Shown here piece by piece: positions 1 through 64,000 of a stretch of DNA of 64,000 nucleotides (positions are counted from its first letter, which is position 1; every line of letters starts with the position of its first letter). Made by a program: the position numbers and the translations under genes. The DNA comes from Cutibacterium granulosum (lineage in GTDB: Bacteria > Actinomycetota > Actinomycetes > Propionibacteriales > Propionibacteriaceae), in the NCBI RefSeq assembly GCF_900186975.1, contig NZ_LT906441.1:496001-560000 (forward strand), given 5' to 3'. The notes below the pieces were generated by a model, which was given only the letters and a program-made list of their open reading frames with translations, did no database searches and had not been told where the DNA came from.

Positions 1-1
1 G

Positions 2-1069
2 CCCTCGGATGCCGGAAGTGGCGCCGAGCAGTCCGATGACCCGGCTGCGCACCTCAACCCCAAGTACACCTTCGACTCCTTCGTCATCGGATCGTCGAAC
101 CGGTTCGCCCATGCCGCCGCCGTGGCCGTGGCCGAGTCACCGGGTAAGTCGTACAACCCGTTGCTCATCTATGGCGGTTCGGGGCTCGGCAAGACGCATC
201 TGCTGCACGCCATCGGCTCCTACGTGCTCAGCTATTACCACAACGTGCGGGTGAAGTACGTCTCCACCGAGGAACTCACCAACGACTTCATCAACGCCAT
301 CGGCACCAATCGCACCGCAGAGTTCCGACGCGCATACCGCGACATCGACGTCCTGCTGGTTGACGACATCCAGTTCCTGGAGTCCAAGATCCAGACCCAG
401 GAGGAGTTCTTCCACACCTTCAACACCCTGCACAATGCGCAGAAGCAGATCGTCATGACCTCCGACCGACCCCCGAAGCTGTTGGAGGCCTTGGAACCGC
501 GGTTGCGCAGTCGCTTCGAGTGGGGTCTGCTCACCGACATCCAGCCGCCCGACCTGGAGACCCGGATAGCCATTCTGCAACGCAAGATCCAGGCTGAACG
601 GCTCACCGTCGGACCAGATGTGCTGGAGTTCATTGCCTCGCGCATCCAGACCAACATCCGTGAGCTGGAGGGTGCCCTCATCCGGGTGGCAGCTTTCGCG
701 AGCCTCAACGGCCAACAGGTGGATCTGTCGCTGGCCGAGGTCGTACTCAAGGATCTCATTCCCGAAGGCGGCGAGGCCCCGGTCACTGCCGACGGGATCA
801 TCACCGAGACGGCGAAGTACTTCTCGATCTCCCGTGATGATCTGCTGGGAACCTCGCGTGCCCAGACCTTGGTACGGGCTCGTCAGATAGCGATGTACCT
901 GTGCCGGGAACTCACCGATCTTTCCCTGCCCAAGATCGGCGACGAGTTCGGTGGCAAGGATCACACCACCGTCATGCACGCCGAACGCAAGATTCGGGCT
1001 CTGCTGGGGGAGAACCGCGAGATCTTCGATCAGGTGACCGAACTCACCAACCTCATCAAGACGTTCTGA
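2..1069 (+). CDS. dnaA: Chromosomal replication initiator DnaA, 5'-truncated by the window edge
   Basis: The reading frame is open from base 2 and gives 355 residues, so the N-terminal DnaB-interaction domain and part of the linker lie outside the window. The visible part starts with the conserved [16 protein letters not shown] segment that opens the AAA+ domain. Then come Walker A (GGSGLGKTH), Walker B (LLVDDIQFL), sensor 1 (IVMTSDRPP) and a sensor-2/lid segment ([12 protein letters not shown]). The C-terminal DNA-binding domain IV carries the DnaA signature around [20 protein letters not shown]. DnaA binds DnaA boxes, opens oriC and recruits the helicase. An internal ATG at 122 lies inside the AAA+ domain and is not the start. 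It is followed by the dnaA-dnaN spacer and dnaN, the usual actinobacterial order. Confidence 0.98.
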
Positions 1070-1505
1070 CTCACACGCATCCCGCCACCGTCGACACAGG
1101 ATGCACACACCCCCACACCTCGAGGTGAGGCGGTTTCCCCAACGAGACACCATCCCCACAATCCTGTGGAAAACCCGTGGAAACCCTGTGGACGGTCATA
1201 CACAGGCCAGCACCATCCACATCGTCACGGACTTTTCCCAAGCTCCCCCACCGACTTGTCCACCGCCTTAAAACCCATGTGACAAGGAGTTACGGTGGTT
1301 CTTCACAAAATTCACAACGGTTATGACGACGACTGGAGAGATACACGCAAAAAGGTCGTCCAAGGTAACGCCTGTGTGCAACTGCCCCAGCCAGCTGCGA
1401 GAATACGCAACCCTCAACCTTGGTTCCGATCCGATGGAGGAAACCGGATATGATCGCAGTAGCAAGCACCATCCGTGCACCAGTGACACTTCAGAGGGGA
1501 CATAC
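1070..1505. other. dnaA-dnaN spacer, candidate replication origin
   Basis: This 436-bp gap has no convincing gene. In Streptomyces and Mycobacterium the origin lies in this spacer. Several DnaA-box-like 9-mers are visible: TGTGGAAAA (1165-1173), CGTGGAAAC (1176-1184), TGTGGACGG (1187-1195), CCATCCACA (1213-1221) and TTGTCCACC (1256-1264). A less GC-rich stretch follows at about 1290-1325 and could be an unwinding element. None of the five is a perfect TTGTCCACA, so the assignment rests on position plus clustering of near matches. The dnaN promoter must also lie here. Confidence 0.6.
1493..1500 (+). promoter_or_regulatory. Ribosome binding site fixing the dnaN start
   Basis: AGAGGGGA lies 5 nt before the GTG at 1506. 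It supports that GTG over the ATG 183 nt upstream at 1323. Confidence 0.7.
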
Positions 1506-2666
1506 GTGAAAATTCGGCTCGAACGCGACGTGATGGCCGACGCCGTTGGGTGGGCTGCCCGTAGCCTGCCCACCCACCTCACCGTGCCCATCCTCGCCGG
1601 TCTGCTCATCACTGCCACCGAGGACGGCGTGACGATGTCCGGATCCGACAACGAGACCACCGCACAGATCACCCTGCCGGCCCAGGTGGAGGAACCTGGT
1701 CAGGTACTCGTGTCGGGCAAGTTGTTGGCAAGCATCGCCAAGGCCCTTCCGAACAAGCCGGTCGACATCACAGCGAATCCGGCATCGATGGAACTCGTGT
1801 GCGGGTCGGTGCACTTCACGCTGCAGGGTCTTCCGGTTGACGAGTACCCATCGCTGCCTCAGATGCCTGCCACCACTGGAACGGTGGACACGGCAATCTT
1901 CGCCAAGGCCGTCTCCCAGGTGTTCGTCGCTGCAGGCCGTGATGAACTGCTGCCCGTCTTCACCGGCATTCGCATGGAGATCGACGATGACAAGCTCTCC
2001 CTGCTCGCCACCGACCGCTATCGCATGGCCCTCAAGGAAATCACGTGGAATCCCAGCTCCACACAGATGGATGCTGCGGCCCTGGTACCAGCCAAGGTCC
2101 TCAACGAGACTGCTCGTTCCATGACCACCGGGGACCACGTGTCGATCAACCTTTCCGCTGCGGACACCGGTGACGGACTCGTCGGCTTCCAGGGGGACGG
2201 GGCTCATGGTCAGCGCCAGATGACGACCCGACTGCTCGACGGCGAGTTCCCCAAGGTACGTCACCTCATGGACATCAAGCCCACCCGTTCGGTACGGGTG
2301 CGTACCGACGCCCTCGTCGCCGCGGTCCGACGCGTCGCCTTGGTTGCCGAGCGCAACACCCCGCTGCGTATCGTCATCAATGACGACTCCATCTCCCTGT
2401 CGGCCGCCACCGGTGACCAGGCTCAGGCCTCCGAGGCCATCGAAGCCTCGGTAACCGATCACGTGGAGGGCGATCCCACGATCACCGCTGCCGGGTTCAA
2501 CCCGAACTACCTCTCCGACGCGCTGGGTGCCTTGGACACCCCCTACGTCCACTTCTCGTTCACTGCCCCTGGCAAACCATGTCTGGTTGCTGGTCTCAAC
2601 GAGATCGACGGTGAGATCGAGCAGGACTACAAACACGTCATCATGCTCATGAGGTTGCCCAACTGA
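1506..2666 (+). CDS. dnaN: DNA polymerase III beta subunit (sliding clamp)
   Basis: The clamp encircles DNA and tethers the replicative polymerase. The 386-residue product begins VKIRLERDVMADAVGWAARS, a typical clamp start, and ends with the usual MLMRLPN tail. The three clamp subdomains fill the whole length. The frame is open back to an ATG at 1323, but that would add 61 residues with no clamp similarity. The GTG at 1506 has a good Shine-Dalgarno and gives the family length, so it is preferred. recF follows after 25 nt and is probably co-transcribed. Confidence 0.96.
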   Translation: MKIRLERDVMADAVGWAARSLPTHLTVPILAGLLITATEDGVTMSGSDNETTAQITLPAQVEEPGQVLVSGKLLASIAKALPNKPVDITANPASMELVCGSVHFTLQGLPVDEYPSLPQMPATTGTVDTAIFAKAVSQVFVAAGRDELLPVFTGIRMEIDDDKLSLLATDRYRMALKEITWNPSSTQMDAAALVPAKVLNETARSMTTGDHVSINLSAADTGDGLVGFQGDGAHGQRQMTTRLLDGEFPKVRHLMDIKPTRSVRVRTDALVAAVRRVALVAERNTPLRIVINDDSISLSAATGDQAQASEAIEASVTDHVEGDPTITAAGFNPNYLSDALGALDTPYVHFSFTAPGKPCLVAGLNEIDGEIEQDYKHVIMLMRLPN

Positions 2667-2691
2667 GGCGATCGGCAGGCTACGAGAAAGC

Positions 2692-3879
2692 GTGTATGTT
2701 GCCGAGCTGGGACTGGTGGACTTCCGGTCCTACGTGCGTTCCGCCATCACACTGCAACCAGGTGTGACGTCGTTCATCGGCTCCAACGGGCAGGGCAAGA
2801 CGAACCTCGTCGAGGCCATCGAGTACCTGTCCACCCTGTCGTCGCACCGCGTGAGCAACGACGTCCCACTCATCCGGCTGGGAGCCCGACAGGCCATCGT
2901 GCGCGCCCGTGTGCGGGCCGGAAGTGATGACCTGCGATCCCTACTGCTGGAGGTGGAGATCAACTCCGGGCGGGCCAACCGAACCCGAATCAATCGGGCG
3001 AGGACACAGCGCACCCGTGATCTTCTCGGGGTGCTGCGCACCGTCGTCTTCAGTCCCAACGATCTGTCGATCGTACGAGGGGATCCATCGGATCGACGTC
3101 ATTTCCTCGACGGCCTGGTCATCACCCGCTGGCCCCGGATGGCCGGGGTCAAGGCTGATTACGAGCGCATCCTCAGACAGCGTAATGTTCTGCTGAAATC
3201 CCTTGCCGGGCGAGGTGCCTCTGCCGGCGGTGAGGCGGGAGCGACCCTGGAGATCTGGGACGAACAGTTGGCAACGATCGGCGCCGAACTGCTCTCCGCG
3301 CGGTTGGACACCCTGAGTTCCCTCATGCCGCTGGCCGCGAAGGCCTATGGAGACATCGCTCCCGTCAATGACCTCACCACTGTCCAGTACCGGTCAACGA
3401 TCGATCTGAGCGATCTGTGGTCACCTCCGCAGGCAGACACCCCGAGCGATCCGGTGGATCGGGCTGCTCTCACCGAGCGATTTCGAGATGCCCTGTCGGC
3501 TCGTCGCAAGGACGAACTCGTCCGAGGGGTGACGTTGGCCGGCCCGCACCGTGACGACGTCGTCCTGCACATCGGTCAGCTCCCGGCCAAGGGCTATGCC
3601 TCCCACGGTGAGTCGTGGTCGCTGGCACTCGCTCTGCGGCTCGGATCCTTCGAGCTGTTGCGTGCTGACGGCATCGAGCCGGTACTCGTTCTTGACGACG
3701 TCTTCGCCGAGCTCGACAGTACTCGACGGGATCGACTTGCCGGTTCCATCGTCGATGCCGATCAGGTGCTCGTCACCACGGCCGTTGCCTCCGACGTGCC
3801 TGAGGTACTGCACGGGGCGAGGTTCGACGTGGGCGGTGGCAACGTCATGGCCCACGAGGAGGTGCTCGATGAACGGTGA
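2692..3879 (+). CDS. recF: DNA replication and repair protein RecF
   Basis: RecF is an SMC/ABC-like ATPase that helps load RecA onto gapped DNA in complex with RecO and RecR. The 395-residue product starts with MYVAELGLVDFRSY (GTG start), typical of RecF. It carries Walker A (GSNGQGKTNLVEAI) near residues 31-44, a signature region near GESWSLALALRL, and Walker B/D-loop VLVLDDVFAELD near the C-terminus. Length matches the family. The stop codon lies inside the first codons of the DUF721 gene, so the two are probably translationally coupled. Confidence 0.96.
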   Translation: MYVAELGLVDFRSYVRSAITLQPGVTSFIGSNGQGKTNLVEAIEYLSTLSSHRVSNDVPLIRLGARQAIVRARVRAGSDDLRSLLLEVEINSGRANRTRINRARTQRTRDLLGVLRTVVFSPNDLSIVRGDPSDRRHFLDGLVITRWPRMAGVKADYERILRQRNVLLKSLAGRGASAGGEAGATLEIWDEQLATIGAELLSARLDTLSSLMPLAAKAYGDIAPVNDLTTVQYRSTIDLSDLWSPPQADTPSDPVDRAALTERFRDALSARRKDELVRGVTLAGPHRDDVVLHIGQLPAKGYASHGESWSLALALRLGSFELLRADGIEPVLVLDDVFAELDSTRRDRLAGSIVDADQVLVTTAVASDVPEVLHGARFDVGGGNVMAHEEVLDER

Positions 3880-4651
3880 CCTCCCGTCGCACGGGGATGC
3901 CGACATGCCGTCCCGACCAGGACGTCTGCCACCTCGGCGGGGACGTTCCCAGTCGGGACAACATGACGGTTCGTCCCCTGGTGACGCTGATTCTCGCAGG
4001 GAACCGGCGTCTGCCGAGCCATCCCGTTCCGGACGGGCCGATCGTCGCCGGATCGTCTCGGAGACGGTGAGCGAGCAGGATCAACAGGTCGACACCGAGC
4101 ACAGTGATGACGGTCTCGACCTAGCCCAGAGCACTGCTCGCGCGGCTCGCGGCGATCCAGCTGGTGCTCCTCGGCCTCGCACCGGTGCTCTGCCCGATTC
4201 CCAAGTGCAGTTGCCGGCCCCACGTGGCATACGTAGTCCTCGTAGACGCCGCAGTCGCGTCCACCATGCCACCTGGTCCGGGCCCGGACCCGATCGTCGT
4301 GACCCCGTGCCATTGGGAGACGCGATCGACAAGCTCATTCGGTCCCGCGGCTGGTCGACCCAGGTGAGTTTGCGTCAGGTGCTCGACAACTGGGAGAAGC
4401 TCGTGGGCCCGGCCAATGCCGCCCACTCCACGCCGGTGTCCTACACCAAGACCGTGCTCACCGTGCGCACCGATGCCACCGTGTGGGCCACGAGCATGCG
4501 CATGATCGCCCCCAATCTCGTCGCCGAACTCAATCGGCGGCTGGGACAGGGTACGGTGACACGTGTCGTCATCGAAGGACCGAGCGCACCGAGCTGGAAA
4601 CATGGTCCACGATCGGTGCCGGGTAGAGGACCACGCGACACCTATGGATGA
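3869..4651 (+). CDS. dciA: DUF721 (DciA-type) replicative helicase loader protein
   Basis: DciA-family proteins (DUF721) interact with the replicative helicase DnaB in bacteria that lack DnaC/DnaI. They commonly sit beside recF and gyrB in actinobacteria. The start ATG at 3869 overlaps the recF stop by 11 nt and gives 260 residues. About 150 N-terminal residues are low-complexity, rich in Arg, Ser, Asp and Pro, and look disordered. The folded DUF721 domain occupies the C-terminal ~100 residues, from PLGDAIDKLIRSRGWSTQVS through WEKLVGP and VWATSMRMIAPNLVAELN. The frame extends further upstream inside recF, but those residues are a shadow. DciA membership is inferred from the domain and position. 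Confidence 0.85.
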   Translation: MNGDLPSHGDADMPSRPGRLPPRRGRSQSGQHDGSSPGDADSRREPASAEPSRSGRADRRRIVSETVSEQDQQVDTEHSDDGLDLAQSTARAARGDPAGAPRPRTGALPDSQVQLPAPRGIRSPRRRRSRVHHATWSGPGPDRRDPVPLGDAIDKLIRSRGWSTQVSLRQVLDNWEKLVGPANAAHSTPVSYTKTVLTVRTDATVWATSMRMIAPNLVAELNRRLGQGTVTRVVIEGPSAPSWKHGPRSVPGRGPRDTYG

Positions 4652-4784
4652 TGCAACACTGATGGTGTGCACGGCACTCGTGGCATGGGTCCGGGTGACC
4701 AGTGCATACAATGAATACGTCACGGCCACGGTGCGTCAGTGAATTGGCATGACACACCTGACACCAACATGATGGGATCATCTC

Positions 4785-6065
4785 ATGCACGTCGTCACCG
4801 GACAGGTTCAGCACTACGACTGGGGGACCACCGCCGAGATCCCACGTCTGCTGGGTGTGGAGTCCGATGGACGTCCGTGGGCCGAGTACTGGTTGGGTGC
4901 CCATCCCAAGGCACCCTCCGTGCTGGCGGACGGCTGCCACGTCAATGGAGCCGACCGTGCCGACGGTGGACAGCCCCTGGATCGTTGGCTTGCCGAGCAC
5001 CCCGACCAGCTTGGCCAGGCCAGCCGTGAGGTCTTTGGTGACAGACTGTCCTTCCTGCTCAAGATATTGTCGGCAGAACAGCCACTGAGCATTCAGGCCC
5101 ATCCGTCACGTACCCAGGCTCAGATGGGTTTTGCCCAGGAAAATGCTGCTGGGGTGCCCATCGATGATCCGCTTCGCCTCTATCGCGACGACTGGCCCAA
5201 ACCCGAGATGATCGTCGCCCTCACCGAGTTCCATGCCCTGTACGGTTTCCGGGACCCCCACGCATCACGCCGAATGCTGGCCGTTTTCGACGCCGTGGAT
5301 GGTTTCCCCGGCCTCGTCGCGCCTCTGGAGGATCCAGGATCTGAGGGAATCGCTGCAGTACTGACGTCCTGTCTGCAGCCCGATGAGCAAAACCGACGGG
5401 TCATCGCCGACATGATCGCCGCGGCACACGATCTCGTCCAGGACAACGACCCGCCATCTGGGCAGGGAAAAGTGCCACAGCTGGCCCGCACTGCCGTCGA
5501 ACTTGATCGGGCTCACCCCGGTGATCCCTCCATCCTTGCCGCATTGCTCATGAACCGGGTGCATCTGCGCCCCGGGGAGAGCCTGTTCCTCGGTGCGGGC
5601 ACCATGCATGCGTATCTGCACGGTACCGGGATCGAGATCATGGCGAGTTCGGACAATGTGTTGCGCGGTGGCCTCACCTCCAAACACATTGACGTGCCTG
5701 CCCTGCTCGATCAGGCAGACCTCACGGCGACGTCCGTCGAACCGTGGCGTCCGCAACAACTGCCCGGTGGTCTCCAGCACTACCGGACGCCGTTTCCAGA
5801 ATTCACCCTGTGGCGGTTGGGGGAATGCGTGGAGACAGACCTGCCGGCCACCGGTCTTGGCCGGATCCTCCTCGTCCTGGACGGCCGAATGAGCCTCACC
5901 ACCTCAGCTGGTGTGACAAGCAATGACACCAGTGCTGAGGTGACCCAGGTGCGGGCCGGGCAGGCTGTCTGGATCAGTGCCGGGCAGCAGGTACACGTCA
6001 CTGGCTCCGCGGTGGGTTTCCTTGCGGCCCCCGGAGTCGGTCAGGAGTTCCCCGACGAGCTGTGA
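4785..6065 (+). CDS. manA: Mannose-6-phosphate isomerase, class I
   Basis: ManA is a zinc enzyme that interconverts mannose-6-phosphate and fructose-6-phosphate, linking glycolysis to GDP-mannose supply. The 426-residue protein begins with the diagnostic VTGQVQHYDWGTTAEIP and AEYWLGAHPKAPS. It contains the metal-binding LSIQAHPSRTQAQMGF segment, the DDWPKPEMIVAL segment with its acidic ligand, and the active-site stretch GIEIMASSDNVLRGGLTSKH. Length and motif order fit the class I (cupin) family. It stands alone between dciA and gyrB, with a 133-bp upstream gap. A TACAAT at 4707-4712 could serve as a -10 element but has no clear -35. Confidence 0.93.
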   Translation: MHVVTGQVQHYDWGTTAEIPRLLGVESDGRPWAEYWLGAHPKAPSVLADGCHVNGADRADGGQPLDRWLAEHPDQLGQASREVFGDRLSFLLKILSAEQPLSIQAHPSRTQAQMGFAQENAAGVPIDDPLRLYRDDWPKPEMIVALTEFHALYGFRDPHASRRMLAVFDAVDGFPGLVAPLEDPGSEGIAAVLTSCLQPDEQNRRVIADMIAAAHDLVQDNDPPSGQGKVPQLARTAVELDRAHPGDPSILAALLMNRVHLRPGESLFLGAGTMHAYLHGTGIEIMASSDNVLRGGLTSKHIDVPALLDQADLTATSVEPWRPQQLPGGLQHYRTPFPEFTLWRLGECVETDLPATGLGRILLVLDGRMSLTTSAGVTSNDTSAEVTQVRAGQAVWISAGQQVHVTGSAVGFLAAPGVGQEFPDEL

Positions 6066-6409
6066 CGTCGGGAGAACACACGTAGACCATGCCTGCGACT
6101 GTCGCACGCACCAGAGGAACTTTTCGTTTCTGAGCAATGCAGAGGTGATGGCTGATCCCCGGGACTGGGTCGAGGGTGGCGGCGGTGCAAAGGCACCTGA
6201 CGCGTCTCTCACGGCTGATCGATGTGGAATCCACGCCGATTCGGCGCGGGCCACCACAGGAATTGGCCCGATCTGGGGTAGACTGTCTCCGTTAGTCCAT
6301 GAACTCGAAGGGGCATGTGTGCACGACGTCGAACGACCGTGCCGTCCCCATCGAGTCGCGGGAATCGGATCCATCCCGGACCCGATCACTCAACAGGAGC
6401 GCATTGTCC
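6066..6409 (+). other. manA-gyrB intergenic region (gyrB leader)
   Basis: No gene is supported here. The gyrB frame is open back to an ATG at 6299, but the extra 37 residues are low-complexity and that ATG has no ribosome site. A TAGACT at 6279-6284 is a possible -10 for gyrB, without a recognisable -35 at the right distance. Confidence 0.4.
6395..6399 (+). promoter_or_regulatory. Ribosome binding site fixing the gyrB start
   Basis: AGGAG lies 10 nt before the GTG at 6410. This favours that GTG over the in-frame ATG at 6299. Confidence 0.55.
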
Positions 6410-8473
6410 GTGAGCCAGCCGTCATCATCTGAATCCCAGTCTGCTCTTTCCTCCGTCGAGGATTTGCAGGGGGAATCCACCGTCCACGCAGACGAGCCTC
6501 CCACCGAGGCCACTCCCTCACTGGTCGACGGTACCTACGATGCCGGGCAGATCACCGTGCTGGAAGGACTCGAGGCGGTTCGCAAGCGTCCCGGCATGTA
6601 CATCGGGTCCACCGGTGAGCGCGGCCTGCACCACTTGGTCTACGAGATCGTCGACAACTCCGTTGACGAGGCCTTGGCGGGCTACTGCAACTCCATCGAG
6701 GTCGAACTGCTGGACGACGGACGCTGCCAAGTGAGTGACGACGGTCGTGGCATCCCGGTCAAGGAGCACCCCGTCGAACACATCCCCACTGTCACCCTGG
6801 TGCTCACCGTGCTGCACGCCGGTGGCAAGTTCGGTGACGGCGGGTACAAGGTCTCCGGTGGTCTGCACGGTGTGGGTTCCTCGGTCGTCAATGCCCTGTC
6901 GAGCACATTCGTCGTCGAGGTGTTCCGCGACGGGTACCACTGGCGTCAGTCCTTCACCCTTGGCGTGCCCGACGGGCCCCTGGAGCAGCTGGAGGAGACC
7001 GAGGCCACCGGTACGACGATCACCTTCGAACCCTCGGCCGACATCTTCGACACCACCGTCTTCGACTACGAGACCCTGGCGGCCCGATTCCGCGAGATGG
7101 CCTTCCTCAACAAGGGGCTGCGCATCAGCCTGCGTGACCTGCGGGATGGACACGTCGACGAGGACGGTGCGGCCCTGCACGACGAATTCCATTACGCAGA
7201 TGGGTTGCAGGACTATGTCACGTTCCTCATCGGGACCAAGGACGTCATCAACCCCACGATCATCAGTCTGGAGGCTCACCGTCCCGAGGAGGGGATGGGG
7301 CTGGAGATCGCGATGCAGTGGAACACGTCGTACGCCACCAGCGTGCACACCTTTGCCAACACCATCAACACCATCGAGGGCGGTACCCACGAGGAGGGCT
7401 TCCGCGCCGCACTCACCAGTGTCGTCAACCGCTGGGGCGAGAGCTGGGGCATGATCAAGAAACGCGAGGATCGCGTCTCCGGTGACGACATCCGTGAGGG
7501 ACTCACGGCGATCGTCTCCATCAAGCTCACCGAGCCGCAGTTCGAGGGACAGACGAAGACCAAGCTGGGCAACACTGAGGCGCGGTCCTTCGTGCAGAAG
7601 GTGCTCTACGAGAAACTCTCCGACTGGTTCGAGCAGAACCCCAAGGAGGGCAAGCTCATCATCACCAAGTCCCAGGCGGCTGCCCAGGCTCGTGTTGCCG
7701 CTCGCAAGGCACGTGACATGGCCCGCAACCGCAAGGGTCTGCTCGGATCGACGTCCCTGCCGGGCAAACTCAAGGACTGCTCCTCGACCAATCCCGAGGA
7801 GTGTGAGATCTTCATCGTGGAGGGTGACTCCGCCGGTGGCTCTGCCTCCCAGGGCCGTGATCCACGCATCCAGGCGATCCTGCCGATGCGAGGAAAGATC
7901 CTCAACGTCGAGAAGGCCCGGGTGGATCGGGCCCTCAACTCCGAGACGATCGAGTCGATCATCAATGCGCTGGGTACTGGCGTGCACGAGGAATTCGACC
8001 TTGACAAGCTGCGGTACCACAAGATCATCCTCATGGCGGACGCCGACGTCGACGGTGCGCACATCCGTACCCTGCTGCTCACCCTGCTGTTCCGGTTCAT
8101 GCGCCCGGTCATCGAGGCCGGTCACGTCTACCTGGCCCAGCCCCCGCTGTTCCGACTGCGCTGGACCAACGCTCCGCACGAGTTGGCCTACTCCGACGAG
8201 GAACGCGATCTGTTGCGTACCGACGGCCTGGAGCACGGCAAGAAGCTGCCGCAGGTCAACCCGATCCAGCGCTACAAGGGCTTGGGTGAGATGGACGCCG
8301 AGGATCTGTGGGACACCACGATGGACCCGGACAAGCGGCTGCTGCTCCAGGTGACCTTGGAGGACGCTGCCATGGCCGATCAGATGTTCTCCGTCCTCAT
8401 GGGCGAGGACGTCCAACAGCGCCGGTCGTTCATCCAGCGCAATGCCAAGGACGTGCGTTTCCTCGACATCTGA
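6410..8473 (+). CDS. gyrB: DNA gyrase subunit B
   Basis: GyrB is the ATPase subunit of DNA gyrase and forms the A2B2 heterotetramer that introduces negative supercoils. The 687-residue protein has a short Ser/Glu-rich N-terminal tail, then the GHKL ATPase domain ([47 protein letters not shown]). The transducer domain and the TOPRIM domain follow ([17 protein letters not shown] and [18 protein letters not shown]), and the C-terminal tail contains [14 protein letters not shown]. The start was chosen at the GTG with AGGAG upstream. gyrA follows after 61 nt. Confidence 0.97.
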
Positions 8474-8534
8474 GGACGCCCGAACGTCTGGTATCGACTT
8501 CTTTCGAATGATTTTCGTGAATTGAGGATTCTGC

Positions 8535-11234
8535 ATGGCTGATGACCACAGCTCCAACGAGCAGCTTGCGGCTGACGACCAAGGTCTGGTGACCGGTCGC
8601 CACGTCGGCATCCGGCCGGTCGAGATTCGTGACGAGATCCAGAACGCCTACCTCGACTACGCCATGAGTGTCATCGTCGGGCGAGCCCTCCCCGACGTGC
8701 GAGACGGCCTCAAACCAGTGCACCGTCGCGTCATCTACGCCATGTACGACGGTGGGTACCGTCCCGATCGCGGCTGGAACAAGTGCTCCCGTGTCGTTGG
8801 TGACGTCATGGGCAAATACCATCCGCACGGCGACTCGGCCATCTACGACACCTTGGTGCGTCTGGCCCAGCCGTGGGCGATGCGCTACAAGCTGGTGCAG
8901 GGCCAGGGCAACTTCGGGTCCCAGGGCAATGACGGTGCCGCCGCCATGCGATACACCGAGTGCAAGATGGCGCCGCTGGCCATGGAGATGGTTCGCGACA
9001 TCGACCAGGACACCGTCGACTTCCAGCCCAACTACGACAACAAGGAGACCGAGCCGGTCGTCCTGCCGGCCAGGTTCCCGAACCTGCTCGTCAACGGTTC
9101 CTCGGGCATCGCGGTGGGTATGGCCACCAACATCCCGACCCACAACCTGCGTGAGGTCAACGAGGCCGTGCAGTGGTCCTTGGCCCATCCCGACGCCTCC
9201 GACGAGGAGTTGCTCGAGGCGGCCATGCACCGCGTCAAGGGGCCGGACTTCCCCGGCGGGGCCCTCATCGTGGGACGTCAGGGCATCGAGGACGCCTACC
9301 GCACCGGCCGTGGCTCGGTGACGATGCGCGCCGTCATCGACATGGAGGAGGACAGGAAGGGGCGCCAGTGCCTGGTCGTCACCGAATTGCCCTACATGTG
9401 CAACCCCGACAACCTCGCCACCAAGATCGCCGATCTGGTGAACTCCGGTCGCATCAACGGCATCGCCGACATTCGGGACGACTCCTCGGCGCGTACCGGC
9501 CAGCGGCTCGTCATCGTCCTCAAACGTGACGCACAGCCTCGCGTCGTCATGAACAACCTCTACAAGCACACGGGCCTGCAGGACACCTTCGGCTGCAACA
9601 TGCTGGCGCTGGTCGACAACGTTCCGCGCACCCTGCGGCTGGACCAGTTCATCAGCTACTGGATCGACCACCAGATGGAGGTCATCCGCAGGCGCACCGA
9701 GTATCGTCTGGCCCAGGCCGAGAAGGACGCCCACATCCAGCGGGCCCTCGTCAAGGCCCTCGACATGCTCGACGAGGTCATCGCGCTCATCCGTCGCTCC
9801 CCGAACACCGAGGAGGCGAACCTGGGTCTGCAGAAGCTGTTGGAGATTGACGAGATCCAGGCGCGCGCCATCCTCGACATGCAGCTGCGTCGTCTGGCCG
9901 CCCTGGAGCGTCAGAAGATCATCGACCGGCTCAACGAGCTGGAACGGCTCATCGCCGACTACCAGGCGATCCTCGCCAGTGAGGACCGTCAGCGCAAGAT
10001 CATCTCGACCGAGCTGGCCGAGATCGTCGAGAAGTACGGTGACGAGCGTCGCACCCGCATCATCGCCGCCGACGGGGACTTCTCCGAGGAGGACTTCATC
10101 CCCGACGACGACGTCGTCGTCACCATCACCCGCGGTGGCTACGCCAAACGCACCCGTACCGACCTGTACCGGCTGCAGAAGCGTGGTGGCAAGGGAGTTC
10201 GCGGAGCCAGCCTGCGCGCCGACGATGAGGTGGCCCAGTTGTTCACCACGACGAACCACCAGTGGATCCTGTTCTTCACGAACATGGGGCGGGTGTACCG
10301 CACCAAGGTGTGGCAGCTGCCCGAGGCCAGTCGGGATGCCAGGGGCGGTCACGTCGCCGGGCTGCTGAGTTTCCTCCCCGAGGAGCACATCACCCGTGTC
10401 ATGACCCTGCGCTCCTACGACGACGCGAAGTATCTGCTGCTCGCGACTCGAGCCGGTCTGGTGAAGAAGACCCAGCTGACGGCCTACGACTCGTCGCGTC
10501 AGGCCGGCGTCATCGCCATCAACTTCCGCACCGATGACGATGAGCTCATCGGGGCCGAGCTGTGCGGACCAGACGACGACGTGCTGCTCATCAGTCGCAA
10601 GGGTCAGGCGATCCGGTTTGGCGCCGACGACGAGCAGTTGCGTCCGATGGGACGAGCCACCTCCGGGGTCACCGGAATGAAGTTTCGTGGCGACGACGAG
10701 CTGTTGTCCATGTCGGTCATCGAGGTTGGTACCGACGAGGACGAGCGGTTCGTCTTCACCGCCACCGATGGTGGTTATGCCAAACGCACCTTGGTGAGTG
10801 AGTACCGTCGTCAGGGACGTGGCGGCCTGGGCATCAAGGCGATGGCACTGTCGGAGGATCGCGGTTCACTGGTCGGTGGTCTCGTCGTCCAGGAGGCCGA
10901 CGAGGTCATTGCCATTCGCACCTCTGGCCAGCTCACTCGTTCGGCCGTCGCGGAGGTACCGGTCAAGGGACGCTCCACCATGGGGGTGAAATTCGTCAGC
11001 GTTCGTGGCAAGGACGCCGTCTCGATCATCGCTCTCAACCCTGAGCACGAGGAATCAGACGACGACACCCAGCCCAACCACGACGAGATGAGGATCATCA
11101 CCGAGAGCGGTGGTGAGTCCGCAGCTCGCGATGGTGTGTCAGACGCGGACGTGAGCACTGATGGGAGCACAGCAGGTACCGTAGTCTCAGATGAGGCATC
11201 GGACGATGCTGGTGAGCACGGCGAGCAGGCCTGA
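8535..11234 (+). CDS. gyrA: DNA gyrase subunit A
   Basis: GyrA is the DNA cleavage and rejoining subunit of gyrase. The 899-residue protein has the breakage-reunion domain with the catalytic tyrosine at residue 140 ([10 protein letters not shown]). The quinolone-resistance region reads [15 protein letters not shown], with Ser101 and Asp105 at the positions of E. coli Ser83 and Asp87; both are the susceptible-type residues. The C-terminal half has beta-pinwheel repeats with the GyrA box ([10 protein letters not shown]). The last ~60 residues are an acidic Ser/Asp/Glu-rich tail. ATG at 8535 is preceded by GAGGAT. Confidence 0.98.
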
Positions 11235-11248
11235 TCCGGAAGGACGAC

Positions 11249-11845
11249 ATGAGCGATCAATCCACCTCGAGGCGTCAGTCGTACGACCCTGAGAAGACCC
11301 AGTGGACCGCTGGTGACGCCAAGCGGAACTTTGGCCCCAAGCGTGGCAGTGACTCCAGGCATGATGTTGCTCACGATGACACGCATGCCGGCACGCAGCG
11401 ATCGGTGCGTCGTGACGAGGCCTCGTCACGTCCCCGGGAGATGGCTTCCTCCGACTGGGAACATGTCTCCCGGCGTACCCGTAAGGCTCGTCTCCGGCTC
11501 ACCAGGGTTGACCCGTGGTCGGTGCTCAAGACGGCGCTGCTGTTCGGTGTGGCTGGCGCCATCATCCTCTTCATCGCTGTGTGGGTGGTGTGGGGTGTCA
11601 TCGGTGTGTCGGGTGCCTTCGAGTCGATCAACAAGGCCGTCAACGACTTGGTGAGCTCACCGACGTCCACCAAGAAGTTCCAGCTCTCCGACTACGTCAA
11701 CACCGGACGGGTCCTGGGGCTCACAGCGGTCATCGGCGTCATCGACGCCGTGCTCTTCACGGCTCTGTCAGTGGTCCTTGCCTTCCTGTACAACCTTGCC
11801 GCCCAGATCATGGGTGGGTTGGAACTCACCTTGGCCGAGGACTGA
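11249..11845 (+). CDS. DUF3566 membrane protein downstream of gyrA
   Basis: The function is unknown. DUF3566 proteins are small actinobacterial membrane proteins, usually encoded directly after gyrA as here, 14 nt downstream. The 198-residue product has a polar, charged N-terminal ~85 residues, probably cytoplasmic and disordered. The C-terminal domain has two hydrophobic segments (around residues 92-118 and 152-180) flanking a short soluble loop. AAGGACGAC before the ATG is a good ribosome site. Conserved position suggests co-transcription with gyrB-gyrA, but no role can be read from the sequence. Confidence 0.85.
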   Translation: MSDQSTSRRQSYDPEKTQWTAGDAKRNFGPKRGSDSRHDVAHDDTHAGTQRSVRRDEASSRPREMASSDWEHVSRRTRKARLRLTRVDPWSVLKTALLFGVAGAIILFIAVWVVWGVIGVSGAFESINKAVNDLVSSPTSTKKFQLSDYVNTGRVLGLTAVIGVIDAVLFTALSVVLAFLYNLAAQIMGGLELTLAED

Positions 11846-11968
11846 CCAGAGTTTCCCGATCCCGTACCGCTGCGACCTCACGGTGCATGTCGACGACGGA
11901 CCATCCATCCTGCTGCAGGCGTGTGGTCATCGCCCCGGATGATGATCAGGCTTGCTGTTTCAGCATGT

Positions 11969-12006
11969 CCGCGGGCCAGGGCATGAGTTGCTCTGGTCAC
12001 CCGCGG
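11969..12006. terminator. Imperfect hairpin between convergent genes, possible bidirectional terminator
   Basis: CCGCGGGCCAG (11969-11979) pairs with CTGG (11993-11996) and CCCGCGG (12000-12006), with a 3-nt bulge. It lies between the end of the DUF3566 gene and the end of the convergent dehydrogenase gene. There is no T-run on either side, so this is a structural inference. Confidence 0.4.
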
Positions 12007-12019
12007 GCATCTCGTGTGC

Positions 12020-12985
12020 TCAGGCGGGACGTACCGATTCGTAGATCGTCGTCACTGCCTGTGCCGAGGCGGCCAGGTGCTCCTGCTCCCAGTCGTTCAG
12101 GGCGATGTCCAGGTGCTGGTGGACGCCGTCGGCCCCGATGATCGTCGGCAGTGACAAGGACACCTCGCCATGGAATCCGAGCAACCCGTCAGCCAACGCG
12201 CTCACCGGGTGGATCGAGTGATCGTCACGCAGAATGGCCTGGGCCAGGCTCACCGCGGCACGTGAGATTCCTGAGGACGTCCATCCCTTGCCGTGCAGGA
12301 CGTCGAAGGCTGACTGCACGACCGCTTCACTCACCTGGTTGGGGTCCAGCGGTTCGAAGCCAAGGGTTGCGGACGCCTCCGCCAGTGTCATGCCACCGAT
12401 CGTCGCGTGGGACAGGTAGGGGAATGCCGTGGCGCCGTGCTCACCGAGCATGAATGCCTGCACCGAGTTCGGGCTCACATGGGCCAGATCGGCAATGTGA
12501 CGGCGCAACCGGGCCGAGTCCAGCGATGTTCCGGTGCCCACGATGAGGTTCTGGGGGTAGTCGAACTCGGTGGCGGCAATGTGAACGTTGACGTCCAACG
12601 GATTCGTGATGAGGACGATGGGAGTGTCGTGGGTGTGGGCCGTGACGCCTGCCATCACCTCACGAATGACGGCTGCGTTCACCTCCGCGAGCTGATTGCG
12701 GGTGTCGTGCCCACCGCTGTGATCCTCCGGCAGGATGGAGGGCCCGGCCGCCACGATGATGGCGTCGGCATCCTGGCAGACGCTGTAGTCGGCGGCGGTG
12801 ACGTCGGTCACGGCAGGGAGTACGCCGGTGGCCTGGTGATTGTCCAGAGCCTGACCGTCACGCACGTGCTCGTCGGCGTCGATGACGGAGATGCGTGAGA
12901 AGAATCCCAGCGAAGCAGCATTGGTGACGACGTCGGAACCGACATGGCCGATTCCTATGACGACGAGGTGTGGGGCGAGCGACAT
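12020..12985 (-). CDS. L-lactate / L-2-hydroxyacid dehydrogenase (LDH/MDH family)
   Basis: This NAD-dependent enzyme should interconvert a 2-oxoacid and an L-2-hydroxyacid in the cytoplasm. The 321-residue protein has the Rossmann motif GIGHVGSD (11-18) with Asp36 positioned for NAD, the NPLDV segment, the TGTSLDSARLRR segment with Asp156 and Arg159, and the catalytic His183 in LGEHGAT. The substrate Arg is Arg96. The active-site loop between AAG and DTR (AGPSILPEDHSGGHDTR) is longer than the usual LDH loop (QKPGETR). That loop is more like L-2-hydroxyisocaproate dehydrogenases, so the substrate may be a bulkier oxoacid than pyruvate. GTAxE-type LDH sites are altered to GEHGATAF. It stands alone, divergent from tRNA-Ile. 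Confidence 0.85.
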   Translation of the reverse strand: MSLAPHLVVIGIGHVGSDVVTNAASLGFFSRISVIDADEHVRDGQALDNHQATGVLPAVTDVTAADYSVCQDADAIIVAAGPSILPEDHSGGHDTRNQLAEVNAAVIREVMAGVTAHTHDTPIVLITNPLDVNVHIAATEFDYPQNLIVGTGTSLDSARLRRHIADLAHVSPNSVQAFMLGEHGATAFPYLSHATIGGMTLAEASATLGFEPLDPNQVSEAVVQSAFDVLHGKGWTSSGISRAAVSLAQAILRDDHSIHPVSALADGLLGFHGEVSLSLPTIIGADGVHQHLDIALNDWEQEHLAASAQAVTTIYESVRPA

Positions 12986-13088
12986 GTCGATCCTTTCGTG
13001 GATTGTCGCCCATCATGACATGAGCCCGTTCTGACGAGGGGAGCTGGTCAGTGGATGGAAGATCTGCCGAGGTGATGCCACCTCAATT

Positions 13089-13117
13089 TTGTACATCTGT
13101 CACTCATACGGTAATGT
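13089..13117 (+). promoter_or_regulatory. Probable promoter of tRNA-Ile
   Basis: TTGTAC (13089-13094) and TAATGT (13112-13117) are separated by exactly 17 nt and lie about 33 nt before the mature tRNA 5' end. Match and spacing fit a housekeeping sigma promoter. The start site itself is inferred. Confidence 0.5.
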
Positions 13118-13149
13118 TCATTTTCGCGATCGGTTGACGGTCACGGTTC

Positions 13150-13223
13150 GGGCCTATAGCTCAGTTGGTTAGAGCGCCGCCCTGATAAGGCGGAGGTCAC
13201 TGGTTCAAGTCCAGTTAGGCCCA
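13150..13223 (+). tRNA. tRNA-Ile (anticodon GAT)
   Basis: The 74-nt cloverleaf is complete. The acceptor stem GGGCCTA (13150-13156) pairs with TAGGCCC (13216-13222), and the D arm is AGCTCAGTTGGTTAGAGC. The anticodon stem carries loop CTGATAA, with GAT at 13184-13186, and the T arm loop is TTCAAGT. CCA is not encoded. GAT reads AUC and AUU codons. Confidence 0.97.
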
Positions 13224-13594
13224 CCCAGAAACATGCTTTTGACTAGGGCAAACACCGATCACCGAAAAATCGGTAGATGATTTGTGGCGGATTCGGACGC
13301 TGTAGATCCATCTCTCGCGACACGAAACGACCCTGGAACACCCGTATGGGTATCCCGGGGGAAGTGACTTGAGACGAGGGTCAGGGAATCATGTGAGGTT
13401 GGTCGGCCCCTGATCATCCGTGCCGAACACGGCATGCACCTCCAGATTGTCCACGACATCACCAGTGCACCGATACGTCGCGCTGGATCCGGGCGTTGGT
13501 GACAGCTGCAAGGTTCCGTCTGTCGACGTGATGCCCAGGTGACAGCTCGGCCGGCCCCCGGACGAGGACCGGCCGAGTGCGTGTTGCGACGTCG
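13224..13594. other. Gap between tRNA-Ile and cysK
   Basis: No gene is supported in these 371 bp. A 67-codon minus-strand frame at 13259-13462 has no recognisable similarity and no ribosome site. The right end holds the cysK hairpin described separately. Confidence 0.4.
13546..13577 (-). terminator. Hairpin downstream of cysK, probable terminator
   Basis: CTCGGCCGG (13546-13554) and CCGGCCGAG (13569-13577) form a perfect 9-bp GC-rich stem with a 14-nt loop, 18 nt beyond the cysK stop. There is no U-tract after it on the minus strand, which is common for actinobacterial terminators. Confidence 0.55.
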
Positions 13595-14530
13595 TCAGTC
13601 GACGAGGCCCTCGAAGAGCGGGGTCGACAGGTAACGCTCACCGGTGTCGGCGATGACGACGACGATCGTCTTGCCGGCGAACTCCGGACGAGCGGCCACT
13701 TGACCGGCGGCCTGCAGGGCGCCGCCACCGGAGATGCCGGTGATGATTCCCTCCTCGGCGGCAGCACGACGGGCAAAGCTGATGGCGTCCTCCCCGCTCA
13801 CCAGCAGAATCTCGTCGACGACGGACTTGTCGAGGTTGTCCGGCACGAAGCCCGGTCCCCATCCCTGGATCTTGTGGGGGGCCTTCTCACCCTTGGTGAT
13901 GACCGGGGACTCGGCAGGCTCGGCCCCGAACACCTTGACCTCGGCGTTCTTCTCCTTGAGGTACTTGCCAGCACCCGAGATGGTGCCGCCAGTGCCGATG
14001 CCGGCGACGATGGCGTCAACCGCGCCCTCGGTGTCGTCCCAGATCTCCTCACCGGTGCGGTCGTGATGGATCGCCGGGTTGGCCGGGTTGTCGAACTGAC
14101 TGGCGAGAATGGCACCCGGGGTGTCCTTGACGATCTCGGCAGCCTTGGCATTGGCTCCCGGAACACCGTCGGCGCCCGGAGTGAGCACGAGCTCGGCGCC
14201 CAGCAGACGGATGATGGCGCGGCGCTCCTTGGACATCGTCTCGGGCATGGTGATGATGACCTTGTACCCGCGGGCTGCTCCGACGAGGGCCAGCCCGACT
14301 CCGGTGTTCCCGGAGGTCGCCTCGACGATGGTGCCGCCGGGCTTGAGGTCACCGGAGGCTTCCGCGGCGTCGATGATGGACTTGGCAATACGATCCTTGA
14401 CGCTGGAAGCAGGACTGTAGAACTCCAGCTTGGCCAGGATGGTGGCCTTGGAGTCCGGGAACAGCTTGTTGATCTTCACGAGCGGGGTGTTGCCGATGAG
14501 CTCGGTGACGTCACCTGCGATCTTCGTCAT
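13595..14530 (-). CDS. cysK: Cysteine synthase (O-acetylserine sulfhydrylase)
   Basis: CysK is a PLP enzyme that makes cysteine from O-acetylserine and sulfide, or S-sulfocysteine from thiosulfate in CysM-type enzymes. The 311-residue protein has VTELIGNTPLVKI at the N-terminus, the PLP lysine Lys45 in SSVKDRIA, the substrate loop TSGNTGVGLA, and the phosphate-binding loop GIGTGGTISG. The conserved HKIQGWGPGFVPDNLD segment is also present. GAAAGGAAAACATC precedes the ATG and is a strong ribosome site. It lies downstream of the TusA-like and YeeE-like genes on the same strand (79 nt gap), so sulfur uptake and cysteine synthesis are probably linked here. Confidence 0.94.
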   Translation of the reverse strand: MTKIAGDVTELIGNTPLVKINKLFPDSKATILAKLEFYSPASSVKDRIAKSIIDAAEASGDLKPGGTIVEATSGNTGVGLALVGAARGYKVIITMPETMSKERRAIIRLLGAELVLTPGADGVPGANAKAAEIVKDTPGAILASQFDNPANPAIHHDRTGEEIWDDTEGAVDAIVAGIGTGGTISGAGKYLKEKNAEVKVFGAEPAESPVITKGEKAPHKIQGWGPGFVPDNLDKSVVDEILLVSGEDAISFARRAAAEEGIITGISGGGALQAAGQVAARPEFAGKTIVVVIADTGERYLSTPLFEGLVD

Positions 14531-14609
14531 GATGTTTTCCTTTCGAGGGGTGTTGGTCGGCCAACTGTGTCGGGTCGAGAAATGGTGATGAATCGTTGTG
14601 TGCTGTTCG

Positions 14610-14837
14610 TCATGCCTTTTCGACGGTTATGGTCCAGTCTGCGCTTCCCACCTTTCGGAAACTGGTGACCGGGTAACCGGCCTGTGCGGCCCACTCGGGG
14701 ATGGATTCGGTTGCCTGAGTGCAGTCGAAGTTGATCCTCAGACGATCTCCGACCGGCAGCTCAGCCATGGCTTTCTGGGCTTCGATCAGTGGGAACGGGC
14801 ACACCTGCCCACCGGTTTCCAGAACATGTGTGGTCAT
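14610..14837 (-). CDS. TusA-like sulfur carrier protein (TsuB type)
   Basis: The 75-residue protein belongs to the TusA/SirA family of small sulfur carriers. The family CPxP motif is VCPFPLIEA, with the sulfur-carrying cysteine at residue 13 (GGQVCPFP). Its ATG overlaps the stop of the upstream YeeE-type transporter gene (ATGA), so the two are translationally coupled. In other bacteria this pair (TsuA-TsuB) takes up thiosulfate. The partner and the cysK downstream support that role here, but the substrate is inferred. The sequence is short yet fully consistent with the family length. Confidence 0.88.
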   Translation of the reverse strand: MTTHVLETGGQVCPFPLIEAQKAMAELPVGDRLRINFDCTQATESIPEWAAQAGYPVTSFRKVGSADWTITVEKA

Positions 14838-15916
14838 GACCCTCCTTCGGTGACGACGGCGGTTCGCAGCTCCGCGGCGGCGGGAGCGCGGTGGGTGGCG
14901 TCAAGCATGAAAACCTTCGTGCCCAGGCCCACACCCAGGAACATGAAGAGGAAGGAAATCCATCCCTGGAAGCTGAACTGGGCAGTCTCGACCATGGCAT
15001 TGCCGATGGTGCAGCCGCCGGCCCAGCTGGCTCCCACTCCCATTCCCAAGCCGCCGACAACTGATTTGACGACCTGGGTCGAGTCGGGAACCCGGACGCG
15101 GAACTCTCCGGATGCCGCCGCGGCAATGAAGGATCCGACGAGTATTCCGATGACCAGGAGTACTCCCCAGTCGATGTACGAGGTGTCACCGGTCACGGTC
15201 CATTCGAGAAGATTTCCTGTTGGGGTGGTGATTCCCAGGCCAGCGTGCCGGCCGGTTGCCTCGCTCAGCGGGTAGGTGATGATCGCTATGACAGAGATGA
15301 GTGTTGCGGTGAGGAACGGTTGCCACGGTGCCTCGAAGAGCCAGTGCGCGAGCCCCGTCCTCTCCGGTGGAAGGGTGGCGACCTTTCGGGCCGGCTTGCG
15401 CAGCTGACGCCACACCAGGACACCGACGACAAGGGCCAGGACGACGGTGGGAATCCAGGCAGAGATTCCCAGCGCCGGGATGGTCGTCACCGGAACCGTG
15501 AAGGAGCGCACCGAGGCATTGACCCCTGACAGGGAGCCATGTTTCATGGCGGCGGCACCGATCGCGTAGAAGATCAGGGCGATCCATGATCCGACGAGTC
15601 CTTCACCACTGCGGAACCATGTTCCGGTCGCGCAGCCACCGGCGAGCACGATCGAAACTCCGAAGAGCAGACCTCCGACGATCACCCCGAGCCACGGCAG
15701 CGGACCCCATGACAGGTGGATGAGGTCGAGCTGGGTGAGGGCGGTGACGCCGATTGCCTGGACAGCGATCACGAGCAGGCAAGCCGTGATCCATGTGCCA
15801 CTGCGGGCAACCCATACGTTGCGGAAGGCATTGGTGACGCAGAAACGTCCACGCTGGAGGATGAAGCCGAAGGCAACTCCGACGGCAAGACCGGTGAGGA
15901 TCATGGTGTGTTCCAT
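14834..15916 (-). CDS. YeeE/YedE-family transporter (probable thiosulfate importer, TsuA type)
   Basis: The 360-residue integral membrane protein has the YeeE/YedE pattern: two similar halves with conserved cysteines in short hydrophobic motifs. These include LQRGRFCVTNAFRN near the N-terminus, LAGGCATGTWFRSGEG in the first half, and WAGGCTIGNAM in the second half. About nine hydrophobic segments are visible. In TsuA these cysteines line a path for thiosulfate. Two starts are possible, the ATG at 15916 and an ATG four codons downstream preceded by GGAACACACC. The coupled TusA-like gene supports thiosulfate transport; some YedE relatives are instead linked to selenium metabolism. Confidence 0.87.
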   Translation of the reverse strand: MEHTMILTGLAVGVAFGFILQRGRFCVTNAFRNVWVARSGTWITACLLVIAVQAIGVTALTQLDLIHLSWGPLPWLGVIVGGLLFGVSIVLAGGCATGTWFRSGEGLVGSWIALIFYAIGAAAMKHGSLSGVNASVRSFTVPVTTIPALGISAWIPTVVLALVVGVLVWRQLRKPARKVATLPPERTGLAHWLFEAPWQPFLTATLISVIAIITYPLSEATGRHAGLGITTPTGNLLEWTVTGDTSYIDWGVLLVIGILVGSFIAAAASGEFRVRVPDSTQVVKSVVGGLGMGVGASWAGGCTIGNAMVETAQFSFQGWISFLFMFLGVGLGTKVFMLDATHRAPAAAELRTAVVTEGGS

Positions 15917-15978
15917 TCGAGCATTCCGGCGGCATCCGAGATGATGTGTGGTGGTGCCGGAGAGGGGATGGGGACGTT

Positions 15979-16031
15979 GGGCTCAACGAATGCGTGAGCC
16001 CTGAGCGGATCGTGCTGTGAGCACGTGCTCA
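15979..16031. promoter_or_regulatory. Inverted repeats upstream of the sulfur operon, possible operator
   Basis: TGAGCACGTGCTCA (16018-16031) is a perfect 14-bp palindrome centred on CACGTG. A second hairpin, GGGCTCA (15979-15985) with TGAGCCC (15995-16001), lies between it and the yeeE-type gene start at 15916. Both sit where a promoter for the minus-strand sulfur operon should be. No regulator can be named. Confidence 0.4.
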
Positions 16032-16190
16032 GAAGTGGATGCGGGGATCAGCGTGGATCAACAGCAACACTGACAGATGGAACACATCATGGTGGAGATC
16101 ATGACGGGTCGACCGGCACGAAGGCTCCAGACACGGTGCGTGTTCACCATCTCGTCCTTCCATTGACATAACCATGACCAACGATGCGCA

Positions 16191-16487
16191 TCACACGTCG
16201 GCAGCTGCGTGAAGCTCACTGTGCTGCCTCGGCGTAATGCCCGTGGCGTTGAATTTATGCAAGCACGATTGATCCAAAATTTCAAGAATCGGTCCGCCGA
16301 TCTCATATCGAAAGATCGTCAGCGATGTGAAGAACACGCCGCTGGAGCCGACGGTGATTCGCTCTGTTCCGGGTGCGACAACTAGGACTTTCTGGCTCCG
16401 CAGATGCCATTGGCCGTTGTCGTCCCACGGTCCGTCTCCAACGCTCACCTCTGCCGACCAGGTGTGCCGTCCAGCCGGCGGACGCAC
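16191..16487 (-). CDS. Hypothetical protein, low confidence
   Basis: I do not recognise this 98-residue ORF. It starts with GTG and is preceded by GGGAAG about 11-15 nt upstream. Its composition is protein-like, with alternating hydrophobic and charged stretches (KVLVVAPGTERITVGSSGVF, ILEILDQSCLHKF), but there is no membrane segment or known motif. The base composition is lower in GC than the surrounding genes. It could be a real small gene, a remnant of a transferred gene, or a chance frame in a leader region. Confidence 0.3.
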   Translation of the reverse strand: MRPPAGRHTWSAEVSVGDGPWDDNGQWHLRSQKVLVVAPGTERITVGSSGVFFTSLTIFRYEIGGPILEILDQSCLHKFNATGITPRQHSELHAAADV

Positions 16488-16544
16488 CGATCACTCACTT
16501 CCCAATGTGCCACAGTTCGGTGAGACGGTGGGAAAGGGGACCTC

Positions 16545-17618
16545 ATGATCAACTCGCATCAGGACATGTCACGTCAGAGCACTCCGCACTACGGTTCGGT
16601 GTCGGCCGACCCTCATGGTCGCGACAGGATCATCGAGGTTGCCAACAATGAGAGTCCGTACCCGCCGCTGCCGTCGGTGACGACGGTCATCAGTCAGGAG
16701 CTTGCGGGAATCAACCGGTACCCCAGTGTGTCCACGCTCGATCTGCGTACCGCCATCGCCGTACGTTGCGGGGTGGATGCCGACCAGATCTGTGTGGGTG
16801 CTGGGTCCGTCGACGTGCTGGCCAATCTGGTCAGCGTGCTCGTGGACCCCGGTGCGGAGGTCGTCCTGCCGTGGCGATCTTTCGAGGCATTCCCCTCTGT
16901 CGTCGAGCGAGCACGTGCCACGGCCGTTCCCGTTCCGCTCACCGCTCAGCTCACCCATGACCTTCCTGCCATGGCAGCGGCAGTTACCGAGCGTACACAC
17001 ATGGTTATGCTGTGCAGCCCCAACAATCCCACTGGCACCGTCCTGCACACCGATGAGGTCGTCGACTTCCTTGCACGGATCCCCAGTGACGTCCACGTCG
17101 TCCTCGATGAGGCCTACACCCACTTCAACCAGGACACCGATGCCGTGCGTGGTCTCGACCTGCTCGCCGAGCATCCCAACGTCATCTGTCTGCACACCTT
17201 CTCCAAGGCCTATGGCCTCGCCGGTCTGCGCATCGGCTTCTCGGTGAGCTCTGCGGAGGTGGCTCACACGGTTCGGCAGTTCAGTCTGCCGTTCACGGTG
17301 ACGAATCTTGCTGGACGAGCCGCCATGGCCTCCATGCTCGCAGAGGACGAGCTCGCAGCTCGAGTGGACCTCACCACCCGCGAGCGAGGCCGAGTAGGTC
17401 GGGAGCTTGACCATCAGGGGTGGCGAGTTGCAGCGTCCCAGGCGAATTTCATCTGGCTCGACACGGGCGGTGACACTGCACGAGTGGCCGAAAAGTTGCG
17501 TGACTCAGCCATCATGACTCGGTGGTGGGATGGCGAGGGGATCCGAGTGAGTCTGGGGACTCCCCGCGACAATGACACGGTGATCTCAACTCTGGCAGAG
17601 ATTCATGACAGACTCTGA
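16545..17618 (+). CDS. hisC: Histidinol-phosphate / aromatic aminotransferase (class I/II, PLP)
   Basis: The 357-residue enzyme belongs to the HisC/Pat family of fold-type I aminotransferases. These convert histidinol-phosphate to imidazole-acetol phosphate, or transaminate aromatic amino acids. Visible motifs are NNESPYPPLPSV, the CSPNNPTGTVL segment, VVLDEAYTHF with the PLP-interacting Asp and Tyr, and the PLP lysine Lys221 in HTFSKAYGLAGLRIGF. The C-terminal Arg that binds the carboxylate is in EGIRVSLGTPRDN. AAAGGGGACCTC precedes the ATG. No other his gene is nearby, so an aromatic-aminotransferase role is equally possible. Confidence 0.85.
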   Translation: MINSHQDMSRQSTPHYGSVSADPHGRDRIIEVANNESPYPPLPSVTTVISQELAGINRYPSVSTLDLRTAIAVRCGVDADQICVGAGSVDVLANLVSVLVDPGAEVVLPWRSFEAFPSVVERARATAVPVPLTAQLTHDLPAMAAAVTERTHMVMLCSPNNPTGTVLHTDEVVDFLARIPSDVHVVLDEAYTHFNQDTDAVRGLDLLAEHPNVICLHTFSKAYGLAGLRIGFSVSSAEVAHTVRQFSLPFTVTNLAGRAAMASMLAEDELAARVDLTTRERGRVGRELDHQGWRVAASQANFIWLDTGGDTARVAEKLRDSAIMTRWWDGEGIRVSLGTPRDNDTVISTLAEIHDRL

Positions 17619-17815
17619 CGAGAATTCTCTACTGGGAAGATGAATTTTTGATATCCCCTGGCAAGGAAGCGGATGCCCCGTGACGGGTACCTTCCGTGCT
17701 GATCGGAGCAGTACTGCGCGCTGGGAAACGGCCCCAGCATGGGCTCATGGAGATTGGTGGGTCCGGGGAAAGGTACATTTGCCTGAGTCAAGGGGTCACC
17801 ACACGGGAGAAGACA

Positions 17816-18493
17816 ATGGATACGGGACGTTGCGGACGCACCACGGCCGTCCTGCTCGCAGCGGTCCTTTGCCCTGCCATGCTGCTCGGCGGTTGTGGTC
17901 ACGACCAGTCACCTGCGTCTCCTCCCCCCAGCACCAGTTCGTCTCCAACCCCACTCAGCAGTGTGCGAAACGCCCGATGGGCCGTCCCGGTGAGAACCTC
18001 TGGGACCTGGTTGGGCGCTTTCGGTGACTCCCGAGTGAGGATCGACGTCTTCCAGGCGGGGATGGCAACCTCTCCGCGGGCCTCGGTGATGGTCGATCCG
18101 CGCACCTCGGAGCCGATCATCAGGAAGGGTGACACGTTGGTGGGGCTGCGTTACGTCGTCACGAACGTCTCGGATGATCCCATCCGTCTGGGCTTGGGAA
18201 CGGTGACCTTGTCGACCCGGTACCCCGACTGGAGCTGGGCGCAGGACCTGCTCGCCATGCGGGACCAGAAACTTGAGGAGAAGCTGGGGTGCCCAGCCGT
18301 CCCGTTCACACGGCATCCCGGTCCAGCACCCTATGTGCTCGCACCGGGGGAGTCCTTCATGATGGGGCACCTGGTGCCCTTCGAACCTGCCGAAAAGCTG
18401 CAGGTCAAGGGCAAGGTCACCGTGGTCGACGAGTCCGGGGCGCCTGATCCCGGTCTGGGGTGGACAGTCTCCGGTGATGTTCAGCTGCCCTGA
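17816..18493 (+). CDS. Putative lipoprotein of unknown function
   Basis: The 225-residue product has a lipoprotein signal peptide: basic n-region (MDTGRCGRTT), hydrophobic core, and lipobox LLGGC with the lipidated Cys at about residue 27. A Ser/Pro-rich linker follows, then a ~170-residue domain that looks beta-rich (GDTLVGLRYVVTNVSDDPIRLG), reminiscent of Ig-like DUF4352-type extracellular domains. The frame is open upstream to 17696, but the ATG at 17816 has GGGAGAAG 3 nt before it and directly begins the signal peptide. It lies alone, just upstream of the DnaA-box cluster and the pilus operon. Confidence 0.75.
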   Translation: MDTGRCGRTTAVLLAAVLCPAMLLGGCGHDQSPASPPPSTSSSPTPLSSVRNARWAVPVRTSGTWLGAFGDSRVRIDVFQAGMATSPRASVMVDPRTSEPIIRKGDTLVGLRYVVTNVSDDPIRLGLGTVTLSTRYPDWSWAQDLLAMRDQKLEEKLGCPAVPFTRHPGPAPYVLAPGESFMMGHLVPFEPAEKLQVKGKVTVVDESGAPDPGLGWTVSGDVQLP

Positions 18494-18494
18494 A

Positions 18495-18598
18495 TTGTCC
18501 ACAGGAGATGTCCACAGGGGTGTGGACAAGTGGCAGGGGTCAGTGGAAAACGCGTGAGATCACTGTGAGGGTTCTCACAGCTCAAAAACTTTTCCACA
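18495..18598. promoter_or_regulatory. Cluster of four DnaA-box-like sites upstream of the Tad operon
   Basis: TTGTCCACA (18495-18503), ATGTCCACA (18508-18516), TGTGGACAA (18521-18529, a TTGTCCACA on the other strand) and TTTTCCACA (18590-18598) lie within 104 bp of non-coding DNA. Two are perfect matches to the consensus used by high-GC actinobacterial DnaA. They match better than the near-boxes in the dnaA-dnaN spacer. Confidence 0.6.
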
Positions 18599-18649
18599 GA
18601 TGTGAAAATGGTTCTGGGCAGGGGCGAACGGCTTTCCTAGTCTCACAGC

Positions 18650-19402
18650 ATGCCTGTTCTCACCCGACCACACCGACGCACCACAGCCGATGATCCCGCC
18701 GTCCAGTCGGCTGCGAATCGGTCCGTGTCACCTGCCGACGTGCGCATGACACGTGACCCACGTCCCGCCGACACACCTCCGAGCACTCCTGGCACCCCCA
18801 CCGCTGGGCCCAGGCATGGTCGAGGCAGGCGTTCCCCGGTGCTCATCGCCGTGGGAGTGCTGTGCATGTGTCTTGGCGGACTGGGTGGAGCCTGGGCATG
18901 GCATCAGGCCAGCAACACGGAGTCCGTGCTCGTCATGACCCACTCGGTGCCGCGGGGCAAGCTCGTCACGGCCAATGACGTCGGTGTGACGCAGACGTCC
19001 GTGGGGGAGCAGGTCAAGAGGCTTCCCGCCGATGCCCGTGACCGACTCGTCGGCCAGCACGCCGTGGTGGACCTTCCAGCCGGAAGTCTGGTCTCAGCGG
19101 ATTCGGTGGGTGAGGCGCAGGTGCAACGGGGAACCTCGCACGTCGGGCTCACCCTGGCACCTGGTCACGTACCGATCGAGCCCATGCCGGCCGGGACCAA
19201 GGTGAGGGCCATCGAGGTCAGTGAGGAGCAGCCGGTCGGTGACCGTCCCACCTCGGTGCCCGGAGTCGTCACCGTCGAGCCCAGGTCGCTGGAGGCCAGC
19301 AACGACGTTCTCGTGGACCTCGCCGTGCCCTCGGAGAGCGCCGCCCGATTGGCAGATCTTTCCGCCCGGTCACGTGTGGCTCTCATCATCGAGGAGCAGT
19401 GA
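18650..19402 (+). CDS. SAF-domain CpaB/RcpC-like pilus assembly protein
   Basis: CpaB/RcpC proteins are SAF-domain components of Tad pilus machines, thought to act in the cell envelope. The 250-residue product has a disordered Pro/Arg-rich N-terminal ~60 residues. One membrane segment follows (residues ~62-84, SPVLIAVGVLCMCLGGLGGA), then an SAF domain starting VLVMTHSVPRGKLVTANDVG. No Shine-Dalgarno precedes the ATG at 18650. TAGTCT at 18638-18643 could be a -10 for a nearly leaderless transcript. A later ATG (at about 18747) would still keep the membrane segment. It opens the pilus operon: the next gene's ATG overlaps its stop. Confidence 0.75.
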   Translation: MPVLTRPHRRTTADDPAVQSAANRSVSPADVRMTRDPRPADTPPSTPGTPTAGPRHGRGRRSPVLIAVGVLCMCLGGLGGAWAWHQASNTESVLVMTHSVPRGKLVTANDVGVTQTSVGEQVKRLPADARDRLVGQHAVVDLPAGSLVSADSVGEAQVQRGTSHVGLTLAPGHVPIEPMPAGTKVRAIEVSEEQPVGDRPTSVPGVVTVEPRSLEASNDVLVDLAVPSESAARLADLSARSRVALIIEEQ

Positions 19403-20250
19403 TGGCGATCATCGTCCTGACCAGTGTGGGTGCCTCACCCGGCGTGACGACGACGGCTCTCGGGCTTGCCCTGCAATGGCCCCGGGAATGTCTGCTCGTC
19501 GATGCCGATCCACATCCGTGTCGCGCGGTCGAGTCGGGATACTTGGGCGGGCAGGTCGCCGTGGGTTCCGGACTGTCGCGCATGGCTGCCGTGCAGCGTA
19601 GCGGTGCCGACATGGCTTCCGTGTTGTGGCAACACGTCATTGCCCTGCCCAAGCCAGATGGTGGGGAGGGCCCGCGAACCAACTTCCTGCCCGGCTACTC
19701 ACATCTGGGGCAAGCTCAGCTCATGGAGACGATGTGGCCCTCCATCGTCGATGCGTTGCGAGACCTCGACCAGGCCGAGATCGATGTCATCGTCGACGTG
19801 GGGCGGACGGGGACGGCCCGTCCGCCGCAGAGTCTCATGGCGGCAGCATCCGTCGTGGCCGTCGTCACCCGTAGCCAGTTGCGTTCCTTGGTGCCGCTGG
19901 CCCTGCACGGCGAGCTCATCGGCGAGATCAATGCCGAAGGTACGGCGCGTCGCGGACTGCTGGTCATCGGACCGGGACAACCCTATGGGCCACGGGAGAT
20001 CACCAAACAGTTCCATCTGCCGGTGCTCGCCACCCTCGCCGACGATCCTCGAACTGCGGCGTGCCTGCTGGATGCAACGTCACCGCGACGGTGGCGACGC
20101 AGCAGCTTGGCGACGAGCCTCTCCCGCGTGGCACACATCCTCGCCGAGCAGGCGCGACAACACCGAGCCACGGCAGGACCTGCGCCACACTCCGTTGCCA
20201 TTCAACAACCCAGCATGGTCCATCGACATGGCGAGCTGGAGGTCTGCTGA
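19402..20250 (+). CDS. TadZ/CpaE-like ParA-type ATPase with deviant P-loop
   Basis: TadZ proteins belong to the ParA/MinD superfamily and position the Tad pilus machine. The 282-residue product starts MAIIVLTSVGASPGVTTT. Its P-loop region (SVGASPGVTTTALGLA, residues 8-23) keeps the Gly/Thr frame but has no lysine at either the deviant or the canonical Walker position. That suggests weak or absent ATP hydrolysis, as reported for atypical TadZ members. LLVDADPH corresponds to the Walker A' / switch region and VIVDVGRTG to the Walker B region. GAGGAG lies before the ATG; a GTG one codon upstream is an alternative start. The next gene overlaps by one base. Confidence 0.75.
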   Translation: MAIIVLTSVGASPGVTTTALGLALQWPRECLLVDADPHPCRAVESGYLGGQVAVGSGLSRMAAVQRSGADMASVLWQHVIALPKPDGGEGPRTNFLPGYSHLGQAQLMETMWPSIVDALRDLDQAEIDVIVDVGRTGTARPPQSLMAAASVVAVVTRSQLRSLVPLALHGELIGEINAEGTARRGLLVIGPGQPYGPREITKQFHLPVLATLADDPRTAACLLDATSPRRWRRSSLATSLSRVAHILAEQARQHRATAGPAPHSVAIQQPSMVHRHGELEVC

Positions 20251-21707
20251 TGCGAGGACCCACAGACGCCGCCGATCTGGCCGGGCTCATCGACACGGTG
20301 GCCCCAGCACAGCAGATGAATCCGCCTGTCACGGACCCATGCACTCCACCTGCGACGACGCCCGACACGTCGGTGTCCACAACATTCACCACACCGGGAG
20401 TCGACTGGGCGGTGGTCGTCAAACTGCGTCGAGAAGCCTCCCGACGCATCACCTCGGCCCGCAACGACCATCGTCAACGCACTGGCCTCGAACTCTCCGA
20501 GGAGGACTCCCGAATGCTGGGCGGCGCCATCATCCGCAGCGTCGTCCACTCCTACGCCGACCGGTTGGCCGTCGACGGGAAGGCGCTGTGGACGACCACC
20601 GAGGAGCTGGCCCATGTCAACGCCCTCACCGACGCGATTTTCGGTTACGGGCGACTGCAGCCCCTCTTCGACATCGCCGAGGCCGAGAACATCGAGATCA
20701 GCGGATGCGAACCGGTGCACGTCCAGTACGGAGACGGACACCGTGAGAAGCACCCGCCAGTGGCCGACAGCGACGAGGAACTCGTGGAGGCGATCCGATT
20801 CCTGGGTGAGTCGGCTGCACCGCCACGTCCCTTCGACGACGCCCACCCGACGATGACGGTGGCCCTGGGTGATCGCTACCGACTTCATGCCATTGGATTC
20901 GGACTGGCTCACCGACCCTCGGTGGTCATCCGGCACCACACCCTCACCGACGTCACCTTGGACGAGCTGGCCGACACCGGAATGATGCCGCACACCGTCG
21001 CCCGACTGTTGCGAGCTGCCGTACTCGCACGCAAGTCGATCGTCATCTCCGGTGACCAGGGGGCTGGGAAGACGACCCTGCTGCGCGCGCTCATCGATGC
21101 CATTCCCCGTACCGAACGGTTCGGCACCCTGGAGACCGACTACGAATTGCTCACCCATCTCCAGCCCGGACGCAACATGGTTGCTCTGCAAGCCACCGTC
21201 GGCATGGGTGAGACGGTGGACGGACGACGGGTGGGCGAGTTCAGTGTTGCCGACCTCATTCCCGAGGCACTGCGACAGAACTTGTCACGGATCATCGTCG
21301 GTGAGGTGCGTGGCTGCGAGGCTGGAGCCATGTTCGAGGCCATGCAGGCCGGCGCCGGGACGATGAGCACCACCCACTCCCACTCGGCGTCGTCGACGAT
21401 GGATCGGCTGGCCGCCCGGGTCGCCCAGGGTGGGGTGCTCACCACCGAGGAGGCATTTCGTCAGATTGCCCACAACATCACCTTCCTCATCCACGTCGTC
21501 CTCGTTGACGACACCTGGCGGGGCGGGATCCGCCGAAGGGTGGTCTCGGAGATTCGTCAGCTCACCGGTGCGATGGAGTCCGGCAGGCCCGTCACACACC
21601 TGGTGTATCGCGCTGCCACCGGCACCAGTCCGGTGGTGTTCCACCCCGAACCCGAGCTGCTTGACGAGCTGGTTCAGTTCGACCCGCGAGTGGGAGGAAT
21701 GCTGTGA
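20250..21707 (+). CDS. tadA: TadA/CpaF-family secretion ATPase
   Basis: TadA is the cytoplasmic hexameric ATPase that powers Tad/Flp pilus assembly. The 485-residue protein has a ~60-residue variable N-terminus, the N-terminal domain, then Walker A (SGDQGAGKTTLLRA, Lys274), the Asp-box region (FGTLETDYEL), Walker B (LSRIIVGEVRG) and the His box (MSTTHSHSASS). Start ATG 20250 overlaps the tadZ stop; the longer open frame to 20061 lies wholly inside tadZ. It is translationally coupled to tadB. Confidence 0.93.
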   Translation: MRGPTDAADLAGLIDTVAPAQQMNPPVTDPCTPPATTPDTSVSTTFTTPGVDWAVVVKLRREASRRITSARNDHRQRTGLELSEEDSRMLGGAIIRSVVHSYADRLAVDGKALWTTTEELAHVNALTDAIFGYGRLQPLFDIAEAENIEISGCEPVHVQYGDGHREKHPPVADSDEELVEAIRFLGESAAPPRPFDDAHPTMTVALGDRYRLHAIGFGLAHRPSVVIRHHTLTDVTLDELADTGMMPHTVARLLRAAVLARKSIVISGDQGAGKTTLLRALIDAIPRTERFGTLETDYELLTHLQPGRNMVALQATVGMGETVDGRRVGEFSVADLIPEALRQNLSRIIVGEVRGCEAGAMFEAMQAGAGTMSTTHSHSASSTMDRLAARVAQGGVLTTEEAFRQIAHNITFLIHVVLVDDTWRGGIRRRVVSEIRQLTGAMESGRPVTHLVYRAATGTSPVVFHPEPELLDELVQFDPRVGGML

Positions 21708-22687
21708 ACGGGGTCATTGCGGCTCTGCTGGGTGTCATGGTCGCCGGAGGGGGAGCGTTGCTCGTGTGGGGACTGCGCCCGGTCCACACACAATCCACAA
21801 AGTTGTCCACAGGGTTGTGGACAACGGTGGAAAAACGACTGGTCCACATCCCGCGACGGCTTCGTTGGCGCTTCATCGTAGGACTGGTCCTGGGGACAGC
21901 GATGGCGCTGCTGACCGGGTGGGTCGTCCTCGTGGCAGGCGTACCGATCCTCGTCGTCGCCCTTCCCGAACTCCTGGCCGACGAAACCGATCGCGACCTG
22001 CAGCTGCTCGCTGGGTTGGAACGGTGGGTGCGTCTGCTCAGTGGCTCCGCGTCCACCGGCAAGTCCGTCCTGGACGCCATCCGCACCACCCGGCATCAGG
22101 CGCCGGAGGTGCTGCACGATCCCCTGGAGGCCTTGGTCAATCGGTTGGACTCGCGGTGGAGCGCCCGAGACACGTTCCAGGCCTTTGCCGACGACCTCGA
22201 CAGTCCGGATGCGGACCAGATCGTGGCGGCCCTCATCCTGGCAGCAGAGCTGGGCGGGACGGGGGCAACGACGACTCTGGTGTGTTTGGCGGAATCCATG
22301 CAGCAAAGGCTTCGAGCCCATCGCGAGATTGCCACCGAGCGAGCCAAACCTCGCATCGTCGTGCGTCAGGTGAGCACGATCATCGGCATCATGCTCGTCC
22401 TCGCCGGATGCATGGGGCAGAGGTTCTTCCGTCCCTACTCCAGTTCACTCGGCCAGATACTGCTCGGGGTGTACGTACTCGCCTATCTGGGGTCGTTGTG
22501 GGTGCTGCATCGTCGCAGCAGGCCGAGAGCTCGTGAACGGATCCTCGTCTCCTCACACGCCCGTCGTTCGGAGGGGACGACGGCCTCGCAGACATTGCTT
22601 CCGCCGGTTCGCGGGGTTGGCCATCCGGAACTCGAGGTTCCCGCACTGGGTGGAGCCACTGGGGGTTGGGAGGCACGCGATGTCTGA
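21704..22687 (+). CDS. tadB: TadB-like inner membrane platform protein (T2SF domain)
   Basis: TadB forms the membrane platform of the Tad machine with TadC. The 327-residue protein has an N-terminal membrane segment (residues ~3-22), a second pair around residues 58-85, a T2SF-type cytoplasmic domain (RWVRLLSGSASTGKSVLDAI through VCLAESMQQRLRAHREIA), and C-terminal membrane segments. The GTG start overlaps the tadA stop. The stretch of the gene encoding about residues 26-49 contains a cluster of DnaA-box-like sites, listed separately. The C-terminal ~45 residues after the last membrane segment are polar and variable. Confidence 0.85.
   Translation: MNGVIAALLGVMVAGGGALLVWGLRPVHTQSTKLSTGLWTTVEKRLVHIPRRLRWRFIVGLVLGTAMALLTGWVVLVAGVPILVVALPELLADETDRDLQLLAGLERWVRLLSGSASTGKSVLDAIRTTRHQAPEVLHDPLEALVNRLDSRWSARDTFQAFADDLDSPDADQIVAALILAAELGGTGATTTLVCLAESMQQRLRAHREIATERAKPRIVVRQVSTIIGIMLVLAGCMGQRFFRPYSSSLGQILLGVYVLAYLGSLWVLHRRSRPRARERILVSSHARRSEGTTASQTLLPPVRGVGHPELEVPALGGATGGWEARDV
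21791..21849. promoter_or_regulatory. Second DnaA-box-like cluster, inside tadB
   Basis: CAATCCACA (21791-21799), TTGTCCACA (21803-21811), TGTGGACAA (21816-21824) and GGTCCACAT (21841-21849) lie within 59 bp. Two are perfect matches to TTGTCCACA, in opposite orientation with a 4-nt gap. They fall in a coding sequence, so codon use alone would have to explain them if they are not functional. Confidence 0.5.
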
Positions 22688-23579
22688 GCCCATGACCATC
22701 TTGATCCTGTGTGGATCCGTGGTGCTGCTTGCTCCAGTACTCATCCTTGCCGGGACACGCCGAGTCCCACTCAAGCTCGGCGATGCCGTGGACGCCGTCG
22801 TGAATCCCGGGGCAGCAGAGGCCAACCAGCCCACGGCTCCCAGCCACACCGGTCCCCTCGACAGGTGGATGTCGTGGTTGGCTGGACAACGTGTTGCAGC
22901 GGTGCCGAGGAATGTGCACCGTACCTTGGCTCTGCAAGGCCGATCGCTGAACGATTTCACCGTCGAACGGTGCGTGTGGGCCGGTGGCGGGGTGCTGATC
23001 CCGGTCCTGGTGCAGGTTCTCCCCAGTCTGGGCATGGGGACGTGGACGATCCCCGTCCTCGCCAGCCTCGTCGCCGGCGTCACCGGCTGGTTCGTCCCGC
23101 TGCTGCGGCTGCGCTCGGCTCGCGTGCAGGTGCAGCAGGACGCCGTCGAGGCAATCCTCACCTTCGTCGATCTCGTCACTCTGGCACGGCTCGCCAACCA
23201 GTCGTCGACCAAGTCGTTGTGGATAGCCGGTGGCATCAGCGACCACTCGGTTCTGGTGCGTATTCGCTCGAGTCTGGAGCGCTCCCGACTGGAGCAGAAA
23301 CCTCCCTGGTCCGGGCTGGAGGCGCTCGCTGGAGAGCTTGACCTGCCGCAACTTGCCGAACTCACCGAGGTGTTACGTCTGGATGACCAGGGCGCCTCCT
23401 TGGCACAGGTGCTGCGGGCCCGGGTCGCCGACATGCGTGACGCCCACCTCACTCGTGAGAAGGTCGCGGCCCAGCGAGTCAGCGAGTCCATGACGGTGTG
23501 GATGGTGGTGCCAGTCCTGGTTTTCGGGCTGGTGCTGCTCACCCCCGCGATGCTCACCCTGGCCGGAGTGGGCACATGA
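22680..23579 (+). CDS. tadC: TadC-like inner membrane platform protein (T2SF domain)
   Basis: TadC is the second T2SF-type platform subunit of the Tad system. The 299-residue product has an N-terminal membrane segment (TILILCGSVVLLAPVLILAG), two more around residues 100-145, a cytoplasmic T2SF domain (VEAILTFVDLVTLARLANQS, LRLDDQGASLAQVLRARVAD), and a C-terminal membrane segment (VWMVVPVLVFGLVLLTPAML). ATG 22680 overlaps the tadB end by 8 nt; the frame open to 22533 would lie inside tadB. A 96-nt gap with its own ribosome site then precedes the pilin gene. Confidence 0.87.
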   Translation: MSEPMTILILCGSVVLLAPVLILAGTRRVPLKLGDAVDAVVNPGAAEANQPTAPSHTGPLDRWMSWLAGQRVAAVPRNVHRTLALQGRSLNDFTVERCVWAGGGVLIPVLVQVLPSLGMGTWTIPVLASLVAGVTGWFVPLLRLRSARVQVQQDAVEAILTFVDLVTLARLANQSSTKSLWIAGGISDHSVLVRIRSSLERSRLEQKPPWSGLEALAGELDLPQLAELTEVLRLDDQGASLAQVLRARVADMRDAHLTREKVAAQRVSESMTVWMVVPVLVFGLVLLTPAMLTLAGVGT

Positions 23580-23675
23580 GAAGTTTCACCGCCCCTCCGG
23601 CCACCCCGATACCCCTCGTCAATCCGGGCGAGGTTCACAGGAATCCAACCATCACCACACCCATGAGGAGACATC

Positions 23676-23861
23676 ATGAAACAGATTCACATCCTGCTCG
23701 GTTCCGCACTGCCCGTCCTCACCGGTCAGCCATCATCACGAGACGAACGGGGCCTGAGCCAGTCAACCGAGAACGCCGTCCTGCTGCTCGGAGCCGTGGC
23801 GATCGCCACCATCGTCGTCTCGGTCATCACTGGTTACGTGTCGAAGCACCTGCCCAAGTGA
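23676..23861 (+). CDS. flp: Flp-type small pilin
   Basis: The 61-residue protein is the expected major pilin of the locus. It has a 26-residue leader ending RDERG, followed by LSQSTEN and a 25-residue hydrophobic helix (AVLLLGAVAIATIVVSVITG), and a short polar tail. Cleavage after Gly26 would leave a mature pilin of about 35 residues with Glu at position 6 rather than the usual 5. A good Shine-Dalgarno (GAGGAG) precedes the ATG. No prepilin peptidase (TadV) gene is in the window. The stop overlaps the GTG start of the next gene. Confidence 0.8.
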   Translation: MKQIHILLGSALPVLTGQPSSRDERGLSQSTENAVLLLGAVAIATIVVSVITGYVSKHLPK

Positions 23862-24352
23862 ATCCGCTCTTGGTGACCTGGGCCACGTCGGCTCGTGCCT
23901 GGGTGGGCACGTCCCGAATGAATTCGCTGTGGACGGGTCTTTCCCGAGCACACCTGTTCCGGGCACGACCGGTACGGGAAACCCGGGTCACCAGGCGCGA
24001 CGAGCGGGGTTTGTCGGAATCGGTGCAGTGGGCCCTGGTGTGGCCGGTGGTGATGATGGCGATTGCCGCTGCCATCCAGACAGTTCTGGTCCTCCAGGCC
24101 AGATCGGTGGCCATCGAGGCTGCTCGAGCCGCTGTACATGCCGATGCCATGTTGGGTTCGACTCCCTCCGATGCGCCCCGGGCTGCCAGCCAGGTCTGCG
24201 CCGGATCGGGGGTGTCCCAGCTGCACGTGCACACCGACCGTCACGCACGAATCGTCCGAGTCGACGTCGACGTGCAGGCTGCGAGGTTCTTCCCGGCGGG
24301 GCGGTTCACCACCGTGCGTGCCCATGCCGTGGCTCCCAAGGAGGGAACATGA
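23858..24352 (+). CDS. TadE-like pseudopilin/pilus assembly protein
   Basis: The 164-residue product has an N-terminal polar leader, then RDERGLSESVQWALVWPVVM, a TadE-like hydrophobic helix start, followed by an extracytoplasmic domain. The RDERGLS motif is the same as in the pilin gene just upstream, suggesting the same leader peptidase. The GTG at 23858 overlaps the pilin stop (GTGA); an ATG at 23918 is an alternative start. The frame open further upstream to 23498 is a shadow of tadC and flp. ATGA overlap with the next gene indicates coupling. Confidence 0.75.
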   Translation: MNPLLVTWATSARAWVGTSRMNSLWTGLSRAHLFRARPVRETRVTRRDERGLSESVQWALVWPVVMMAIAAAIQTVLVLQARSVAIEAARAAVHADAMLGSTPSDAPRAASQVCAGSGVSQLHVHTDRHARIVRVDVDVQAARFFPAGRFTTVRAHAVAPKEGT

Positions 24353-24864
24353 TTCGCATCGGAACGTCTCAGCAAAGTGCAACCGGGGTGAGCACTCGAA
24401 TGATGACCGGCTCGTGGCAACACCTTCGTGTCCCGGGGAGTCGAGGACCACGTCACCGGCAGCGTGGCGCGGTCTCGGTGGAGGCTGTGCTTCTGCTGCC
24501 GCTGGTCATTCTCATCGTGTCCGCGGCGACCGCTTCCTGGCGAGTCTGGCAGGCTCGAGCCGACGTGCAGTCAGCCTCCCAGTCCGCGGCACGGACGGCG
24601 GCCATGGCCCATTCATCCGGCCAGGCTGTCACTGCGGGAACTGAGGCTGGATCCGCCGAACTGGCCGGAACACGATGCCGGGGAGCGTCACTGCACATTG
24701 CCGCAGACACCTTCTCCAGACGGGTCGGCACTCGTGGCAGCGTCAGTGCCTCGGTGAGCTGCACCGTGTCCTTGTCGGATCTTGGGCTGCCACTACCCGG
24801 ATCCATCCACGTCGATGGGAGCGCACAGGCTCCCGTCGACAGTCACCGGGAGCGCACACCATGA
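24349..24864 (+). CDS. TadE/TadF-like pseudopilin
   Basis: The 171-residue protein has a ~40-residue basic leader ending RQRGAVSVEAVLLLPLVILI. This fits a prepilin-type site (cleavage after the Gly before AVSVE, with Glu at +5) and a hydrophobic helix. The rest is an extracytoplasmic domain with paired cysteines. Its ATG overlaps the previous stop and its stop overlaps the next ATG. The second TadE-like protein in the locus, it probably acts as a minor pilin. Confidence 0.75.
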   Translation: MIRIGTSQQSATGVSTRMMTGSWQHLRVPGSRGPRHRQRGAVSVEAVLLLPLVILIVSAATASWRVWQARADVQSASQSAARTAAMAHSSGQAVTAGTEAGSAELAGTRCRGASLHIAADTFSRRVGTRGSVSASVSCTVSLSDLGLPLPGSIHVDGSAQAPVDSHRERTP

Positions 24865-27800
24865 AACGTCTCATCACATCGGTGGGCTCAACCCTTCTGC
24901 TCGCTGCTCTCGTCATCGGAAGCCCCACGGCCCTGCTGGCCTGGGGACGTCTGGACGGGTTGGCGCGGCTGAGCCCCTCGGCACTCATGAGTCCTGATGA
25001 CGGCACCATCGTCCTGGGGCTGGTGACCATCACTGGGTGGGCGGCATGGTTCGTCTTCACCCTGAGTGTCGTCATCGAGGCAGTCGCCCTGGCGACTCAC
25101 AGTCGCGTGCATGTCACCCTGCCCGGGCTCTCCCTGGTCCAGGGGTTGGCTGCGGGACTTCTGGTGGCAAGCCTCGCCATCCTCGCGCCGGCGGCACGCG
25201 GCAACTGCCCCACACAGCAGAACATCACTGTCGCAACGGTCGGCATCGCTCAGCAGACGCGAGACGACACGACGGTGCAGGAAGGCGTCCCGGGACTATC
25301 TGGGACGGGTGCGAGCGTCAGCCGCAAGCTGCGGGGATCCCAGAACCGGCCGATGGAGTTCACGGAACCCGACTCCGCACGGGCGTCGGGGCCTGCCCGG
25401 AAGATGACTGCAGAACCCGGTTACGACATGTATCGAATCAGTGCCACGGACGACCTGTGGAGTCTCGCGGAGCGTGTCTACGGCGAGGGGACTGCCTGGC
25501 ACCAGATCGCCAGGGCCAACTCGGGGATGGATGTGCAGCATCTGCCGGTGGGTGACCAGATCAAGCTGCCGCGCGCCGGCATGCACGGTCTCGGTACGTA
25601 CGACCCAGCCGCACCGGGAGCCGACACTCTCGACGCGGGCACCACATTCTCAGATTCCATCTCCACCACGTCCGCTCCCGCTGCTGCCACATGGAATCTT
25701 CCGAACACCGGTACGACCGTTGATCCTGCACACGGGGCAGGAGACCTCTCCGGTACCGACTCTGCGGCGACCGGTGGCGCCACTGCGGAGGCTGCCTCCC
25801 CGAGCACCGACTCGGCAGCTGCGCTGTCATCCGACTCGTCCCCCTCCCATCCCTCGACGACGAAGGTGGTGGTGCACCGGGGCGACACCTTGAGCAAGCT
25901 TGCCCGGGAACATTTGGGAGATGCCGATGCCTGGCCACAGATCTGGCAGCTCAATCGTGATCTCGTCACCGATCCCGACGTCATCGATGTGGGATGGCAG
26001 CTCACGGTGCCGTGCACCTCGCAGGAACATGCGTCCGGGCAGGATGCCGGTACGGCACACCGAACGGCACGGCACGATGGTGGTAGGACGCACGAGTCGG
26101 CTGTCAGCCGCACGACTGCTTCCGAAGGAGCTGAATCTGCCCGTCCGGCACGGCCAGAAGCCTCCCACGGACCCCGTGACGAGATGGATTCCGCCACCAC
26201 GGCACCCGGCACGCGGGCCCCCACACCACTGGTTCCGACCCCGGGGGGTGTCGGTGGAACCTCTGCTGACAGGGAGACGTCGTCGACTGATGCCGGGACA
26301 CGGATACCGCTGGCGCCAGGTGTGCCTTCACAGACCGGTTCTGCGGGTGCCCAGGGAGCCACGGCATCGTCTGCTGCAGAGGTCGGGTCATCACCTCGAC
26401 CCACCGCAGGGGTGAGTGGCGATACGCCCGCTACAGCTGCGTCACGTGCTGTGGGGTCGGACCCCACCGGTGGGTTGCCCCGGGACGGCGATGGTACTGG
26501 GGCGGATTCCGAGCTGCTCGTGCGAGCCCTGTCCGGGATGAGCCTGTTCCTGGCTGGTGGCATCTCGGGGGCACTGGTGAGCAGACGTCGGCAGCAGCTC
26601 TTCAGTCGCAAGGTGGGTAGGAGGATTCCGGCCGTGCCCGAGGAACGGCAACGGACCAAGCAGCTCCTGGACGCAGCCGGAGCCGTTGGGTCTGATGGGG
26701 CTGGGACCACGGGCGAGACGGCTGCAGACAGCTGGGCGTCGGCCGAGGCGAGAGGCCCGGTCATCGTGCCCGAGGATCAGATCAGCATGTCCATCGACCC
26801 AACCAGTGAGGTCACCGATACCCCGGATGCGCCGTGGCATGCCCGTACCACGGCGGCCAGCGAACTGATCCGCTCCATGACCGAGGGACTCGAGGAGCCT
26901 GACGACACCACGGAGCCGGAACATGCGAGCGACGTACGGGACGGCAATGTCGATGATGATCCCGGTACCGAGGCGTTCCAGCACGATGACATGGCGGAGC
27001 ACGAGGTCTCCAGTGTGGAGGCATCGTGTTCCTCCAATGGGGCACTGCCAGGTCAGCTGTCCGGACAGACGGGTGATGAACTCACGGCAACGACCGTCGT
27101 GCTTGGCCAGCGACTCGACGGTACCCCGATGCTCATGGACCTTGCCGATTCCCCGGGTCTGGTGACGGTCGAAGGCCCCGATAGGCCCTGCCAGAGTCTG
27201 GTGGCGGCGATCGGCCTGTGCCTGGTGGCTTCGAGGTGGAGCAGCGGGGTCGACGTGATCGTGGTGGGGGAGTCATTGCGCTGGCTCGCCCAGACCGGGA
27301 TCGAGGACGTCCAGCCGATGACCATCGACGAGGTGAGCCGGGCGTTGCCGTGGTGGGCCTCGCGGCCCCACCCCCACTCGCATGACATGGCAGCACCTGA
27401 GGTGATGCGCGTCATCCTTGCCGACGAGCCGATTGACGTTGACGACGTTGCGGCGGTCCGGGCTGCTGGCATGGTGCTCGTCCACCTCGGATCGGCATCC
27501 GGTGGACTGGTCATTCACGTCGCGGAACGAGCTGGACGGGAACGTCCGGGTGCTGCGGAACGAACCCGACCAAGTGCCAGCCAGCTCGTCGGGCAGATGG
27601 GACGAACCACCTTCGAGGTGCAGGGCGTCGATCGTCCCATGAGACGGGCCATAGTCGACCTGGTCGAGCTCACTGGTCAACAGGCAGATGAGCCAGCCCC
27701 GTGGTGGGACGACAGGACGGCATACGGGTCTCCTCAAGGGTCTCCCGGACCGGATGAACTCACCCCGGACAGTTCAGGCGAGGTCCTTGGCAAGGGTGAA

Positions 27801-28688
27801 ACCGGCGGGGACCCGCCTCGGACCGCTCTTCTCCAACCTTCTCACGGCGTGGACGAGCCACCAGACCGAGAGCCGGCACGGACACGACGACCTGAACCCA
27901 TCACTGGCAAGGTACTTCTGGAGGACACGATGACGACCAATCCATCATCCAGTGCCGGGCCCAGCCCTGTGCTACGGCTGTTGGGCCCGGTCGACCTGGT
28001 CGGTGCCCGTGGCCAGGCCCCCAGCAAGGCCAGACGCCAGTGCTTGGAGTACGCGGCGTGGATCCTGGCCCATCCCGGGGCCCGCTCCACCCAGATGTCC
28101 GACAGTTTGCTGGTTGCCGAAACCACCCGACGATCCAATCTGTCCCGACTGCGACGATGGTTGGGCAATGACGACTCTGGCGAGCCCTATCTGGCTGACG
28201 CCTATGACGGGCGTCTGCGGCTCTGTGACGAGATCACCACCGACTGGGAGCATCTCGAGGTCCTCATCACCGCTGGAGTGGCCCGTGCCACCGATGCGGC
28301 ACTTGCCGGAGCCCTGGACCTGGTGCGCGGTGCACCACTTGCCGATGCCGCCCCTGGGCAGTGGTTGTGGGCTGAGGAATGGCGGCTGGAGATGGTGCAG
28401 ACCATCCGCGACATCGGGGCCGAGCTGGCTCGGCGTCGGATGGCCGAAGGTGATCTCGACGGAGCCCGACGCGCCGTGAATCGAGCGTTGAGTGCGTGCC
28501 CCCAGGATGAGGTGCTGCTCACCACACAGATCCGTATCGCTCACCTGGCCGATGATCGTTGTGAGACGGAACGTCTGGTGTACCTGTTGGCGCGCCAGGC
28601 GCGTCGCATCGGCGTCGACCTGTCGGACGAGACCGTCACCGTGCTCCAGGAGGTGATGGAGGGACGACCACGTACCCGAGTGGTGTGA
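24861..28688 (+). CDS. Membrane protein with two LysM domains and a C-terminal BTAD-like regulatory domain
   Basis: This 1275-residue protein closes the pilus operon. Three N-terminal membrane segments are visible (residues ~5-35, 48-76, 88-115). A first LysM domain follows at ~190-238 (YRISATDDLWSLAERVYG...), then a Ser/Thr/Pro-rich region and a second LysM at ~334-384 (VVVHRGDTLSKLAREHLGD). A long low-complexity stretch leads to another membrane segment at ~552-575. The cytoplasmic part has a region at ~750-880 resembling a degenerate FtsK-like ATPase (DGTPMLMDLADSPGLVTVEG, with no P-loop lysine). The last ~240 residues form a winged-helix plus BTAD-like repeat region, as in SARP-type regulators. 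Proteins of this general plan occur at actinobacterial Tad loci. I infer a link between cell-wall state and gene regulation. An internal ATG at 27930 could produce the C-terminal part alone. The start ATG at 24861 overlaps the previous stop. Confidence 0.75.
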   Translation: MKRLITSVGSTLLLAALVIGSPTALLAWGRLDGLARLSPSALMSPDDGTIVLGLVTITGWAAWFVFTLSVVIEAVALATHSRVHVTLPGLSLVQGLAAGLLVASLAILAPAARGNCPTQQNITVATVGIAQQTRDDTTVQEGVPGLSGTGASVSRKLRGSQNRPMEFTEPDSARASGPARKMTAEPGYDMYRISATDDLWSLAERVYGEGTAWHQIARANSGMDVQHLPVGDQIKLPRAGMHGLGTYDPAAPGADTLDAGTTFSDSISTTSAPAAATWNLPNTGTTVDPAHGAGDLSGTDSAATGGATAEAASPSTDSAAALSSDSSPSHPSTTKVVVHRGDTLSKLAREHLGDADAWPQIWQLNRDLVTDPDVIDVGWQLTVPCTSQEHASGQDAGTAHRTARHDGGRTHESAVSRTTASEGAESARPARPEASHGPRDEMDSATTAPGTRAPTPLVPTPGGVGGTSADRETSSTDAGTRIPLAPGVPSQTGSAGAQGATASSAAEVGSSPRPTAGVSGDTPATAASRAVGSDPTGGLPRDGDGTGADSELLVRALSGMSLFLAGGISGALVSRRRQQLFSRKVGRRIPAVPEERQRTKQLLDAAGAVGSDGAGTTGETAADSWASAEARGPVIVPEDQISMSIDPTSEVTDTPDAPWHARTTAASELIRSMTEGLEEPDDTTEPEHASDVRDGNVDDDPGTEAFQHDDMAEHEVSSVEASCSSNGALPGQLSGQTGDELTATTVVLGQRLDGTPMLMDLADSPGLVTVEGPDRPCQSLVAAIGLCLVASRWSSGVDVIVVGESLRWLAQTGIEDVQPMTIDEVSRALPWWASRPHPHSHDMAAPEVMRVILADEPIDVDDVAAVRAAGMVLVHLGSASGGLVIHVAERAGRERPGAAERTRPSASQLVGQMGRTTFEVQGVDRPMRRAIVDLVELTGQQADEPAPWWDDRTAYGSPQGSPGPDELTPDSSGEVLGKGETGGDPPRTALLQPSHGVDEPPDREPARTRRPEPITGKVLLEDTMTTNPSSSAGPSPVLRLLGPVDLVGARGQAPSKARRQCLEYAAWILAHPGARSTQMSDSLLVAETTRRSNLSRLRRWLGNDDSGEPYLADAYDGRLRLCDEITTDWEHLEVLITAGVARATDAALAGALDLVRGAPLADAAPGQWLWAEEWRLEMVQTIRDIGAELARRRMAEGDLDGARRAVNRALSACPQDEVLLTTQIRIAHLADDRCETERLVYLLARQARRIGVDLSDETVTVLQEVMEGRPRTRVV

Positions 28689-28698
28689 GGCGGTGAGC

Positions 28699-28776
28699 CA
28701 ATGCCACGTCGGGGTCGGTCCCGCAGCTGGAGGCGTTCGGCACGACGTCGTGGAGTCAGCACGACGTCGGGCATTG
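28699..28776. terminator. Hairpin-forming region between convergent genes
   Basis: CAATGCCACGTCG (28699-28711) can pair with CGACGT/GGCATTG (28762-28776) with a 2-nt bulge. The 50-nt loop holds the perfect palindrome CACGACGTCGTG (28741-28752), and CACGACGTCG recurs at 28760-28769. It lies between the end of the LysM gene and the end of the convergent MFS gene. Termination in both directions is an inference. Confidence 0.35.
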
Positions 28777-28794
28777 CCAGTCCTCCCGTGAAGG

Positions 28795-30153
28795 TCAGTC
28801 CTCCACGTGCAGGGTCTCCTGGATGGCCAGTGGTTCCCCGCCCAGGGCAGTGCCCCGATTGAACTCCGTATCGCCGTACCGATGGGTGCGCAGCAGGAAA
28901 CCGATCCCCAGCAGCAGGTACGCCCCACCCAGACCCAGGAGGTGCGGGGTGGACATGCCCTCATCGGGGACGAGAGCTGCAGCCAGCGCGGATCCGCCGA
29001 CGAAGGCTGCGTTGTAGACCATGTCGTAGACGATGAAGACACGCCCCTTGAAGGCGTCGGCGACGTGGGCCTGACAGATGGTGTCGGTGCCCGCCTTGAC
29101 CGACTGGGCGAACACACCGATGAAGAACGACGCAATGAGCAGGGCGAATCGATTGATGATCGCCCCGGGGAACACCTGCACCACGGCGGTGGCGACCATG
29201 AGACTGGTCAGGGCCCGCCGCATACCGATGCCATGCACCAAGGGGGGCATGAATGCCGCCGACAGCACGATCCCCGTTCCCATGACGACACCCCACACCA
29301 TCATGTCGCCCATCGCCCCGTTGATGTCGGTCTGGGCGTGCAGCAGATTGCGGTAACCGAGGATCATTGCCACCGAGTACACCCCGAACAGCACCCGCTG
29401 GACGCCGATGAACGTCAACCCAGTACGTACCGTGGGCAGCTTGGCGCAGTGACGGAACCCCTCCAGGGCCGAGCGCAACACGTCGGAGGCACGCTCGCTG
29501 CGATCGATGCGGGTCGGTCCGAGCTCCCAACGGTCGAATCGCATGCCCAGACCCACCGAGAATGCGAAGAGCGTCGCCGAGATGACGAAGATGATGGTGT
29601 CGGCATGATGCACCGGCATGTGTCGGCCGGCGATCAGGCGCACGGCAGTCGCGATGACGGCACCCAGCATGAGCCCCAGCGGCCCGATGATCGGCATGAT
29701 CGACGAGGCCGTCAGATATTCGCGCTTGTCAATGGTGTGTTCCAGCCCGGCAGTGAGTGCCGTGAGCAGGAAACGGTTCATGCTCATCGCCACCAGCAGC
29801 AGGATGAGCAGGGCGATGTGGGAGGCCTTGTCGCGTGCGCCGTTCCACACCAGTACGCCCAGCATCAGGGCGATGAGGCAACGCAGACCGTCCGTTCCCA
29901 CGAGGATGCGTTGCCGTGACCATCGATCCAGCACCAAGGAGACGAATGGGCCGAGCAGACAGAAGGGCAGCAGCGTGATGGCAAGCACCATGGCAATGGA
30001 CCACGCGTCCGGCTGCTGCTCCGGCGACAACAGGACGTAGGAGGCCATGCCCACCTGTAGGGTGCCGTCCGCAGCCTGGGTGAAGATGCGTACCCCAAGG
30101 ATCCTGCGGAACCTGGGGTGACGCCACAGGCACTTGAGGTTCTGCCAGAACAC
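28795..30153 (-). CDS. Major facilitator superfamily transporter
   Basis: The 452-residue protein has about twelve hydrophobic segments and an MFS-like central loop. The conserved loop between TM2 and TM3 reads LVLDRWSRQRILVGTDGLR, the position of the MFS motif A. The overall pattern resembles proton-driven exporters of the drug/solute type, but no substrate can be read from the sequence. The GTG start is preceded by AAGGAGAG at a 5-nt distance. It stands alone, convergent with the pilus operon and divergent from fhs. Confidence 0.8.
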   Translation of the reverse strand: MFWQNLKCLWRHPRFRRILGVRIFTQAADGTLQVGMASYVLLSPEQQPDAWSIAMVLAITLLPFCLLGPFVSLVLDRWSRQRILVGTDGLRCLIALMLGVLVWNGARDKASHIALLILLLVAMSMNRFLLTALTAGLEHTIDKREYLTASSIMPIIGPLGLMLGAVIATAVRLIAGRHMPVHHADTIIFVISATLFAFSVGLGMRFDRWELGPTRIDRSERASDVLRSALEGFRHCAKLPTVRTGLTFIGVQRVLFGVYSVAMILGYRNLLHAQTDINGAMGDMMVWGVVMGTGIVLSAAFMPPLVHGIGMRRALTSLMVATAVVQVFPGAIINRFALLIASFFIGVFAQSVKAGTDTICQAHVADAFKGRVFIVYDMVYNAAFVGGSALAAALVPDEGMSTPHLLGLGGAYLLLGIGFLLRTHRYGDTEFNRGTALGGEPLAIQETLHVED

Positions 30154-30657
30154 GAACTCTCCTTCGTCGACACATGTCGGCTGAGACGATCCTACGCGTG
30201 CCAGAAAAGTATGGGATGTGCGACCACGAGGGTGTCACGAGGCTGCCGAGAACCCATGGCTGCGGGCCTCCTGGTGCCTCCGCCGGAAGACCAAGAAGTC
30301 GCGAGCAGGAAATCCGATCATGGCACTGCGCGACATGAGCTCCGCCGGGCAGACGTTCCGACGTCTGGATGTGCGCGGATCCCATGACGTGACGACGCTG
30401 GTCGAGCAGCCGGAGCAACGGAGTGACGCGCCGTGTTGTGTCACCGAACCGCCACGGTACGGCAGGATACGGTGCAGCAGGATGAGGTCTGCTGCCAACA
30501 CATGCGGCGGTACGTGATCCACATTCAGAATCGGATGGTGCAAGCCGGGGGGATGACGTCGCCCCGTGTCGGATCCACCTACGATATTGGGCAGTAGGGT
30601 CACCAGTACCGCGCCGACAGGCGACGACCAGGCAACGACGATATGGAGGACATGGCA
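30154..30657. other. Gap between the MFS gene and fhs
   Basis: These 504 bp between divergent genes have no supported gene. Two plus-strand frames of 89 and 99 codons are rich in Arg, Cys and Ser and have no ribosome site, so I treat them as chance. No riboswitch that I recognise precedes fhs. TACGAT (30580-30585) could be a -10 for fhs, but no -35 stands at the right distance. Confidence 0.35.
30645..30650 (+). promoter_or_regulatory. Ribosome binding site fixing the fhs start
   Basis: GGAGGA lies 7 nt before the ATG at 30658. It overlaps the ATG at 30643 and sits against the ATG at 30652, so the third ATG is the likely start. Confidence 0.7.
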
Positions 30658-32349
30658 ATGAAGTCGGATCTGCAGATCGCCCGGGAGGCTCGCCTCGAGC
30701 CCATTGAGCACGTTGCGAACCGGGCCTCGATCCCGGAGAGCTACCTCGAGCATTACGGCCGCGACGTCGCCAAGGTGTCCCTGGACATCGAGCAGGCCCA
30801 CGAGGGACGCCCCCGTGCCAAGTACGTCGTCGTCACCGCCGTGACCCCCACCCCACTGGGGGAGGGCAAGACGACGACGGCAGTCGGACTGGCCCAGGGA
30901 CTCGAGAAGATCGGTCGGAAGACGATGCTCGCCCTGCGTCAACCCTCGATGGGGCCGACCTTCGGCATCAAGGGCGGCGCTGCCGGGGCCGGATACTCCC
31001 AGGTGCTCCCCATGGAGAAGCTCAACCTGCACCTCACAGGCGACTTCCACGCCATCACCGCCGCCCACAACCTCCTGGCGGCAATGATCGACAATCACCT
31101 GCACCAGGGCAACGCCCTCGACATCGAACCGCACTCCATCTCGTGGCGTCGCGTGGTCGACGTCAACGACCGGGCCCTGCGCAACACCATCGTCGGTCTG
31201 GGATCCAGGATCGACGGTGTGCCCCGGCAGACCGGATTCGACATCACCGCAGCCAGCGAGGTTGGCGTCATCCTGTCCCTGGCCACCTCGCTGGCCGACC
31301 TACGAGCCCGGCTGGGGCGCATCGTCGTCGCCTACACCCGCAGCGGTGAGCCGGTGAGTGCCGAGGACCTCCATGCGGCAGGTGCCATGACCGTCATCAT
31401 GAAGGACGCCATCAAACCCAATCTGCTGCAGACCACCGAGAACACCCCGGTGCTCGTCCACGCCGGACCATTCGGCAACATCGCCACCGGAAACTCCTCG
31501 GTCATCGCCGACCAGGTGGGCAGCAGGTGCGGTGACTTCCTGCTCACCGAGGCCGGATTCGGTGCCGACATGGGAGCCGAACGGTTCTTCAACATCAAGT
31601 GCCGCACCTCTGGCCTGCACCCCGACGCCGCCGTCCTGGTGGTGACGGTTCGCGCCCTCAAGGCACACTCGGGACGCTACAAGGTCGTCGCCGGGAAACC
31701 ACTACCCCCCGACATGCTTGCCGACAGCCCCGAAGACGTACTCGCCGGTGCCGACAACCTGCGCAAGCACATCGAGATCGTCCGCACCTTCGGAGTGTCG
31801 CCGATCGTGGCACTCAACGTCTTCCCCGACGACCATGACGACGAGATCGATGCGGTGCGCCGTGTCGCCGAGCAGGAAGGTGCCCATTTCGCCGCCTCCA
31901 CCCACGTCGTCGATGGAGGCAACGGAGCCATGGAGCTGGCCCGCGCCGTCGTCGACGCCTGTGACCAACCCACCGATTTTCGGTACACCTATGACCTGGC
32001 CGACAGTCTGGAGACCAAGATCGAGAAGATTGCCACCGAGGTCTACGGGGCCGACGGCATCGACATCTCGCCGCAGGCCGCCAAGGACCTCGCCCACTTC
32101 GAGGAGCTGGGCTACGGTCGACTTCCCGTCGTCATGGCCAAGACCCACCTGTCGCTGTCCCACGACCCCCAGCTCAAGGGTCGTCCCACCGGTTGGCGTC
32201 TGCCGGTGCGTGAGGTGCGCGCTGCCGTGGGCGCCGGGTACGTCTACGCGATCTGCGGCAACATGCGCACCATGCCCGGACTGGGAGCCCATCCGGCTGC
32301 CGAACGCATCGACATCGACGACAACGGTCAGGTCGTCGGCCTCTTCTGA
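30658..32349 (+). CDS. fhs: Formate-tetrahydrofolate ligase
   Basis: Fhs makes 10-formyl-THF from formate, THF and ATP, feeding one-carbon units to purine and fMet synthesis. The 563-residue protein begins MKSDLQIAREARLEPI, has the ATP-binding TPTPLGEGKTTTAVGLAQG, the folate-site segments (LNLHLTGDFHAITAAHNLL, EPHSISWRRVVDVNDRALR), and the C-terminal FhsA-typical PEVYGA-like and RMPGLGAHPAAERIDID-like stretches (here NMRTMPGLGAHPAA). Length and motif order match the family. The neighbouring genes are unrelated. It overlaps the convergent DUF3592-like gene by 22 bp at the 3' end. Confidence 0.96.
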   Translation: MKSDLQIAREARLEPIEHVANRASIPESYLEHYGRDVAKVSLDIEQAHEGRPRAKYVVVTAVTPTPLGEGKTTTAVGLAQGLEKIGRKTMLALRQPSMGPTFGIKGGAAGAGYSQVLPMEKLNLHLTGDFHAITAAHNLLAAMIDNHLHQGNALDIEPHSISWRRVVDVNDRALRNTIVGLGSRIDGVPRQTGFDITAASEVGVILSLATSLADLRARLGRIVVAYTRSGEPVSAEDLHAAGAMTVIMKDAIKPNLLQTTENTPVLVHAGPFGNIATGNSSVIADQVGSRCGDFLLTEAGFGADMGAERFFNIKCRTSGLHPDAAVLVVTVRALKAHSGRYKVVAGKPLPPDMLADSPEDVLAGADNLRKHIEIVRTFGVSPIVALNVFPDDHDDEIDAVRRVAEQEGAHFAASTHVVDGGNGAMELARAVVDACDQPTDFRYTYDLADSLETKIEKIATEVYGADGIDISPQAAKDLAHFEELGYGRLPVVMAKTHLSLSHDPQLKGRPTGWRLPVREVRAAVGAGYVYAICGNMRTMPGLGAHPAAERIDIDDNGQVVGLF

Positions 32350-32834
32350 GAGCGCACGCCCCAGCCGGCCACGCCGACGGCTGCAGCGACGAACAACCAC
32401 GGAACCATCCGGTACTTGATGCCCAGCGGCTTGTCCAGGGCAACGATGTCGTCGTCAACGTCGTGCCCCTGCCGGTCGATGACCAAGTTGACGCGATCAC
32501 CCTGGGAGAGCTGACCGTTCGACAGCGGCGGGGACAGGAGGATCCCGTCGTGCCCCTCATCGTGGTACGTGATGGCAGCCACAGTGCAGGCACGCCGCCT
32601 GGTCCGCTGCCAGGGATCCTCACACAGCCGGGAAGCGGTGCTGGTCTGGGTGACGACTCCGGTGATGTGATCGCCGGTGGCAAGGAACGTCTGGTTGCGG
32701 TCAGCCAGAACGAACAGCAGCCCGGCCATGGCAAGGAGGAACAGCGTTGCCGCTGCGATGAGGATCTTCCAGACGTGGGTCACGACTGCCAGTGTAGAGG
32801 TTGCCCCCGAGCCAAGTGACGTCCTGAACGCCAT
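32328..32834 (-). CDS. DUF3592-like small membrane protein
   Basis: The 168-residue product has one membrane segment near the N-terminus (VWKILIAAATLFLLAMAGLLF), a soluble domain of about 80 residues (DHITGVVTQTSTASRLCED, ITYHDEGHDGILLSPPLSNG, GDRVNLVIDRQG), and a second membrane segment near the C-terminus. That layout matches DUF3592 proteins, whose role is unknown. No good ribosome site precedes the ATG at 32834; a GTG near 32783 is an alternative start. Its 3' end overlaps the convergent fhs stop. Confidence 0.65.
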   Translation of the reverse strand: MAFRTSLGSGATSTLAVVTHVWKILIAAATLFLLAMAGLLFVLADRNQTFLATGDHITGVVTQTSTASRLCEDPWQRTRRRACTVAAITYHDEGHDGILLSPPLSNGQLSQGDRVNLVIDRQGHDVDDDIVALDKPLGIKYRMVPWLFVAAAVGVAGWGVRSQKRPTT

Positions 32835-33170
32835 GCAGGTGTGGTCAATGCCGAACTGGCAAGAGGCACTGTCATGATTCCCACGCCATGTGTCCCCACC
32901 GGATCGTGGGCATTGCCGAACTCATCGCAGGGGTGTGGACGAGGTGTCTGCTCGATCCTCGTGCTGCCGGGTACGCGTTGTTCGTCTCGACCCGACTCCG
33001 GTCCGAGGGGGAGGCGGACACGGCACCTGGCCCGACCCCTTTTCGGGGCCGGGCCAGTCATGCGTCGAAAGAGCTGTTCTGGTGTGGATGACGCCACCAC
33101 GATCATCGTCAGGTGGTGCGGGTCGCCATCACGGTGGCAGCGGCGTCACCCACCATTCAGCTTTGCAGAC
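32835..33170. other. Gap between the DUF3592-like gene and the FtsX-type permease
   Basis: No gene is supported in these 336 bp. The left half should hold the promoter of the DUF3592-like gene. The right half holds the strong hairpin at 33027-33057. Confidence 0.4.
33027..33057 (-). terminator. Strong hairpin, terminator of the ABC transporter operon
   Basis: CTGGCCCGACCCC (33027-33039) pairs with GGGGCCGGGCCAG (33045-33057) with one mismatch around a 5-nt T-rich loop. It lies 114 nt after the FtsX-type permease stop. It has no long T-run, but the stem is very stable. Confidence 0.65.
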
Positions 33171-35723
33171 TCACTCCTCGGCAAGTGCCTCGGTCGGTGC
33201 CGTCCGGGCGGCATGGCTGCCCGGCAATATCGACGCCAACGCAGCGGCCGCCATGCAGATGAGGACGAGTCCGATCGCCCACGGCCAGTCGACGCCGAAC
33301 TGCACCTGCACATTGGTGCCCGCAGCCCGGAAGATCGACGAGATCCCCAACCAGGCGAAGTATCCACCGGCGACCACTCCGACGAACACCCCGACGAAGC
33401 TGGTCTGCAGGGCCTCGTGGAGCAGCATGAGACGCAGACTGCGCTTCTGCATGCCCATGGCCCGCAGCAACGCCGATTCGCGGCGTCGCTCCAGCACCGA
33501 CAGGCCCAGGGTGTTGGCCACACCCACCAAGGCGATGAGCACTGCCACGCCCAGCAGGGCCGTGATGATCATGAGGATGACGTCCAAGATCTTGTCGAGG
33601 ATTCCGGCCGTGGGAAAGCCACCACTGATGCCGATGCCCGGGGTCGACATCAGGGGCGTGAGCCGCTCCATGACCGAGGTCATGTTGGTGCGGTCCTGCA
33701 TCTTCATCCACACCGCGCTCACCTGCTGATCGGCGGAGAGCCGGTCGAGGGTGGATCTGGTGGTCAGGGCCTCGCCGAAGTCGAGGACACCGGGAACCTT
33801 CGCGACGGAGAGCTCGACCGTCCCCTTCGATCCCTTGACCTTGATCTTCTCGCCCTTCTTGAACTGCGAGTTCTCGTTGACCAAGATGACGTTGTCATCC
33901 AGCTTCTCGGAGACGACGTCGCTGATCTGCGACATCTTGTCCTTCTCGGTGCCGTAGACGACCGTGGAACTCTCGTACGAAGCCTTGTCCTTGTCGCCGA
34001 GGTCGGCCAGCGTGCTCTCGAGATGCAGCTGTGTGGTGACATTGGGCAGGTCGTCGATCGTGCGCAGCGCGTTCTGGGGGAGTACCGGGGCCTTCCCCGC
34101 GGAGTCGGTGCCCTGATCGGCCCCCGACGACACACGGACGCCGGATTCGTGCTCCCCATCCGGACCGGACTCGTCGACGTCGGCGGGTTTCATCGACACC
34201 TGCATGTCGACCGGGAAGTGCTCCTCGATCATTCGATCGCCCGTGGAGCGCATGGTCGCGGTACCGATCTGCAGGGTCATCGACAGGCCGACCGCCAGCA
34301 TGAGGGCCACGGCCGTCAATGAGGTGCGGCTCGGGTTGCGCACTGCGTTGGAGGTCGACAGCCGTGCCGTCGGACCGAACGGTCGAATGACCAGTCCGAA
34401 GAGTTTGATGAGACTGGGCACGTACAGCGGGGCCGCCGCAAGCACTGCGATCGACAGGAATATCGCCGAGCCGATGGCCACCGGGATGGATGCCTGATTC
34501 TCGACGTGGAAGGTGAGCACCGACAGCCCGACACCGATGAGGAACAGCAGTGAGCACACGATGATGCGTGCGATCGACGCCTTCCTACGCTCCTCCACGG
34601 TGGGAACCGGGCGCAGCGCCTCCAACGGAGCCACCCGAGTGGCCCTGATGGCGGGCAGGAAAGCAGCCAGGACCGTGATGAGCACGCCGATGAGGAACTC
34701 ACCGACCAGCTCACCCACCGGCCAGCTCAGACCGAACCACAGGGCACCGGTGCGGGCGGCACCGATGAGGGAGAGCACGATGCCCAGGACGATGCCGAAC
34801 AGGGAGCCGAGCACGCCGAGCACGATGGCCTCCCCGAGGACCATGCGACGCACGTACCCTCCAGAAGCACCCACGGCACGCATGAGGCCGATCTGACGGC
34901 GACGCTGCGCCAGCAGGATGCCGAAGGTCGTGCTGATGATGATGACCCCCACCAGCAATGCGATGGCACCGAAGATCATGAGGCCGTACTTGGTGACGTC
35001 GAAGCTGCCGATGAGATCCTTGATCGACGCGTCCTGGAACTGTTTGGCGGTCTGTGCCGTGACGGGGTCGTTGGTGTCGAACTTCTGCACGCCCGCGACG
35101 TTCTTGACGATCGCCTTGTTGACGGCAGTGGCGTCGGACCCCGGCTTGACGTGCACCAACCAGGTGCTGTCGTCGCCGTCGTCCGATTCTCCCGGCCCGT
35201 CGACGTAGAAGGTCTCGTTGAGCAGGGCCTTGGGCTCATCGGCGATGCCGACCAAGGTGGCGTCCTGATCGTTGAACTTGAAGGTGTCGCCCACCTTGAG
35301 GTCGAGTTTCTTGGCGCCGTCCTTGGAGGCGACGACCTGGTTGGGCTTCTCGGGCCACTTTCCCTCGGTGAGCTTCGACCACCGGAATCCCTCGGACGGG
35401 GTGCTGTAGCTGGTGCCCATGACGTCCGAGCCGTTGTGGCTGGCCATGCCCGAGCTGCTGTACAGCGGCTCGACGTCCTTGACGCCGTCGGTGTCCTCGA
35501 TGGCCTTGGTGACCTTGTCGGGCTTCTCGATGGCCTTGGTGACCGTGACGACCGAGTCGGCCCTCGTACTGTAGATGGCCTGACGCTTGCCCTCGGCGGT
35601 GCCCTGGGTGCGCAGGAAGATGGAGATCGTCGACAGGAAGCCGATCGAGATGGCGATGGCGACGATGGTGGCCACCACCCTGCCGGGGTGGTAGCGCACT
35701 TCCTTGAGAGCTTGGCTGATCAT
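33171..35723 (-). CDS. MacB/FtsX-type ABC transporter permease
   Basis: The 850-residue permease has the MacB/FtsX plan duplicated as in large Gram-positive FtsX-type proteins. An N-terminal membrane segment is followed by a large extracytoplasmic domain, then three clustered membrane segments with the FtsX core (ILLAQRRRQIGLMRAVGASG and LGEAIVLGVLGSLFGIVLGI). A second block follows (AVRNPSRTSLTAVALMLAVG, another extracytoplasmic domain, then LSVLERRRESALLRAMGMQK and three more segments). Such pairs export or sense antimicrobial peptides or move lipoproteins or peptides; no substrate is evident. ATG 35723 overlaps the upstream ATPase stop (TGATG); a GTG one codon earlier is the alternative. 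Confidence 0.87.
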   Translation of the reverse strand: MISQALKEVRYHPGRVVATIVAIAISIGFLSTISIFLRTQGTAEGKRQAIYSTRADSVVTVTKAIEKPDKVTKAIEDTDGVKDVEPLYSSSGMASHNGSDVMGTSYSTPSEGFRWSKLTEGKWPEKPNQVVASKDGAKKLDLKVGDTFKFNDQDATLVGIADEPKALLNETFYVDGPGESDDGDDSTWLVHVKPGSDATAVNKAIVKNVAGVQKFDTNDPVTAQTAKQFQDASIKDLIGSFDVTKYGLMIFGAIALLVGVIIISTTFGILLAQRRRQIGLMRAVGASGGYVRRMVLGEAIVLGVLGSLFGIVLGIVLSLIGAARTGALWFGLSWPVGELVGEFLIGVLITVLAAFLPAIRATRVAPLEALRPVPTVEERRKASIARIIVCSLLFLIGVGLSVLTFHVENQASIPVAIGSAIFLSIAVLAAAPLYVPSLIKLFGLVIRPFGPTARLSTSNAVRNPSRTSLTAVALMLAVGLSMTLQIGTATMRSTGDRMIEEHFPVDMQVSMKPADVDESGPDGEHESGVRVSSGADQGTDSAGKAPVLPQNALRTIDDLPNVTTQLHLESTLADLGDKDKASYESSTVVYGTEKDKMSQISDVVSEKLDDNVILVNENSQFKKGEKIKVKGSKGTVELSVAKVPGVLDFGEALTTRSTLDRLSADQQVSAVWMKMQDRTNMTSVMERLTPLMSTPGIGISGGFPTAGILDKILDVILMIITALLGVAVLIALVGVANTLGLSVLERRRESALLRAMGMQKRSLRLMLLHEALQTSFVGVFVGVVAGGYFAWLGISSIFRAAGTNVQVQFGVDWPWAIGLVLICMAAAALASILPGSHAARTAPTEALAEE

Positions 35724-36511
35724 CACGCCTCCAGACTGGCCAGGGCCGTGCTGATGGTTTCGGCTTGCGGGGACTCGAAGTCATCGACGATATGGCCGTC
35801 GAAGAGCATGAGCGCCCGGTCGGCGTAGGACGCGGCGCGCGGGTCGTGGGTGACCATGATGATCGTCTGGCCGCGGTCGTCGACGCTGTGGCGCATGTAC
35901 TCCAACAGACGGGTGCCGGCCTTGGAGTCCAGGGCGCCGGTCGGCTCGTCGGCGAAGACCACCGAGGGACGGGTCACCATGGCGCGGGCGCAGGCCACTC
36001 GCTGCTGCTGACCACCCGAGAGCTCCGAGGGACGGTGCCCCAGTCGGTTGGCGATGCCCAGCTCATCCACGATCTGGTCGAAGAGTTCCTTGTCGGGCTT
36101 CCTGCCGGCAAGCTCCAGAGGAAGCAGGATGTTCTGCTTGGCGGTGAGCATCGGCAACAGGTTGAACGACTGGAAGATGAACCCGACCTCCTCACGACGC
36201 AGTCTGGTGAGCTGCTTGTCGGGCATGGTGTTGAGCTCGTGACCATTGAGGAAGGCACGTCCGGAGGTGATGGTGTCCAGGCCCGCCAAGCAGTGCATGA
36301 GGGTTGACTTGCCCGATCCGGACGGGCCCATGATCGCGGTAAAGGTGCCGCGGGCGAAACGTACGTCGACCTGGTCCAGTGCGATGACACGGGTCTCGTC
36401 GGATCCGTACACCTTGCTGAGCCGCAGGCCGGCGGCAGCGTCGGGGGCGATCGTCGAGGAGCCAGCTGCCGGATCTGCAGGGCTGACTGCGTAACGCGGT
36501 GGTGTGGTCAT
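35723..36511 (-). CDS. ABC transporter ATP-binding protein (MacB/LolD type)
   Basis: The 262-residue ATPase partners the FtsX-type permease it overlaps. It has Walker A (MGPSGSGKSTLMHC), the Q-loop region (VGFIFQSFNLLPML), the signature LSGGQQQRVACARA, Walker B with catalytic Glu (VVFADEPTGALDS), and the H-loop (IMVTHDPR). This is a complete, apparently functional set. The frame is open to 36568, but the ATG at 36511 is preceded by GAAAGG at 6 nt and is preferred. A 400-bp gap separates it from the response regulator gene upstream on the same strand. Confidence 0.93.
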   Translation of the reverse strand: MTTPPRYAVSPADPAAGSSTIAPDAAAGLRLSKVYGSDETRVIALDQVDVRFARGTFTAIMGPSGSGKSTLMHCLAGLDTITSGRAFLNGHELNTMPDKQLTRLRREEVGFIFQSFNLLPMLTAKQNILLPLELAGRKPDKELFDQIVDELGIANRLGHRPSELSGGQQQRVACARAMVTRPSVVFADEPTGALDSKAGTRLLEYMRHSVDDRGQTIIMVTHDPRAASYADRALMLFDGHIVDDFESPQAETISTALASLEA

Positions 36512-36910
36512 GATGGCCTTTCGTCGGGAAGAGGCGTCTTTCGCCGTCATGGCACACACGGTATGCAACGAGCCGGGTGGCCGACATCCTTCCGTGGGAT
36601 GAAAAATGGCTCCGACCGGGGAAGGTGTGGGGTGGCCGAGGCCGATACCGGTGGATGAGCACTGGGGGGATGCCGCCGGCTTGGCACGAGCCGGTCACCT
36701 CGAGACGGGGCAGACTGGGCGTGGGCAGCTTGGGCGTGGATCGCGCCGCGACTCAGGGCGACGTGGAGTTCTGACCCTCGGTTTCGCTGAATCCTGCGCA
36801 AACTAACCCTGCGCAGGGGCGCGTGCGCCGCGGGGCCTCCTTGACCACGGGGGCTGCGTTGGCCACGGGGGTGTGCAAGCGTGGCTGGTAGGGGAGTTGC
36901 CACCACACGC
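36512..36910. other. Gap between the ABC ATPase gene and the response regulator gene
   Basis: No gene is supported in these 399 bp. They should carry the promoter of the ABC operon and possibly a response-regulator binding site. The hairpin at 36793-36817 is listed separately. Confidence 0.35.
36793..36817. terminator. Small hairpin after the response regulator gene
   Basis: CCTGCGCA (36793-36800) and TGCGCAGG (36810-36817) form a perfect 8-bp stem with a 9-nt loop, 94 nt beyond the response regulator stop. It could be a terminator of that gene or an operator for the ABC operon; the sequence does not decide. Confidence 0.35.
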
Positions 36911-37570
36911 TCAGCGCACCAGGCCGACCTCGTGGGCCAGCAGCACCAGGCCCACCCGGTCGCGGCAGTCCAGCTTGCTCAACAGACGTCCGATGTGGGT
37001 CTTGACGGTGCCCTCGGCCATGTAGAGGGTCTGGGCGATCTCGGCATTGGTGGCGCCCTTGGCGATCTCCACCAGCACCTCGCGCTCCCGGTCGGTGAGC
37101 GAGGCGAGCCGCTCGTCGGCGGCATGGGGATCGGCGGGCAGGGTGGGCACGACGTGGTCGAGCAGACGCTTGGTGGCAGACGGTGCCACGACCGCCTCCC
37201 CGTCCGCCACGGAACGAATGGCCGAGAGCAGCTCGGCGGGGCGGGCGTCCTTGAGGAGGAACCCGGAGGCGCCGGCCTTGAGGGCAGCGTAGACGTACTC
37301 GTCCAGGTCGAAGGTGGTGAGGATCATCACCTTGGTGGGCAGGCTGGACGCGGCAATCCTGCGGGTGGTCTCCACCCCGTCCATCACCGGCATGCGGATG
37401 TCCATGAGGGCGACGTCCACCTCGGTGGTGCGCAGTTTCTCCAACGCTTCGGCGCCGTTCGACGCCTCACCGACAACCGCCATGTCATCCTCGGAATCGA
37501 TGAGCATGCGGAACCCCGAGCGGACCAGGGACTGGTCGTCGACCAGGAGGACGCGGATGGGTTCGGCCAT
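36911..37570 (-). CDS. NarL/LuxR-type response regulator
   Basis: The 219-residue protein has a receiver domain with acidic pocket Asp11/Asp12, phosphoacceptor Asp57 (VALMDIRMP), a conserved Thr and Lys (LTTFD, GFLLKD), and a C-terminal LuxR-type HTH (LTDREREVLVEIAKGATNAEIAQTL...). It should bind DNA when phosphorylated by the partner kinase encoded two genes upstream. ATG 37570 is preceded by GGGAGG, which favours it over the longer open frame to 37624. It lies in line with the ABC transporter genes, which are likely targets. Confidence 0.92.
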   Translation of the reverse strand: MAEPIRVLLVDDQSLVRSGFRMLIDSEDDMAVVGEASNGAEALEKLRTTEVDVALMDIRMPVMDGVETTRRIAASSLPTKVMILTTFDLDEYVYAALKAGASGFLLKDARPAELLSAIRSVADGEAVVAPSATKRLLDHVVPTLPADPHAADERLASLTDREREVLVEIAKGATNAEIAQTLYMAEGTVKTHIGRLLSKLDCRDRVGLVLLAHEVGLVR

Positions 37571-37791
37571 GGTGATTCCTCCCGGTGACTTCGTGGTTGG
37601 CGCCAGTGTATCTGCCTGGGTCACGATCTGGTGTGGTTCGTTGTGTCATGGGGTTCCATCGTGGTGCCCACCGTCACCTCTGGCACCGACGCTCGTGCGT
37701 GACGGCAGCCCAATGGGCCTGGCTGCAATGGCCGGCATGGGGAACCCGAACCCAGCAGTCCTCCCCGGTCGTCGCCGGGTGGCGGGCACCC

Positions 37792-38310
37792 TCAGGACAG
37801 GCTCGCAGGGGGCGTGTCGTGCAGGAACTTGTCGATCTCTGGATTCGCCGGATCGTACTGGTCGCCGCACCAGGTCTCGGCGAATTGTTCCAGCCGCTGA
37901 TCGGTCGAGTGAAGGAGGAGAAACATCGTCACGCCGTCGGCAATCATGCCGAGGAGGACGAATGCGCGAGGCAGGTGCAGCAGGAACGCAAGGACGAACA
38001 GGATGAGCGCAGGCCACGTCGTCCCAAGCCACGCGATGGACATCTTCCTGGCGATGGCATTCGCCATCTCGTCGGCGTCAACCTTGCCGGTCAGCTTGGT
38101 GGGAAACGGACGCAGTACCAGGCCGAGGACCAACGTCACGAGCCAGGATGCGGCAGGGATGCCCAAGGACGTGCCCAGCGGCGCCTGGGAGGGCGGAAGG
38201 ATTGCCCACGCCACCAGTCCGAAAAGCCCCAGCGACACAGCCAGGACGAGGACCACGCGATCCAGGTACCACACGGAGCTACGAGTCGACACAGATTGAT
38301 GGTACTTCAT
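37792..38310 (-). CDS. Hypothetical membrane protein within the two-component locus
   Basis: I do not recognise this 172-residue protein. It has four hydrophobic segments, in two pairs (VVLVLAVSLGLFGLVAWAIL, SWLVTLVLGLVLRPF and two more around residues 95-130), and a soluble C-terminal tail. It sits between the kinase and response regulator genes on the same strand, so a role in the same sensory pathway is possible. The ATG at 38310 was chosen. A GTG at 38400 would overlap the kinase stop (GTGA) and add 30 residues including CSGCSDD, so coupling from that start cannot be excluded. Confidence 0.6.
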   Translation of the reverse strand: MKYHQSVSTRSSVWYLDRVVLVLAVSLGLFGLVAWAILPPSQAPLGTSLGIPAASWLVTLVLGLVLRPFPTKLTGKVDADEMANAIARKMSIAWLGTTWPALILFVLAFLLHLPRAFVLLGMIADGVTMFLLLHSTDQRLEQFAETWCGDQYDPANPEIDKFLHDTPPASLS

Positions 38311-38396
38311 ACCCCGATCGTCCGAACATCCACTGCACGTGATGCCGTCGTGGTACTCGATCTGGGGTGTCCGCGTGAAGTTGGGAAAGCCCTGTC

Positions 38397-39911
38397 TCAC
38401 CGCAACCGTGAGTCCGTCACGACCGGCAGGGTTGCCGCGACGCAGAAGCCACCTTCCTCACGTGGTCCCACGGTGAGCGCACCACCCATCGATGAGACGC
38501 GCTCCCGCATACCCTGCAGGCCGTGTCCCATCCCGTCTCCCTTGACCGCGTCGCCATAGCCGTCGTCGTCGATGCGCAGGGTGATGAGGCGTGGGCCGTA
38601 GTCGACGTCCACCGTCGCATGGGCGGTGGGGCCGGCGTGTTTGAGCACATTGGTGAGGGCCTCCTGCACCACCCGGAAGGCCGTCAGACCGATCGTCTGG
38701 GACACCTCGGGGCGTTGCCCGTGCACCTGCAGCTGCACGCGTGGTCCGGACTTCGCCACCAGCTCCGGGATGTCGGCCAGGCCGGGGGAGGGGGCGTAGT
38801 CGGCCTTGGCATCCGGGTCCTGACGCAGCACGCCGACGATGCGACGCATCTCGACCAGGGCGTCGCGTCCGGTGTCGGCGATGGTGTCGAGCACGTCGAT
38901 GGCCGCCTCGGGCTTCTTCGTGGCCAGGGCCTTGCCGCCCTCGGCCTGCACGATCATCACCGACAGGGAATGGGCGACGATGTCGTGCAGTTCCCGGGCG
39001 ATGTCGTTGCGGGTGCGTTCCTCGGCCATGCGAGCTGCCTGCTCACGCTCGGCGAGGATCGCCCGGAACCGCTGGGCCTTGGCGATGCGTTGCTGGGACT
39101 CGATGAGCGCCGCCTCACGCAGTCGTCTGCCCACCGCATAGGGGGTGACGACCAGGCCTAGACATACCGTCGTGGCGAGGAACCACATGACCCACGGGGT
39201 GCCGGAGGAGTCGTAGTCGGCAGCCAGAGTGTCCCGCCAGCGCAACGGCCCCAGAATGGCACCGATCGTGCCGAGCCACAGGATGATGCGTGACTGACGC
39301 CCTGCCGTCCACCGACCCACGGCGTACGAGGCGATCGGCACGGCAATGATCGACAGCACCGGGAACGGGACGAAGATGAGCTGGATGAGTCCGCCAACCA
39401 GCAGCAGGGCCATGAGCGCCCCCGGATGATCCCGACGCAGCAACAGGCTGAACACCATGATGATCGACGAGACGAGGGCGGCGACATATTCGGGGATCGG
39501 TGCCTGGATGCTTGCAGCCAGGTACGGCACGATGGTGAGGGTCGTCAACACCGTGATGAGGGTCATGTCGACCCACAGGGTCCGCTCCGGGTCGGTGGGG
39601 CGCCCGTCGTCGACGGTGGGGTTGAGCACCTCCTCCATCCCGGGGATCGACAACTGCTCCTCGGAGGATCGGTTCACCCCAAGACGCCCCAACCGGGCAC
39701 GTACCGAGGACGTGGCTCGTCCGGAGGATCCCTTGGCCGGCGACTCCTGCTGGTCGGTTCTGCCCTGCTCCCGGGGAGCGCTGGGCTGGCCGGGCGGGCG
39801 GGAATGCGACTCCCGGGAGCGCGTGGCAGCCTCGTCGCTGCTGGGGGAGGATCCGGTGAGGTCGGCAGGGTCAGCAGAACCGCTCGTCTGGTCGATCCGG
39901 TTGGTTGCCAT
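38397..39911 (-). CDS. NarX/DesK-type sensor histidine kinase
   Basis: The 504-residue kinase pairs with the NarL-type regulator downstream. The first ~125 residues are disordered and Ser/Arg/Pro-rich. A block of about five membrane segments follows (residues ~140-270), then a HisKA_3 dimerisation domain with the phosphoacceptor His309 (ARELHDIVAHSLSVM) and a HATPase_c domain (DDDGYGDAVKGDGMGHGLQG). No large extracytoplasmic sensor domain is visible, so sensing is probably within the membrane. The start is the ATG at 39911; the open frame to 40211 is low-complexity. It is divergent from galE. Confidence 0.9.
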   Translation of the reverse strand: MATNRIDQTSGSADPADLTGSSPSSDEAATRSRESHSRPPGQPSAPREQGRTDQQESPAKGSSGRATSSVRARLGRLGVNRSSEEQLSIPGMEEVLNPTVDDGRPTDPERTLWVDMTLITVLTTLTIVPYLAASIQAPIPEYVAALVSSIIMVFSLLLRRDHPGALMALLLVGGLIQLIFVPFPVLSIIAVPIASYAVGRWTAGRQSRIILWLGTIGAILGPLRWRDTLAADYDSSGTPWVMWFLATTVCLGLVVTPYAVGRRLREAALIESQQRIAKAQRFRAILAEREQAARMAEERTRNDIARELHDIVAHSLSVMIVQAEGGKALATKKPEAAIDVLDTIADTGRDALVEMRRIVGVLRQDPDAKADYAPSPGLADIPELVAKSGPRVQLQVHGQRPEVSQTIGLTAFRVVQEALTNVLKHAGPTAHATVDVDYGPRLITLRIDDDGYGDAVKGDGMGHGLQGMRERVSSMGGALTVGPREEGGFCVAATLPVVTDSRLR

Positions 39912-40251
39912 GGATTCCAGTTTATGTGGCCCCTGGAAGGTGGCAGGTCGTCGTGCCGGGACGGCTCGGCCGGCCAGCTGGGGGCCTGTTCGACACACCT
40001 TGTTCGACGCACCTCGGGCATGGGCTCCTGCTCCCCTGGATTCTGAGGGTCGGTGAGATGACCGTGGGGTCGGTGAGACGGCCGCAGCCTCTCCGGGCAA
40101 CCCGTGCACCTGCACTGCAAGGCCCTTCGACCAATGATGGGGCCCTCGCAGGTGTGGTGGTCGCGGGCGTGGGGATTCACGGCCACCGATGTACATGGCC
40201 CTGCATCGCACCGCATAACATGGTGTCCATCACCAGCAATTCGGAGGACTC
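39912..40251. other. Divergent promoter region between the histidine kinase and galE genes
   Basis: No gene is supported in these 340 bp. TAACAT (40216-40221) is a possible -10 for galE without a clear -35. GGAGGA just before the galE ATG is its ribosome site. Confidence 0.35.
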
Positions 40252-41241
40252 ATGCGGATTCTCATCACCGGCGGAGCCGGCTACATAGGGTCGACGGTGG
40301 CCTCGGCCTGTGAGGAAGCGGGCCACGAGGTCGTCATTCTGGACGACTTGTCGGCGGGAAGACGCGAATTCGTCAAGGACCGGACCTTCTACGAGGGCGA
40401 CATCGCAGATCAGCCCTTGCTCGACCGGGTCTTCACCGAGCAGGGCATCGACGCCGTCGTGCACTGCGCAGCTCGGATCATCGTCCCCGAGTCGGTCGCC
40501 GACCCGCTGGGCTACTACGAGAACAACGTCGGCAAGACGGTCAAGCTGCTGCAGGGTATGCAGCACAACGGCGTCAATCGGATCCTGTTTTCCTCCTCGG
40601 CGTCGATCTACGCCACCGACGACGAGTTCAAGGTGACCGAGGACTCCGCGCTGGACCCCGGCAGCCCGTACGCCACCACCAAGTTCATGGTGGAGCACAT
40701 CCTGCGTGACGCCGCCCACGCCTCCGATCTCAAGGCCCTCAGCCTGCGGTACTTCAACCCGATCGGCTCGGATCCCAAGCTGCGTACCGGCCAGCAGATC
40801 GAACACCCCACCCACGTGCTCGGCAAGATGATCGACGCCTGGATGGAGGACTCCACCTTCACCGTCACGGGTGTCGAGTGGCCCACCCGAGACGGCTCCG
40901 GCATCCGCGACTTCATCCACGTCTGGGACCTGGCCCAGGCCCACGTCGCCGCCTTGGAGCACCTTGACGAGGTGACCGTCGACGAGCCCTACCAGGTGTT
41001 CAACATCGGCACCGGGAACGGCGTGACCGTCAAGGAGCTCGTCAAGGCCTTCGAGGAAGGTACTGGCAAGGCTCTCAATGTCGTCTACGGCCCACCACGC
41101 CCCGGAGATGTCGCCGGTGCCTACACCGTCTCACACCGTGCCAAGGACCTGCTCGGTTGGAGCGCGGAGTTGACCCCGGCCGACGGCATCCGTGACGCCA
41201 TCGCCTGGCTGCCCCGTCGCAAGGAGATCTTGGGGTACTGA
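40252..41241 (+). CDS. galE: UDP-glucose 4-epimerase (SDR family)
   Basis: GalE interconverts UDP-glucose and UDP-galactose for galactose use and surface polysaccharides. The 329-residue protein has the NAD motif GGAGYIGS (residues 7-14), the catalytic Ser block (FSSSASIYA), and the YxxxK pair in SPYATTKFM. It also has the substrate-binding RYFNPIGSDP segment and the DGSGIRDFIHVWDLAQ segment typical of GalE. Length matches the family. GGAGGA lies just before the ATG. A strong terminator follows. Confidence 0.92.
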   Translation: MRILITGGAGYIGSTVASACEEAGHEVVILDDLSAGRREFVKDRTFYEGDIADQPLLDRVFTEQGIDAVVHCAARIIVPESVADPLGYYENNVGKTVKLLQGMQHNGVNRILFSSSASIYATDDEFKVTEDSALDPGSPYATTKFMVEHILRDAAHASDLKALSLRYFNPIGSDPKLRTGQQIEHPTHVLGKMIDAWMEDSTFTVTGVEWPTRDGSGIRDFIHVWDLAQAHVAALEHLDEVTVDEPYQVFNIGTGNGVTVKELVKAFEEGTGKALNVVYGPPRPGDVAGAYTVSHRAKDLLGWSAELTPADGIRDAIAWLPRRKEILGY

Positions 41242-41262
41242 TCTTCCGAATCCCCGACCTGT

Positions 41263-41299
41263 CACTGGCCTCGCACTCGTGCGGGGCCAGTGGTGTTTT
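41263..41299 (+). terminator. Rho-independent terminator of galE
   Basis: CACTGGCC (41263-41270) and CGCAC (41272-41276) pair with GTGCG (41279-41283) and GGCCAGTG (41285-41292) around a very small loop. A TTTT run follows at 41296-41299. It starts 21 nt after the galE stop. Confidence 0.9.
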
Positions 41300-41497
41300 C
41301 CCGGCCCGTGGTCCCAGGGCGGCCAGGCTCTTGTCGGTGCGGCTCAGCACCGCCGTGCACAGCTCGTCCTTTGGAATGACGTTGGGGTAGAAGGCTTCGC
41401 AGGTGACACCAGTCTCCTCGCAGGTCTCCTCGACGGTGGATCCCGGCACACCCATGCGGGCGAAGGTGGCGACGGGTATGACGCTCCTGGGGGACCT
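41300..41497 (-). pseudogene. Remnant of a TetR-family regulator
   Basis: The minus-strand frame encodes a degraded TetR N-terminal domain: VIPVATFARMGVPGSTVEET, then CEETGVTCEAFYPNVIPKDE and LCTAVLSRTD. It aligns by eye to the usual pattern of helix 1, then ...TTVEDICEAAGVTRGAFYRHFSSKDEL. The start is lost, key residues of the recognition helix are altered (TCEAFYPNVIP), and no ligand-binding domain follows before the galE terminator. It lies divergent from the MMPL transporter gene, the normal place for its repressor. An operator-like palindrome is still present at 41525-41555. Confidence 0.7.
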
Positions 41498-41524
41498 CGA
41501 CCGTTGAATACGATGCTGTACCGG

Positions 41525-41555
41525 ATTCGATACCGCATCGAATACATACTTGTAT
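41525..41555. promoter_or_regulatory. TetR-type operator upstream of the MMPL gene
   Basis: ATTCGATACCGCATCGAAT (41525-41543) is a perfect 7-bp inverted repeat with a 5-nt spacer. ATACATACTTGTAT (41542-41555) is a second inverted repeat overlapping its edge. The pair sits between the TetR remnant and the MMPL start, as expected for a divergent TetR operator. Confidence 0.65.
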
Positions 41556-41591
41556 CGAGTGGTGTGCGGACGAGTTCATTGCGGGGTGATG

Positions 41592-44396
41592 ATGTCCTCC
41601 TTCCTTCACGATCTTGGGGCCTGGTGCTTCCGCAGGGCCAAGACTGTCGTCGCCCTGTGGCTGGGCCTGTTGGTCCTGCTTGGGGTGGGGATGGTCGCCC
41701 TGCAGGGCGACTACGACGACTCCTTCACCATCCCGGGCGCCCCCTCCCAGGTGGCCTACGACAACCTCCGGGTGACCTTCCCGCAGGCCTCCGCGTTGAG
41801 CGCCAACGTCGTCATCACCGTGCCCGATGGCACCGACATCTCGTCGAAACCCATTCGTTCCCGGATCGAGAGAGGTGTCGAGGAGCTCAAGGACCTCAAG
41901 GACGTAACGGGGGCGACGTCACCGTGGAGCAAGTACGTCACCGGGATGGTCAACAAGGATCACACCGCAGCCGTCATCCAGGTGGAACTGGGACAGGTCA
42001 GCGCGGTGACCTTCCCCGATTCCGGGCGTGACGACCTGCAACAGGTGAGTCACGACATACAGGCTGACCTCCCGTCGGGGTCACACGTCCACGTTGGTGG
42101 CCAGGCCTTCGAGGCCATGCTGCCCTCCCTGTCGATCACCGAGGTCATCGGCGTCGGGGTGGCCCTCGTCGTCCTCGCCATCACCCTGGGATCCCTGGTG
42201 GCAGCCGGGATGCCGATCATCACCGCCGTCCTCGGGGTGGGGATCACGTACTCGATCATGGCGATCCTCACCCGGTTCACGACGGTCAACTCAGTCACAC
42301 CGATGCTTGCCGTCATGCTGGGGCTGGCCGTTGGGATCGACTACGCCCTGTTCATCCTGTCGCGTCACCGCGACCAGTTGCGTGACGGCTTTGAGGTGCA
42401 GGAATCGGCCGCCCGAGCCGTTGCGACCTCGGGTTCGGCGGTGGTGTTCGCTGGGACGACGGTCCTCATCGCCCTCATTGGCCTGGCCATCGCCAACATT
42501 CCCTTCCTCACCGTCATGGGCGTCTTCGCTGCCATCGGTGTCGCTCTGGCGGTTGTCATCGCCCTGACAATGCTGCCGGCCTTCATGGGGCTCATGGGAG
42601 AGAGACTGCGCCCGTGGAAATCTCGTCGCGGACGGGGGTCGAAGCCAACTGCGATGGCAACCGGGGCGAACAGTGACGACAATGCCACAGCTGGTGGGGA
42701 CGCACCGTCGACCAGCACCACTGCGGTTGGCAAGGGAGAACGCTCCGGCGGGATCTTCGGGTGGTGGGTGCGCACCGTCACCCGCGTCCCACTGGTGACC
42801 ATCCTCGTCGTCGTGGTGGGGCTGGGGGCCCTGGCCGTTCCGATGAAGGACCTCCACCTCGGCCTGCCCACCGCCGCGGAACTGCCCGCCGACAACACCG
42901 CCCGTCAGACCTATGACGCCCTGGAGAAGAAGTTCGGACCAGGATTCAATGGCCCGGTCATTGTCACCGCCGACATCGTCACCTCCACCGACCCGATGAA
43001 GATCGTCAACGGGCTCAAGGCCGACATCGAGAAGCTTCCTGGCGTCGACACTGTCGCCCTGGCCGTTCCGAACCAGAACGCCGACACAGCCATGATCCAG
43101 GTGCTGCCGACCACCGGTCCCACCGACGAGGCGACCAGTGACCTGGTTCGCGAACTGCGCGACCACAAGTCCGAATGGCACGACAAGTACGGGGTTGACA
43201 CCGCCGTCACCGGACTGACGGCCATCAAGCTCGACGTCTCCAACCGTCTGGGAGCCGCCCTGCTGCCTTTTGGAATCTTCGTCGTCGGGCTGTGCCTGGT
43301 GCTGCTGACGGTGGTGTTTCGGTCGATCGCGGTCCCCATCAAGGCAACTATCGGTTACCTGCTCTCGGTGCTGGCCGCCTTCGGAGCCGCGCAGCTGGTT
43401 TTCAACCGAGGTATCGGCCTGTCCGTGGTCAACCTCGACCGTCCTGTCCCGATCATCTCCTTCATGCCGATCGTCGTCATGGGCATCCTCTTCGGCCTGG
43501 CCATGGACTACGAGGTTTTCCTGGTGTCGCGAATGCGCGAGGAGTACATCCACACCGGTGACGCCAAGGGTTCGGTGATCAGGGGATTCATCGGTTCGGG
43601 CAAGGTCGTCACGGCAGCCGCTGTCATCATGGTCTCGGTCTTCGTCTTCTTCATCCCGGAGGGCATGAATGCCATCAAGGAGATCGCCCTGGCCCTGGCC
43701 GTCGGTATCCTCGCTGATGCCTTCCTGGTGAGAATGACCCTCGTCCCGGCAGTCATGAGCCTGCTCGGTGACAAGGCCTGGTGGCTGCCGACATGGCTGG
43801 ATCGCCGCCTGCCCCGACTCGACATCGAGGGGGAGGGGATTGCCCACGAGGAGCAATTCGCAGAATGGCCCACCCCTGACCACACCGAGGCCCTGCACGC
43901 CGAGGGGATCGGGGTCGACGGTCTCTTCGCCGGCCTCGATCTGCACGTCGAGCCTCATGAGGTGCAGGCCGTCGTGGGTTCCCAGGACCCGGTCACGGCC
44001 GTGCTGCTCGCGGTCGGGGGACGACTTGCCATCGACCACGGTCGGATGAGGTCGGGCGGACGTCTCCTCCCGGAGCGAGCCTCCGCGGTGCGTCGGGTGG
44101 CGTGGCTCGTCGATGCCGCCGACAAGGACCTCACTGATGAGCTGCAGGCAGCCACGGCAGCTCTCACCCATCCACCGCGGCGCCCACCGCGTCTGTTCCT
44201 CATTGACCACGCTGATCAGATCGTCGAGCAGTTTCACCGCGATCAGCTGGAAGCCCTCATTCGCCAGGTGAACCAGGCCGGTGAGGCCGCCGTGATCCTG
44301 GGAGCCCAGCGAGCCGACCGCATCGACTGGCTGGAGCCACAGACAGTCCATGACCTGATCGATCAGCCCGAGCCGTCCCTCGGAGGTACCCGATGA
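41592..44396 (+). CDS. MMPL/RND-family transporter with a fused degenerate ABC-ATPase-like domain
   Basis: The first ~745 residues are a complete MMPL exporter. An N-terminal membrane segment (TVVALWLGLLVLLGVGMVAL) is followed by two large extracytoplasmic domains alternating with two blocks of five or six membrane segments. The second-block core is MGILFGLAMDYEVFLVSRMR, matching LGLAVGIDYALFILSRHRDQ in the first, the proton-relay Asp-Tyr motifs. Such proteins export lipids or drugs. Residues ~763-934 look like an ABC ATPase core without function: GLFAGLDLHVEPHEVQAVVG ends where a P-loop should be but reads GSQDPVTAVLLAV, and RPPRLFLIDHADQI resembles Walker B without the Glu. The start is uncertain: ATG 41592 has GGGG 5 nt upstream; ATG 41589 and TTG 41550 are alternatives. 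The ATG of the YhgE gene overlaps its stop. Confidence 0.88.
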   Translation: MSSFLHDLGAWCFRRAKTVVALWLGLLVLLGVGMVALQGDYDDSFTIPGAPSQVAYDNLRVTFPQASALSANVVITVPDGTDISSKPIRSRIERGVEELKDLKDVTGATSPWSKYVTGMVNKDHTAAVIQVELGQVSAVTFPDSGRDDLQQVSHDIQADLPSGSHVHVGGQAFEAMLPSLSITEVIGVGVALVVLAITLGSLVAAGMPIITAVLGVGITYSIMAILTRFTTVNSVTPMLAVMLGLAVGIDYALFILSRHRDQLRDGFEVQESAARAVATSGSAVVFAGTTVLIALIGLAIANIPFLTVMGVFAAIGVALAVVIALTMLPAFMGLMGERLRPWKSRRGRGSKPTAMATGANSDDNATAGGDAPSTSTTAVGKGERSGGIFGWWVRTVTRVPLVTILVVVVGLGALAVPMKDLHLGLPTAAELPADNTARQTYDALEKKFGPGFNGPVIVTADIVTSTDPMKIVNGLKADIEKLPGVDTVALAVPNQNADTAMIQVLPTTGPTDEATSDLVRELRDHKSEWHDKYGVDTAVTGLTAIKLDVSNRLGAALLPFGIFVVGLCLVLLTVVFRSIAVPIKATIGYLLSVLAAFGAAQLVFNRGIGLSVVNLDRPVPIISFMPIVVMGILFGLAMDYEVFLVSRMREEYIHTGDAKGSVIRGFIGSGKVVTAAAVIMVSVFVFFIPEGMNAIKEIALALAVGILADAFLVRMTLVPAVMSLLGDKAWWLPTWLDRRLPRLDIEGEGIAHEEQFAEWPTPDHTEALHAEGIGVDGLFAGLDLHVEPHEVQAVVGSQDPVTAVLLAVGGRLAIDHGRMRSGGRLLPERASAVRRVAWLVDAADKDLTDELQAATAALTHPPRRPPRLFLIDHADQIVEQFHRDQLEALIRQVNQAGEAAVILGAQRADRIDWLEPQTVHDLIDQPEPSLGGTR

Positions 44397-46768
44397 TGAC
44401 CGAACGTTCCCACTCCACGATCAGGTTGCGGTGGCCGGCGGTGGTTGCCCTGATCCTCGTACCACTGTTGGTGGTGGCTGGTCTGGTTGGCACGACCTGG
44501 CGGACCACTGACCGGCTGGATCAGGTGAAGGCGGCGGTCGTCAACAAGGACAAGGCCGTCAAGGTCCGTGGACAGGTGGTTCCCATGGGACGCCAGCTCA
44601 CCGCGGAACTGGTCGATTCCGGCTCTCCTGCCACCGACGGACACACCGTCGACTGGACCTTGACCGACGCTGACGGGGCGGCCAGGGGATTGCGAGATGG
44701 CACGTACTCGGTGGTCGTGACGATCCCGGAGTCCTTCTCGGCCGACGCCACCTCCTACTCGGCCAATGACGCCACCAAGGCCAGGCCGGCCCTCATCGAC
44801 ATCACCACCTCCCAGACCTCACCGGTCTCCGACACCACCATCGCGGCCCTCACTGCCCAGGTGGCGCGACGTTCCCTCAACACCACCCTGACCTCGGGGT
44901 ATCTCGAGAACGTCTACATCGGCTTCAACCAGTTCGCCCAGCGGATGGGCACGATGGCCGACGCCGCCGCCAAGCTCGATGACGGGGCGACGAAACTTGC
45001 CGATGGCACGAAGACGTCAGCCGCCGGAGCGAGGACCCTGGCCACCGGCATGACGAAGCTCAGTGGTGGAGCCCGGCAGTTGCAGGCCAACGGGGGCACG
45101 CTCACTGACGGCGTCTCCCAGCTCTCGGGTGGCCTCAGCGCTCTGTCCGACAAGGGCAAACAGCTCAGTGACGGTGCGAATGTGCTGGCCAGCGGGGTGG
45201 CGACCTACACCGATGGCACCGGCAAGGTCGTCGACGGAATCGGTCAGCTGTCCGCTGGCCTGACGACGATGGACCAGAAGGTCAGCGCGGCCACCGGCAA
45301 GATCGACACCTCCCAGCTCAACCAACTCACCGACGGGGCAAGCCAATTAGCGGACGGCATCGACCAATTCACCGATGGCCTGGTCGGATATCGCACCGAG
45401 ATTCGTCAGTACGCCTCCGGGGAGAAGACCGCCGAACTCAAGAAGGAGTCCTTGTCCAAGGGTGAGGCGGACTTCATGGCACGCTGCACCCAGAGGCACA
45501 CCGCACAGGATTGTCAGAACCTGCTGCCTCTCGTCCGCGAGGCCATGACCGACGGGTACGCCCTCGGGGTGAGGGCTGGATCGGCGGTGGCCGTCAAGGC
45601 GATGTCCGTCAAGGACCCCAACTCCGGCATGAGCATCGACGACGGCATCGACCAGCTGGCTGACGGCTCCTCGCAGCTGTCCCAGGGTGTCGACAAGTTC
45701 ACGGTCGAGATACGTACCGGACTGCCCAAGGTGGTCGGCCAGGTCGCCCAGCTGCGAGATGGCATCCATCAGATCGCCACTGGCGCCCAGACCTTGGCCG
45801 CCAAGTCCCAGCAACTCAAGGGAAGCGGGGCCAAGCTCTCCGCGGGGGCTGTGACCTTCGCCAATGGTGTTGACGCCTACACCGGCGGGGTCTCCAAGGC
45901 GGCCGCCTCGACCTCGAAGCTCGAGCAGGGAGTCAATCAGTACGTCGGCGGTGTGAATCACCTCTCTGACGGGGTGAGGAAGGCTTCCGCGGGGGTCGAC
46001 ACCTTTGCGTCCGGGATGACGAAACTCAATGGTGGGGCCCAGAGACTCACCGACGGCACTGGCACGTTCTCCGGTGAGCTTGCGGCCGGGGCCAAGAAGG
46101 TGCCGACCTACTCTCAGAATGACCGCACCAAGCTGGCTGACGTCGTGTCCGCTCCCGTCAATGGGGATGGGCCTGCCATTGCGACCTCGGTGGCCGCGGT
46201 GGCGGTTCTGCTCATCCTTGGTGCCTGGATCGCTGCTCTGGCGACCTGGCTGGTGGCTCGCACGATCCCCTCGGGGGCGCTGAGTTCCGCGCGCTCGACC
46301 CTGGGACTGCTGGCCCGGACGATGTCGGTCGGCGTCATCGTGACCGTCGCGGTGAGTATTGGCCTGACGGTCATCGGCGGGGTGGTGTTGGGTCTCTCGG
46401 TACCACGGTCGATCGGATTGGGAGGATTGCTGGTCCTCATCGGGGCGATGTTCGGCCTGATCAACCACGCCCTGGCCGCTTGGTTGCATGGCCTGGGGCG
46501 GCTCATCAGCGTCGTCCTGGTGACGGCGAGTGTTGCTGCCGGGCTGGCGAGCACCGTCCCCGCCCCGGTGCACGGGGTCGACGCCATCTCCCCGCTGCGA
46601 CCTGCTTTGCAGGCGGAGCAGGCTGTGGTGGCCGGGAACAATCCCAGCTTCGGGTCCCTGCTGGCCGTTGTCATATGGGCGGTGGCGGCCCTCATCGCCA
46701 GTCTGCTCGCAGTGGGGCGACGGCGTCAGACCAGTGCCAGGGAACTGCTGACCGCCAGCGAAGCCTGA
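44393..46768 (+). CDS. YhgE/Pip-family membrane protein
   Basis: The 791-residue protein has one N-terminal membrane segment (VVALILVPLLVVAGLVGTTW), a long extracytoplasmic middle region made of short repeats of the type GxxxLxxGxxxLxxG (DDGATKLADGTKTSAAGART, LSGGARQLQANGGTLTDGVS), and a C-terminal block of about five membrane segments. That is the YhgE/Pip plan, which includes phage receptors and proteins of type VII secretion and lipid export loci. It is coupled to the MMPL gene by an ATGA overlap, so the two probably form one export unit. Confidence 0.88.
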   Translation: MMTERSHSTIRLRWPAVVALILVPLLVVAGLVGTTWRTTDRLDQVKAAVVNKDKAVKVRGQVVPMGRQLTAELVDSGSPATDGHTVDWTLTDADGAARGLRDGTYSVVVTIPESFSADATSYSANDATKARPALIDITTSQTSPVSDTTIAALTAQVARRSLNTTLTSGYLENVYIGFNQFAQRMGTMADAAAKLDDGATKLADGTKTSAAGARTLATGMTKLSGGARQLQANGGTLTDGVSQLSGGLSALSDKGKQLSDGANVLASGVATYTDGTGKVVDGIGQLSAGLTTMDQKVSAATGKIDTSQLNQLTDGASQLADGIDQFTDGLVGYRTEIRQYASGEKTAELKKESLSKGEADFMARCTQRHTAQDCQNLLPLVREAMTDGYALGVRAGSAVAVKAMSVKDPNSGMSIDDGIDQLADGSSQLSQGVDKFTVEIRTGLPKVVGQVAQLRDGIHQIATGAQTLAAKSQQLKGSGAKLSAGAVTFANGVDAYTGGVSKAAASTSKLEQGVNQYVGGVNHLSDGVRKASAGVDTFASGMTKLNGGAQRLTDGTGTFSGELAAGAKKVPTYSQNDRTKLADVVSAPVNGDGPAIATSVAAVAVLLILGAWIAALATWLVARTIPSGALSSARSTLGLLARTMSVGVIVTVAVSIGLTVIGGVVLGLSVPRSIGLGGLLVLIGAMFGLINHALAAWLHGLGRLISVVLVTASVAAGLASTVPAPVHGVDAISPLRPALQAEQAVVAGNNPSFGSLLAVVIWAVAALIASLLAVGRRRQTSARELLTASEA

Positions 46769-46795
46769 GCGACGGCAGCGATCTAGAGTGGCACC

Positions 46796-46951
46796 ATGAA
46801 CAAACCCCTCCTCGCGAGTCTTGCCGTCCTGGCTAGTGTCGTTGCAGTGACCGGCCGGATCCGCTCGGTGCGGAGGGGTTGGATCGACGAGGTGTGGCGA
46901 TTCGGCATGGAGGGGATTGACGAGGGCCCCGACGACGAGCAGCGGAGTTGA
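46796..46951 (+). CDS. Possible small membrane protein, 51 residues
   Basis: I do not recognise this product. It starts MNKPLLASLAVLASVVAVTG, a likely single membrane segment, followed by RIRSVRRGW (positive inside) and an acidic tail ending DEGPDDEQRS. It lies 27 nt after the YhgE stop on the same strand, so it may be read from the same transcript. There is no clear Shine-Dalgarno before the ATG. The hydrophobic-basic-acidic layout is more protein-like than a random frame, but a chance ORF cannot be excluded. Confidence 0.4.
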   Translation: MNKPLLASLAVLASVVAVTGRIRSVRRGWIDEVWRFGMEGIDEGPDDEQRS

Positions 46952-46987
46952 TCGTCGATGCCAGGCGGCCCCTCATTCGGTCCGGTC

Positions 46988-47877
46988 TCACTCAGTGCGT
47001 GCCAGCCCGTCATCGAGCACTCGGCCAAGGAGGGGACGGGTGCTCCACAGCCCCAGCCGCACCACCCCGGCTCCCAGCAGAATGGTGCCCACGATGGTGA
47101 TCACCGCAACCGGCCTGGCGAGCAGGGCCATGCCCATCAAGGGAATGAGCAGCAGTCCGGTGGCGATGATGCCGATGGCCATGGCGAATCGCATTGGTGA
47201 CAGGACCGTGATGCGTCGGGCCCTGTCCTGGGCGGCCAGATCCATTCCGACGACGTCCAGCCCCACCTCGACGCCGCGACGGTCGAGGATCGCGGCAGCC
47301 TGATTGACCCCCACCGAACAGGCGACGGTGGCGAAGACGATCGCCGAGTCGATCACCTGCGACCTCGCAATGGCGACTCGCTGTGCCTGGCCCCCGGAGA
47401 GCTGACCGATGCGGCGCTCCTCCATGCCAGCCAACCCCATGGAGCTGAGCCACTGGGCGGCATGGCGGATGGCCTCGTCCTTCGGTGTGCCATTGAGCAT
47501 GAGGGGCAGCGCAGTGTTCTCCACGGCAGTGAGCTCGAGGACGAGCATGCCCTGCTGGAAGACGAACCCGAGGGATTCACGTCGCAGTCCGGCACGGTCC
47601 CCGGTGGTGAGGGACTCGACGTTGACGGTACGTCTGGGCAGGTTCAGCTCGATGCTGCCGGAATCAGCGGAGAGGATCCCCGACAGGCAGTGCAACAGAG
47701 TGGTCTTGCCCGAACCAGACGGTCCCATGACGGCGACCGACTGGCCGGCGGGGATGGTGAGGTCGACTGGTCGAGGGCACGGGTGGAGCCATAGGCCTTC
47801 GTCAGCGCCTGGGTGCGTAGCCGGGCACCGGGGGTGATGTCGGTCGGGGGAGCGTCTTGGTGCGGTGTCGTCAGCAT
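46988..47877 (-). pseudogene. Broken ABC transporter: ATPase N-half fused to FtsX-type permease C-end
   Basis: Two lesions are visible. The start (MLTTPHQDAPPTDITPGARL, ATG at 47877) runs into ...KAYGSTRALDQ, where one base is missing around 47767. The downstream frame then continues as VDLTIPAGQSVAVMGPSGSG with an intact Walker A and signature (LSGGQAQRVAIARS). At about 47330 the ATPase stops in IVFA, before the Walker B aspartate-glutamate. It is joined in frame to a permease fragment (VACSVGVNQAAAILDRRGVE and two membrane segments). The missing part would be the ATPase C-terminus plus most of the permease. A MacB/FtsX pair has thus been lost by frameshift and an internal deletion. The product should be inactive. 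Confidence 0.85.
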
Positions 47878-48237
47878 GGCATCCGTTTTCTGTGGAGAAC
47901 TCCCGAGGATCCATGGGTGCTACCACCGTGGGTGGCATGTGGGGTCGATGGCAACATCATTGCCACACGTCGATTCCAGGTTTGTCTGGCGGTCGACAGT
48001 TTTGTGGCTCCAACGAGGGCTGAGGGTGGTCGTGCCAGGACCAGACGCTGGCCTGCAGTGCCGCCCGACCGGCTGGGCAGAAAGCTGGGCGCAAAACTGC
48101 GGTGGCGGCGAGATGATCCTGGCCGCCGCCTGGCTGCTGAAGCCATGATGGTGCCCACGTCGTGACGGCAACGATGGTGACGAGGGCGATGCCGGTGTGG
48201 TAATTCTGCGCGTGCGGCGCTGTGTTGCCACGCCGCT
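47878..48237. other. Gap between the ABC pseudogene and the ABC exporter genes
   Basis: No gene is supported in these 360 bp. TGGCAA (47949-47954) and TTGCCA (47960-47965) form a small inverted repeat that could be an operator of the lost gene. No terminator-like hairpin is evident for the exporter operon that ends at 48238. Confidence 0.35.
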
Positions 48238-50199
48238 TTACACGCGCCTCTGGTTCGACCACATTTGCCACAGCTGGGCGAACCGGCCGTCACCGCAACG
48301 CAGCTGCTCGGGGGGCCCGACCTCAACGATCCGGCCACCATCCATCACCGCGACCTCGTCTGCCATCGCCACCTGGGACAAGCGGTGGGCCACGACCAGC
48401 GCAGTCCGGCCGGTCACGACCTCGGCGGCAGCCCGGTCCAGGACGGCCGCACCGGAGCTTCCCGCCTCCGCGGTGGCCTCATCGAGGATGATGATCGGAG
48501 GATCTGCCAGCAGGGCACGAGCCAGCGCGACCTGCTGGGCTCGCGCCGGTGACAATCGCGTCCCCAAGCGACCCACCACGGTGTCGAGACCCTCGGGAAG
48601 ATCATCGACCCAATCGGCACCGACCCTGGACAGGGCGTCCAGGACGGCCTCGCGCACCCGTTCGTCGGGCCAGTCCTCGGCCTGGACCGGCAGGCCCAGC
48701 GCCACGTCGTCGAGCAAGGTGCCCGAGAAGATGTGGATCTCCTGACTGACGAGCACCGTCCGGGCCAAGGCAGGCGTCATGGCGATCCTGCCCGACCGAG
48801 GCTCCAACAGACCGGCCACCAGAGCAGCCAGTGTGGACTTGCCCGCCCCCGACTCCCCGACGAGCACCGTCGTGTGACCGGCCGGAATCTCCAGATTCAC
48901 CCGGTGCAGGACGTCTGGACCGTTCTGATAACCGAAGCTCACCTGCTCCACCCGCACCGACGCCGACCCTCGCGAGTGCTGCTGCGGGAGAGGCGGCTCG
49001 ATCGGGCAACGATCACCTTCGCGGGCCTGTCCCAGCCTCAGCAGGGCTGGGTCGTGAGTGCCGTGATCGCGGTGGATCGATTCCCCTCGGGTCTCCTCCG
49101 GTGCTGCAGGCCAGCCATGTTCCGTCGTCTCGGACCCATCATGCCCTCGCCCTTCGGCCCCAGCATGAGCATGCGTCGTGGGCATGGCCTGTTCCGAGGC
49201 CGCAGGCTCCTCGGGACGCAGACAGATCACCCCGACCACCCGCTGCAGACACACCCAGGCGGCCTGCAGATTGTTGAGGAACATCAGCAGGAACCGCACC
49301 GGGGAGAACAATCGGAGCAGCACCAGGACCGCCGTCGCAGCCGCGCCGACGCTCACCCGATTCGTCATGACGAGCAGATACCCCGTCCAGGCGACGCCGA
49401 TGGTGGCCACTGCCTCCCCGACGAGAAGTCGCACCGCCAAGGTGTTGCCGAGGAATCGCCCACGCAGACTCCATCGCACGGCCTGCCACGACCCGTCGGC
49501 CACCGTGTGCGTGCGCAGGCCCTCCACGCCGAAGGCGCGCACCGCGTCCAGCCCGTGGATCGTCGACAGGATGTGTTGCGACTGGGTCGTCGAGGCTCGT
49601 CTCTCCGCCTGGTACACCGGCTGCGCAGTGCGCAGGAACTCCCGGATCGCCAACCCGTAGAGCACCCCAGCGAGCACCACGGGAATGAAGAAGCACGGAT
49701 GCAGGCTTGCCAGCGCCCCCACCGACACGATCACCATGATCATGGTGTTGACGAGCCGTGGCAGCGCCCCGTTGGCGGCATCCCGCACCGCAGTGACGTC
49801 GTCGGAGGCTCGCGAGACGAGGTCGGCGGTGCCGGCCCCCTCCACCCGCTGCTGGTCCAGCCCCAGCCCGACCGCAATCATCTCCTCCCGCAGGCGGGTG
49901 ACGATGGTCGTGAAGAAGGACGGCGTGAGCGCCTGGGCGGCGCCGTTGCAGATCCCCGAACCGACGACTGCAGCCCCCATCACCAAGGCCGGTGTGAGCA
50001 GCGCGGACGGCGATTGGCGGGTGCGCGCAGCATCGATGATCCACCCAGTGGCCATCGGCACCGCCAGATCGAGGATGGCTCCCAGCGCCACCACGACGAT
50101 GGCGGCGACGAAGTATCTGCGCACCCCCTTCGAGGTCCGGTGGACCTCTCGACGGACCTGCGCGGGGGTGGCCAGTGGCAACCAGTGCCGGGTGCTCAT
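48238..50199 (-). CDS. ABC exporter half (permease-ATPase) with intact Walker sites but degenerate signature
   Basis: The 653-residue protein is a type I ABC exporter half. Six membrane segments (residues ~28-320) are followed by a low-complexity His/Ser-rich linker and an ATPase domain. The ATPase has an intact Walker A (GESGAGKST, ~residue 453), a Q-loop region (TVLVSQEIHIFSGTL), an intact Walker B with catalytic Glu (PIIILDEATAE), and H-loop His (LVVAHRLSQ). The signature is degenerate: LSPARAQQV where LSGGQ is expected. Its ATG overlaps the partner's stop by 4 nt, so the two form a heterodimer. The substrate is unknown; its place in the CobN operon suggests export of a metal-related compound. 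Confidence 0.87.
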   Translation of the reverse strand: MSTRHWLPLATPAQVRREVHRTSKGVRRYFVAAIVVVALGAILDLAVPMATGWIIDAARTRQSPSALLTPALVMGAAVVGSGICNGAAQALTPSFFTTIVTRLREEMIAVGLGLDQQRVEGAGTADLVSRASDDVTAVRDAANGALPRLVNTMIMVIVSVGALASLHPCFFIPVVLAGVLYGLAIREFLRTAQPVYQAERRASTTQSQHILSTIHGLDAVRAFGVEGLRTHTVADGSWQAVRWSLRGRFLGNTLAVRLLVGEAVATIGVAWTGYLLVMTNRVSVGAAATAVLVLLRLFSPVRFLLMFLNNLQAAWVCLQRVVGVICLRPEEPAASEQAMPTTHAHAGAEGRGHDGSETTEHGWPAAPEETRGESIHRDHGTHDPALLRLGQAREGDRCPIEPPLPQQHSRGSASVRVEQVSFGYQNGPDVLHRVNLEIPAGHTTVLVGESGAGKSTLAALVAGLLEPRSGRIAMTPALARTVLVSQEIHIFSGTLLDDVALGLPVQAEDWPDERVREAVLDALSRVGADWVDDLPEGLDTVVGRLGTRLSPARAQQVALARALLADPPIIILDEATAEAGSSGAAVLDRAAAEVVTGRTALVVAHRLSQVAMADEVAVMDGGRIVEVGPPEQLRCGDGRFAQLWQMWSNQRRV

Positions 50200-52076
50200 G
50201 ACAACATCTCCCGGTAGCCGTCGTGACCCAACAGTTCCCGGTGCGGGGCACGAGCGACCAGGTGGCCGGCGTCGTCGAACAGCACCACCTCGTCCATGCG
50301 GTCCAGCAGGGCGGGAGAGGTCGTGGCGATGAGAGTGGTGCGCCCAGCTCGTAGCTCACCCATCCGTTCGGCGATGGCGGCGGTGGTGGCGGCGTCGATG
50401 CTCGTGGTGGGATCGATGAGAACCAGACCATCGGGGGCGTGGATGAGGGCGCGGGCCAGGGCCAGCCGCTGTCGCTGTCCGCCCGAGACGTGCCGACCGC
50501 CCTCCCCGACGCCGGTCTGCAGCCCATGCGGCAACTCGGCGATGGTGGTGTCCAGGGCAGCCGCCCGTACGACGGCGTCCAGCATGTCGTCCCTCGTACT
50601 GCCCAACATGATGTTGGCCTGGACGGTGTCGTCGAACAACTCCGGGGAGCGCGGTGCCACCAACACCAGGGCACGTTTGCGGGCCGGACCCAACTGGCTG
50701 GCCGGCACCCCGTTGAGGAGGGTGTGGGAACCATGCACGATGGCCTGTGCCAAGGCGTCACACACCTGTTGGGGGGCGACGATCCCCAGGTGCGCCCCGG
50801 GGGGCACGTCGAGCTGGAGACTCGGGTCCTCCACCTGGACGTGCAGGTGCACCGGGGTGCGCCCCGGGCGGTCGCCAGAACATGTGCAGTCAGGGTATGT
50901 GGGGTGGCTTCTCGGGCCCTCGCCGCCTTGACCACCCGGGCTCTCGTCGATCCTCGAGCTCCCGTCGGGACGGTCTGTGGAGGTGGGGTGCTCGTCGTCG
51001 GGATGGACCTGCCAGGCGACCGGGCTGTCGTGCAGCTCGCAGAACCGATCCCCGGAGGCATGGGCGTTGGCAAGCATCGTCGCGGTGTCGACACCGAGAG
51101 CTCGCAGCGGCGGCCCCAAGGTCTGGGCCAGCCCCACCACGGTGACGAGACTCCCGACGCTGATTCGCCCGTCCAGGGTGAGCCAGCCGGCCAACACCGT
51201 CAGGACGGTGATGAACACCCCCACCGAGGCGTTGACGGTGCCGGTGTAGACCCCCTTGACCCGACGGGTGCGCAGGGTGGCTGCCAAGCCCTCCCGGCTG
51301 GCGACCCGGAACCTCGCAGTGGCACGACGGGAGGCCGACAGCCCCTGGATGACGCGTAGCCCACTGGTGAGATCTGCCGCTGCCCCAGCCACGGCAGCCT
51401 CGGCCCGACGCTCACGACGAGTGCTGCGCTTGACCGGTGCCACCCCCTTGACCGACAGCAGGATGAGCAGCGGAATGGCGCACACCGTCGCCAGCACCAG
51501 CCAGCCGTTGATGAGTGCCATCGCGATGAGCGACCCGAACAGGGTGACGACATTGCCCGGTATGGACGTCAACGCGATGAAGGAACGGGAAACCGTCCGT
51601 ACGTCGGTGACGAGGACGGCCAGCAGGTCACCGGGAAGACGTGGTGGGCCCCCGATCCCCTCCGGGGCAATGATGCGTTCGAGGGCCTGCACCCGAAGGT
51701 CATGCTCACTCACCGCGGCCCCGACGTTGGTCTGCATCCGCGCCGTCTGGGCCGCCGCACGGACCACGTAGGCCAGCGCCACCAGGGCCAACCACCCGGC
51801 CAGGGCAGTCGCGTCACCAGCCACGACCCCGTCGTCGATGGCGCGTCCCAGGACCATCGGGACACCGATGTTCACCAGGCTGACGAGGGCCGATGCGATG
51901 GATCCGGGTCTCAGCCAGTGTCGTCCGTCATGGGCCATGCGCCGGATCAGGGCACGTCCGTCGTGGGTCTGGCTCGTGTCGATGAGGGGATCGTCGATGG
52001 CCGGTGGGGTCTGCCCGGGGATGCGGGGCAGCCACCGTACTCTCGGGTGCCAGGAACGGTGCGGGGAACGAATCAC
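50196..52076 (-). CDS. ABC exporter half (permease-ATPase) with intact signature but degenerate Walker sites
   Basis: The 626-residue partner subunit has six membrane segments (residues ~55-310) and an ATPase domain in which the P-loop is lost. The segment expected to be Walker A reads GIVAPQQVCDALAQA, with no Gly-Lys-Ser/Thr. Walker B lacks the catalytic Glu (LVLIDPTTSID) and the H-loop has no His (LIATTSPALL). The signature VSGGQRQRLALARAL is intact. Combined with the partner, one complete ATP site forms (partner Walker A with this signature). The other site is dead on both sides. The GTG start at 52076 overlaps the short upstream ORF. Confidence 0.85.
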   Translation of the reverse strand: MIRSPHRSWHPRVRWLPRIPGQTPPAIDDPLIDTSQTHDGRALIRRMAHDGRHWLRPGSIASALVSLVNIGVPMVLGRAIDDGVVAGDATALAGWLALVALAYVVRAAAQTARMQTNVGAAVSEHDLRVQALERIIAPEGIGGPPRLPGDLLAVLVTDVRTVSRSFIALTSIPGNVVTLFGSLIAMALINGWLVLATVCAIPLLILLSVKGVAPVKRSTRRERRAEAAVAGAAADLTSGLRVIQGLSASRRATARFRVASREGLAATLRTRRVKGVYTGTVNASVGVFITVLTVLAGWLTLDGRISVGSLVTVVGLAQTLGPPLRALGVDTATMLANAHASGDRFCELHDSPVAWQVHPDDEHPTSTDRPDGSSRIDESPGGQGGEGPRSHPTYPDCTCSGDRPGRTPVHLHVQVEDPSLQLDVPPGAHLGIVAPQQVCDALAQAIVHGSHTLLNGVPASQLGPARKRALVLVAPRSPELFDDTVQANIMLGSTRDDMLDAVVRAAALDTTIAELPHGLQTGVGEGGRHVSGGQRQRLALARALIHAPDGLVLIDPTTSIDAATTAAIAERMGELRAGRTTLIATTSPALLDRMDEVVLFDDAGHLVARAPHRELLGHDGYREMLS

Positions 52077-52177
52077 ACTGCTCCCGGACCATCGGATGAG
52101 CTGCCGACCGTACTCGCGTCACTGAAGCAGCCCACACTCCCCATCTGCTCGGGGTGGGTGCAGTGTCCGGGATCCAT
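52073..52177 (-). CDS. 34-codon ORF between chlI and the exporter genes
   Basis: I do not recognise this peptide. It starts MDPGHCTHPEQMG, has cysteines at positions 6 and 17, and a Ser/Gly-rich tail. Its TGA overlaps the GTG start of the downstream exporter gene (GTGTGATT), and its ATG is 17 nt after the chlI stop. That makes it a candidate coupled gene in an otherwise gapless operon. No strong Shine-Dalgarno precedes it. It may be a small metal-binding or precursor peptide, or simply an open spacer. Confidence 0.35.
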   Translation of the reverse strand: MDPGHCTHPEQMGSVGCFSDASTVGSSSDGPGAV

Positions 52178-52194
52178 GGTTTCCACGGGCCTCA

Positions 52195-53208
52195 TCAGCT
52201 CCTCTGCTCCCAGGGAGTTGTCGGATCCGGTGACCCCACGGACTCCAGGGGACGCCGTCTCATACGGTGCGGCAGCACCAGCCGGGCTGCCTGGGCGAGG
52301 TCGTCGGTGGAGATCTGGGTGCGTGCCTGCCAGGCCGCCAGGGTGCGTGCCGCCCGTACCATCATGATGTCGGCACGGTGACCGTCGACGTGGGCGTTGA
52401 GGCAGGTGTGCGACACCGTCATGAGGGTGTCGTCGTCAATGACCACCTGGTCGACGAGGCCACTGGCTCGTGTGATTCGTTCACTCATCTCGTGGCTGGC
52501 TTCCTCCCACGTACGTGTGAATCCTGCCGGGTCGTCCTCGAAGGCCAGCCGGCGCCGGATGACCTCGACACGCTGGTCGAGATCGTCCTCCCCGCCGACG
52601 GTGACACACAGTCCGAACCGGTCGAGCAGTTGGGGGCGCAGCTCGCCCTCCTCGGGATTCATGGTACCGACCAAGGTGAATCTCGCCGGATGGGTGACAC
52701 TGATTCCCTCCCGCTCGACGGTGTTGACGCCCATCGCGGCGGAGTCCAGCAGCAGGTCGACGACGTGATCATCGAGCAGGTTCACCTCGTCGACGTAGAG
52801 GATCGCCCGGTGCGCCGCAGCCAACAGACCGGGCTCGAAGCGACGTCGTCCCTCCCGCAGGGCCGTCTCCATGTCGAGGGTTCCGGTGACGCGGTCCTCG
52901 GTGGCTCCCACCGGCAGCTCGACCACGGGCACCCGGACGGTGCGCGGCTCGGGCATGGTCTCGGGCACTCCGAGCTCGGCAGCGTGGACCGGATACTCCT
53001 CGGGGGACAGGTGGTAGGCCCCGGGAACCTCCTGGTGCTCCGGGAGCAGGGCTGCCAGGCCACGTACCGCCGTGGACTTCGCGGTTCCTTTCTCGCCGCG
53101 GATGAGCACCCCGGACAGATCGGGGCTGATCGAGGCGAGGATGAGGGCCAGCTTCATCTCCTCCTGTCCGACGATGGCGCAGAAGGGGTAGACGGGGCGT
53201 TGTGCCAT
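52195..53208 (-). CDS. Magnesium-chelatase I-type AAA+ subunit (ChlI/BchI-like)
   Basis: ChlI-type subunits are AAA+ motors that work with a D-type subunit to drive metal insertion by an H/N-type subunit. The 337-residue protein has Walker A (RGEKGTAKST, Lys44), Walker B (AILYVDEVNLL), the ChlI insert around residues 85-110 (RVPVVELPVGATEDRVTGTL), sensor 1 (LVGTMNPEEGELRPQLLDRF), and the C-terminal lid. It starts 1 nt after the ChlD-like gene stop. No other chlorophyll gene is present, so the target is the CobN-like subunit encoded upstream in the operon. Confidence 0.9.
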   Translation of the reverse strand: MAQRPVYPFCAIVGQEEMKLALILASISPDLSGVLIRGEKGTAKSTAVRGLAALLPEHQEVPGAYHLSPEEYPVHAAELGVPETMPEPRTVRVPVVELPVGATEDRVTGTLDMETALREGRRRFEPGLLAAAHRAILYVDEVNLLDDHVVDLLLDSAAMGVNTVEREGISVTHPARFTLVGTMNPEEGELRPQLLDRFGLCVTVGGEDDLDQRVEVIRRRLAFEDDPAGFTRTWEEASHEMSERITRASGLVDQVVIDDDTLMTVSHTCLNAHVDGHRADIMMVRAARTLAAWQARTQISTDDLAQAARLVLPHRMRRRPLESVGSPDPTTPWEQRS

Positions 53209-53209
53209 G

Positions 53210-55258
53210 TCAGCGGTCCTTTCGGGGTTGGGTCGGGTCGAGTTGGGAGACGACGTTCACGAGGTCGTCGGCACGTAGGTCGTCGATGCGCAGGCAGGGT
53301 CCGCCCAGGGCCGTCGCAATGTCGTTGGCCCTGGACAGTTGGATGCCGCGGGGGTCCTCAGTATCGATGACGACCCAGCTGAGACGCCGGTCGGCGCCGA
53401 TCTCGTCCGCTACTTTGAGGGCTTCGTCGGTGGCGCGGGAGTTGGGTTTGCCGTCCAGGCCGACGTTGCCGCGTCCGTCGGTGACGAGCACCAACAGCGG
53501 ACGCAGACCGGGGTCCTTGAGCAGCAGGGGCCGGACGACCTCGCAGGCCGTTACGAGCCCAGCCGCCAGAGGAGTGCGACCGCCGACGGGAAGCTCGGCC
53601 AGGCCGCGTTGGGCCACCTCCACCGAGGAGGTCACCGGGACGAGCACCTCGGCCCGGTCGCGGCGGAAACCGATGAGGCAGACCCGGTCACGCTTGACGT
53701 AGGCGTCGAGCAGCAGGGAGAGGATAGCCCCCTTGGAGGCGGTCATCCGGCCCCGTGACCCCATCGACCCGGAGGCGTCGACGACGAGGATGACGCAGGA
53801 GGCCGACCGTCCGGTCCTCACCTTGGCCCGCCAGTCACCCGGCTCGACGTGGACCGCCATCGCGGGACGACTCGGGTCGGCTCGGCGTGACCTCTGGTGC
53901 ACCGCGGCGGCACGCAGGGTGGCGTCCAGGGCGAGATCGTCGGGACGGTCGGTGGGGCGGGACGAGACGTAACGGCCGCGACGACCCTCGCTACGGGTGC
54001 GCAGGCGTCGCCCCGAGGCCCGTCGGGAGAGGCGATCCTGCTCGGGTTCCAGGGGGCGCACGGCGAATGCCTCACCCAGGGCGGCCACCTGGTCGCTGCC
54101 GGGGGATGGGTTCTGGGTGTTGTCGCGATTGGCGTCACGCTGGCCCTCGGACTGTTGGTTCCCGTCCGCCAGGTCGTCACCGGGGTCGTTGTCCTCGGCA
54201 CTGCCGTGGTCATCGTGTGCGTGATCGCCCGGTGTGCCACCTGAGGTGGCAGCATTGTCGTTCCCGTGCAGATTTTCCACGTCTGGGTCGGGGCCCTGCT
54301 CCGAGTTCTGAGGTGGATCGGTCTCCTCGGTGGCGGAATCGGGATTGTGGGAGGGGTCCTCGGGCGGGTCCGGGTGGTTCTCGGGGTGCTGGTCTCGCGG
54401 TGGGGGAGGGTCGGCCGGCGTCTCGTCACGTCGGCGGTGTCGCAGCACCATCTCGCTGATCGCCAGCACGTCGTCCTCGGTGGCAGTCCTGCGGCCGGCC
54501 AGGGCGGCGTGGGCACGGGTGGCCTCTGCCATGACGACGTCGGCCCGGTGTCCGGCGACGTGGCTGTGTCGGCACAGCGAGCCGATGAGCTCGGTGACGG
54601 TGCGGTTCAGCGCGATCTGGTCGACGATGCGCTGTGCCCTGCCGATGGCCACGGCCTGACGTTCCTGGTCGTCCTGCCAACGGCGTGCGAACCCAGTCGG
54701 GTCGGCGTCGTGGTCGAGGCGACGCCGAATGATCTCTGCACGGGCCTCCGGGTCGGCCTCGCCGTGCACTTCGACGCACAGTCCGAATCGGTCGAGCAGC
54801 TGGGGTCGCAGCGCTCCCTCCTCCGGGTTCATCGTTCCGACCAGGACGAAACGGCTTGCCAGGGCAGCTTTCAGCCCCTCGCGCTCGACCCGGACGGTTC
54901 CGGCGCACGCGTCGATGACGAGGTCGACGAGGTAGTCGTCGAGGAGGTTGACCTCGTCGACGTAGAGCACCCCGCCGTCGACCTCGCTCAGCAGGCCCGG
55001 CTGGAGTACTGGCCGGCCCGACGTCAGGGTGGCCTCCAGGTCGAGTCCTCCGACGAGACGATCCTCGGTGGCGCCCAGGGCCAACGTCCTCATCACCTGA
55101 CTCGGCAGCAGCTCTGCCAGACCACGGACCACCGTCGACTTGGCCGTCCCCTTCTCCCCGCTGAGCAGCACCCCGCCAATGCGCGGGTTGACGGCGCACA
55201 GCAGTAGGGCGCTCCTGGCCTCGTCCTGCCCGACGATGGCGGTGAAAGGGTAGGTCAT
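53210..55258 (-). CDS. Magnesium-chelatase D-type subunit (ChlD/BchD-like, AAA+ plus VWA)
   Basis: The 682-residue protein has an N-terminal AAA+ domain, an acidic Pro-rich linker (about residues 285-415) and a C-terminal VWA domain with the MIDAS motif (DASGSMGSRG, residues ~491-500). Its AAA+ domain keeps Walker A (SGEKGTAKST, Lys40) and Walker B (VLYVDEVNLL), so it may hydrolyse ATP, unlike many plant ChlD proteins. It joins the I-type motor to the large CobN/H-type subunit. ATG 55258 overlaps the cobN stop, giving tight coupling. Confidence 0.9.
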   Translation of the reverse strand: MTYPFTAIVGQDEARSALLLCAVNPRIGGVLLSGEKGTAKSTVVRGLAELLPSQVMRTLALGATEDRLVGGLDLEATLTSGRPVLQPGLLSEVDGGVLYVDEVNLLDDYLVDLVIDACAGTVRVEREGLKAALASRFVLVGTMNPEEGALRPQLLDRFGLCVEVHGEADPEARAEIIRRRLDHDADPTGFARRWQDDQERQAVAIGRAQRIVDQIALNRTVTELIGSLCRHSHVAGHRADVVMAEATRAHAALAGRRTATEDDVLAISEMVLRHRRRDETPADPPPPRDQHPENHPDPPEDPSHNPDSATEETDPPQNSEQGPDPDVENLHGNDNAATSGGTPGDHAHDDHGSAEDNDPGDDLADGNQQSEGQRDANRDNTQNPSPGSDQVAALGEAFAVRPLEPEQDRLSRRASGRRLRTRSEGRRGRYVSSRPTDRPDDLALDATLRAAAVHQRSRRADPSRPAMAVHVEPGDWRAKVRTGRSASCVILVVDASGSMGSRGRMTASKGAILSLLLDAYVKRDRVCLIGFRRDRAEVLVPVTSSVEVAQRGLAELPVGGRTPLAAGLVTACEVVRPLLLKDPGLRPLLVLVTDGRGNVGLDGKPNSRATDEALKVADEIGADRRLSWVVIDTEDPRGIQLSRANDIATALGGPCLRIDDLRADDLVNVVSQLDPTQPRKDR

Positions 55259-58200
55259 CAGGCCAACCCCAGCCCGGCCAGGTCGAGCCCACCATCAGCG
55301 GTCACGGACGCAGAGCGCGTCGCAGCGGCGGACGGGTGCGGGTCGTCGGAGACCTCCTCGATGGTCCCCTCGATGTCGGCATAGGTGTCCTGCAACTCCT
55401 CGACGGTGCCCGGGTCGGCCTGCCAGACGTTGCGCTGGGCAGCGTCAAGGAGCTTGTCCACGATGTTGTGCAGGGCGTGCGGGTTGACCTCGTGGAACCA
55501 CTCCTGCATCGCCGGGTCGAGGGCATAACGACGCGCCACCTTCTCCCACAGGCCGTCGTCGACGACGTCGGCGGTGGCGTCCCAGCCGATGAGGATGTCG
55601 AGCACCTTGGACAGGTCCCCGGCTCCCTTGTACCCGTGACGTTGCAGACCCTCGATCCACGACGGGTTGAGGATCCGGGAGCGCAGGATGAGCCTGGCCT
55701 CCTGCGTGGTGGTGCGTGTGGCGATCCGGGCGGGATCGGAGGAGTCACCCACGAACGATATCGGTGCCTCACCGCGCACCGTCGTCGCAGCGGCGATGAG
55801 CCCGCCGTAGTAGTTGTAGAAATCGGTGCAGCTGAGCATGTCGTACTCGCGGGTGTCCTCGTTCTTGACGGTGACGTCCATCCGTGACAACGCAGCGGTG
55901 AATCGCTCGGGCTCCACGTCCCCGAACACCTCCTCGCCGTAGGCGTGGGAGGAGGCCGCGATGTAGGCACGACCCAGATCGGCCTTGTCCCGCCACGCCT
56001 TGGTCTCGATGAGTTCCTCCACACCGGCGCCGTAGCCACCGGGTGGGCAACCGAAGACACGTAAGGTCGCCTTGCGACGGGCCTGCTCGACGTCGATCCC
56101 GCGAGCGATCATGTCGGCGACGTCGGCCTCGACGTGGGCACGCAACAGGTTGTCGTCGCCATCCTCCGGCAGGGCGGCGACCATCCGAACCGCCCGGTCG
56201 ACCATCTCGACGAGGTTGGGGAAGGCGTCCCGGAACAGCCCGGAGATGCGCGGGGAGACGTCGATGCGAGGACGTCCCAGTTCATCCGGGTCGATGATCT
56301 GCAACCCGCTGACAAGGCCTGATGACTCCCAGACCGGGCGCACCCCCATGAGGTACAGGATCTCGGCGATGTCGGCCCCGCCGCTGCGCATGTTGGCCGT
56401 TCCCCACACCACGACACCGACGGTGCGCGGCCACGGCTGGTCGGGGTGGGCCTCGGCGTACCCGGTCAGCAGCTGCTCGGCGAGCTTGACCCCTTCCCGC
56501 CAACCGGTTGGCGTCGGCATGGTCTCGGGGTCGAGGGAGAAGAAGTTCCGTCCGGTCGGCAGGATGTGGGCGTTGCCACGGCTGGGCGCTCCCGACGGTC
56601 CGGGGGAGACGAATCCACCGTCCAGGGCCGTCATGATCGACTCGATCTCGTCGGTGGTGGCGTCCAGGCGCGGCATGAGGTCGGTGGCGACCCAGGTGAG
56701 GGTCTCGACGACGTCACCGTGCTCGGCGCCGAGCTGTTCTCGGCACAGCTGGGCAGCCAGGTCGTGGGCCCTTTCGGCGTCGAAGCATCCACCGTGGTGA
56801 CAGGCGACGACCGGGGCCAGCAGGTCGACACATTGTCGGTGAGCGGCTTCCATGATCTCGCGTCCGGTCAGCCCGTCAGGCAGGTCAGCGGTGAGGGTGA
56901 CCGGCTCGCCCGCCTTGACACTGACCTCGTCGAGACTCGCCCCCCAGGCATCCAGCACCGCCTCGCGCAGCGACGGCACTGACCCATTGGGCTGACGGGT
57001 CAACTGGGCGACGTACTCCACCTCGGCCGTGGCGGGGTCGTCCTGGCTGGCGACGAGCTGTCCGAGGACGTGCAGACCGTCGGAGATCTCACGGTCCTGC
57101 AGCTCGAGCAGGTGGTGATGGACCTTGTCGAGCAGCTCGACGGGGTCTGAGTCGACGTCACCTGCGGTCAGCCCCAGGTCGGTGTCCAAGCCGGCCTCGA
57201 CGACGGCGTCCCACACCTGCTCGGCGACGAGGCGGGCGCGCTGCGGGCTCTGTGACTGCGCCCCGGCGTGCTCACGCAGGATGCGGTCGATCTCGGCGGT
57301 GGAGTCGTACAGGCCGGCCTGACGCATGGGTGGGGTGAGATGGTCGACGAGGGCGGCGGCACTGCGCCTCTTGGCCTGGGTGCCCTCGCCAGGGTTGTTG
57401 ATGATGTAGGGGTAGATGTTGACCATCCGGTCCAGGGCTAGCTCCGGGTAGCACTTCTCGGACAGGCCCAGCCCCTTGCCGGGAAGCCATTCCAGGCTGC
57501 CGTGGGTGCCCACATGGATGACGGCGTCGGCCTTGAAAACGTCACGGATCCAGCGGTAGTGGGCCAGGTAGTGGTGCGGGGGAGGCAGCACCGGGTCGTG
57601 GATGGCAGAGTCCGTGACGGCCTCGAACGTCCCGCGCGGTGGCTGGATCGTCAGCAACACGTTGCCGTCGAGGTGCCCGGCGAAGGAGAACTCGTCGTCG
57701 TGGACGAAGAGGGTGCCCGGATGCGGCCCCCAGTTGCGGTCCATGCACTCGCGCACGGAGTCCGGCAGCCCCCGGTACCAAGGACGCGAGGTTTCCAGAT
57801 TGGCGTGGGCCTCGGCCCTCTCGTACATCTGCTCGGGGGTGAGCCAGCGCTGGTCGCAGGTCAGGCACGACAACAGCACCTGGGCGATGTCGTCGCCGGT
57901 CTCGAACTGTTCCGGGACGTCGTACCCCTCCTCGCCCATCCGAATGAGCAGCTGACGCACCGACTCGAAGGTGTCCAGACCGGAGGCACAGCCGATGCGG
58001 TCATTGCGTGGCGGGTGGTGGTGGAAGACGATCGCCACCTTGCGCTGGCCGGTTGGGGTGCGAGCCAGCCGGGCCCAGGACAGGGCCAGCTCTGCCATCG
58101 CCTGCGCCCGGCCCGGGACCGGGACCATGCGGGGCACGACGGCTCCGGTGAGTTCGTCGACCTCGTCGGCCTCCCGGGTGGCCAGGAGTTTGGTGATGAG

Positions 58201-59166
58201 GGCGCCGTCGAACTCCGGCTGCGCGGCCTGGGTGGCGACGTCCATCGATCCCATGCCCTGGGCGGTGGCCTGCCAGGCAGCTCGTGGGGCGTAGGAGGTG
58301 AGGGCGTGCAGCACACTCACCCCCAGATTCGGGTAGGCGTCGGCATTGGCGGGGACGCCAGCCGTCATGGACATCCCGTGGACGTCGACCAGGGTGTCGA
58401 CGACACATCGGCCCTCGTCGTCACGCAACAGATTCTCCAGAACCTGCGCCATGCCGGGGTTGCCGCGTCGCGCGTCGGGCAGCCGCAGGCAGAAGAACGG
58501 CACCGTGTTGGCGTCGAGCTCCTCGACGGCGGTGACGAGGGCCTCGATGTGGGCCGTGTTGTGCTCCAGCCAGTAGCTGCGTGGGAAGGTGATCCCGACG
58601 GTGGGACGGTCGGGGTTCAGGTGCTGCCGATACTCGGCGAGGCTGGTGAACAGGCCGTGACGCGGATGCCAGATTCCCTCGGTGGGGGCGGGGACGACGT
58701 CGGGGATCGGGGCCGAGCCTCCGTGCACCCGGTCGACGAGGACTCGCAGTGCTGACTCGACGTTGACCGGTCCGTTCATCCCCAGTAGTCCGACGAGGCC
58801 CTGCCAGGTGCCGTCGTCCAGACCACTGGCCCAGTCCTGGGCGGCCAGCAGCCCATCGTCGTCCCCGGAGGTCGGCTGGACGTGGATCCACGGCAGCGGC
58901 AGTCCGCGGGAGCGGCGGCTCTGCCAGGCCTCGACGAGGTCCGACCACGCCGGGCAGGAGGCCGTCCCACCGTGCAGGCTCAGCACGACGGCGTCACTGC
59001 GAGCGGCTGCTCGGGCGAAGGCGCGGGACAACTCCGGATCGAGGAGCTGGTCCTTGGTGCGGCCGAAGAGGGTGACGTTGATCCCGTCGGCACGCATCCG
59101 AGCCAGGGCCTGGCTGACGAGGGTGAGTTCCCCTCCGGTGGCTGAGAAGAAGCACAGGGTGGTCAT
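55258..59166 (-). CDS. cobN: CobN-type chelatase large subunit
   Basis: The 1302-residue protein is a CobN/BchH-family catalytic subunit. Cobaltochelatase CobN inserts cobalt into hydrogenobyrinic acid a,c-diamide. In Bacteroidetes, CobN-like proteins also occur in haem-use operons. The conserved core is visible around residues 545-605: HVGTHGSLEWLPGKGLGLSE, then KCYPELALDRMVNIYPYIIN and NPGEGTQAKRRS. The ATG at 59166 overlaps the radical SAM stop; the open frame to 59310 is a shadow. No further cobalamin-synthesis gene is in the window. The FecBCD-type importer upstream and the ChlI/ChlD genes downstream suggest either corrin or another tetrapyrrole as substrate. That choice is inference. 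Confidence 0.9.
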   Translation of the reverse strand: MTTLCFFSATGGELTLVSQALARMRADGINVTLFGRTKDQLLDPELSRAFARAAARSDAVVLSLHGGTASCPAWSDLVEAWQSRRSRGLPLPWIHVQPTSGDDDGLLAAQDWASGLDDGTWQGLVGLLGMNGPVNVESALRVLVDRVHGGSAPIPDVVPAPTEGIWHPRHGLFTSLAEYRQHLNPDRPTVGITFPRSYWLEHNTAHIEALVTAVEELDANTVPFFCLRLPDARRGNPGMAQVLENLLRDDEGRCVVDTLVDVHGMSMTAGVPANADAYPNLGVSVLHALTSYAPRAAWQATAQGMGSMDVATQAAQPEFDGALITKLLATREADEVDELTGAVVPRMVPVPGRAQAMAELALSWARLARTPTGQRKVAIVFHHHPPRNDRIGCASGLDTFESVRQLLIRMGEEGYDVPEQFETGDDIAQVLLSCLTCDQRWLTPEQMYERAEAHANLETSRPWYRGLPDSVRECMDRNWGPHPGTLFVHDDEFSFAGHLDGNVLLTIQPPRGTFEAVTDSAIHDPVLPPPHHYLAHYRWIRDVFKADAVIHVGTHGSLEWLPGKGLGLSEKCYPELALDRMVNIYPYIINNPGEGTQAKRRSAAALVDHLTPPMRQAGLYDSTAEIDRILREHAGAQSQSPQRARLVAEQVWDAVVEAGLDTDLGLTAGDVDSDPVELLDKVHHHLLELQDREISDGLHVLGQLVASQDDPATAEVEYVAQLTRQPNGSVPSLREAVLDAWGASLDEVSVKAGEPVTLTADLPDGLTGREIMEAAHRQCVDLLAPVVACHHGGCFDAERAHDLAAQLCREQLGAEHGDVVETLTWVATDLMPRLDATTDEIESIMTALDGGFVSPGPSGAPSRGNAHILPTGRNFFSLDPETMPTPTGWREGVKLAEQLLTGYAEAHPDQPWPRTVGVVVWGTANMRSGGADIAEILYLMGVRPVWESSGLVSGLQIIDPDELGRPRIDVSPRISGLFRDAFPNLVEMVDRAVRMVAALPEDGDDNLLRAHVEADVADMIARGIDVEQARRKATLRVFGCPPGGYGAGVEELIETKAWRDKADLGRAYIAASSHAYGEEVFGDVEPERFTAALSRMDVTVKNEDTREYDMLSCTDFYNYYGGLIAAATTVRGEAPISFVGDSSDPARIATRTTTQEARLILRSRILNPSWIEGLQRHGYKGAGDLSKVLDILIGWDATADVVDDGLWEKVARRYALDPAMQEWFHEVNPHALHNIVDKLLDAAQRNVWQADPGTVEELQDTYADIEGTIEEVSDDPHPSAAATRSASVTADGGLDLAGLGLA

Positions 59167-60431
59167 GACGCGATCTCCAGACGGGCAAGGGTGTCGTCGA
59201 TGAGGCAGGTGAGCGGGGTGTGACGGTGTTCCGGGTCGGCCAACGCATTCGCCTCCACCCGGGACGGGCAGTCGCCGGGGCACCGGTCCGCCAGGGCGCA
59301 GCGATGACACGGTCCACGCAACGTGTGGACATCGTGCGCGAAACGACGCCTCAAGCCATCCCAGTCGACGTCGTCGATGGTTCCGACCCGGGACGCCACG
59401 TCTCCGACGGCCTGGGAACAGGGGTAGACGCTCCCGTCGGGAGCCACCGCCAAGGATTCGCCGACCGCCGCATGACAGTACGGTCGGTTCGGCATTGCCA
59501 GTGGCAGAAGTGTTCGCCCGGACGGGTCGACCACGTCTGCGTGGCAGTTGACGTCGTTACGAACAGGATTGCCACGAGGGCTCGACGTGCCGGTGTGGCT
59601 CGAATCGTCGGCGGGTGTTGGTGTGCGGATGCAGCAGGGGTATGTGGATCGGATCCGGGACGTTTCCCCGGTGGCTGGTGGACGCGGTTGTCCTGGCCCG
59701 GGGCGAGTGGGACCGCTCGGCGCGTGACGCAGCGCTGCCCGAACGGTCTCCAGCTCACGCCAGCGCAACGGGTCGGCCCGCATCGCGTTGACCTGCGCGA
59801 GGCATCGGTGCAGGGCGGTGATCCCCGCGACGACGGCCTCCTCGGACGGAACCAGATCTTCCCGACCTGCAGCGCTGCCGATCGGCACCAGTGGGTCGAG
59901 TCCGAACCCGGTGACATTGGGAAGTCCGCCCAGGGTGACCGCCAGCTCACCCAGGTGGTCGACGTTGAGGGCCGAGAGCACCGTCGTCACTCGCACCGGG
60001 ACATCGGCTCCAGCCAGCTCAAGCAGGCTCCGGAAGGTCTGTGCTGCCGACCCACGCGCCTGCTCCTGCACCGGTGGCGGCCCGTCAAGACTCACCCCGA
60101 CACGCACCCGATGGCGTCTCAGCATGGCGACCATGTCGCCATCGAGGTGGGTGGCATTGGTCTGGATGCCGCAGGTGACCCGCCCGCCTCGAATGGCTGC
60201 GACCCGGCGGGCGACGTGCTCGACGAGGTCCGGCACCAGGGTCGGCTCCCCGCCGGCCAGCTGGACGTGGGCAGGCCGACCGGTGCCGCGCACGCCATCG
60301 GCGACGAGATCCAGTGCCGCGTCCGCCACCTCGATGCCCATCCGGCCGCCTCGGCGGTTTCGTCGGTAGCAGTACGGGCAGGCGAGGTCACAGGCGGCTG
60401 TGGGCCACAGCACGAGGTAGCGGACGGTCAT
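59163..60431 (-). CDS. Radical SAM protein with SPASM-like cysteine-rich C-terminus
   Basis: The 422-residue protein has the radical SAM motif CDLACPYC (Cys14, Cys18, Cys21), the AGGEPT segment and a SAM-binding region. The C-terminal part holds many cysteines: YPCCIR, CHADVV, PYCHAAVG, YPCSQAVG, then CHRCALADRCPGDCP. That is the SPASM pattern, which binds extra [4Fe-4S] clusters in maturases of peptides and proteins. Its place between the FecE and cobN genes is unusual. AAGGAG precedes ATG 60431, which overlaps the FecE stop. Substrate unknown: a peptide, the small ORF product, or a tetrapyrrole. Confidence 0.88.
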   Translation of the reverse strand: MTVRYLVLWPTAACDLACPYCYRRNRRGGRMGIEVADAALDLVADGVRGTGRPAHVQLAGGEPTLVPDLVEHVARRVAAIRGGRVTCGIQTNATHLDGDMVAMLRRHRVRVGVSLDGPPPVQEQARGSAAQTFRSLLELAGADVPVRVTTVLSALNVDHLGELAVTLGGLPNVTGFGLDPLVPIGSAAGREDLVPSEEAVVAGITALHRCLAQVNAMRADPLRWRELETVRAALRHAPSGPTRPGPGQPRPPATGETSRIRSTYPCCIRTPTPADDSSHTGTSSPRGNPVRNDVNCHADVVDPSGRTLLPLAMPNRPYCHAAVGESLAVAPDGSVYPCSQAVGDVASRVGTIDDVDWDGLRRRFAHDVHTLRGPCHRCALADRCPGDCPSRVEANALADPEHRHTPLTCLIDDTLARLEIAS

Positions 60432-61660
60432 GACCGACTCCTTGCGTCTGGTGGGTCTGCGTCCATTCGATGAGCCGTGGAACGTCCCGGGTCGGGGGCG
60501 GTGGCCGTCTCCTCTCCAGCGGCCCCCTGCCCGGCGATGTTGCACCCTCGCCCATCGTCAGCCGTGCCTCGTCCGAGCTGCGCCGACGTGCCTCCCCGGC
60601 CGCGGTGGGAAGCGCAACAGCCCTCCCGGTGCGAAACGAGAAGCTCGTACAGGTCGGCCAGGGTGGACAGCACCGTGCCGTCCACCTCCCAGCCGCCCGC
60701 AACGACGCGTACCGTGAGTGGGGTGGTGCCCTCGTCGGTACTGCCCGTACCGGCACTGGTCAGATCGGTGCCCGTGGTGGCGAGGGATTCCTCCACCACT
60801 CGATACCCAGCCCGTGCCAAGGTGTGCCGGGCCAGGTCGGCGTCCGTGCCTGCTCCGGCGACCACTGCCCTCGGGCGCCCCTCGTCGGACTGCCAGAAGG
60901 TGAGAGTGCGGAGATCGAAGGTGATCCCCTCGGCCCGGAAGGCCTCCTCCAGGCATCCGTCCCGGGCCAGGTCCTCCGGGGCCCCGATTGTCACGTCGGT
61001 GCCACGCCCAGCCACCCACAGGGTGTCGGCGTAGCGCATCACCGCCTCGATGTCATGGCTGCACACCACCACCGCGATGCTGCGTGCCGTGCACACCTCG
61101 CGCAGCATACCGAGCAGGGCGATCCTGCCCGGCGGGTCGAGGAAGGAGGTCGGCTCGTCGAGCAGCAGGATGGATGGCTCCTGGGCCAGGGCGCGGGCCA
61201 CCATGACCCGTTGACGCTGACCGTCGGACAGCTCCCCGATGAAGGCTTCGGCCAGATCGGCAGCGCCCACCGCCCGCAGCGACTCGTCGATGACCGCATG
61301 GTCATGAGGTCGCAGCCGCCCACCGATGCCCGAATGTGGATGACGCCCCAGCGAGACGACGTCGCGGCAGGTGAGCCGGGCCACCGACACCCGGTCGGTG
61401 AGGACGGTCGAGAGGGCCCGGGCGACCTGACGGCGCGACATCCGTGACGTCGGGGTGCCGTTGACCTGCACTTCGCCGCCGAGGCTCGGCTGCAGCCCGG
61501 CGACCGAGCGCAACAGGGTGGACTTTCCGGCACCATTGGGCCCCACGAGCCCAATCATCTGCCCGGCACCCACCGCGCCCGTCACCCCCGACAACACCGT
61601 GGTGACGTGACGCCCCGAACGGTACCCGACCGTCAGGTTCGACAGTGTGAGACCGGTCAT
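60428..61660 (-). CDS. FecE-type ABC importer ATPase with long C-terminal extension
   Basis: The first ~250 residues form a FecE/BtuD-type ATPase: Walker A (VGPNGAGKSTLLR), Q-loop region, signature LSDGQRQRVMVARAL, Walker B (SILLLDEPTSFLDPP) and H-loop (VVCSHDIEAV). The protein is 410 residues, about 150 longer than usual. The extra part includes a TFWQSDEGRPRAVV stretch, a possible small alpha/beta domain (VVAGAGTDADLARHTLARAG) and a Cys-containing tail (HREGCCASHRG). Its ATG overlaps the FecCD stop and the radical SAM ATG overlaps its stop. It should drive import of an iron complex, haem or corrinoid. Confidence 0.87.
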   Translation of the reverse strand: MTGLTLSNLTVGYRSGRHVTTVLSGVTGAVGAGQMIGLVGPNGAGKSTLLRSVAGLQPSLGGEVQVNGTPTSRMSRRQVARALSTVLTDRVSVARLTCRDVVSLGRHPHSGIGGRLRPHDHAVIDESLRAVGAADLAEAFIGELSDGQRQRVMVARALAQEPSILLLDEPTSFLDPPGRIALLGMLREVCTARSIAVVVCSHDIEAVMRYADTLWVAGRGTDVTIGAPEDLARDGCLEEAFRAEGITFDLRTLTFWQSDEGRPRAVVAGAGTDADLARHTLARAGYRVVEESLATTGTDLTSAGTGSTDEGTTPLTVRVVAGGWEVDGTVLSTLADLYELLVSHREGCCASHRGRGGTSAQLGRGTADDGRGCNIAGQGAAGEETATAPDPGRSTAHRMDADPPDARSRS

Positions 61661-62910
61661 GTCGCCTCCGCCTCCCGGTACCAGCGCACCAGGATGATCA
61701 TGACGACCGGCGCCCCGAACACCGCGTTGACGGCATTGACGGGCAGCACGTCGTCGCCGGGCAGCTGTGCCAGGATGTCGGCCATCAATGCCAGGGATCC
61801 GCCGGTGAGGATGCATCCGGGCAGCAGATGACGATGATCGGCCGTTCCCAGTACCCCACGCGTCAGATGTGGGATTGCGATGCCCAGGAAACTGATCGGC
61901 CCGCAGAACGCGGTGGCCGCCCCGGCGAGGATCGCGGTGCTCGCCACCAGCAGGGTGCGCACCACCTTGAGGTTCATTCCCATCGTCTGGGCGTAGCGTT
62001 CTCCCAACAACAAGGCGTTGAGCGGCTTGGCGAGCAGCAGACTGGCCAGGATCATGACGATCATGATCGGCACCATGGCTCGCAGGTTCTGCCACGTCAC
62101 GCCGTGGTAGCTGCCGAACTGCCAGCGGGTGTACTGGGCGATGAGCTCCGGGCTGGCCCGCGACAACAGCACGGTGACCCCTGACGAGACGAAGTACCCG
62201 ATCATGACGCCGAGCAGCAGCAGGATCGTCGAGGAGTGGATGAACCGGCCGGCCAGCATGACGATGAGCAGGACGACGGCTGCCCCCAGTGCCGCGGCGA
62301 CCATGACCAACAGGTCCGGCCCGATTCCCAGCCCGGAGGCGAAGCTGGCCGCCCCCGCCGATGCCGAGGTGGACAGCACCACCAGGGCAACGCCCAGACT
62401 GGCACCCGAGGAGATACCCAGCACGTATGGGTCGGCCAGTGGGTTGCGGAACAGGGTCTGCATCTCCAGCCCGGACACTCCCAGCGCCGCCCCGACGAGC
62501 AGGGCGGTGATGGTACGAGGCTCGCGGACGTCGCGGATGATCGTCATCGAGACTGGGTCGACGTCGGTGCCACCGGTGAGGATCGTCATGACGTCACCCA
62601 GCGGGATGTTCACCGATCCCAGCGCCAGGCCGGCCAGGGTGACGGCGAGGAGGATCGTTGCGAGGATCGTGAAACGCACCGGCAGTGGCAGCCCGCGTCG
62701 TCCCTGCGTCTGGCGGCTCCGCACATCCCGGTGATCCCGCACGTCCCGACCCCGCCCATCCTGACCTCGTACGTCCCGGCCCGGTGCCTCTCGGTTCTGT
62801 GGCGTCTCCTGGTGGCTGTTCCACCAGGTGCCCCTGATCCGCTCGCCGTGTGTCTCGTGACGTCCGTGCCTCCCGCGACGGCCCGGCACTTGATCCTGAG
62901 TCGCAGTCAC
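61657..62910 (-). CDS. FecCD/BtuC-type ABC importer permease
   Basis: The 417-residue permease has a ~75-residue Arg/Gly-rich N-terminal tail and about ten hydrophobic segments with the FecCD signature (VREPRTITALLVGAALGVSG, LADPYVLGISSGASLGV, FCGPISFLGIAIPHLTRG). These importers carry siderophores, haem or cobalamin across the membrane together with a FecB-type binding protein and FecE-type ATPase, both encoded beside it. ATG 62910 overlaps the FecB stop. The N-terminal tail is unusually long for the family. Confidence 0.9.
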   Translation of the reverse strand: MTATQDQVPGRRGRHGRHETHGERIRGTWWNSHQETPQNREAPGRDVRGQDGRGRDVRDHRDVRSRQTQGRRGLPLPVRFTILATILLAVTLAGLALGSVNIPLGDVMTILTGGTDVDPVSMTIIRDVREPRTITALLVGAALGVSGLEMQTLFRNPLADPYVLGISSGASLGVALVVLSTSASAGAASFASGLGIGPDLLVMVAAALGAAVVLLIVMLAGRFIHSSTILLLLGVMIGYFVSSGVTVLLSRASPELIAQYTRWQFGSYHGVTWQNLRAMVPIMIVMILASLLLAKPLNALLLGERYAQTMGMNLKVVRTLLVASTAILAGAATAFCGPISFLGIAIPHLTRGVLGTADHRHLLPGCILTGGSLALMADILAQLPGDDVLPVNAVNAVFGAPVVMIILVRWYREAEAT

Positions 62911-64000
62911 TTCGCGGTGGCCTTGCGGTAGAAGTAGAACTGGTGATCGGCATCCAGCTCAGGGTGCAGGATCGCCGTCAGATCCGCCAGGACGAGGTCG
63001 GGGCGCACGACCCCGGTCTGCCAGTAGTCGTTGCCGTGCTTCGGGTCGGCTCGCAGGGTGGCGTCCCAGACGTTGCCGTTGTCGAGGGCCTTGAGCGACT
63101 TCAGACGTGGGTCGGCCTTGAGGATCTCCGGGATGGACGACTTCTCCGGCCCGTCGATCCAGAAGTCGGCATCGTGGGCCTTCTTGATGATGGCCTCGGT
63201 GTCCAGCTTCCTGGATGCCACCCCGTGAAGGTCCTTGAACACGTACTCACCGCCTGCGTCGCGCAGGAATTGGATGGAGTAGTTCTCGTTGGGCTTGATG
63301 TACCAGACGCCCTTGTACTGCGATCCGTGGAGCACGGTCGGTCGTGTCGTCACCGTGGCGGCGCGTTTCGCGGTCGCATGGTACTTCTCGGCGATCTCGT
63401 CGTACTTCTGGTTCGCCGTCTTCTCGGCATTGACGAACAGCGAGTCGTACTTGATCCATTCGGCACGCCCCAGCGGGGTGCTCTCGAGGAAGTTCGGCTC
63501 GGCGACGACCGGGATGCCCATCTCCTTGATCTTGTCGATCTTGCTGGTGTTGTCGCTGCCACTGACGAGGTTGAAGATGAACAGGTCCGGGCGCAGCGCC
63601 GCCAGCTTCTCTGTGTTGATCTCGGTGGCGTTGTCACCTGCCGCGAAACTGGCGACCTTGTGGTCCTTGAGGGCCTGACGGGTGTTCGAATTCCCCACCC
63701 TGTCGACGTTGACCATGCCAGCCACGGAGTCCAGCTTTCCCAACATCTGGAACTTCATCGGCAGGGTCGTCGAACCCAGCGCCACCTTGGTGGTGGGGAT
63801 GGTGATCTTCTGCGCCCTGGCGAGGTCACCGTCCAGCTTCGGCTGCGGGGCGCCACACTGCACCAGGACGTACTGCACGGGTTTCTTCGCGGTGTTCGAC
63901 GGGTGCTTGAGCGTCACCACCTTGTACGACTTGTGGTACGACACGGTGATGTCGCGGGCGTCGCGGAAGGTGGCCTTGTCGGTGAAGTAGTCCTTCGAGG
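62907..64000 (-). CDS. FecB-type substrate-binding protein, 5'-truncated by the window edge
   Basis: At least 363 residues are visible; the frame stays open to the window end, so the signal peptide is not in view. The fold is the FecB/BtuF type. The visible start includes YFTDKATFRDARDITVSYHK. Further motifs include GSTTLPMKFQMLGKLDSVAG, TEKLAALRPDLFIFNL, VVAEPNFLESTPLGRAEWIK, and a C-terminal VVRPDLVLADLTAILHPE. The window edge cuts it before the signal peptide, so lipid attachment cannot be checked. The GTG at 63944 lies inside the domain and is not the start. It should capture the ligand of the importer. Confidence 0.88.
   Translation of the reverse strand, partial: SKDYFTDKATFRDARDITVSYHKSYKVVTLKHPSNTAKKPVQYVLVQCGAPQPKLDGDLARAQKITIPTTKVALGSTTLPMKFQMLGKLDSVAGMVNVDRVGNSNTRQALKDHKVASFAAGDNATEINTEKLAALRPDLFIFNLVSGSDNTSKIDKIKEMGIPVVAEPNFLESTPLGRAEWIKYDSLFVNAEKTANQKYDEIAEKYHATAKRAATVTTRPTVLHGSQYKGVWYIKPNENYSIQFLRDAGGEYVFKDLHGVASRKLDTEAIIKKAHDADFWIDGPEKSSIPEILKADPRLKSLKALDNGNVWDATLRADPKHGNDYWQTGVVRPDLVLADLTAILHPELDADHQFYFYRKATAK

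What the first reader, a model, noticed from the sequence alone, without database searches (positions are those of the whole stretch)
48238..64000. CobN-ChlD-ChlI chelatase embedded in a FecBCD import operon with a radical SAM/SPASM protein and an ABC exporter
Seen: on the minus strand, from right to left, FecB, FecCD, FecE, radical SAM/SPASM, CobN, ChlD, ChlI, a 34-codon ORF and two ABC exporter halves follow with no gaps above ~20 nt. Most junctions are ATGA-type overlaps, so this reads as one unit of at least 15.7 kb. Known: CobN with ChlI/ChlD-type partners inserts cobalt into corrins; FecBCD importers carry iron complexes, haem or cobalamin; SPASM radical SAM enzymes modify peptides or substrates; CobN-like proteins occur in haem-use operons of some anaerobes. 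Inference: the operon takes in a metal complex or tetrapyrrole, handles the metal with the chelatase (insertion or removal), modifies a substrate by radical chemistry, and exports a product. No other cobalamin gene is in the window, which argues against a plain corrin pathway. A metallophore made from a small peptide is a second option.
Basis: partly seen in the sequence, partly recalled or inferred. Interest (0 to 1): 0.85.

Follow-up and report, generated by a model that had tools for sequence, protein, structure and literature searches.

The report
B12-riboswitch operon with a CobN chelatase
A skin bacterium carries a long operon, headed by what looks like a vitamin-B12-sensing RNA, that seems to import a corrinoid (B12-type molecule) and work on its metal and ring with a chelatase and a radical enzyme; relatives in unrelated bacteria keep the same pair of enzymes, so it may be an uncharacterised B12-salvage route.

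Summary
The operon is real: FecB, FecCD, FecE, radical SAM/SPASM, CobN, ChlD, ChlI and two ABC half-exporters, minus strand, mostly overlapping, under purifying selection. The '34-codon ORF' is not conserved. The window cuts the operon: a second FecB and a predicted cobalamin riboswitch lie past its right edge; the riboswitch core is readable in 8 of 9 genomes of the genus (the ninth lacks CobN). The genome has a CbiX-containing corrin cluster, so this is not its only candidate cobalt chelatase. A radical SAM + CobN pair occurs in one other actinobacterial lineage and in 16 of 20 deltaproteobacterial neighbourhoods; 15 of the 20 hold a cobalamin riboswitch and 9 hold CbiZ, a corrinoid amidohydrolase. 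Its CobN lies in a clade apart from known cobaltochelatases. Closest known kind: Dehalobacter restrictus operon-2, induced 346-fold by corrinoid starvation (PMC4285132, passages). Best reading: corrinoid salvage/remodelling, the chelatase acting on an imported corrin; metal direction and radical step are unknown. The gene content was read rightly; the missing cobalamin link lies just outside the window. New variant of a known kind.

The parts
48238..50199 (-). ABC exporter half exp1 (ABC_membrane + ABC_tran; Walker A GESGAGKST and DEAT present, signature degenerate, read by eye)
   Evidence: Pfam; translation; matched in L034-L040
50196..52076 (-). ABC exporter half exp2 (no Walker A seen by eye, keeps SGGQ): layout of a heterodimeric exporter with one degenerate ATP site
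   Evidence: Pfam; translation
52073..52195 (-). 40-codon ORF, not conserved; probably not a gene
   Evidence: no Pfam hit; chlI and exp2 adjacent in 6 of 6 relatives
52195..53208 (-). ChlI-type AAA+ subunit (Walker A GEKGTAKST)
   Evidence: Pfam Mg_chelatase/AAA_lid_2; TIGR02442 478 bits, below its cut-off 779
53210..55258 (-). ChlD-type AAA+/VWA subunit (DASGSMG motif)
   Evidence: Pfam VWA_2/AAA_5; TIGR02442 737 bits, below cut-off 779
55258..59166 (-). CobN-type chelatase large subunit, 1302 aa
   Evidence: PF02514 1184 bits; TIGR02257 888 bits over cut-off 822; tree
59163..60431 (-). radical SAM/SPASM protein, 422 aa; CxxxCxxC plus CX2CX5CX3C, invariant in the 9 rows aligned
   Evidence: Pfam Radical_SAM (Pfam SPASM below cut-off); TIGR04085 SPASM over cut-off; alignment; model
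60428..61660 (-). FecE/BtuD-type ATPase with C-terminal extension
   Evidence: Pfam; NCBIfam best F420-0 ATPase 173 bits, then corrinoid ATPase PRK09536 170 bits, both below cut-off
61657..62910 (-). FecCD/BtuC-type permease
   Evidence: PF01032; best NCBIfam BtuC 188 bits, below cut-off 334
62907..64000 (-). FecB1 substrate-binding protein; continues past the window to about 64196. Beyond the window (extrapolated coordinates, minus strand): FecB2 64211-65515, predicted cobalamin riboswitch 65551-65686, and a neighbouring gene 65699-66718 with a weak AIRS match (CblS by recall only, not shown to be in the operon)
   Evidence: PF01497 for FecB1 and FecB2 (L002:13908-15197, L002:15212-16516); RF00174 31.7 bits, gathering 31.5, core readable in relatives; AIRS 19.8 bits below cut-off 24

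Best explanation
A corrinoid salvage/remodelling operon. Predicted from sequence: a cobalamin riboswitch heads the operon, whose genes encode a Btu/Fec-type importer with two binding proteins, a class I chelatase (CobN-ChlD-ChlI), a SPASM radical SAM enzyme and an ABC exporter pair. Inferred: when adenosylcobalamin is scarce the riboswitch lets the operon be made; the importer brings in a corrinoid or corrin; the radical SAM enzyme, whose gene overlaps cobN, changes the same substrate; the ATP-driven chelatase exchanges or inserts its metal, cobalt insertion into a metal-free or wrongly metalled corrin being my first choice (about 60:40 over cobalt removal); and the exporter carries out a by-product or a corrinoid. 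The product would feed the cell's own late cobalamin genes (CobQ-like, CobD, CobU, CobS).
For: Predicted cobalamin riboswitch at the head of the operon. Its core is readable in G000 and L034-L040; my core pattern matched 6 of these 8 and my B12-box pattern 7 of 8, the rest are near misses seen by eye. The same operon order with a near-threshold riboswitch (30.5 bits, gathering 31.5) just upstream of FecB in G185. Riboswitches of 116-119 bits about 0.5 kb or less upstream of FecB in L085 and L086 (2 of 4 loci), and one or more at gathering score in 13 of 16 further neighbourhoods. CbiZ (PF01955) beside the clusters of G185, L084 and L085, somewhere in 5 of 5 non-Cutibacterium genomes first found with the pair, and in 9 of 20 neighbourhoods. 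rSAM and CobN matches on one strand within 400 bp in 16 of 20. Most of these CobN form one clade, SH-aLRT 99. FecCD is nearest to BtuC, below cut-off. Late cobalamin genes present. Precedent: D. restrictus operon-2 with riboswitch, FepBCD/BtuCDE-like transporter, CbiZ, CobN and Mg-chelatase subunits, 346-fold induced by corrinoid starvation (PMC4285132, passages and section 13).
Against: No CbiZ in any of the 9 Cutibacterium genomes, so this version lacks the partner whose corrinoid role is established. The riboswitch is barely over Rfam's threshold in this genome and below it in the other seven (19.1-27.9 bits; one reaches 41.1 bits for RF01482, gathering 50). The binding-protein profile matches the haem binder IsdE (37.7 bits) better than BtuF-type proteins (about 21 bits), all weak. 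FecE's best NCBIfam match is an F420-0 ATPase, just ahead of the corrinoid one. The radical SAM is nearest to peptide/protein-modifying enzymes in profile and fold. Two CobN in the survey, one of them next to a radical SAM (L120), fall outside the clade. Nothing here shows the direction of metal transfer. The genome already has a CbiX-containing corrin cluster and, read by eye, a second Btu-like importer beside it, so the benefit is not obvious.
Confidence: 0.58

Rival explanations
1. A second cobaltochelatase for the cell's own corrin synthesis: the chelatase inserts cobalt into a de novo intermediate and merely sits in a B12-regulated operon.
For: TIGR02257 over cut-off; best solved relatives are CobN, 7c6o and 9uk9; CobN of the canonical clade in Propionibacteriaceae also has a cobalamin riboswitch just upstream (L047, L049). 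CbiD was not found in the genome, so its corrin route is not fully understood.
Against: Genome has CbiX; a tree with this CobN joined to canonical cobaltochelatases is rejected, p-AU 0.0003, group named after seeing the tree; importer and radical SAM context; G185 has a second, canonical-clade CobN elsewhere.
Confidence: 0.15
2. A haem/porphyrin system like HmuS: imports haem, removes iron, exports porphyrin.
For: IsdE is the top, weak, solved-structure hit of the binding-protein profile, ahead of BtuF (37.7 against about 21 bits), and FecB2 has a weak IsdE NCBIfam match; HmuS is a demonstrated CobN-family de-chelatase (PMC12583661, passages and section 23); the exporter would fit porphyrin release.
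Against: Predicted regulation by cobalamin in three lineages; CobN far from the Prevotella HmuS-type row (a long branch, and the AU test was not finished); HmuY and ExbB-type partners, seen in the Prevotella locus L139, are absent from the operon.
Confidence: 0.12
3. A modified peptide (RiPP) or metallophore system: the radical SAM matures a peptide that is exported by the ABC pair and re-imported with metal by FecBCD.
For: Radical SAM best matches are peptide maturases (PapB 98 bits, far below cut-off 340; sactipeptide and anSME-type enzymes by fold); an ABC exporter pair follows.
Against: No precursor gene seen: the only small ORF in the operon is not conserved and the other junctions leave no room; the 50 fold-search rows shown hold no AhbC/AhbD/NirJ structure, so that search cannot separate the two substrate classes; cobalamin riboswitch and CbiZ context. 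Small ORFs in the other lineages were not searched.
Confidence: 0.08

Closest known systems
Dehalobacter restrictus operon-2 (PMC4285132; passages and section 13 read)
   Same: Cobalamin riboswitch, FepBCD/BtuCDE-like importer, CobN and Mg-chelatase subunits in one operon; horizontal origin proposed by its authors; corrinoid starvation induces it. The authors count CbiZ and the cobaltochelatase as salvaging enzymes.
   Different: Operon-2 has two CbiZ genes; Cutibacterium has none. Whether operon-2 carries the radical SAM gene was not visible in the text. The ABC half-exporter pair was not matched in the other radical SAM-CobN loci examined (L088, L117-L132).
CobN-ChlI-ChlD cobaltochelatase of cobalamin synthesis (7c6o, TIGR02257)
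   Same: Subunit set, full-length homology, near-identical GTHGSLEWLPGK and NNPGEGTQAKRR stretches.
   Different: Separate clade, importer/radical SAM operon instead of a cob cluster, host already has CbiX.
HmuS haem de-chelatase (9d26; PMC12583661) and Bacteroides BtuS (PMC6460266)
   Same: CobN superfamily chelatase beside an uptake system; PMC6460266 section 17 reports an earlier prediction of metalloporphyrin salvage for BtuS.
   Different: No ChlI/ChlD in the 17-kb Prevotella locus L139, ExbB-type partner there, haem substrate, distant in the tree.
Second CobN-ChlD-ChlI-FecCDE clusters of Propionibacteriaceae (L041, L042, L048, L053)
   Same: Importer genes plus CobN-ChlD-ChlI.
   Different: About 26-31% CobN identity, no radical SAM match, no cobalamin riboswitch at gathering score (sub-threshold matches lie in L041 and L042 on the strand opposite to the cluster), other clade.

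Membership tests
Riboswitch-controlled CobN corrinoid-salvage operon (D. restrictus operon-2 type) | cobalamin riboswitch directly upstream | tested here: met
   (31.7 vs 31.5 bits, marginal); core readable in 8 of 8 loci with the operon or its remnant
Riboswitch-controlled CobN corrinoid-salvage operon (D. restrictus operon-2 type) | Fep/Btu-type ABC importer in the operon | tested here: met
Riboswitch-controlled CobN corrinoid-salvage operon (D. restrictus operon-2 type) | CobN with Mg-chelatase subunits | tested here: met
Riboswitch-controlled CobN corrinoid-salvage operon (D. restrictus operon-2 type) | CbiZ in the operon | tested here: not met
   0 of 9 Cutibacterium genomes; present beside the clusters of G185, L084, L085
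Riboswitch-controlled CobN corrinoid-salvage operon (D. restrictus operon-2 type) | induction by corrinoid starvation | not testable with these tools
   no expression data for this operon found in the papers held
CobN cobaltochelatase of cobalamin synthesis | over the TIGR02257 cut-off | tested here: met
   888 vs 822 bits
CobN cobaltochelatase of cobalamin synthesis | groups with known cobaltochelatases | tested here: not met
   (p-AU 0.0003; quick tree, group named after seeing it)
CobN cobaltochelatase of cobalamin synthesis | encoded with cob synthesis genes, no other cobalt chelatase | tested here: not met
   operon content; CbiX among the cbi genes
HmuS haem de-chelatase | groups with HmuS | tested here: inconclusive
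   far apart, but the HmuS-type row is a long branch and the AU test was not finished
HmuS haem de-chelatase | HmuY/ExbB-type partners | tested here: not met
   none in the operon; seen in L139, where the HmuS label is mine, from the neighbourhood
RiPP maturase system | SPASM radical SAM with auxiliary cysteines | tested here: met
RiPP maturase system | conserved precursor peptide next to it | tested here: inconclusive
   no conserved small ORF inside the Cutibacterium operon; elsewhere in these genomes and in the other lineages not searched

The most novel reading that the evidence does not exclude
The radical SAM-CobN pair is the core of an undescribed corrin-remodelling pathway, shared by horizontal transfer among anaerobes, in which an imported corrinoid has its ring or side chains changed by radical chemistry and its metal taken out and/or put back by a class I chelatase: the first enzymatic route for exchanging the metal of a finished corrinoid.
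Probability: 0.25. Interest if true: 0.85.

Novelty: new variant of a known kind. Interest (0 to 1): 0.6.

Why it matters
Finished corrinoids are thought to keep their cobalt (recalled). A chelatase placed, under predicted B12 control, behind a corrinoid-type importer and next to a radical SAM enzyme suggests that some bacteria salvage corrins that are metal-free, wrongly metalled or altered. It would give a function to part of the CobN superfamily whose groups the HmuS authors say mostly cannot be annotated reliably (PMC12583661 section 23), and it concerns Cutibacterium, whose cobamide regulation on skin is under study (PMC9600381 section 7).

Tried and rejected
Plain corrin synthesis, haem de-chelation and RiPP/metallophore readings: see rivals.

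The nitrogenase-like idea: the Syntrophaceae cluster L084 carries a NifH-NifD fusion and a NifK-like gene, which looked like a ring reductase. It is in only 1 of 21 non-Cutibacterium loci, and 0 of 9 Cutibacterium genomes have a match over the Pfam cut-off (6 have weak matches below it), so it is not part of the core.

Rows dropped and limits: CobN pieces under 700 aa were left out of the tree, and the CobN of L044, L045, L046 and L051 were not picked up by my ORF caller, so those four were not placed; L052 matches only the N-terminal third of CobN and was not placed either. The tree is a 'quick' tree with long branches and odd composition flagged. The AU test of this CobN with HmuS did not finish and was not repeated. 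Several of the 20 neighbourhoods end at contig edges, so absences in them are lower bounds. Gaps between matches are between BLAST ends, not gene ends. The FecB model was poor (pLDDT 56) and not searched; the radical SAM model (73.5) was searched in PDB with Foldseek only. Loci L061-L068 (other riboswitch places of the genome) were fetched but not analysed. The single genome-contig scan used two radical SAM peptide patterns, so Firmicutes such as Acetobacterium woodii were effectively not surveyed. The species of G000 is not named by any tool; Cutibacterium is inferred from named loci L080-L083, whose contig lengths equal those of G094, G111, G104 and G013. The phylum name Desulfobacterota for the deltaproteobacterial loci is recalled.

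PMC6049814 (B12 and acne transcriptome) is not held. Papers were seen as passages and single sections only: PMC12583661, PMC6460266, PMC9600381, PMC3848588, PMC4285132; all others as search listings. That the radical SAM-CobN pair is undescribed rests only on searches of the held library.

Full report
What is there. The finding's genes are present on the minus strand between 48238 and 64000 and carry the expected domains: two ABC half-exporters, ChlI, ChlD, CobN, radical SAM/SPASM, FecE, FecCD, FecB. With corrected starts the junctions are 4-nt or 1-nt overlaps or a 1-nt gap, apart from 118 nt between ChlI and the first exporter half that hold a 40-codon ORF. In 6 of 6 relatives with the operon those two genes touch and the ORF is absent. 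Nine genes compared with two species give Ka/Ks of 0.11-0.39.

What the window hides. The genome is one contig of 2.18 Mb and the window ends inside the operon. Beyond it lie a second FecB and, 35 nt upstream of that gene, a cobalamin riboswitch: RF00174, 31.7 bits against a gathering score of 31.5. The score is marginal and the seven other genus members score 19.1-27.9 at the same place, so I read the leaders. GCGAAGTCGGTG, TCCGAC, CGCGCAACGGT and the B12 box can be read in G000 and L034-L040; my two patterns matched 6 and 7 of these 8, the misses being single-base departures. A similar leader stands before the G185 operon. One leader (L036) reaches 41.1 bits for the AdoCbl family RF01482, gathering 50. 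The gene beyond the riboswitch, a weak AIRS match, is matched in all seven other genus neighbourhoods; that it is CblS is recall.

The host. An own-genome search found 8 tetrapyrrole methylase domains, four of them in one place, next to a pair of CbiX domains. Pfam confirms CobD, a CobB/CobQ-like protein, a TP_methylase-CbiG fusion, CbiX, CbiC, CbiJ, CobU and CobS in the same region of about 50 kb. CbiK was found in 0 of 9 genomes of the genus and CbiD not in this genome, so completeness of the pathway is not shown. PMC9600381 names C. acnes and C. granulosum among species carrying most or all cobamide synthesis markers (passages). CobN occurs once in this genome.

Distribution in the genus and family. 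Of 9 genomes of the genus, 7 have the operon; G069 keeps the riboswitch, a 95-residue CobN piece and nearly full-length matches to both exporter halves; G053 has no CobN match. FecB2 is missing in 2 of the 7, and in C. modestum fecB1 and fecE are each split. In the family, 43 of 147 genomes have a CobN match at E <= 1e-30. Of the 10 non-genus neighbourhoods read (L044-L053), none has a radical SAM match; seven have a CobN without any FecCD match, two (L048, L053) have a distant CobN linked to FecCDE, and L052 matches only the N-terminal third of CobN. Three of the seven were placed in the tree, all among the canonical cobaltochelatases.

Relatives elsewhere. Of 396 genomes of the phylum, 62 have a CobN match at E <= 1e-150; apart from the query itself only G185 exceeds 44% identity, with 55%. 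Its CobN lies inside fecB-fecCD-fecE-rSAM-cobN-chlD-chlI with a divergent CbiZ and a 30.5-bit riboswitch just upstream. In 30 genomes of its order only G185 has the radical SAM at E <= 1e-60, which suggests horizontal transfer. A scan of public genomes with radical SAM patterns gave 8 loci: 4 Cutibacterium and 4 deltaproteobacterial MAGs. In 297 genomes of the phylum of the Syntrophaceae MAG, 17 have the radical SAM at E <= 1e-60. I read 20 deltaproteobacterial neighbourhoods (L084-L087 and L117-L132; several end at contig edges). CobN lies on the same strand within 400 bp of the radical SAM match in 16, 1.5 kb away in 1 and is not seen in 3; CbiZ is in 9, FecCD in 10, a carbon-nitrogen hydrolase in 9, ChlI in 6. 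Cobalamin riboswitches at gathering score are in 15 of 20 (none in L084, L087, L118, L119, L123). In L129 the riboswitch lies downstream of the radical SAM gene; in L124, L128 and L131 it lies directly before cobN.

Tree. Of 49 CobN-family rows, Cutibacterium, G185 and 15 deltaproteobacterial rows form one group (23 rows, SH-aLRT 99), apart from 11 canonical cobaltochelatases (100), haloarchaeal CobN, BchH and the HmuS-type row. Two deltaproteobacterial rows, L120 (next to its radical SAM) and a second CobN in L132, fall outside. Forcing the Cutibacterium/G185 rows together with the canonical ones costs 108 log units, p-AU 0.0003; I named that group after seeing the tree.

How it may work. A cobalamin riboswitch would normally mean expression when adenosylcobalamin is low. 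The importer is of the Btu/Fec kind: FecCD is nearest to BtuC, FecE to an F420-0 ATPase and then a corrinoid ATPase, all below cut-off; the binding-protein profile matches IsdE (37.7 bits) better than BtuF (about 21 bits), all weakly, which keeps haem in play. The CbiZ association in other lineages points to corrinoids as cargo. The D. restrictus operon-2 of similar make-up rose 346-fold in RNA and 46-fold in protein on corrinoid starvation; its authors count CbiZ and the cobaltochelatase as salvaging enzymes and, in the passages I saw, give no mechanism for the chelatase (PMC4285132). I therefore read the Cutibacterium operon as salvage or remodelling of an imported corrin, with metal insertion more likely than removal because the switch asks for more cobalamin. 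The radical SAM enzyme has the SPASM cysteines and is nearest to peptide or protein maturases; what it acts on is unknown. In the exporter pair one half has lost Walker A while keeping the signature, and the other has the reverse (read by eye), the usual layout of a heterodimeric exporter with one working site. In G069 the exporter stays behind the riboswitch after the rest is lost, which hints that it has a B12-linked use of its own.

Verdict. It resembles a known kind (riboswitch-controlled CobN salvage operon) but lacks CbiZ and has the radical SAM gene and half-exporters, so I call it a new variant. The radical SAM-CobN pair did not turn up in the literature searches listed under tried and rejected.

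Noticed in passing
L040 (G069) 6366-11301: In one Cutibacterium genome the operon is reduced to riboswitch, a 95-residue CobN piece and nearly full-length matches to the two exporter halves.
   Followed up: partly
L041, L042, L043, L048, L053: Some Propionibacteriaceae carry another CobN-ChlD-ChlI-FecCDE cluster (about 26-31% CobN identity), without radical SAM or a cobalamin riboswitch at gathering score (L043 not scanned for the latter); in L042 the CobN is in two pieces and in L043 only a remnant is matched.
   Followed up: partly
L084:2813-6338: NifH-NifD fusion and NifK-like gene inside a Syntrophaceae radical SAM-CobN-CbiZ cluster; NifH half best matches CfbC, below cut-off. Found in 1 of 21 loci.
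   Followed up: partly
window 52195-59166: Synonymous divergence from C. avidum is 0.30-0.36 in cobN-chlD-chlI but 0.49-0.92 in the six other operon genes compared, suggesting recombination of this segment between the two species.
   Followed up: no
G000 genome-wide: 14 cobalamin riboswitch matches (E <= 1) in a 2.18 Mb genome; their downstream genes were mostly not read.
   Followed up: no
L133, L141: Haloarchaeal plasmids carry cobN among cbi genes, in L133 with CbiX-domain genes nearby, another case of both chelatase types together.
   Followed up: no
L003:8175-8278: TPP riboswitch about 6.5 kb beyond the cobalamin riboswitch, opposite strand.
   Followed up: no
L081 fecB1 and fecE: C. modestum has fecB1 and fecE each split into two open frames, so its importer may be inactive.
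   Followed up: no
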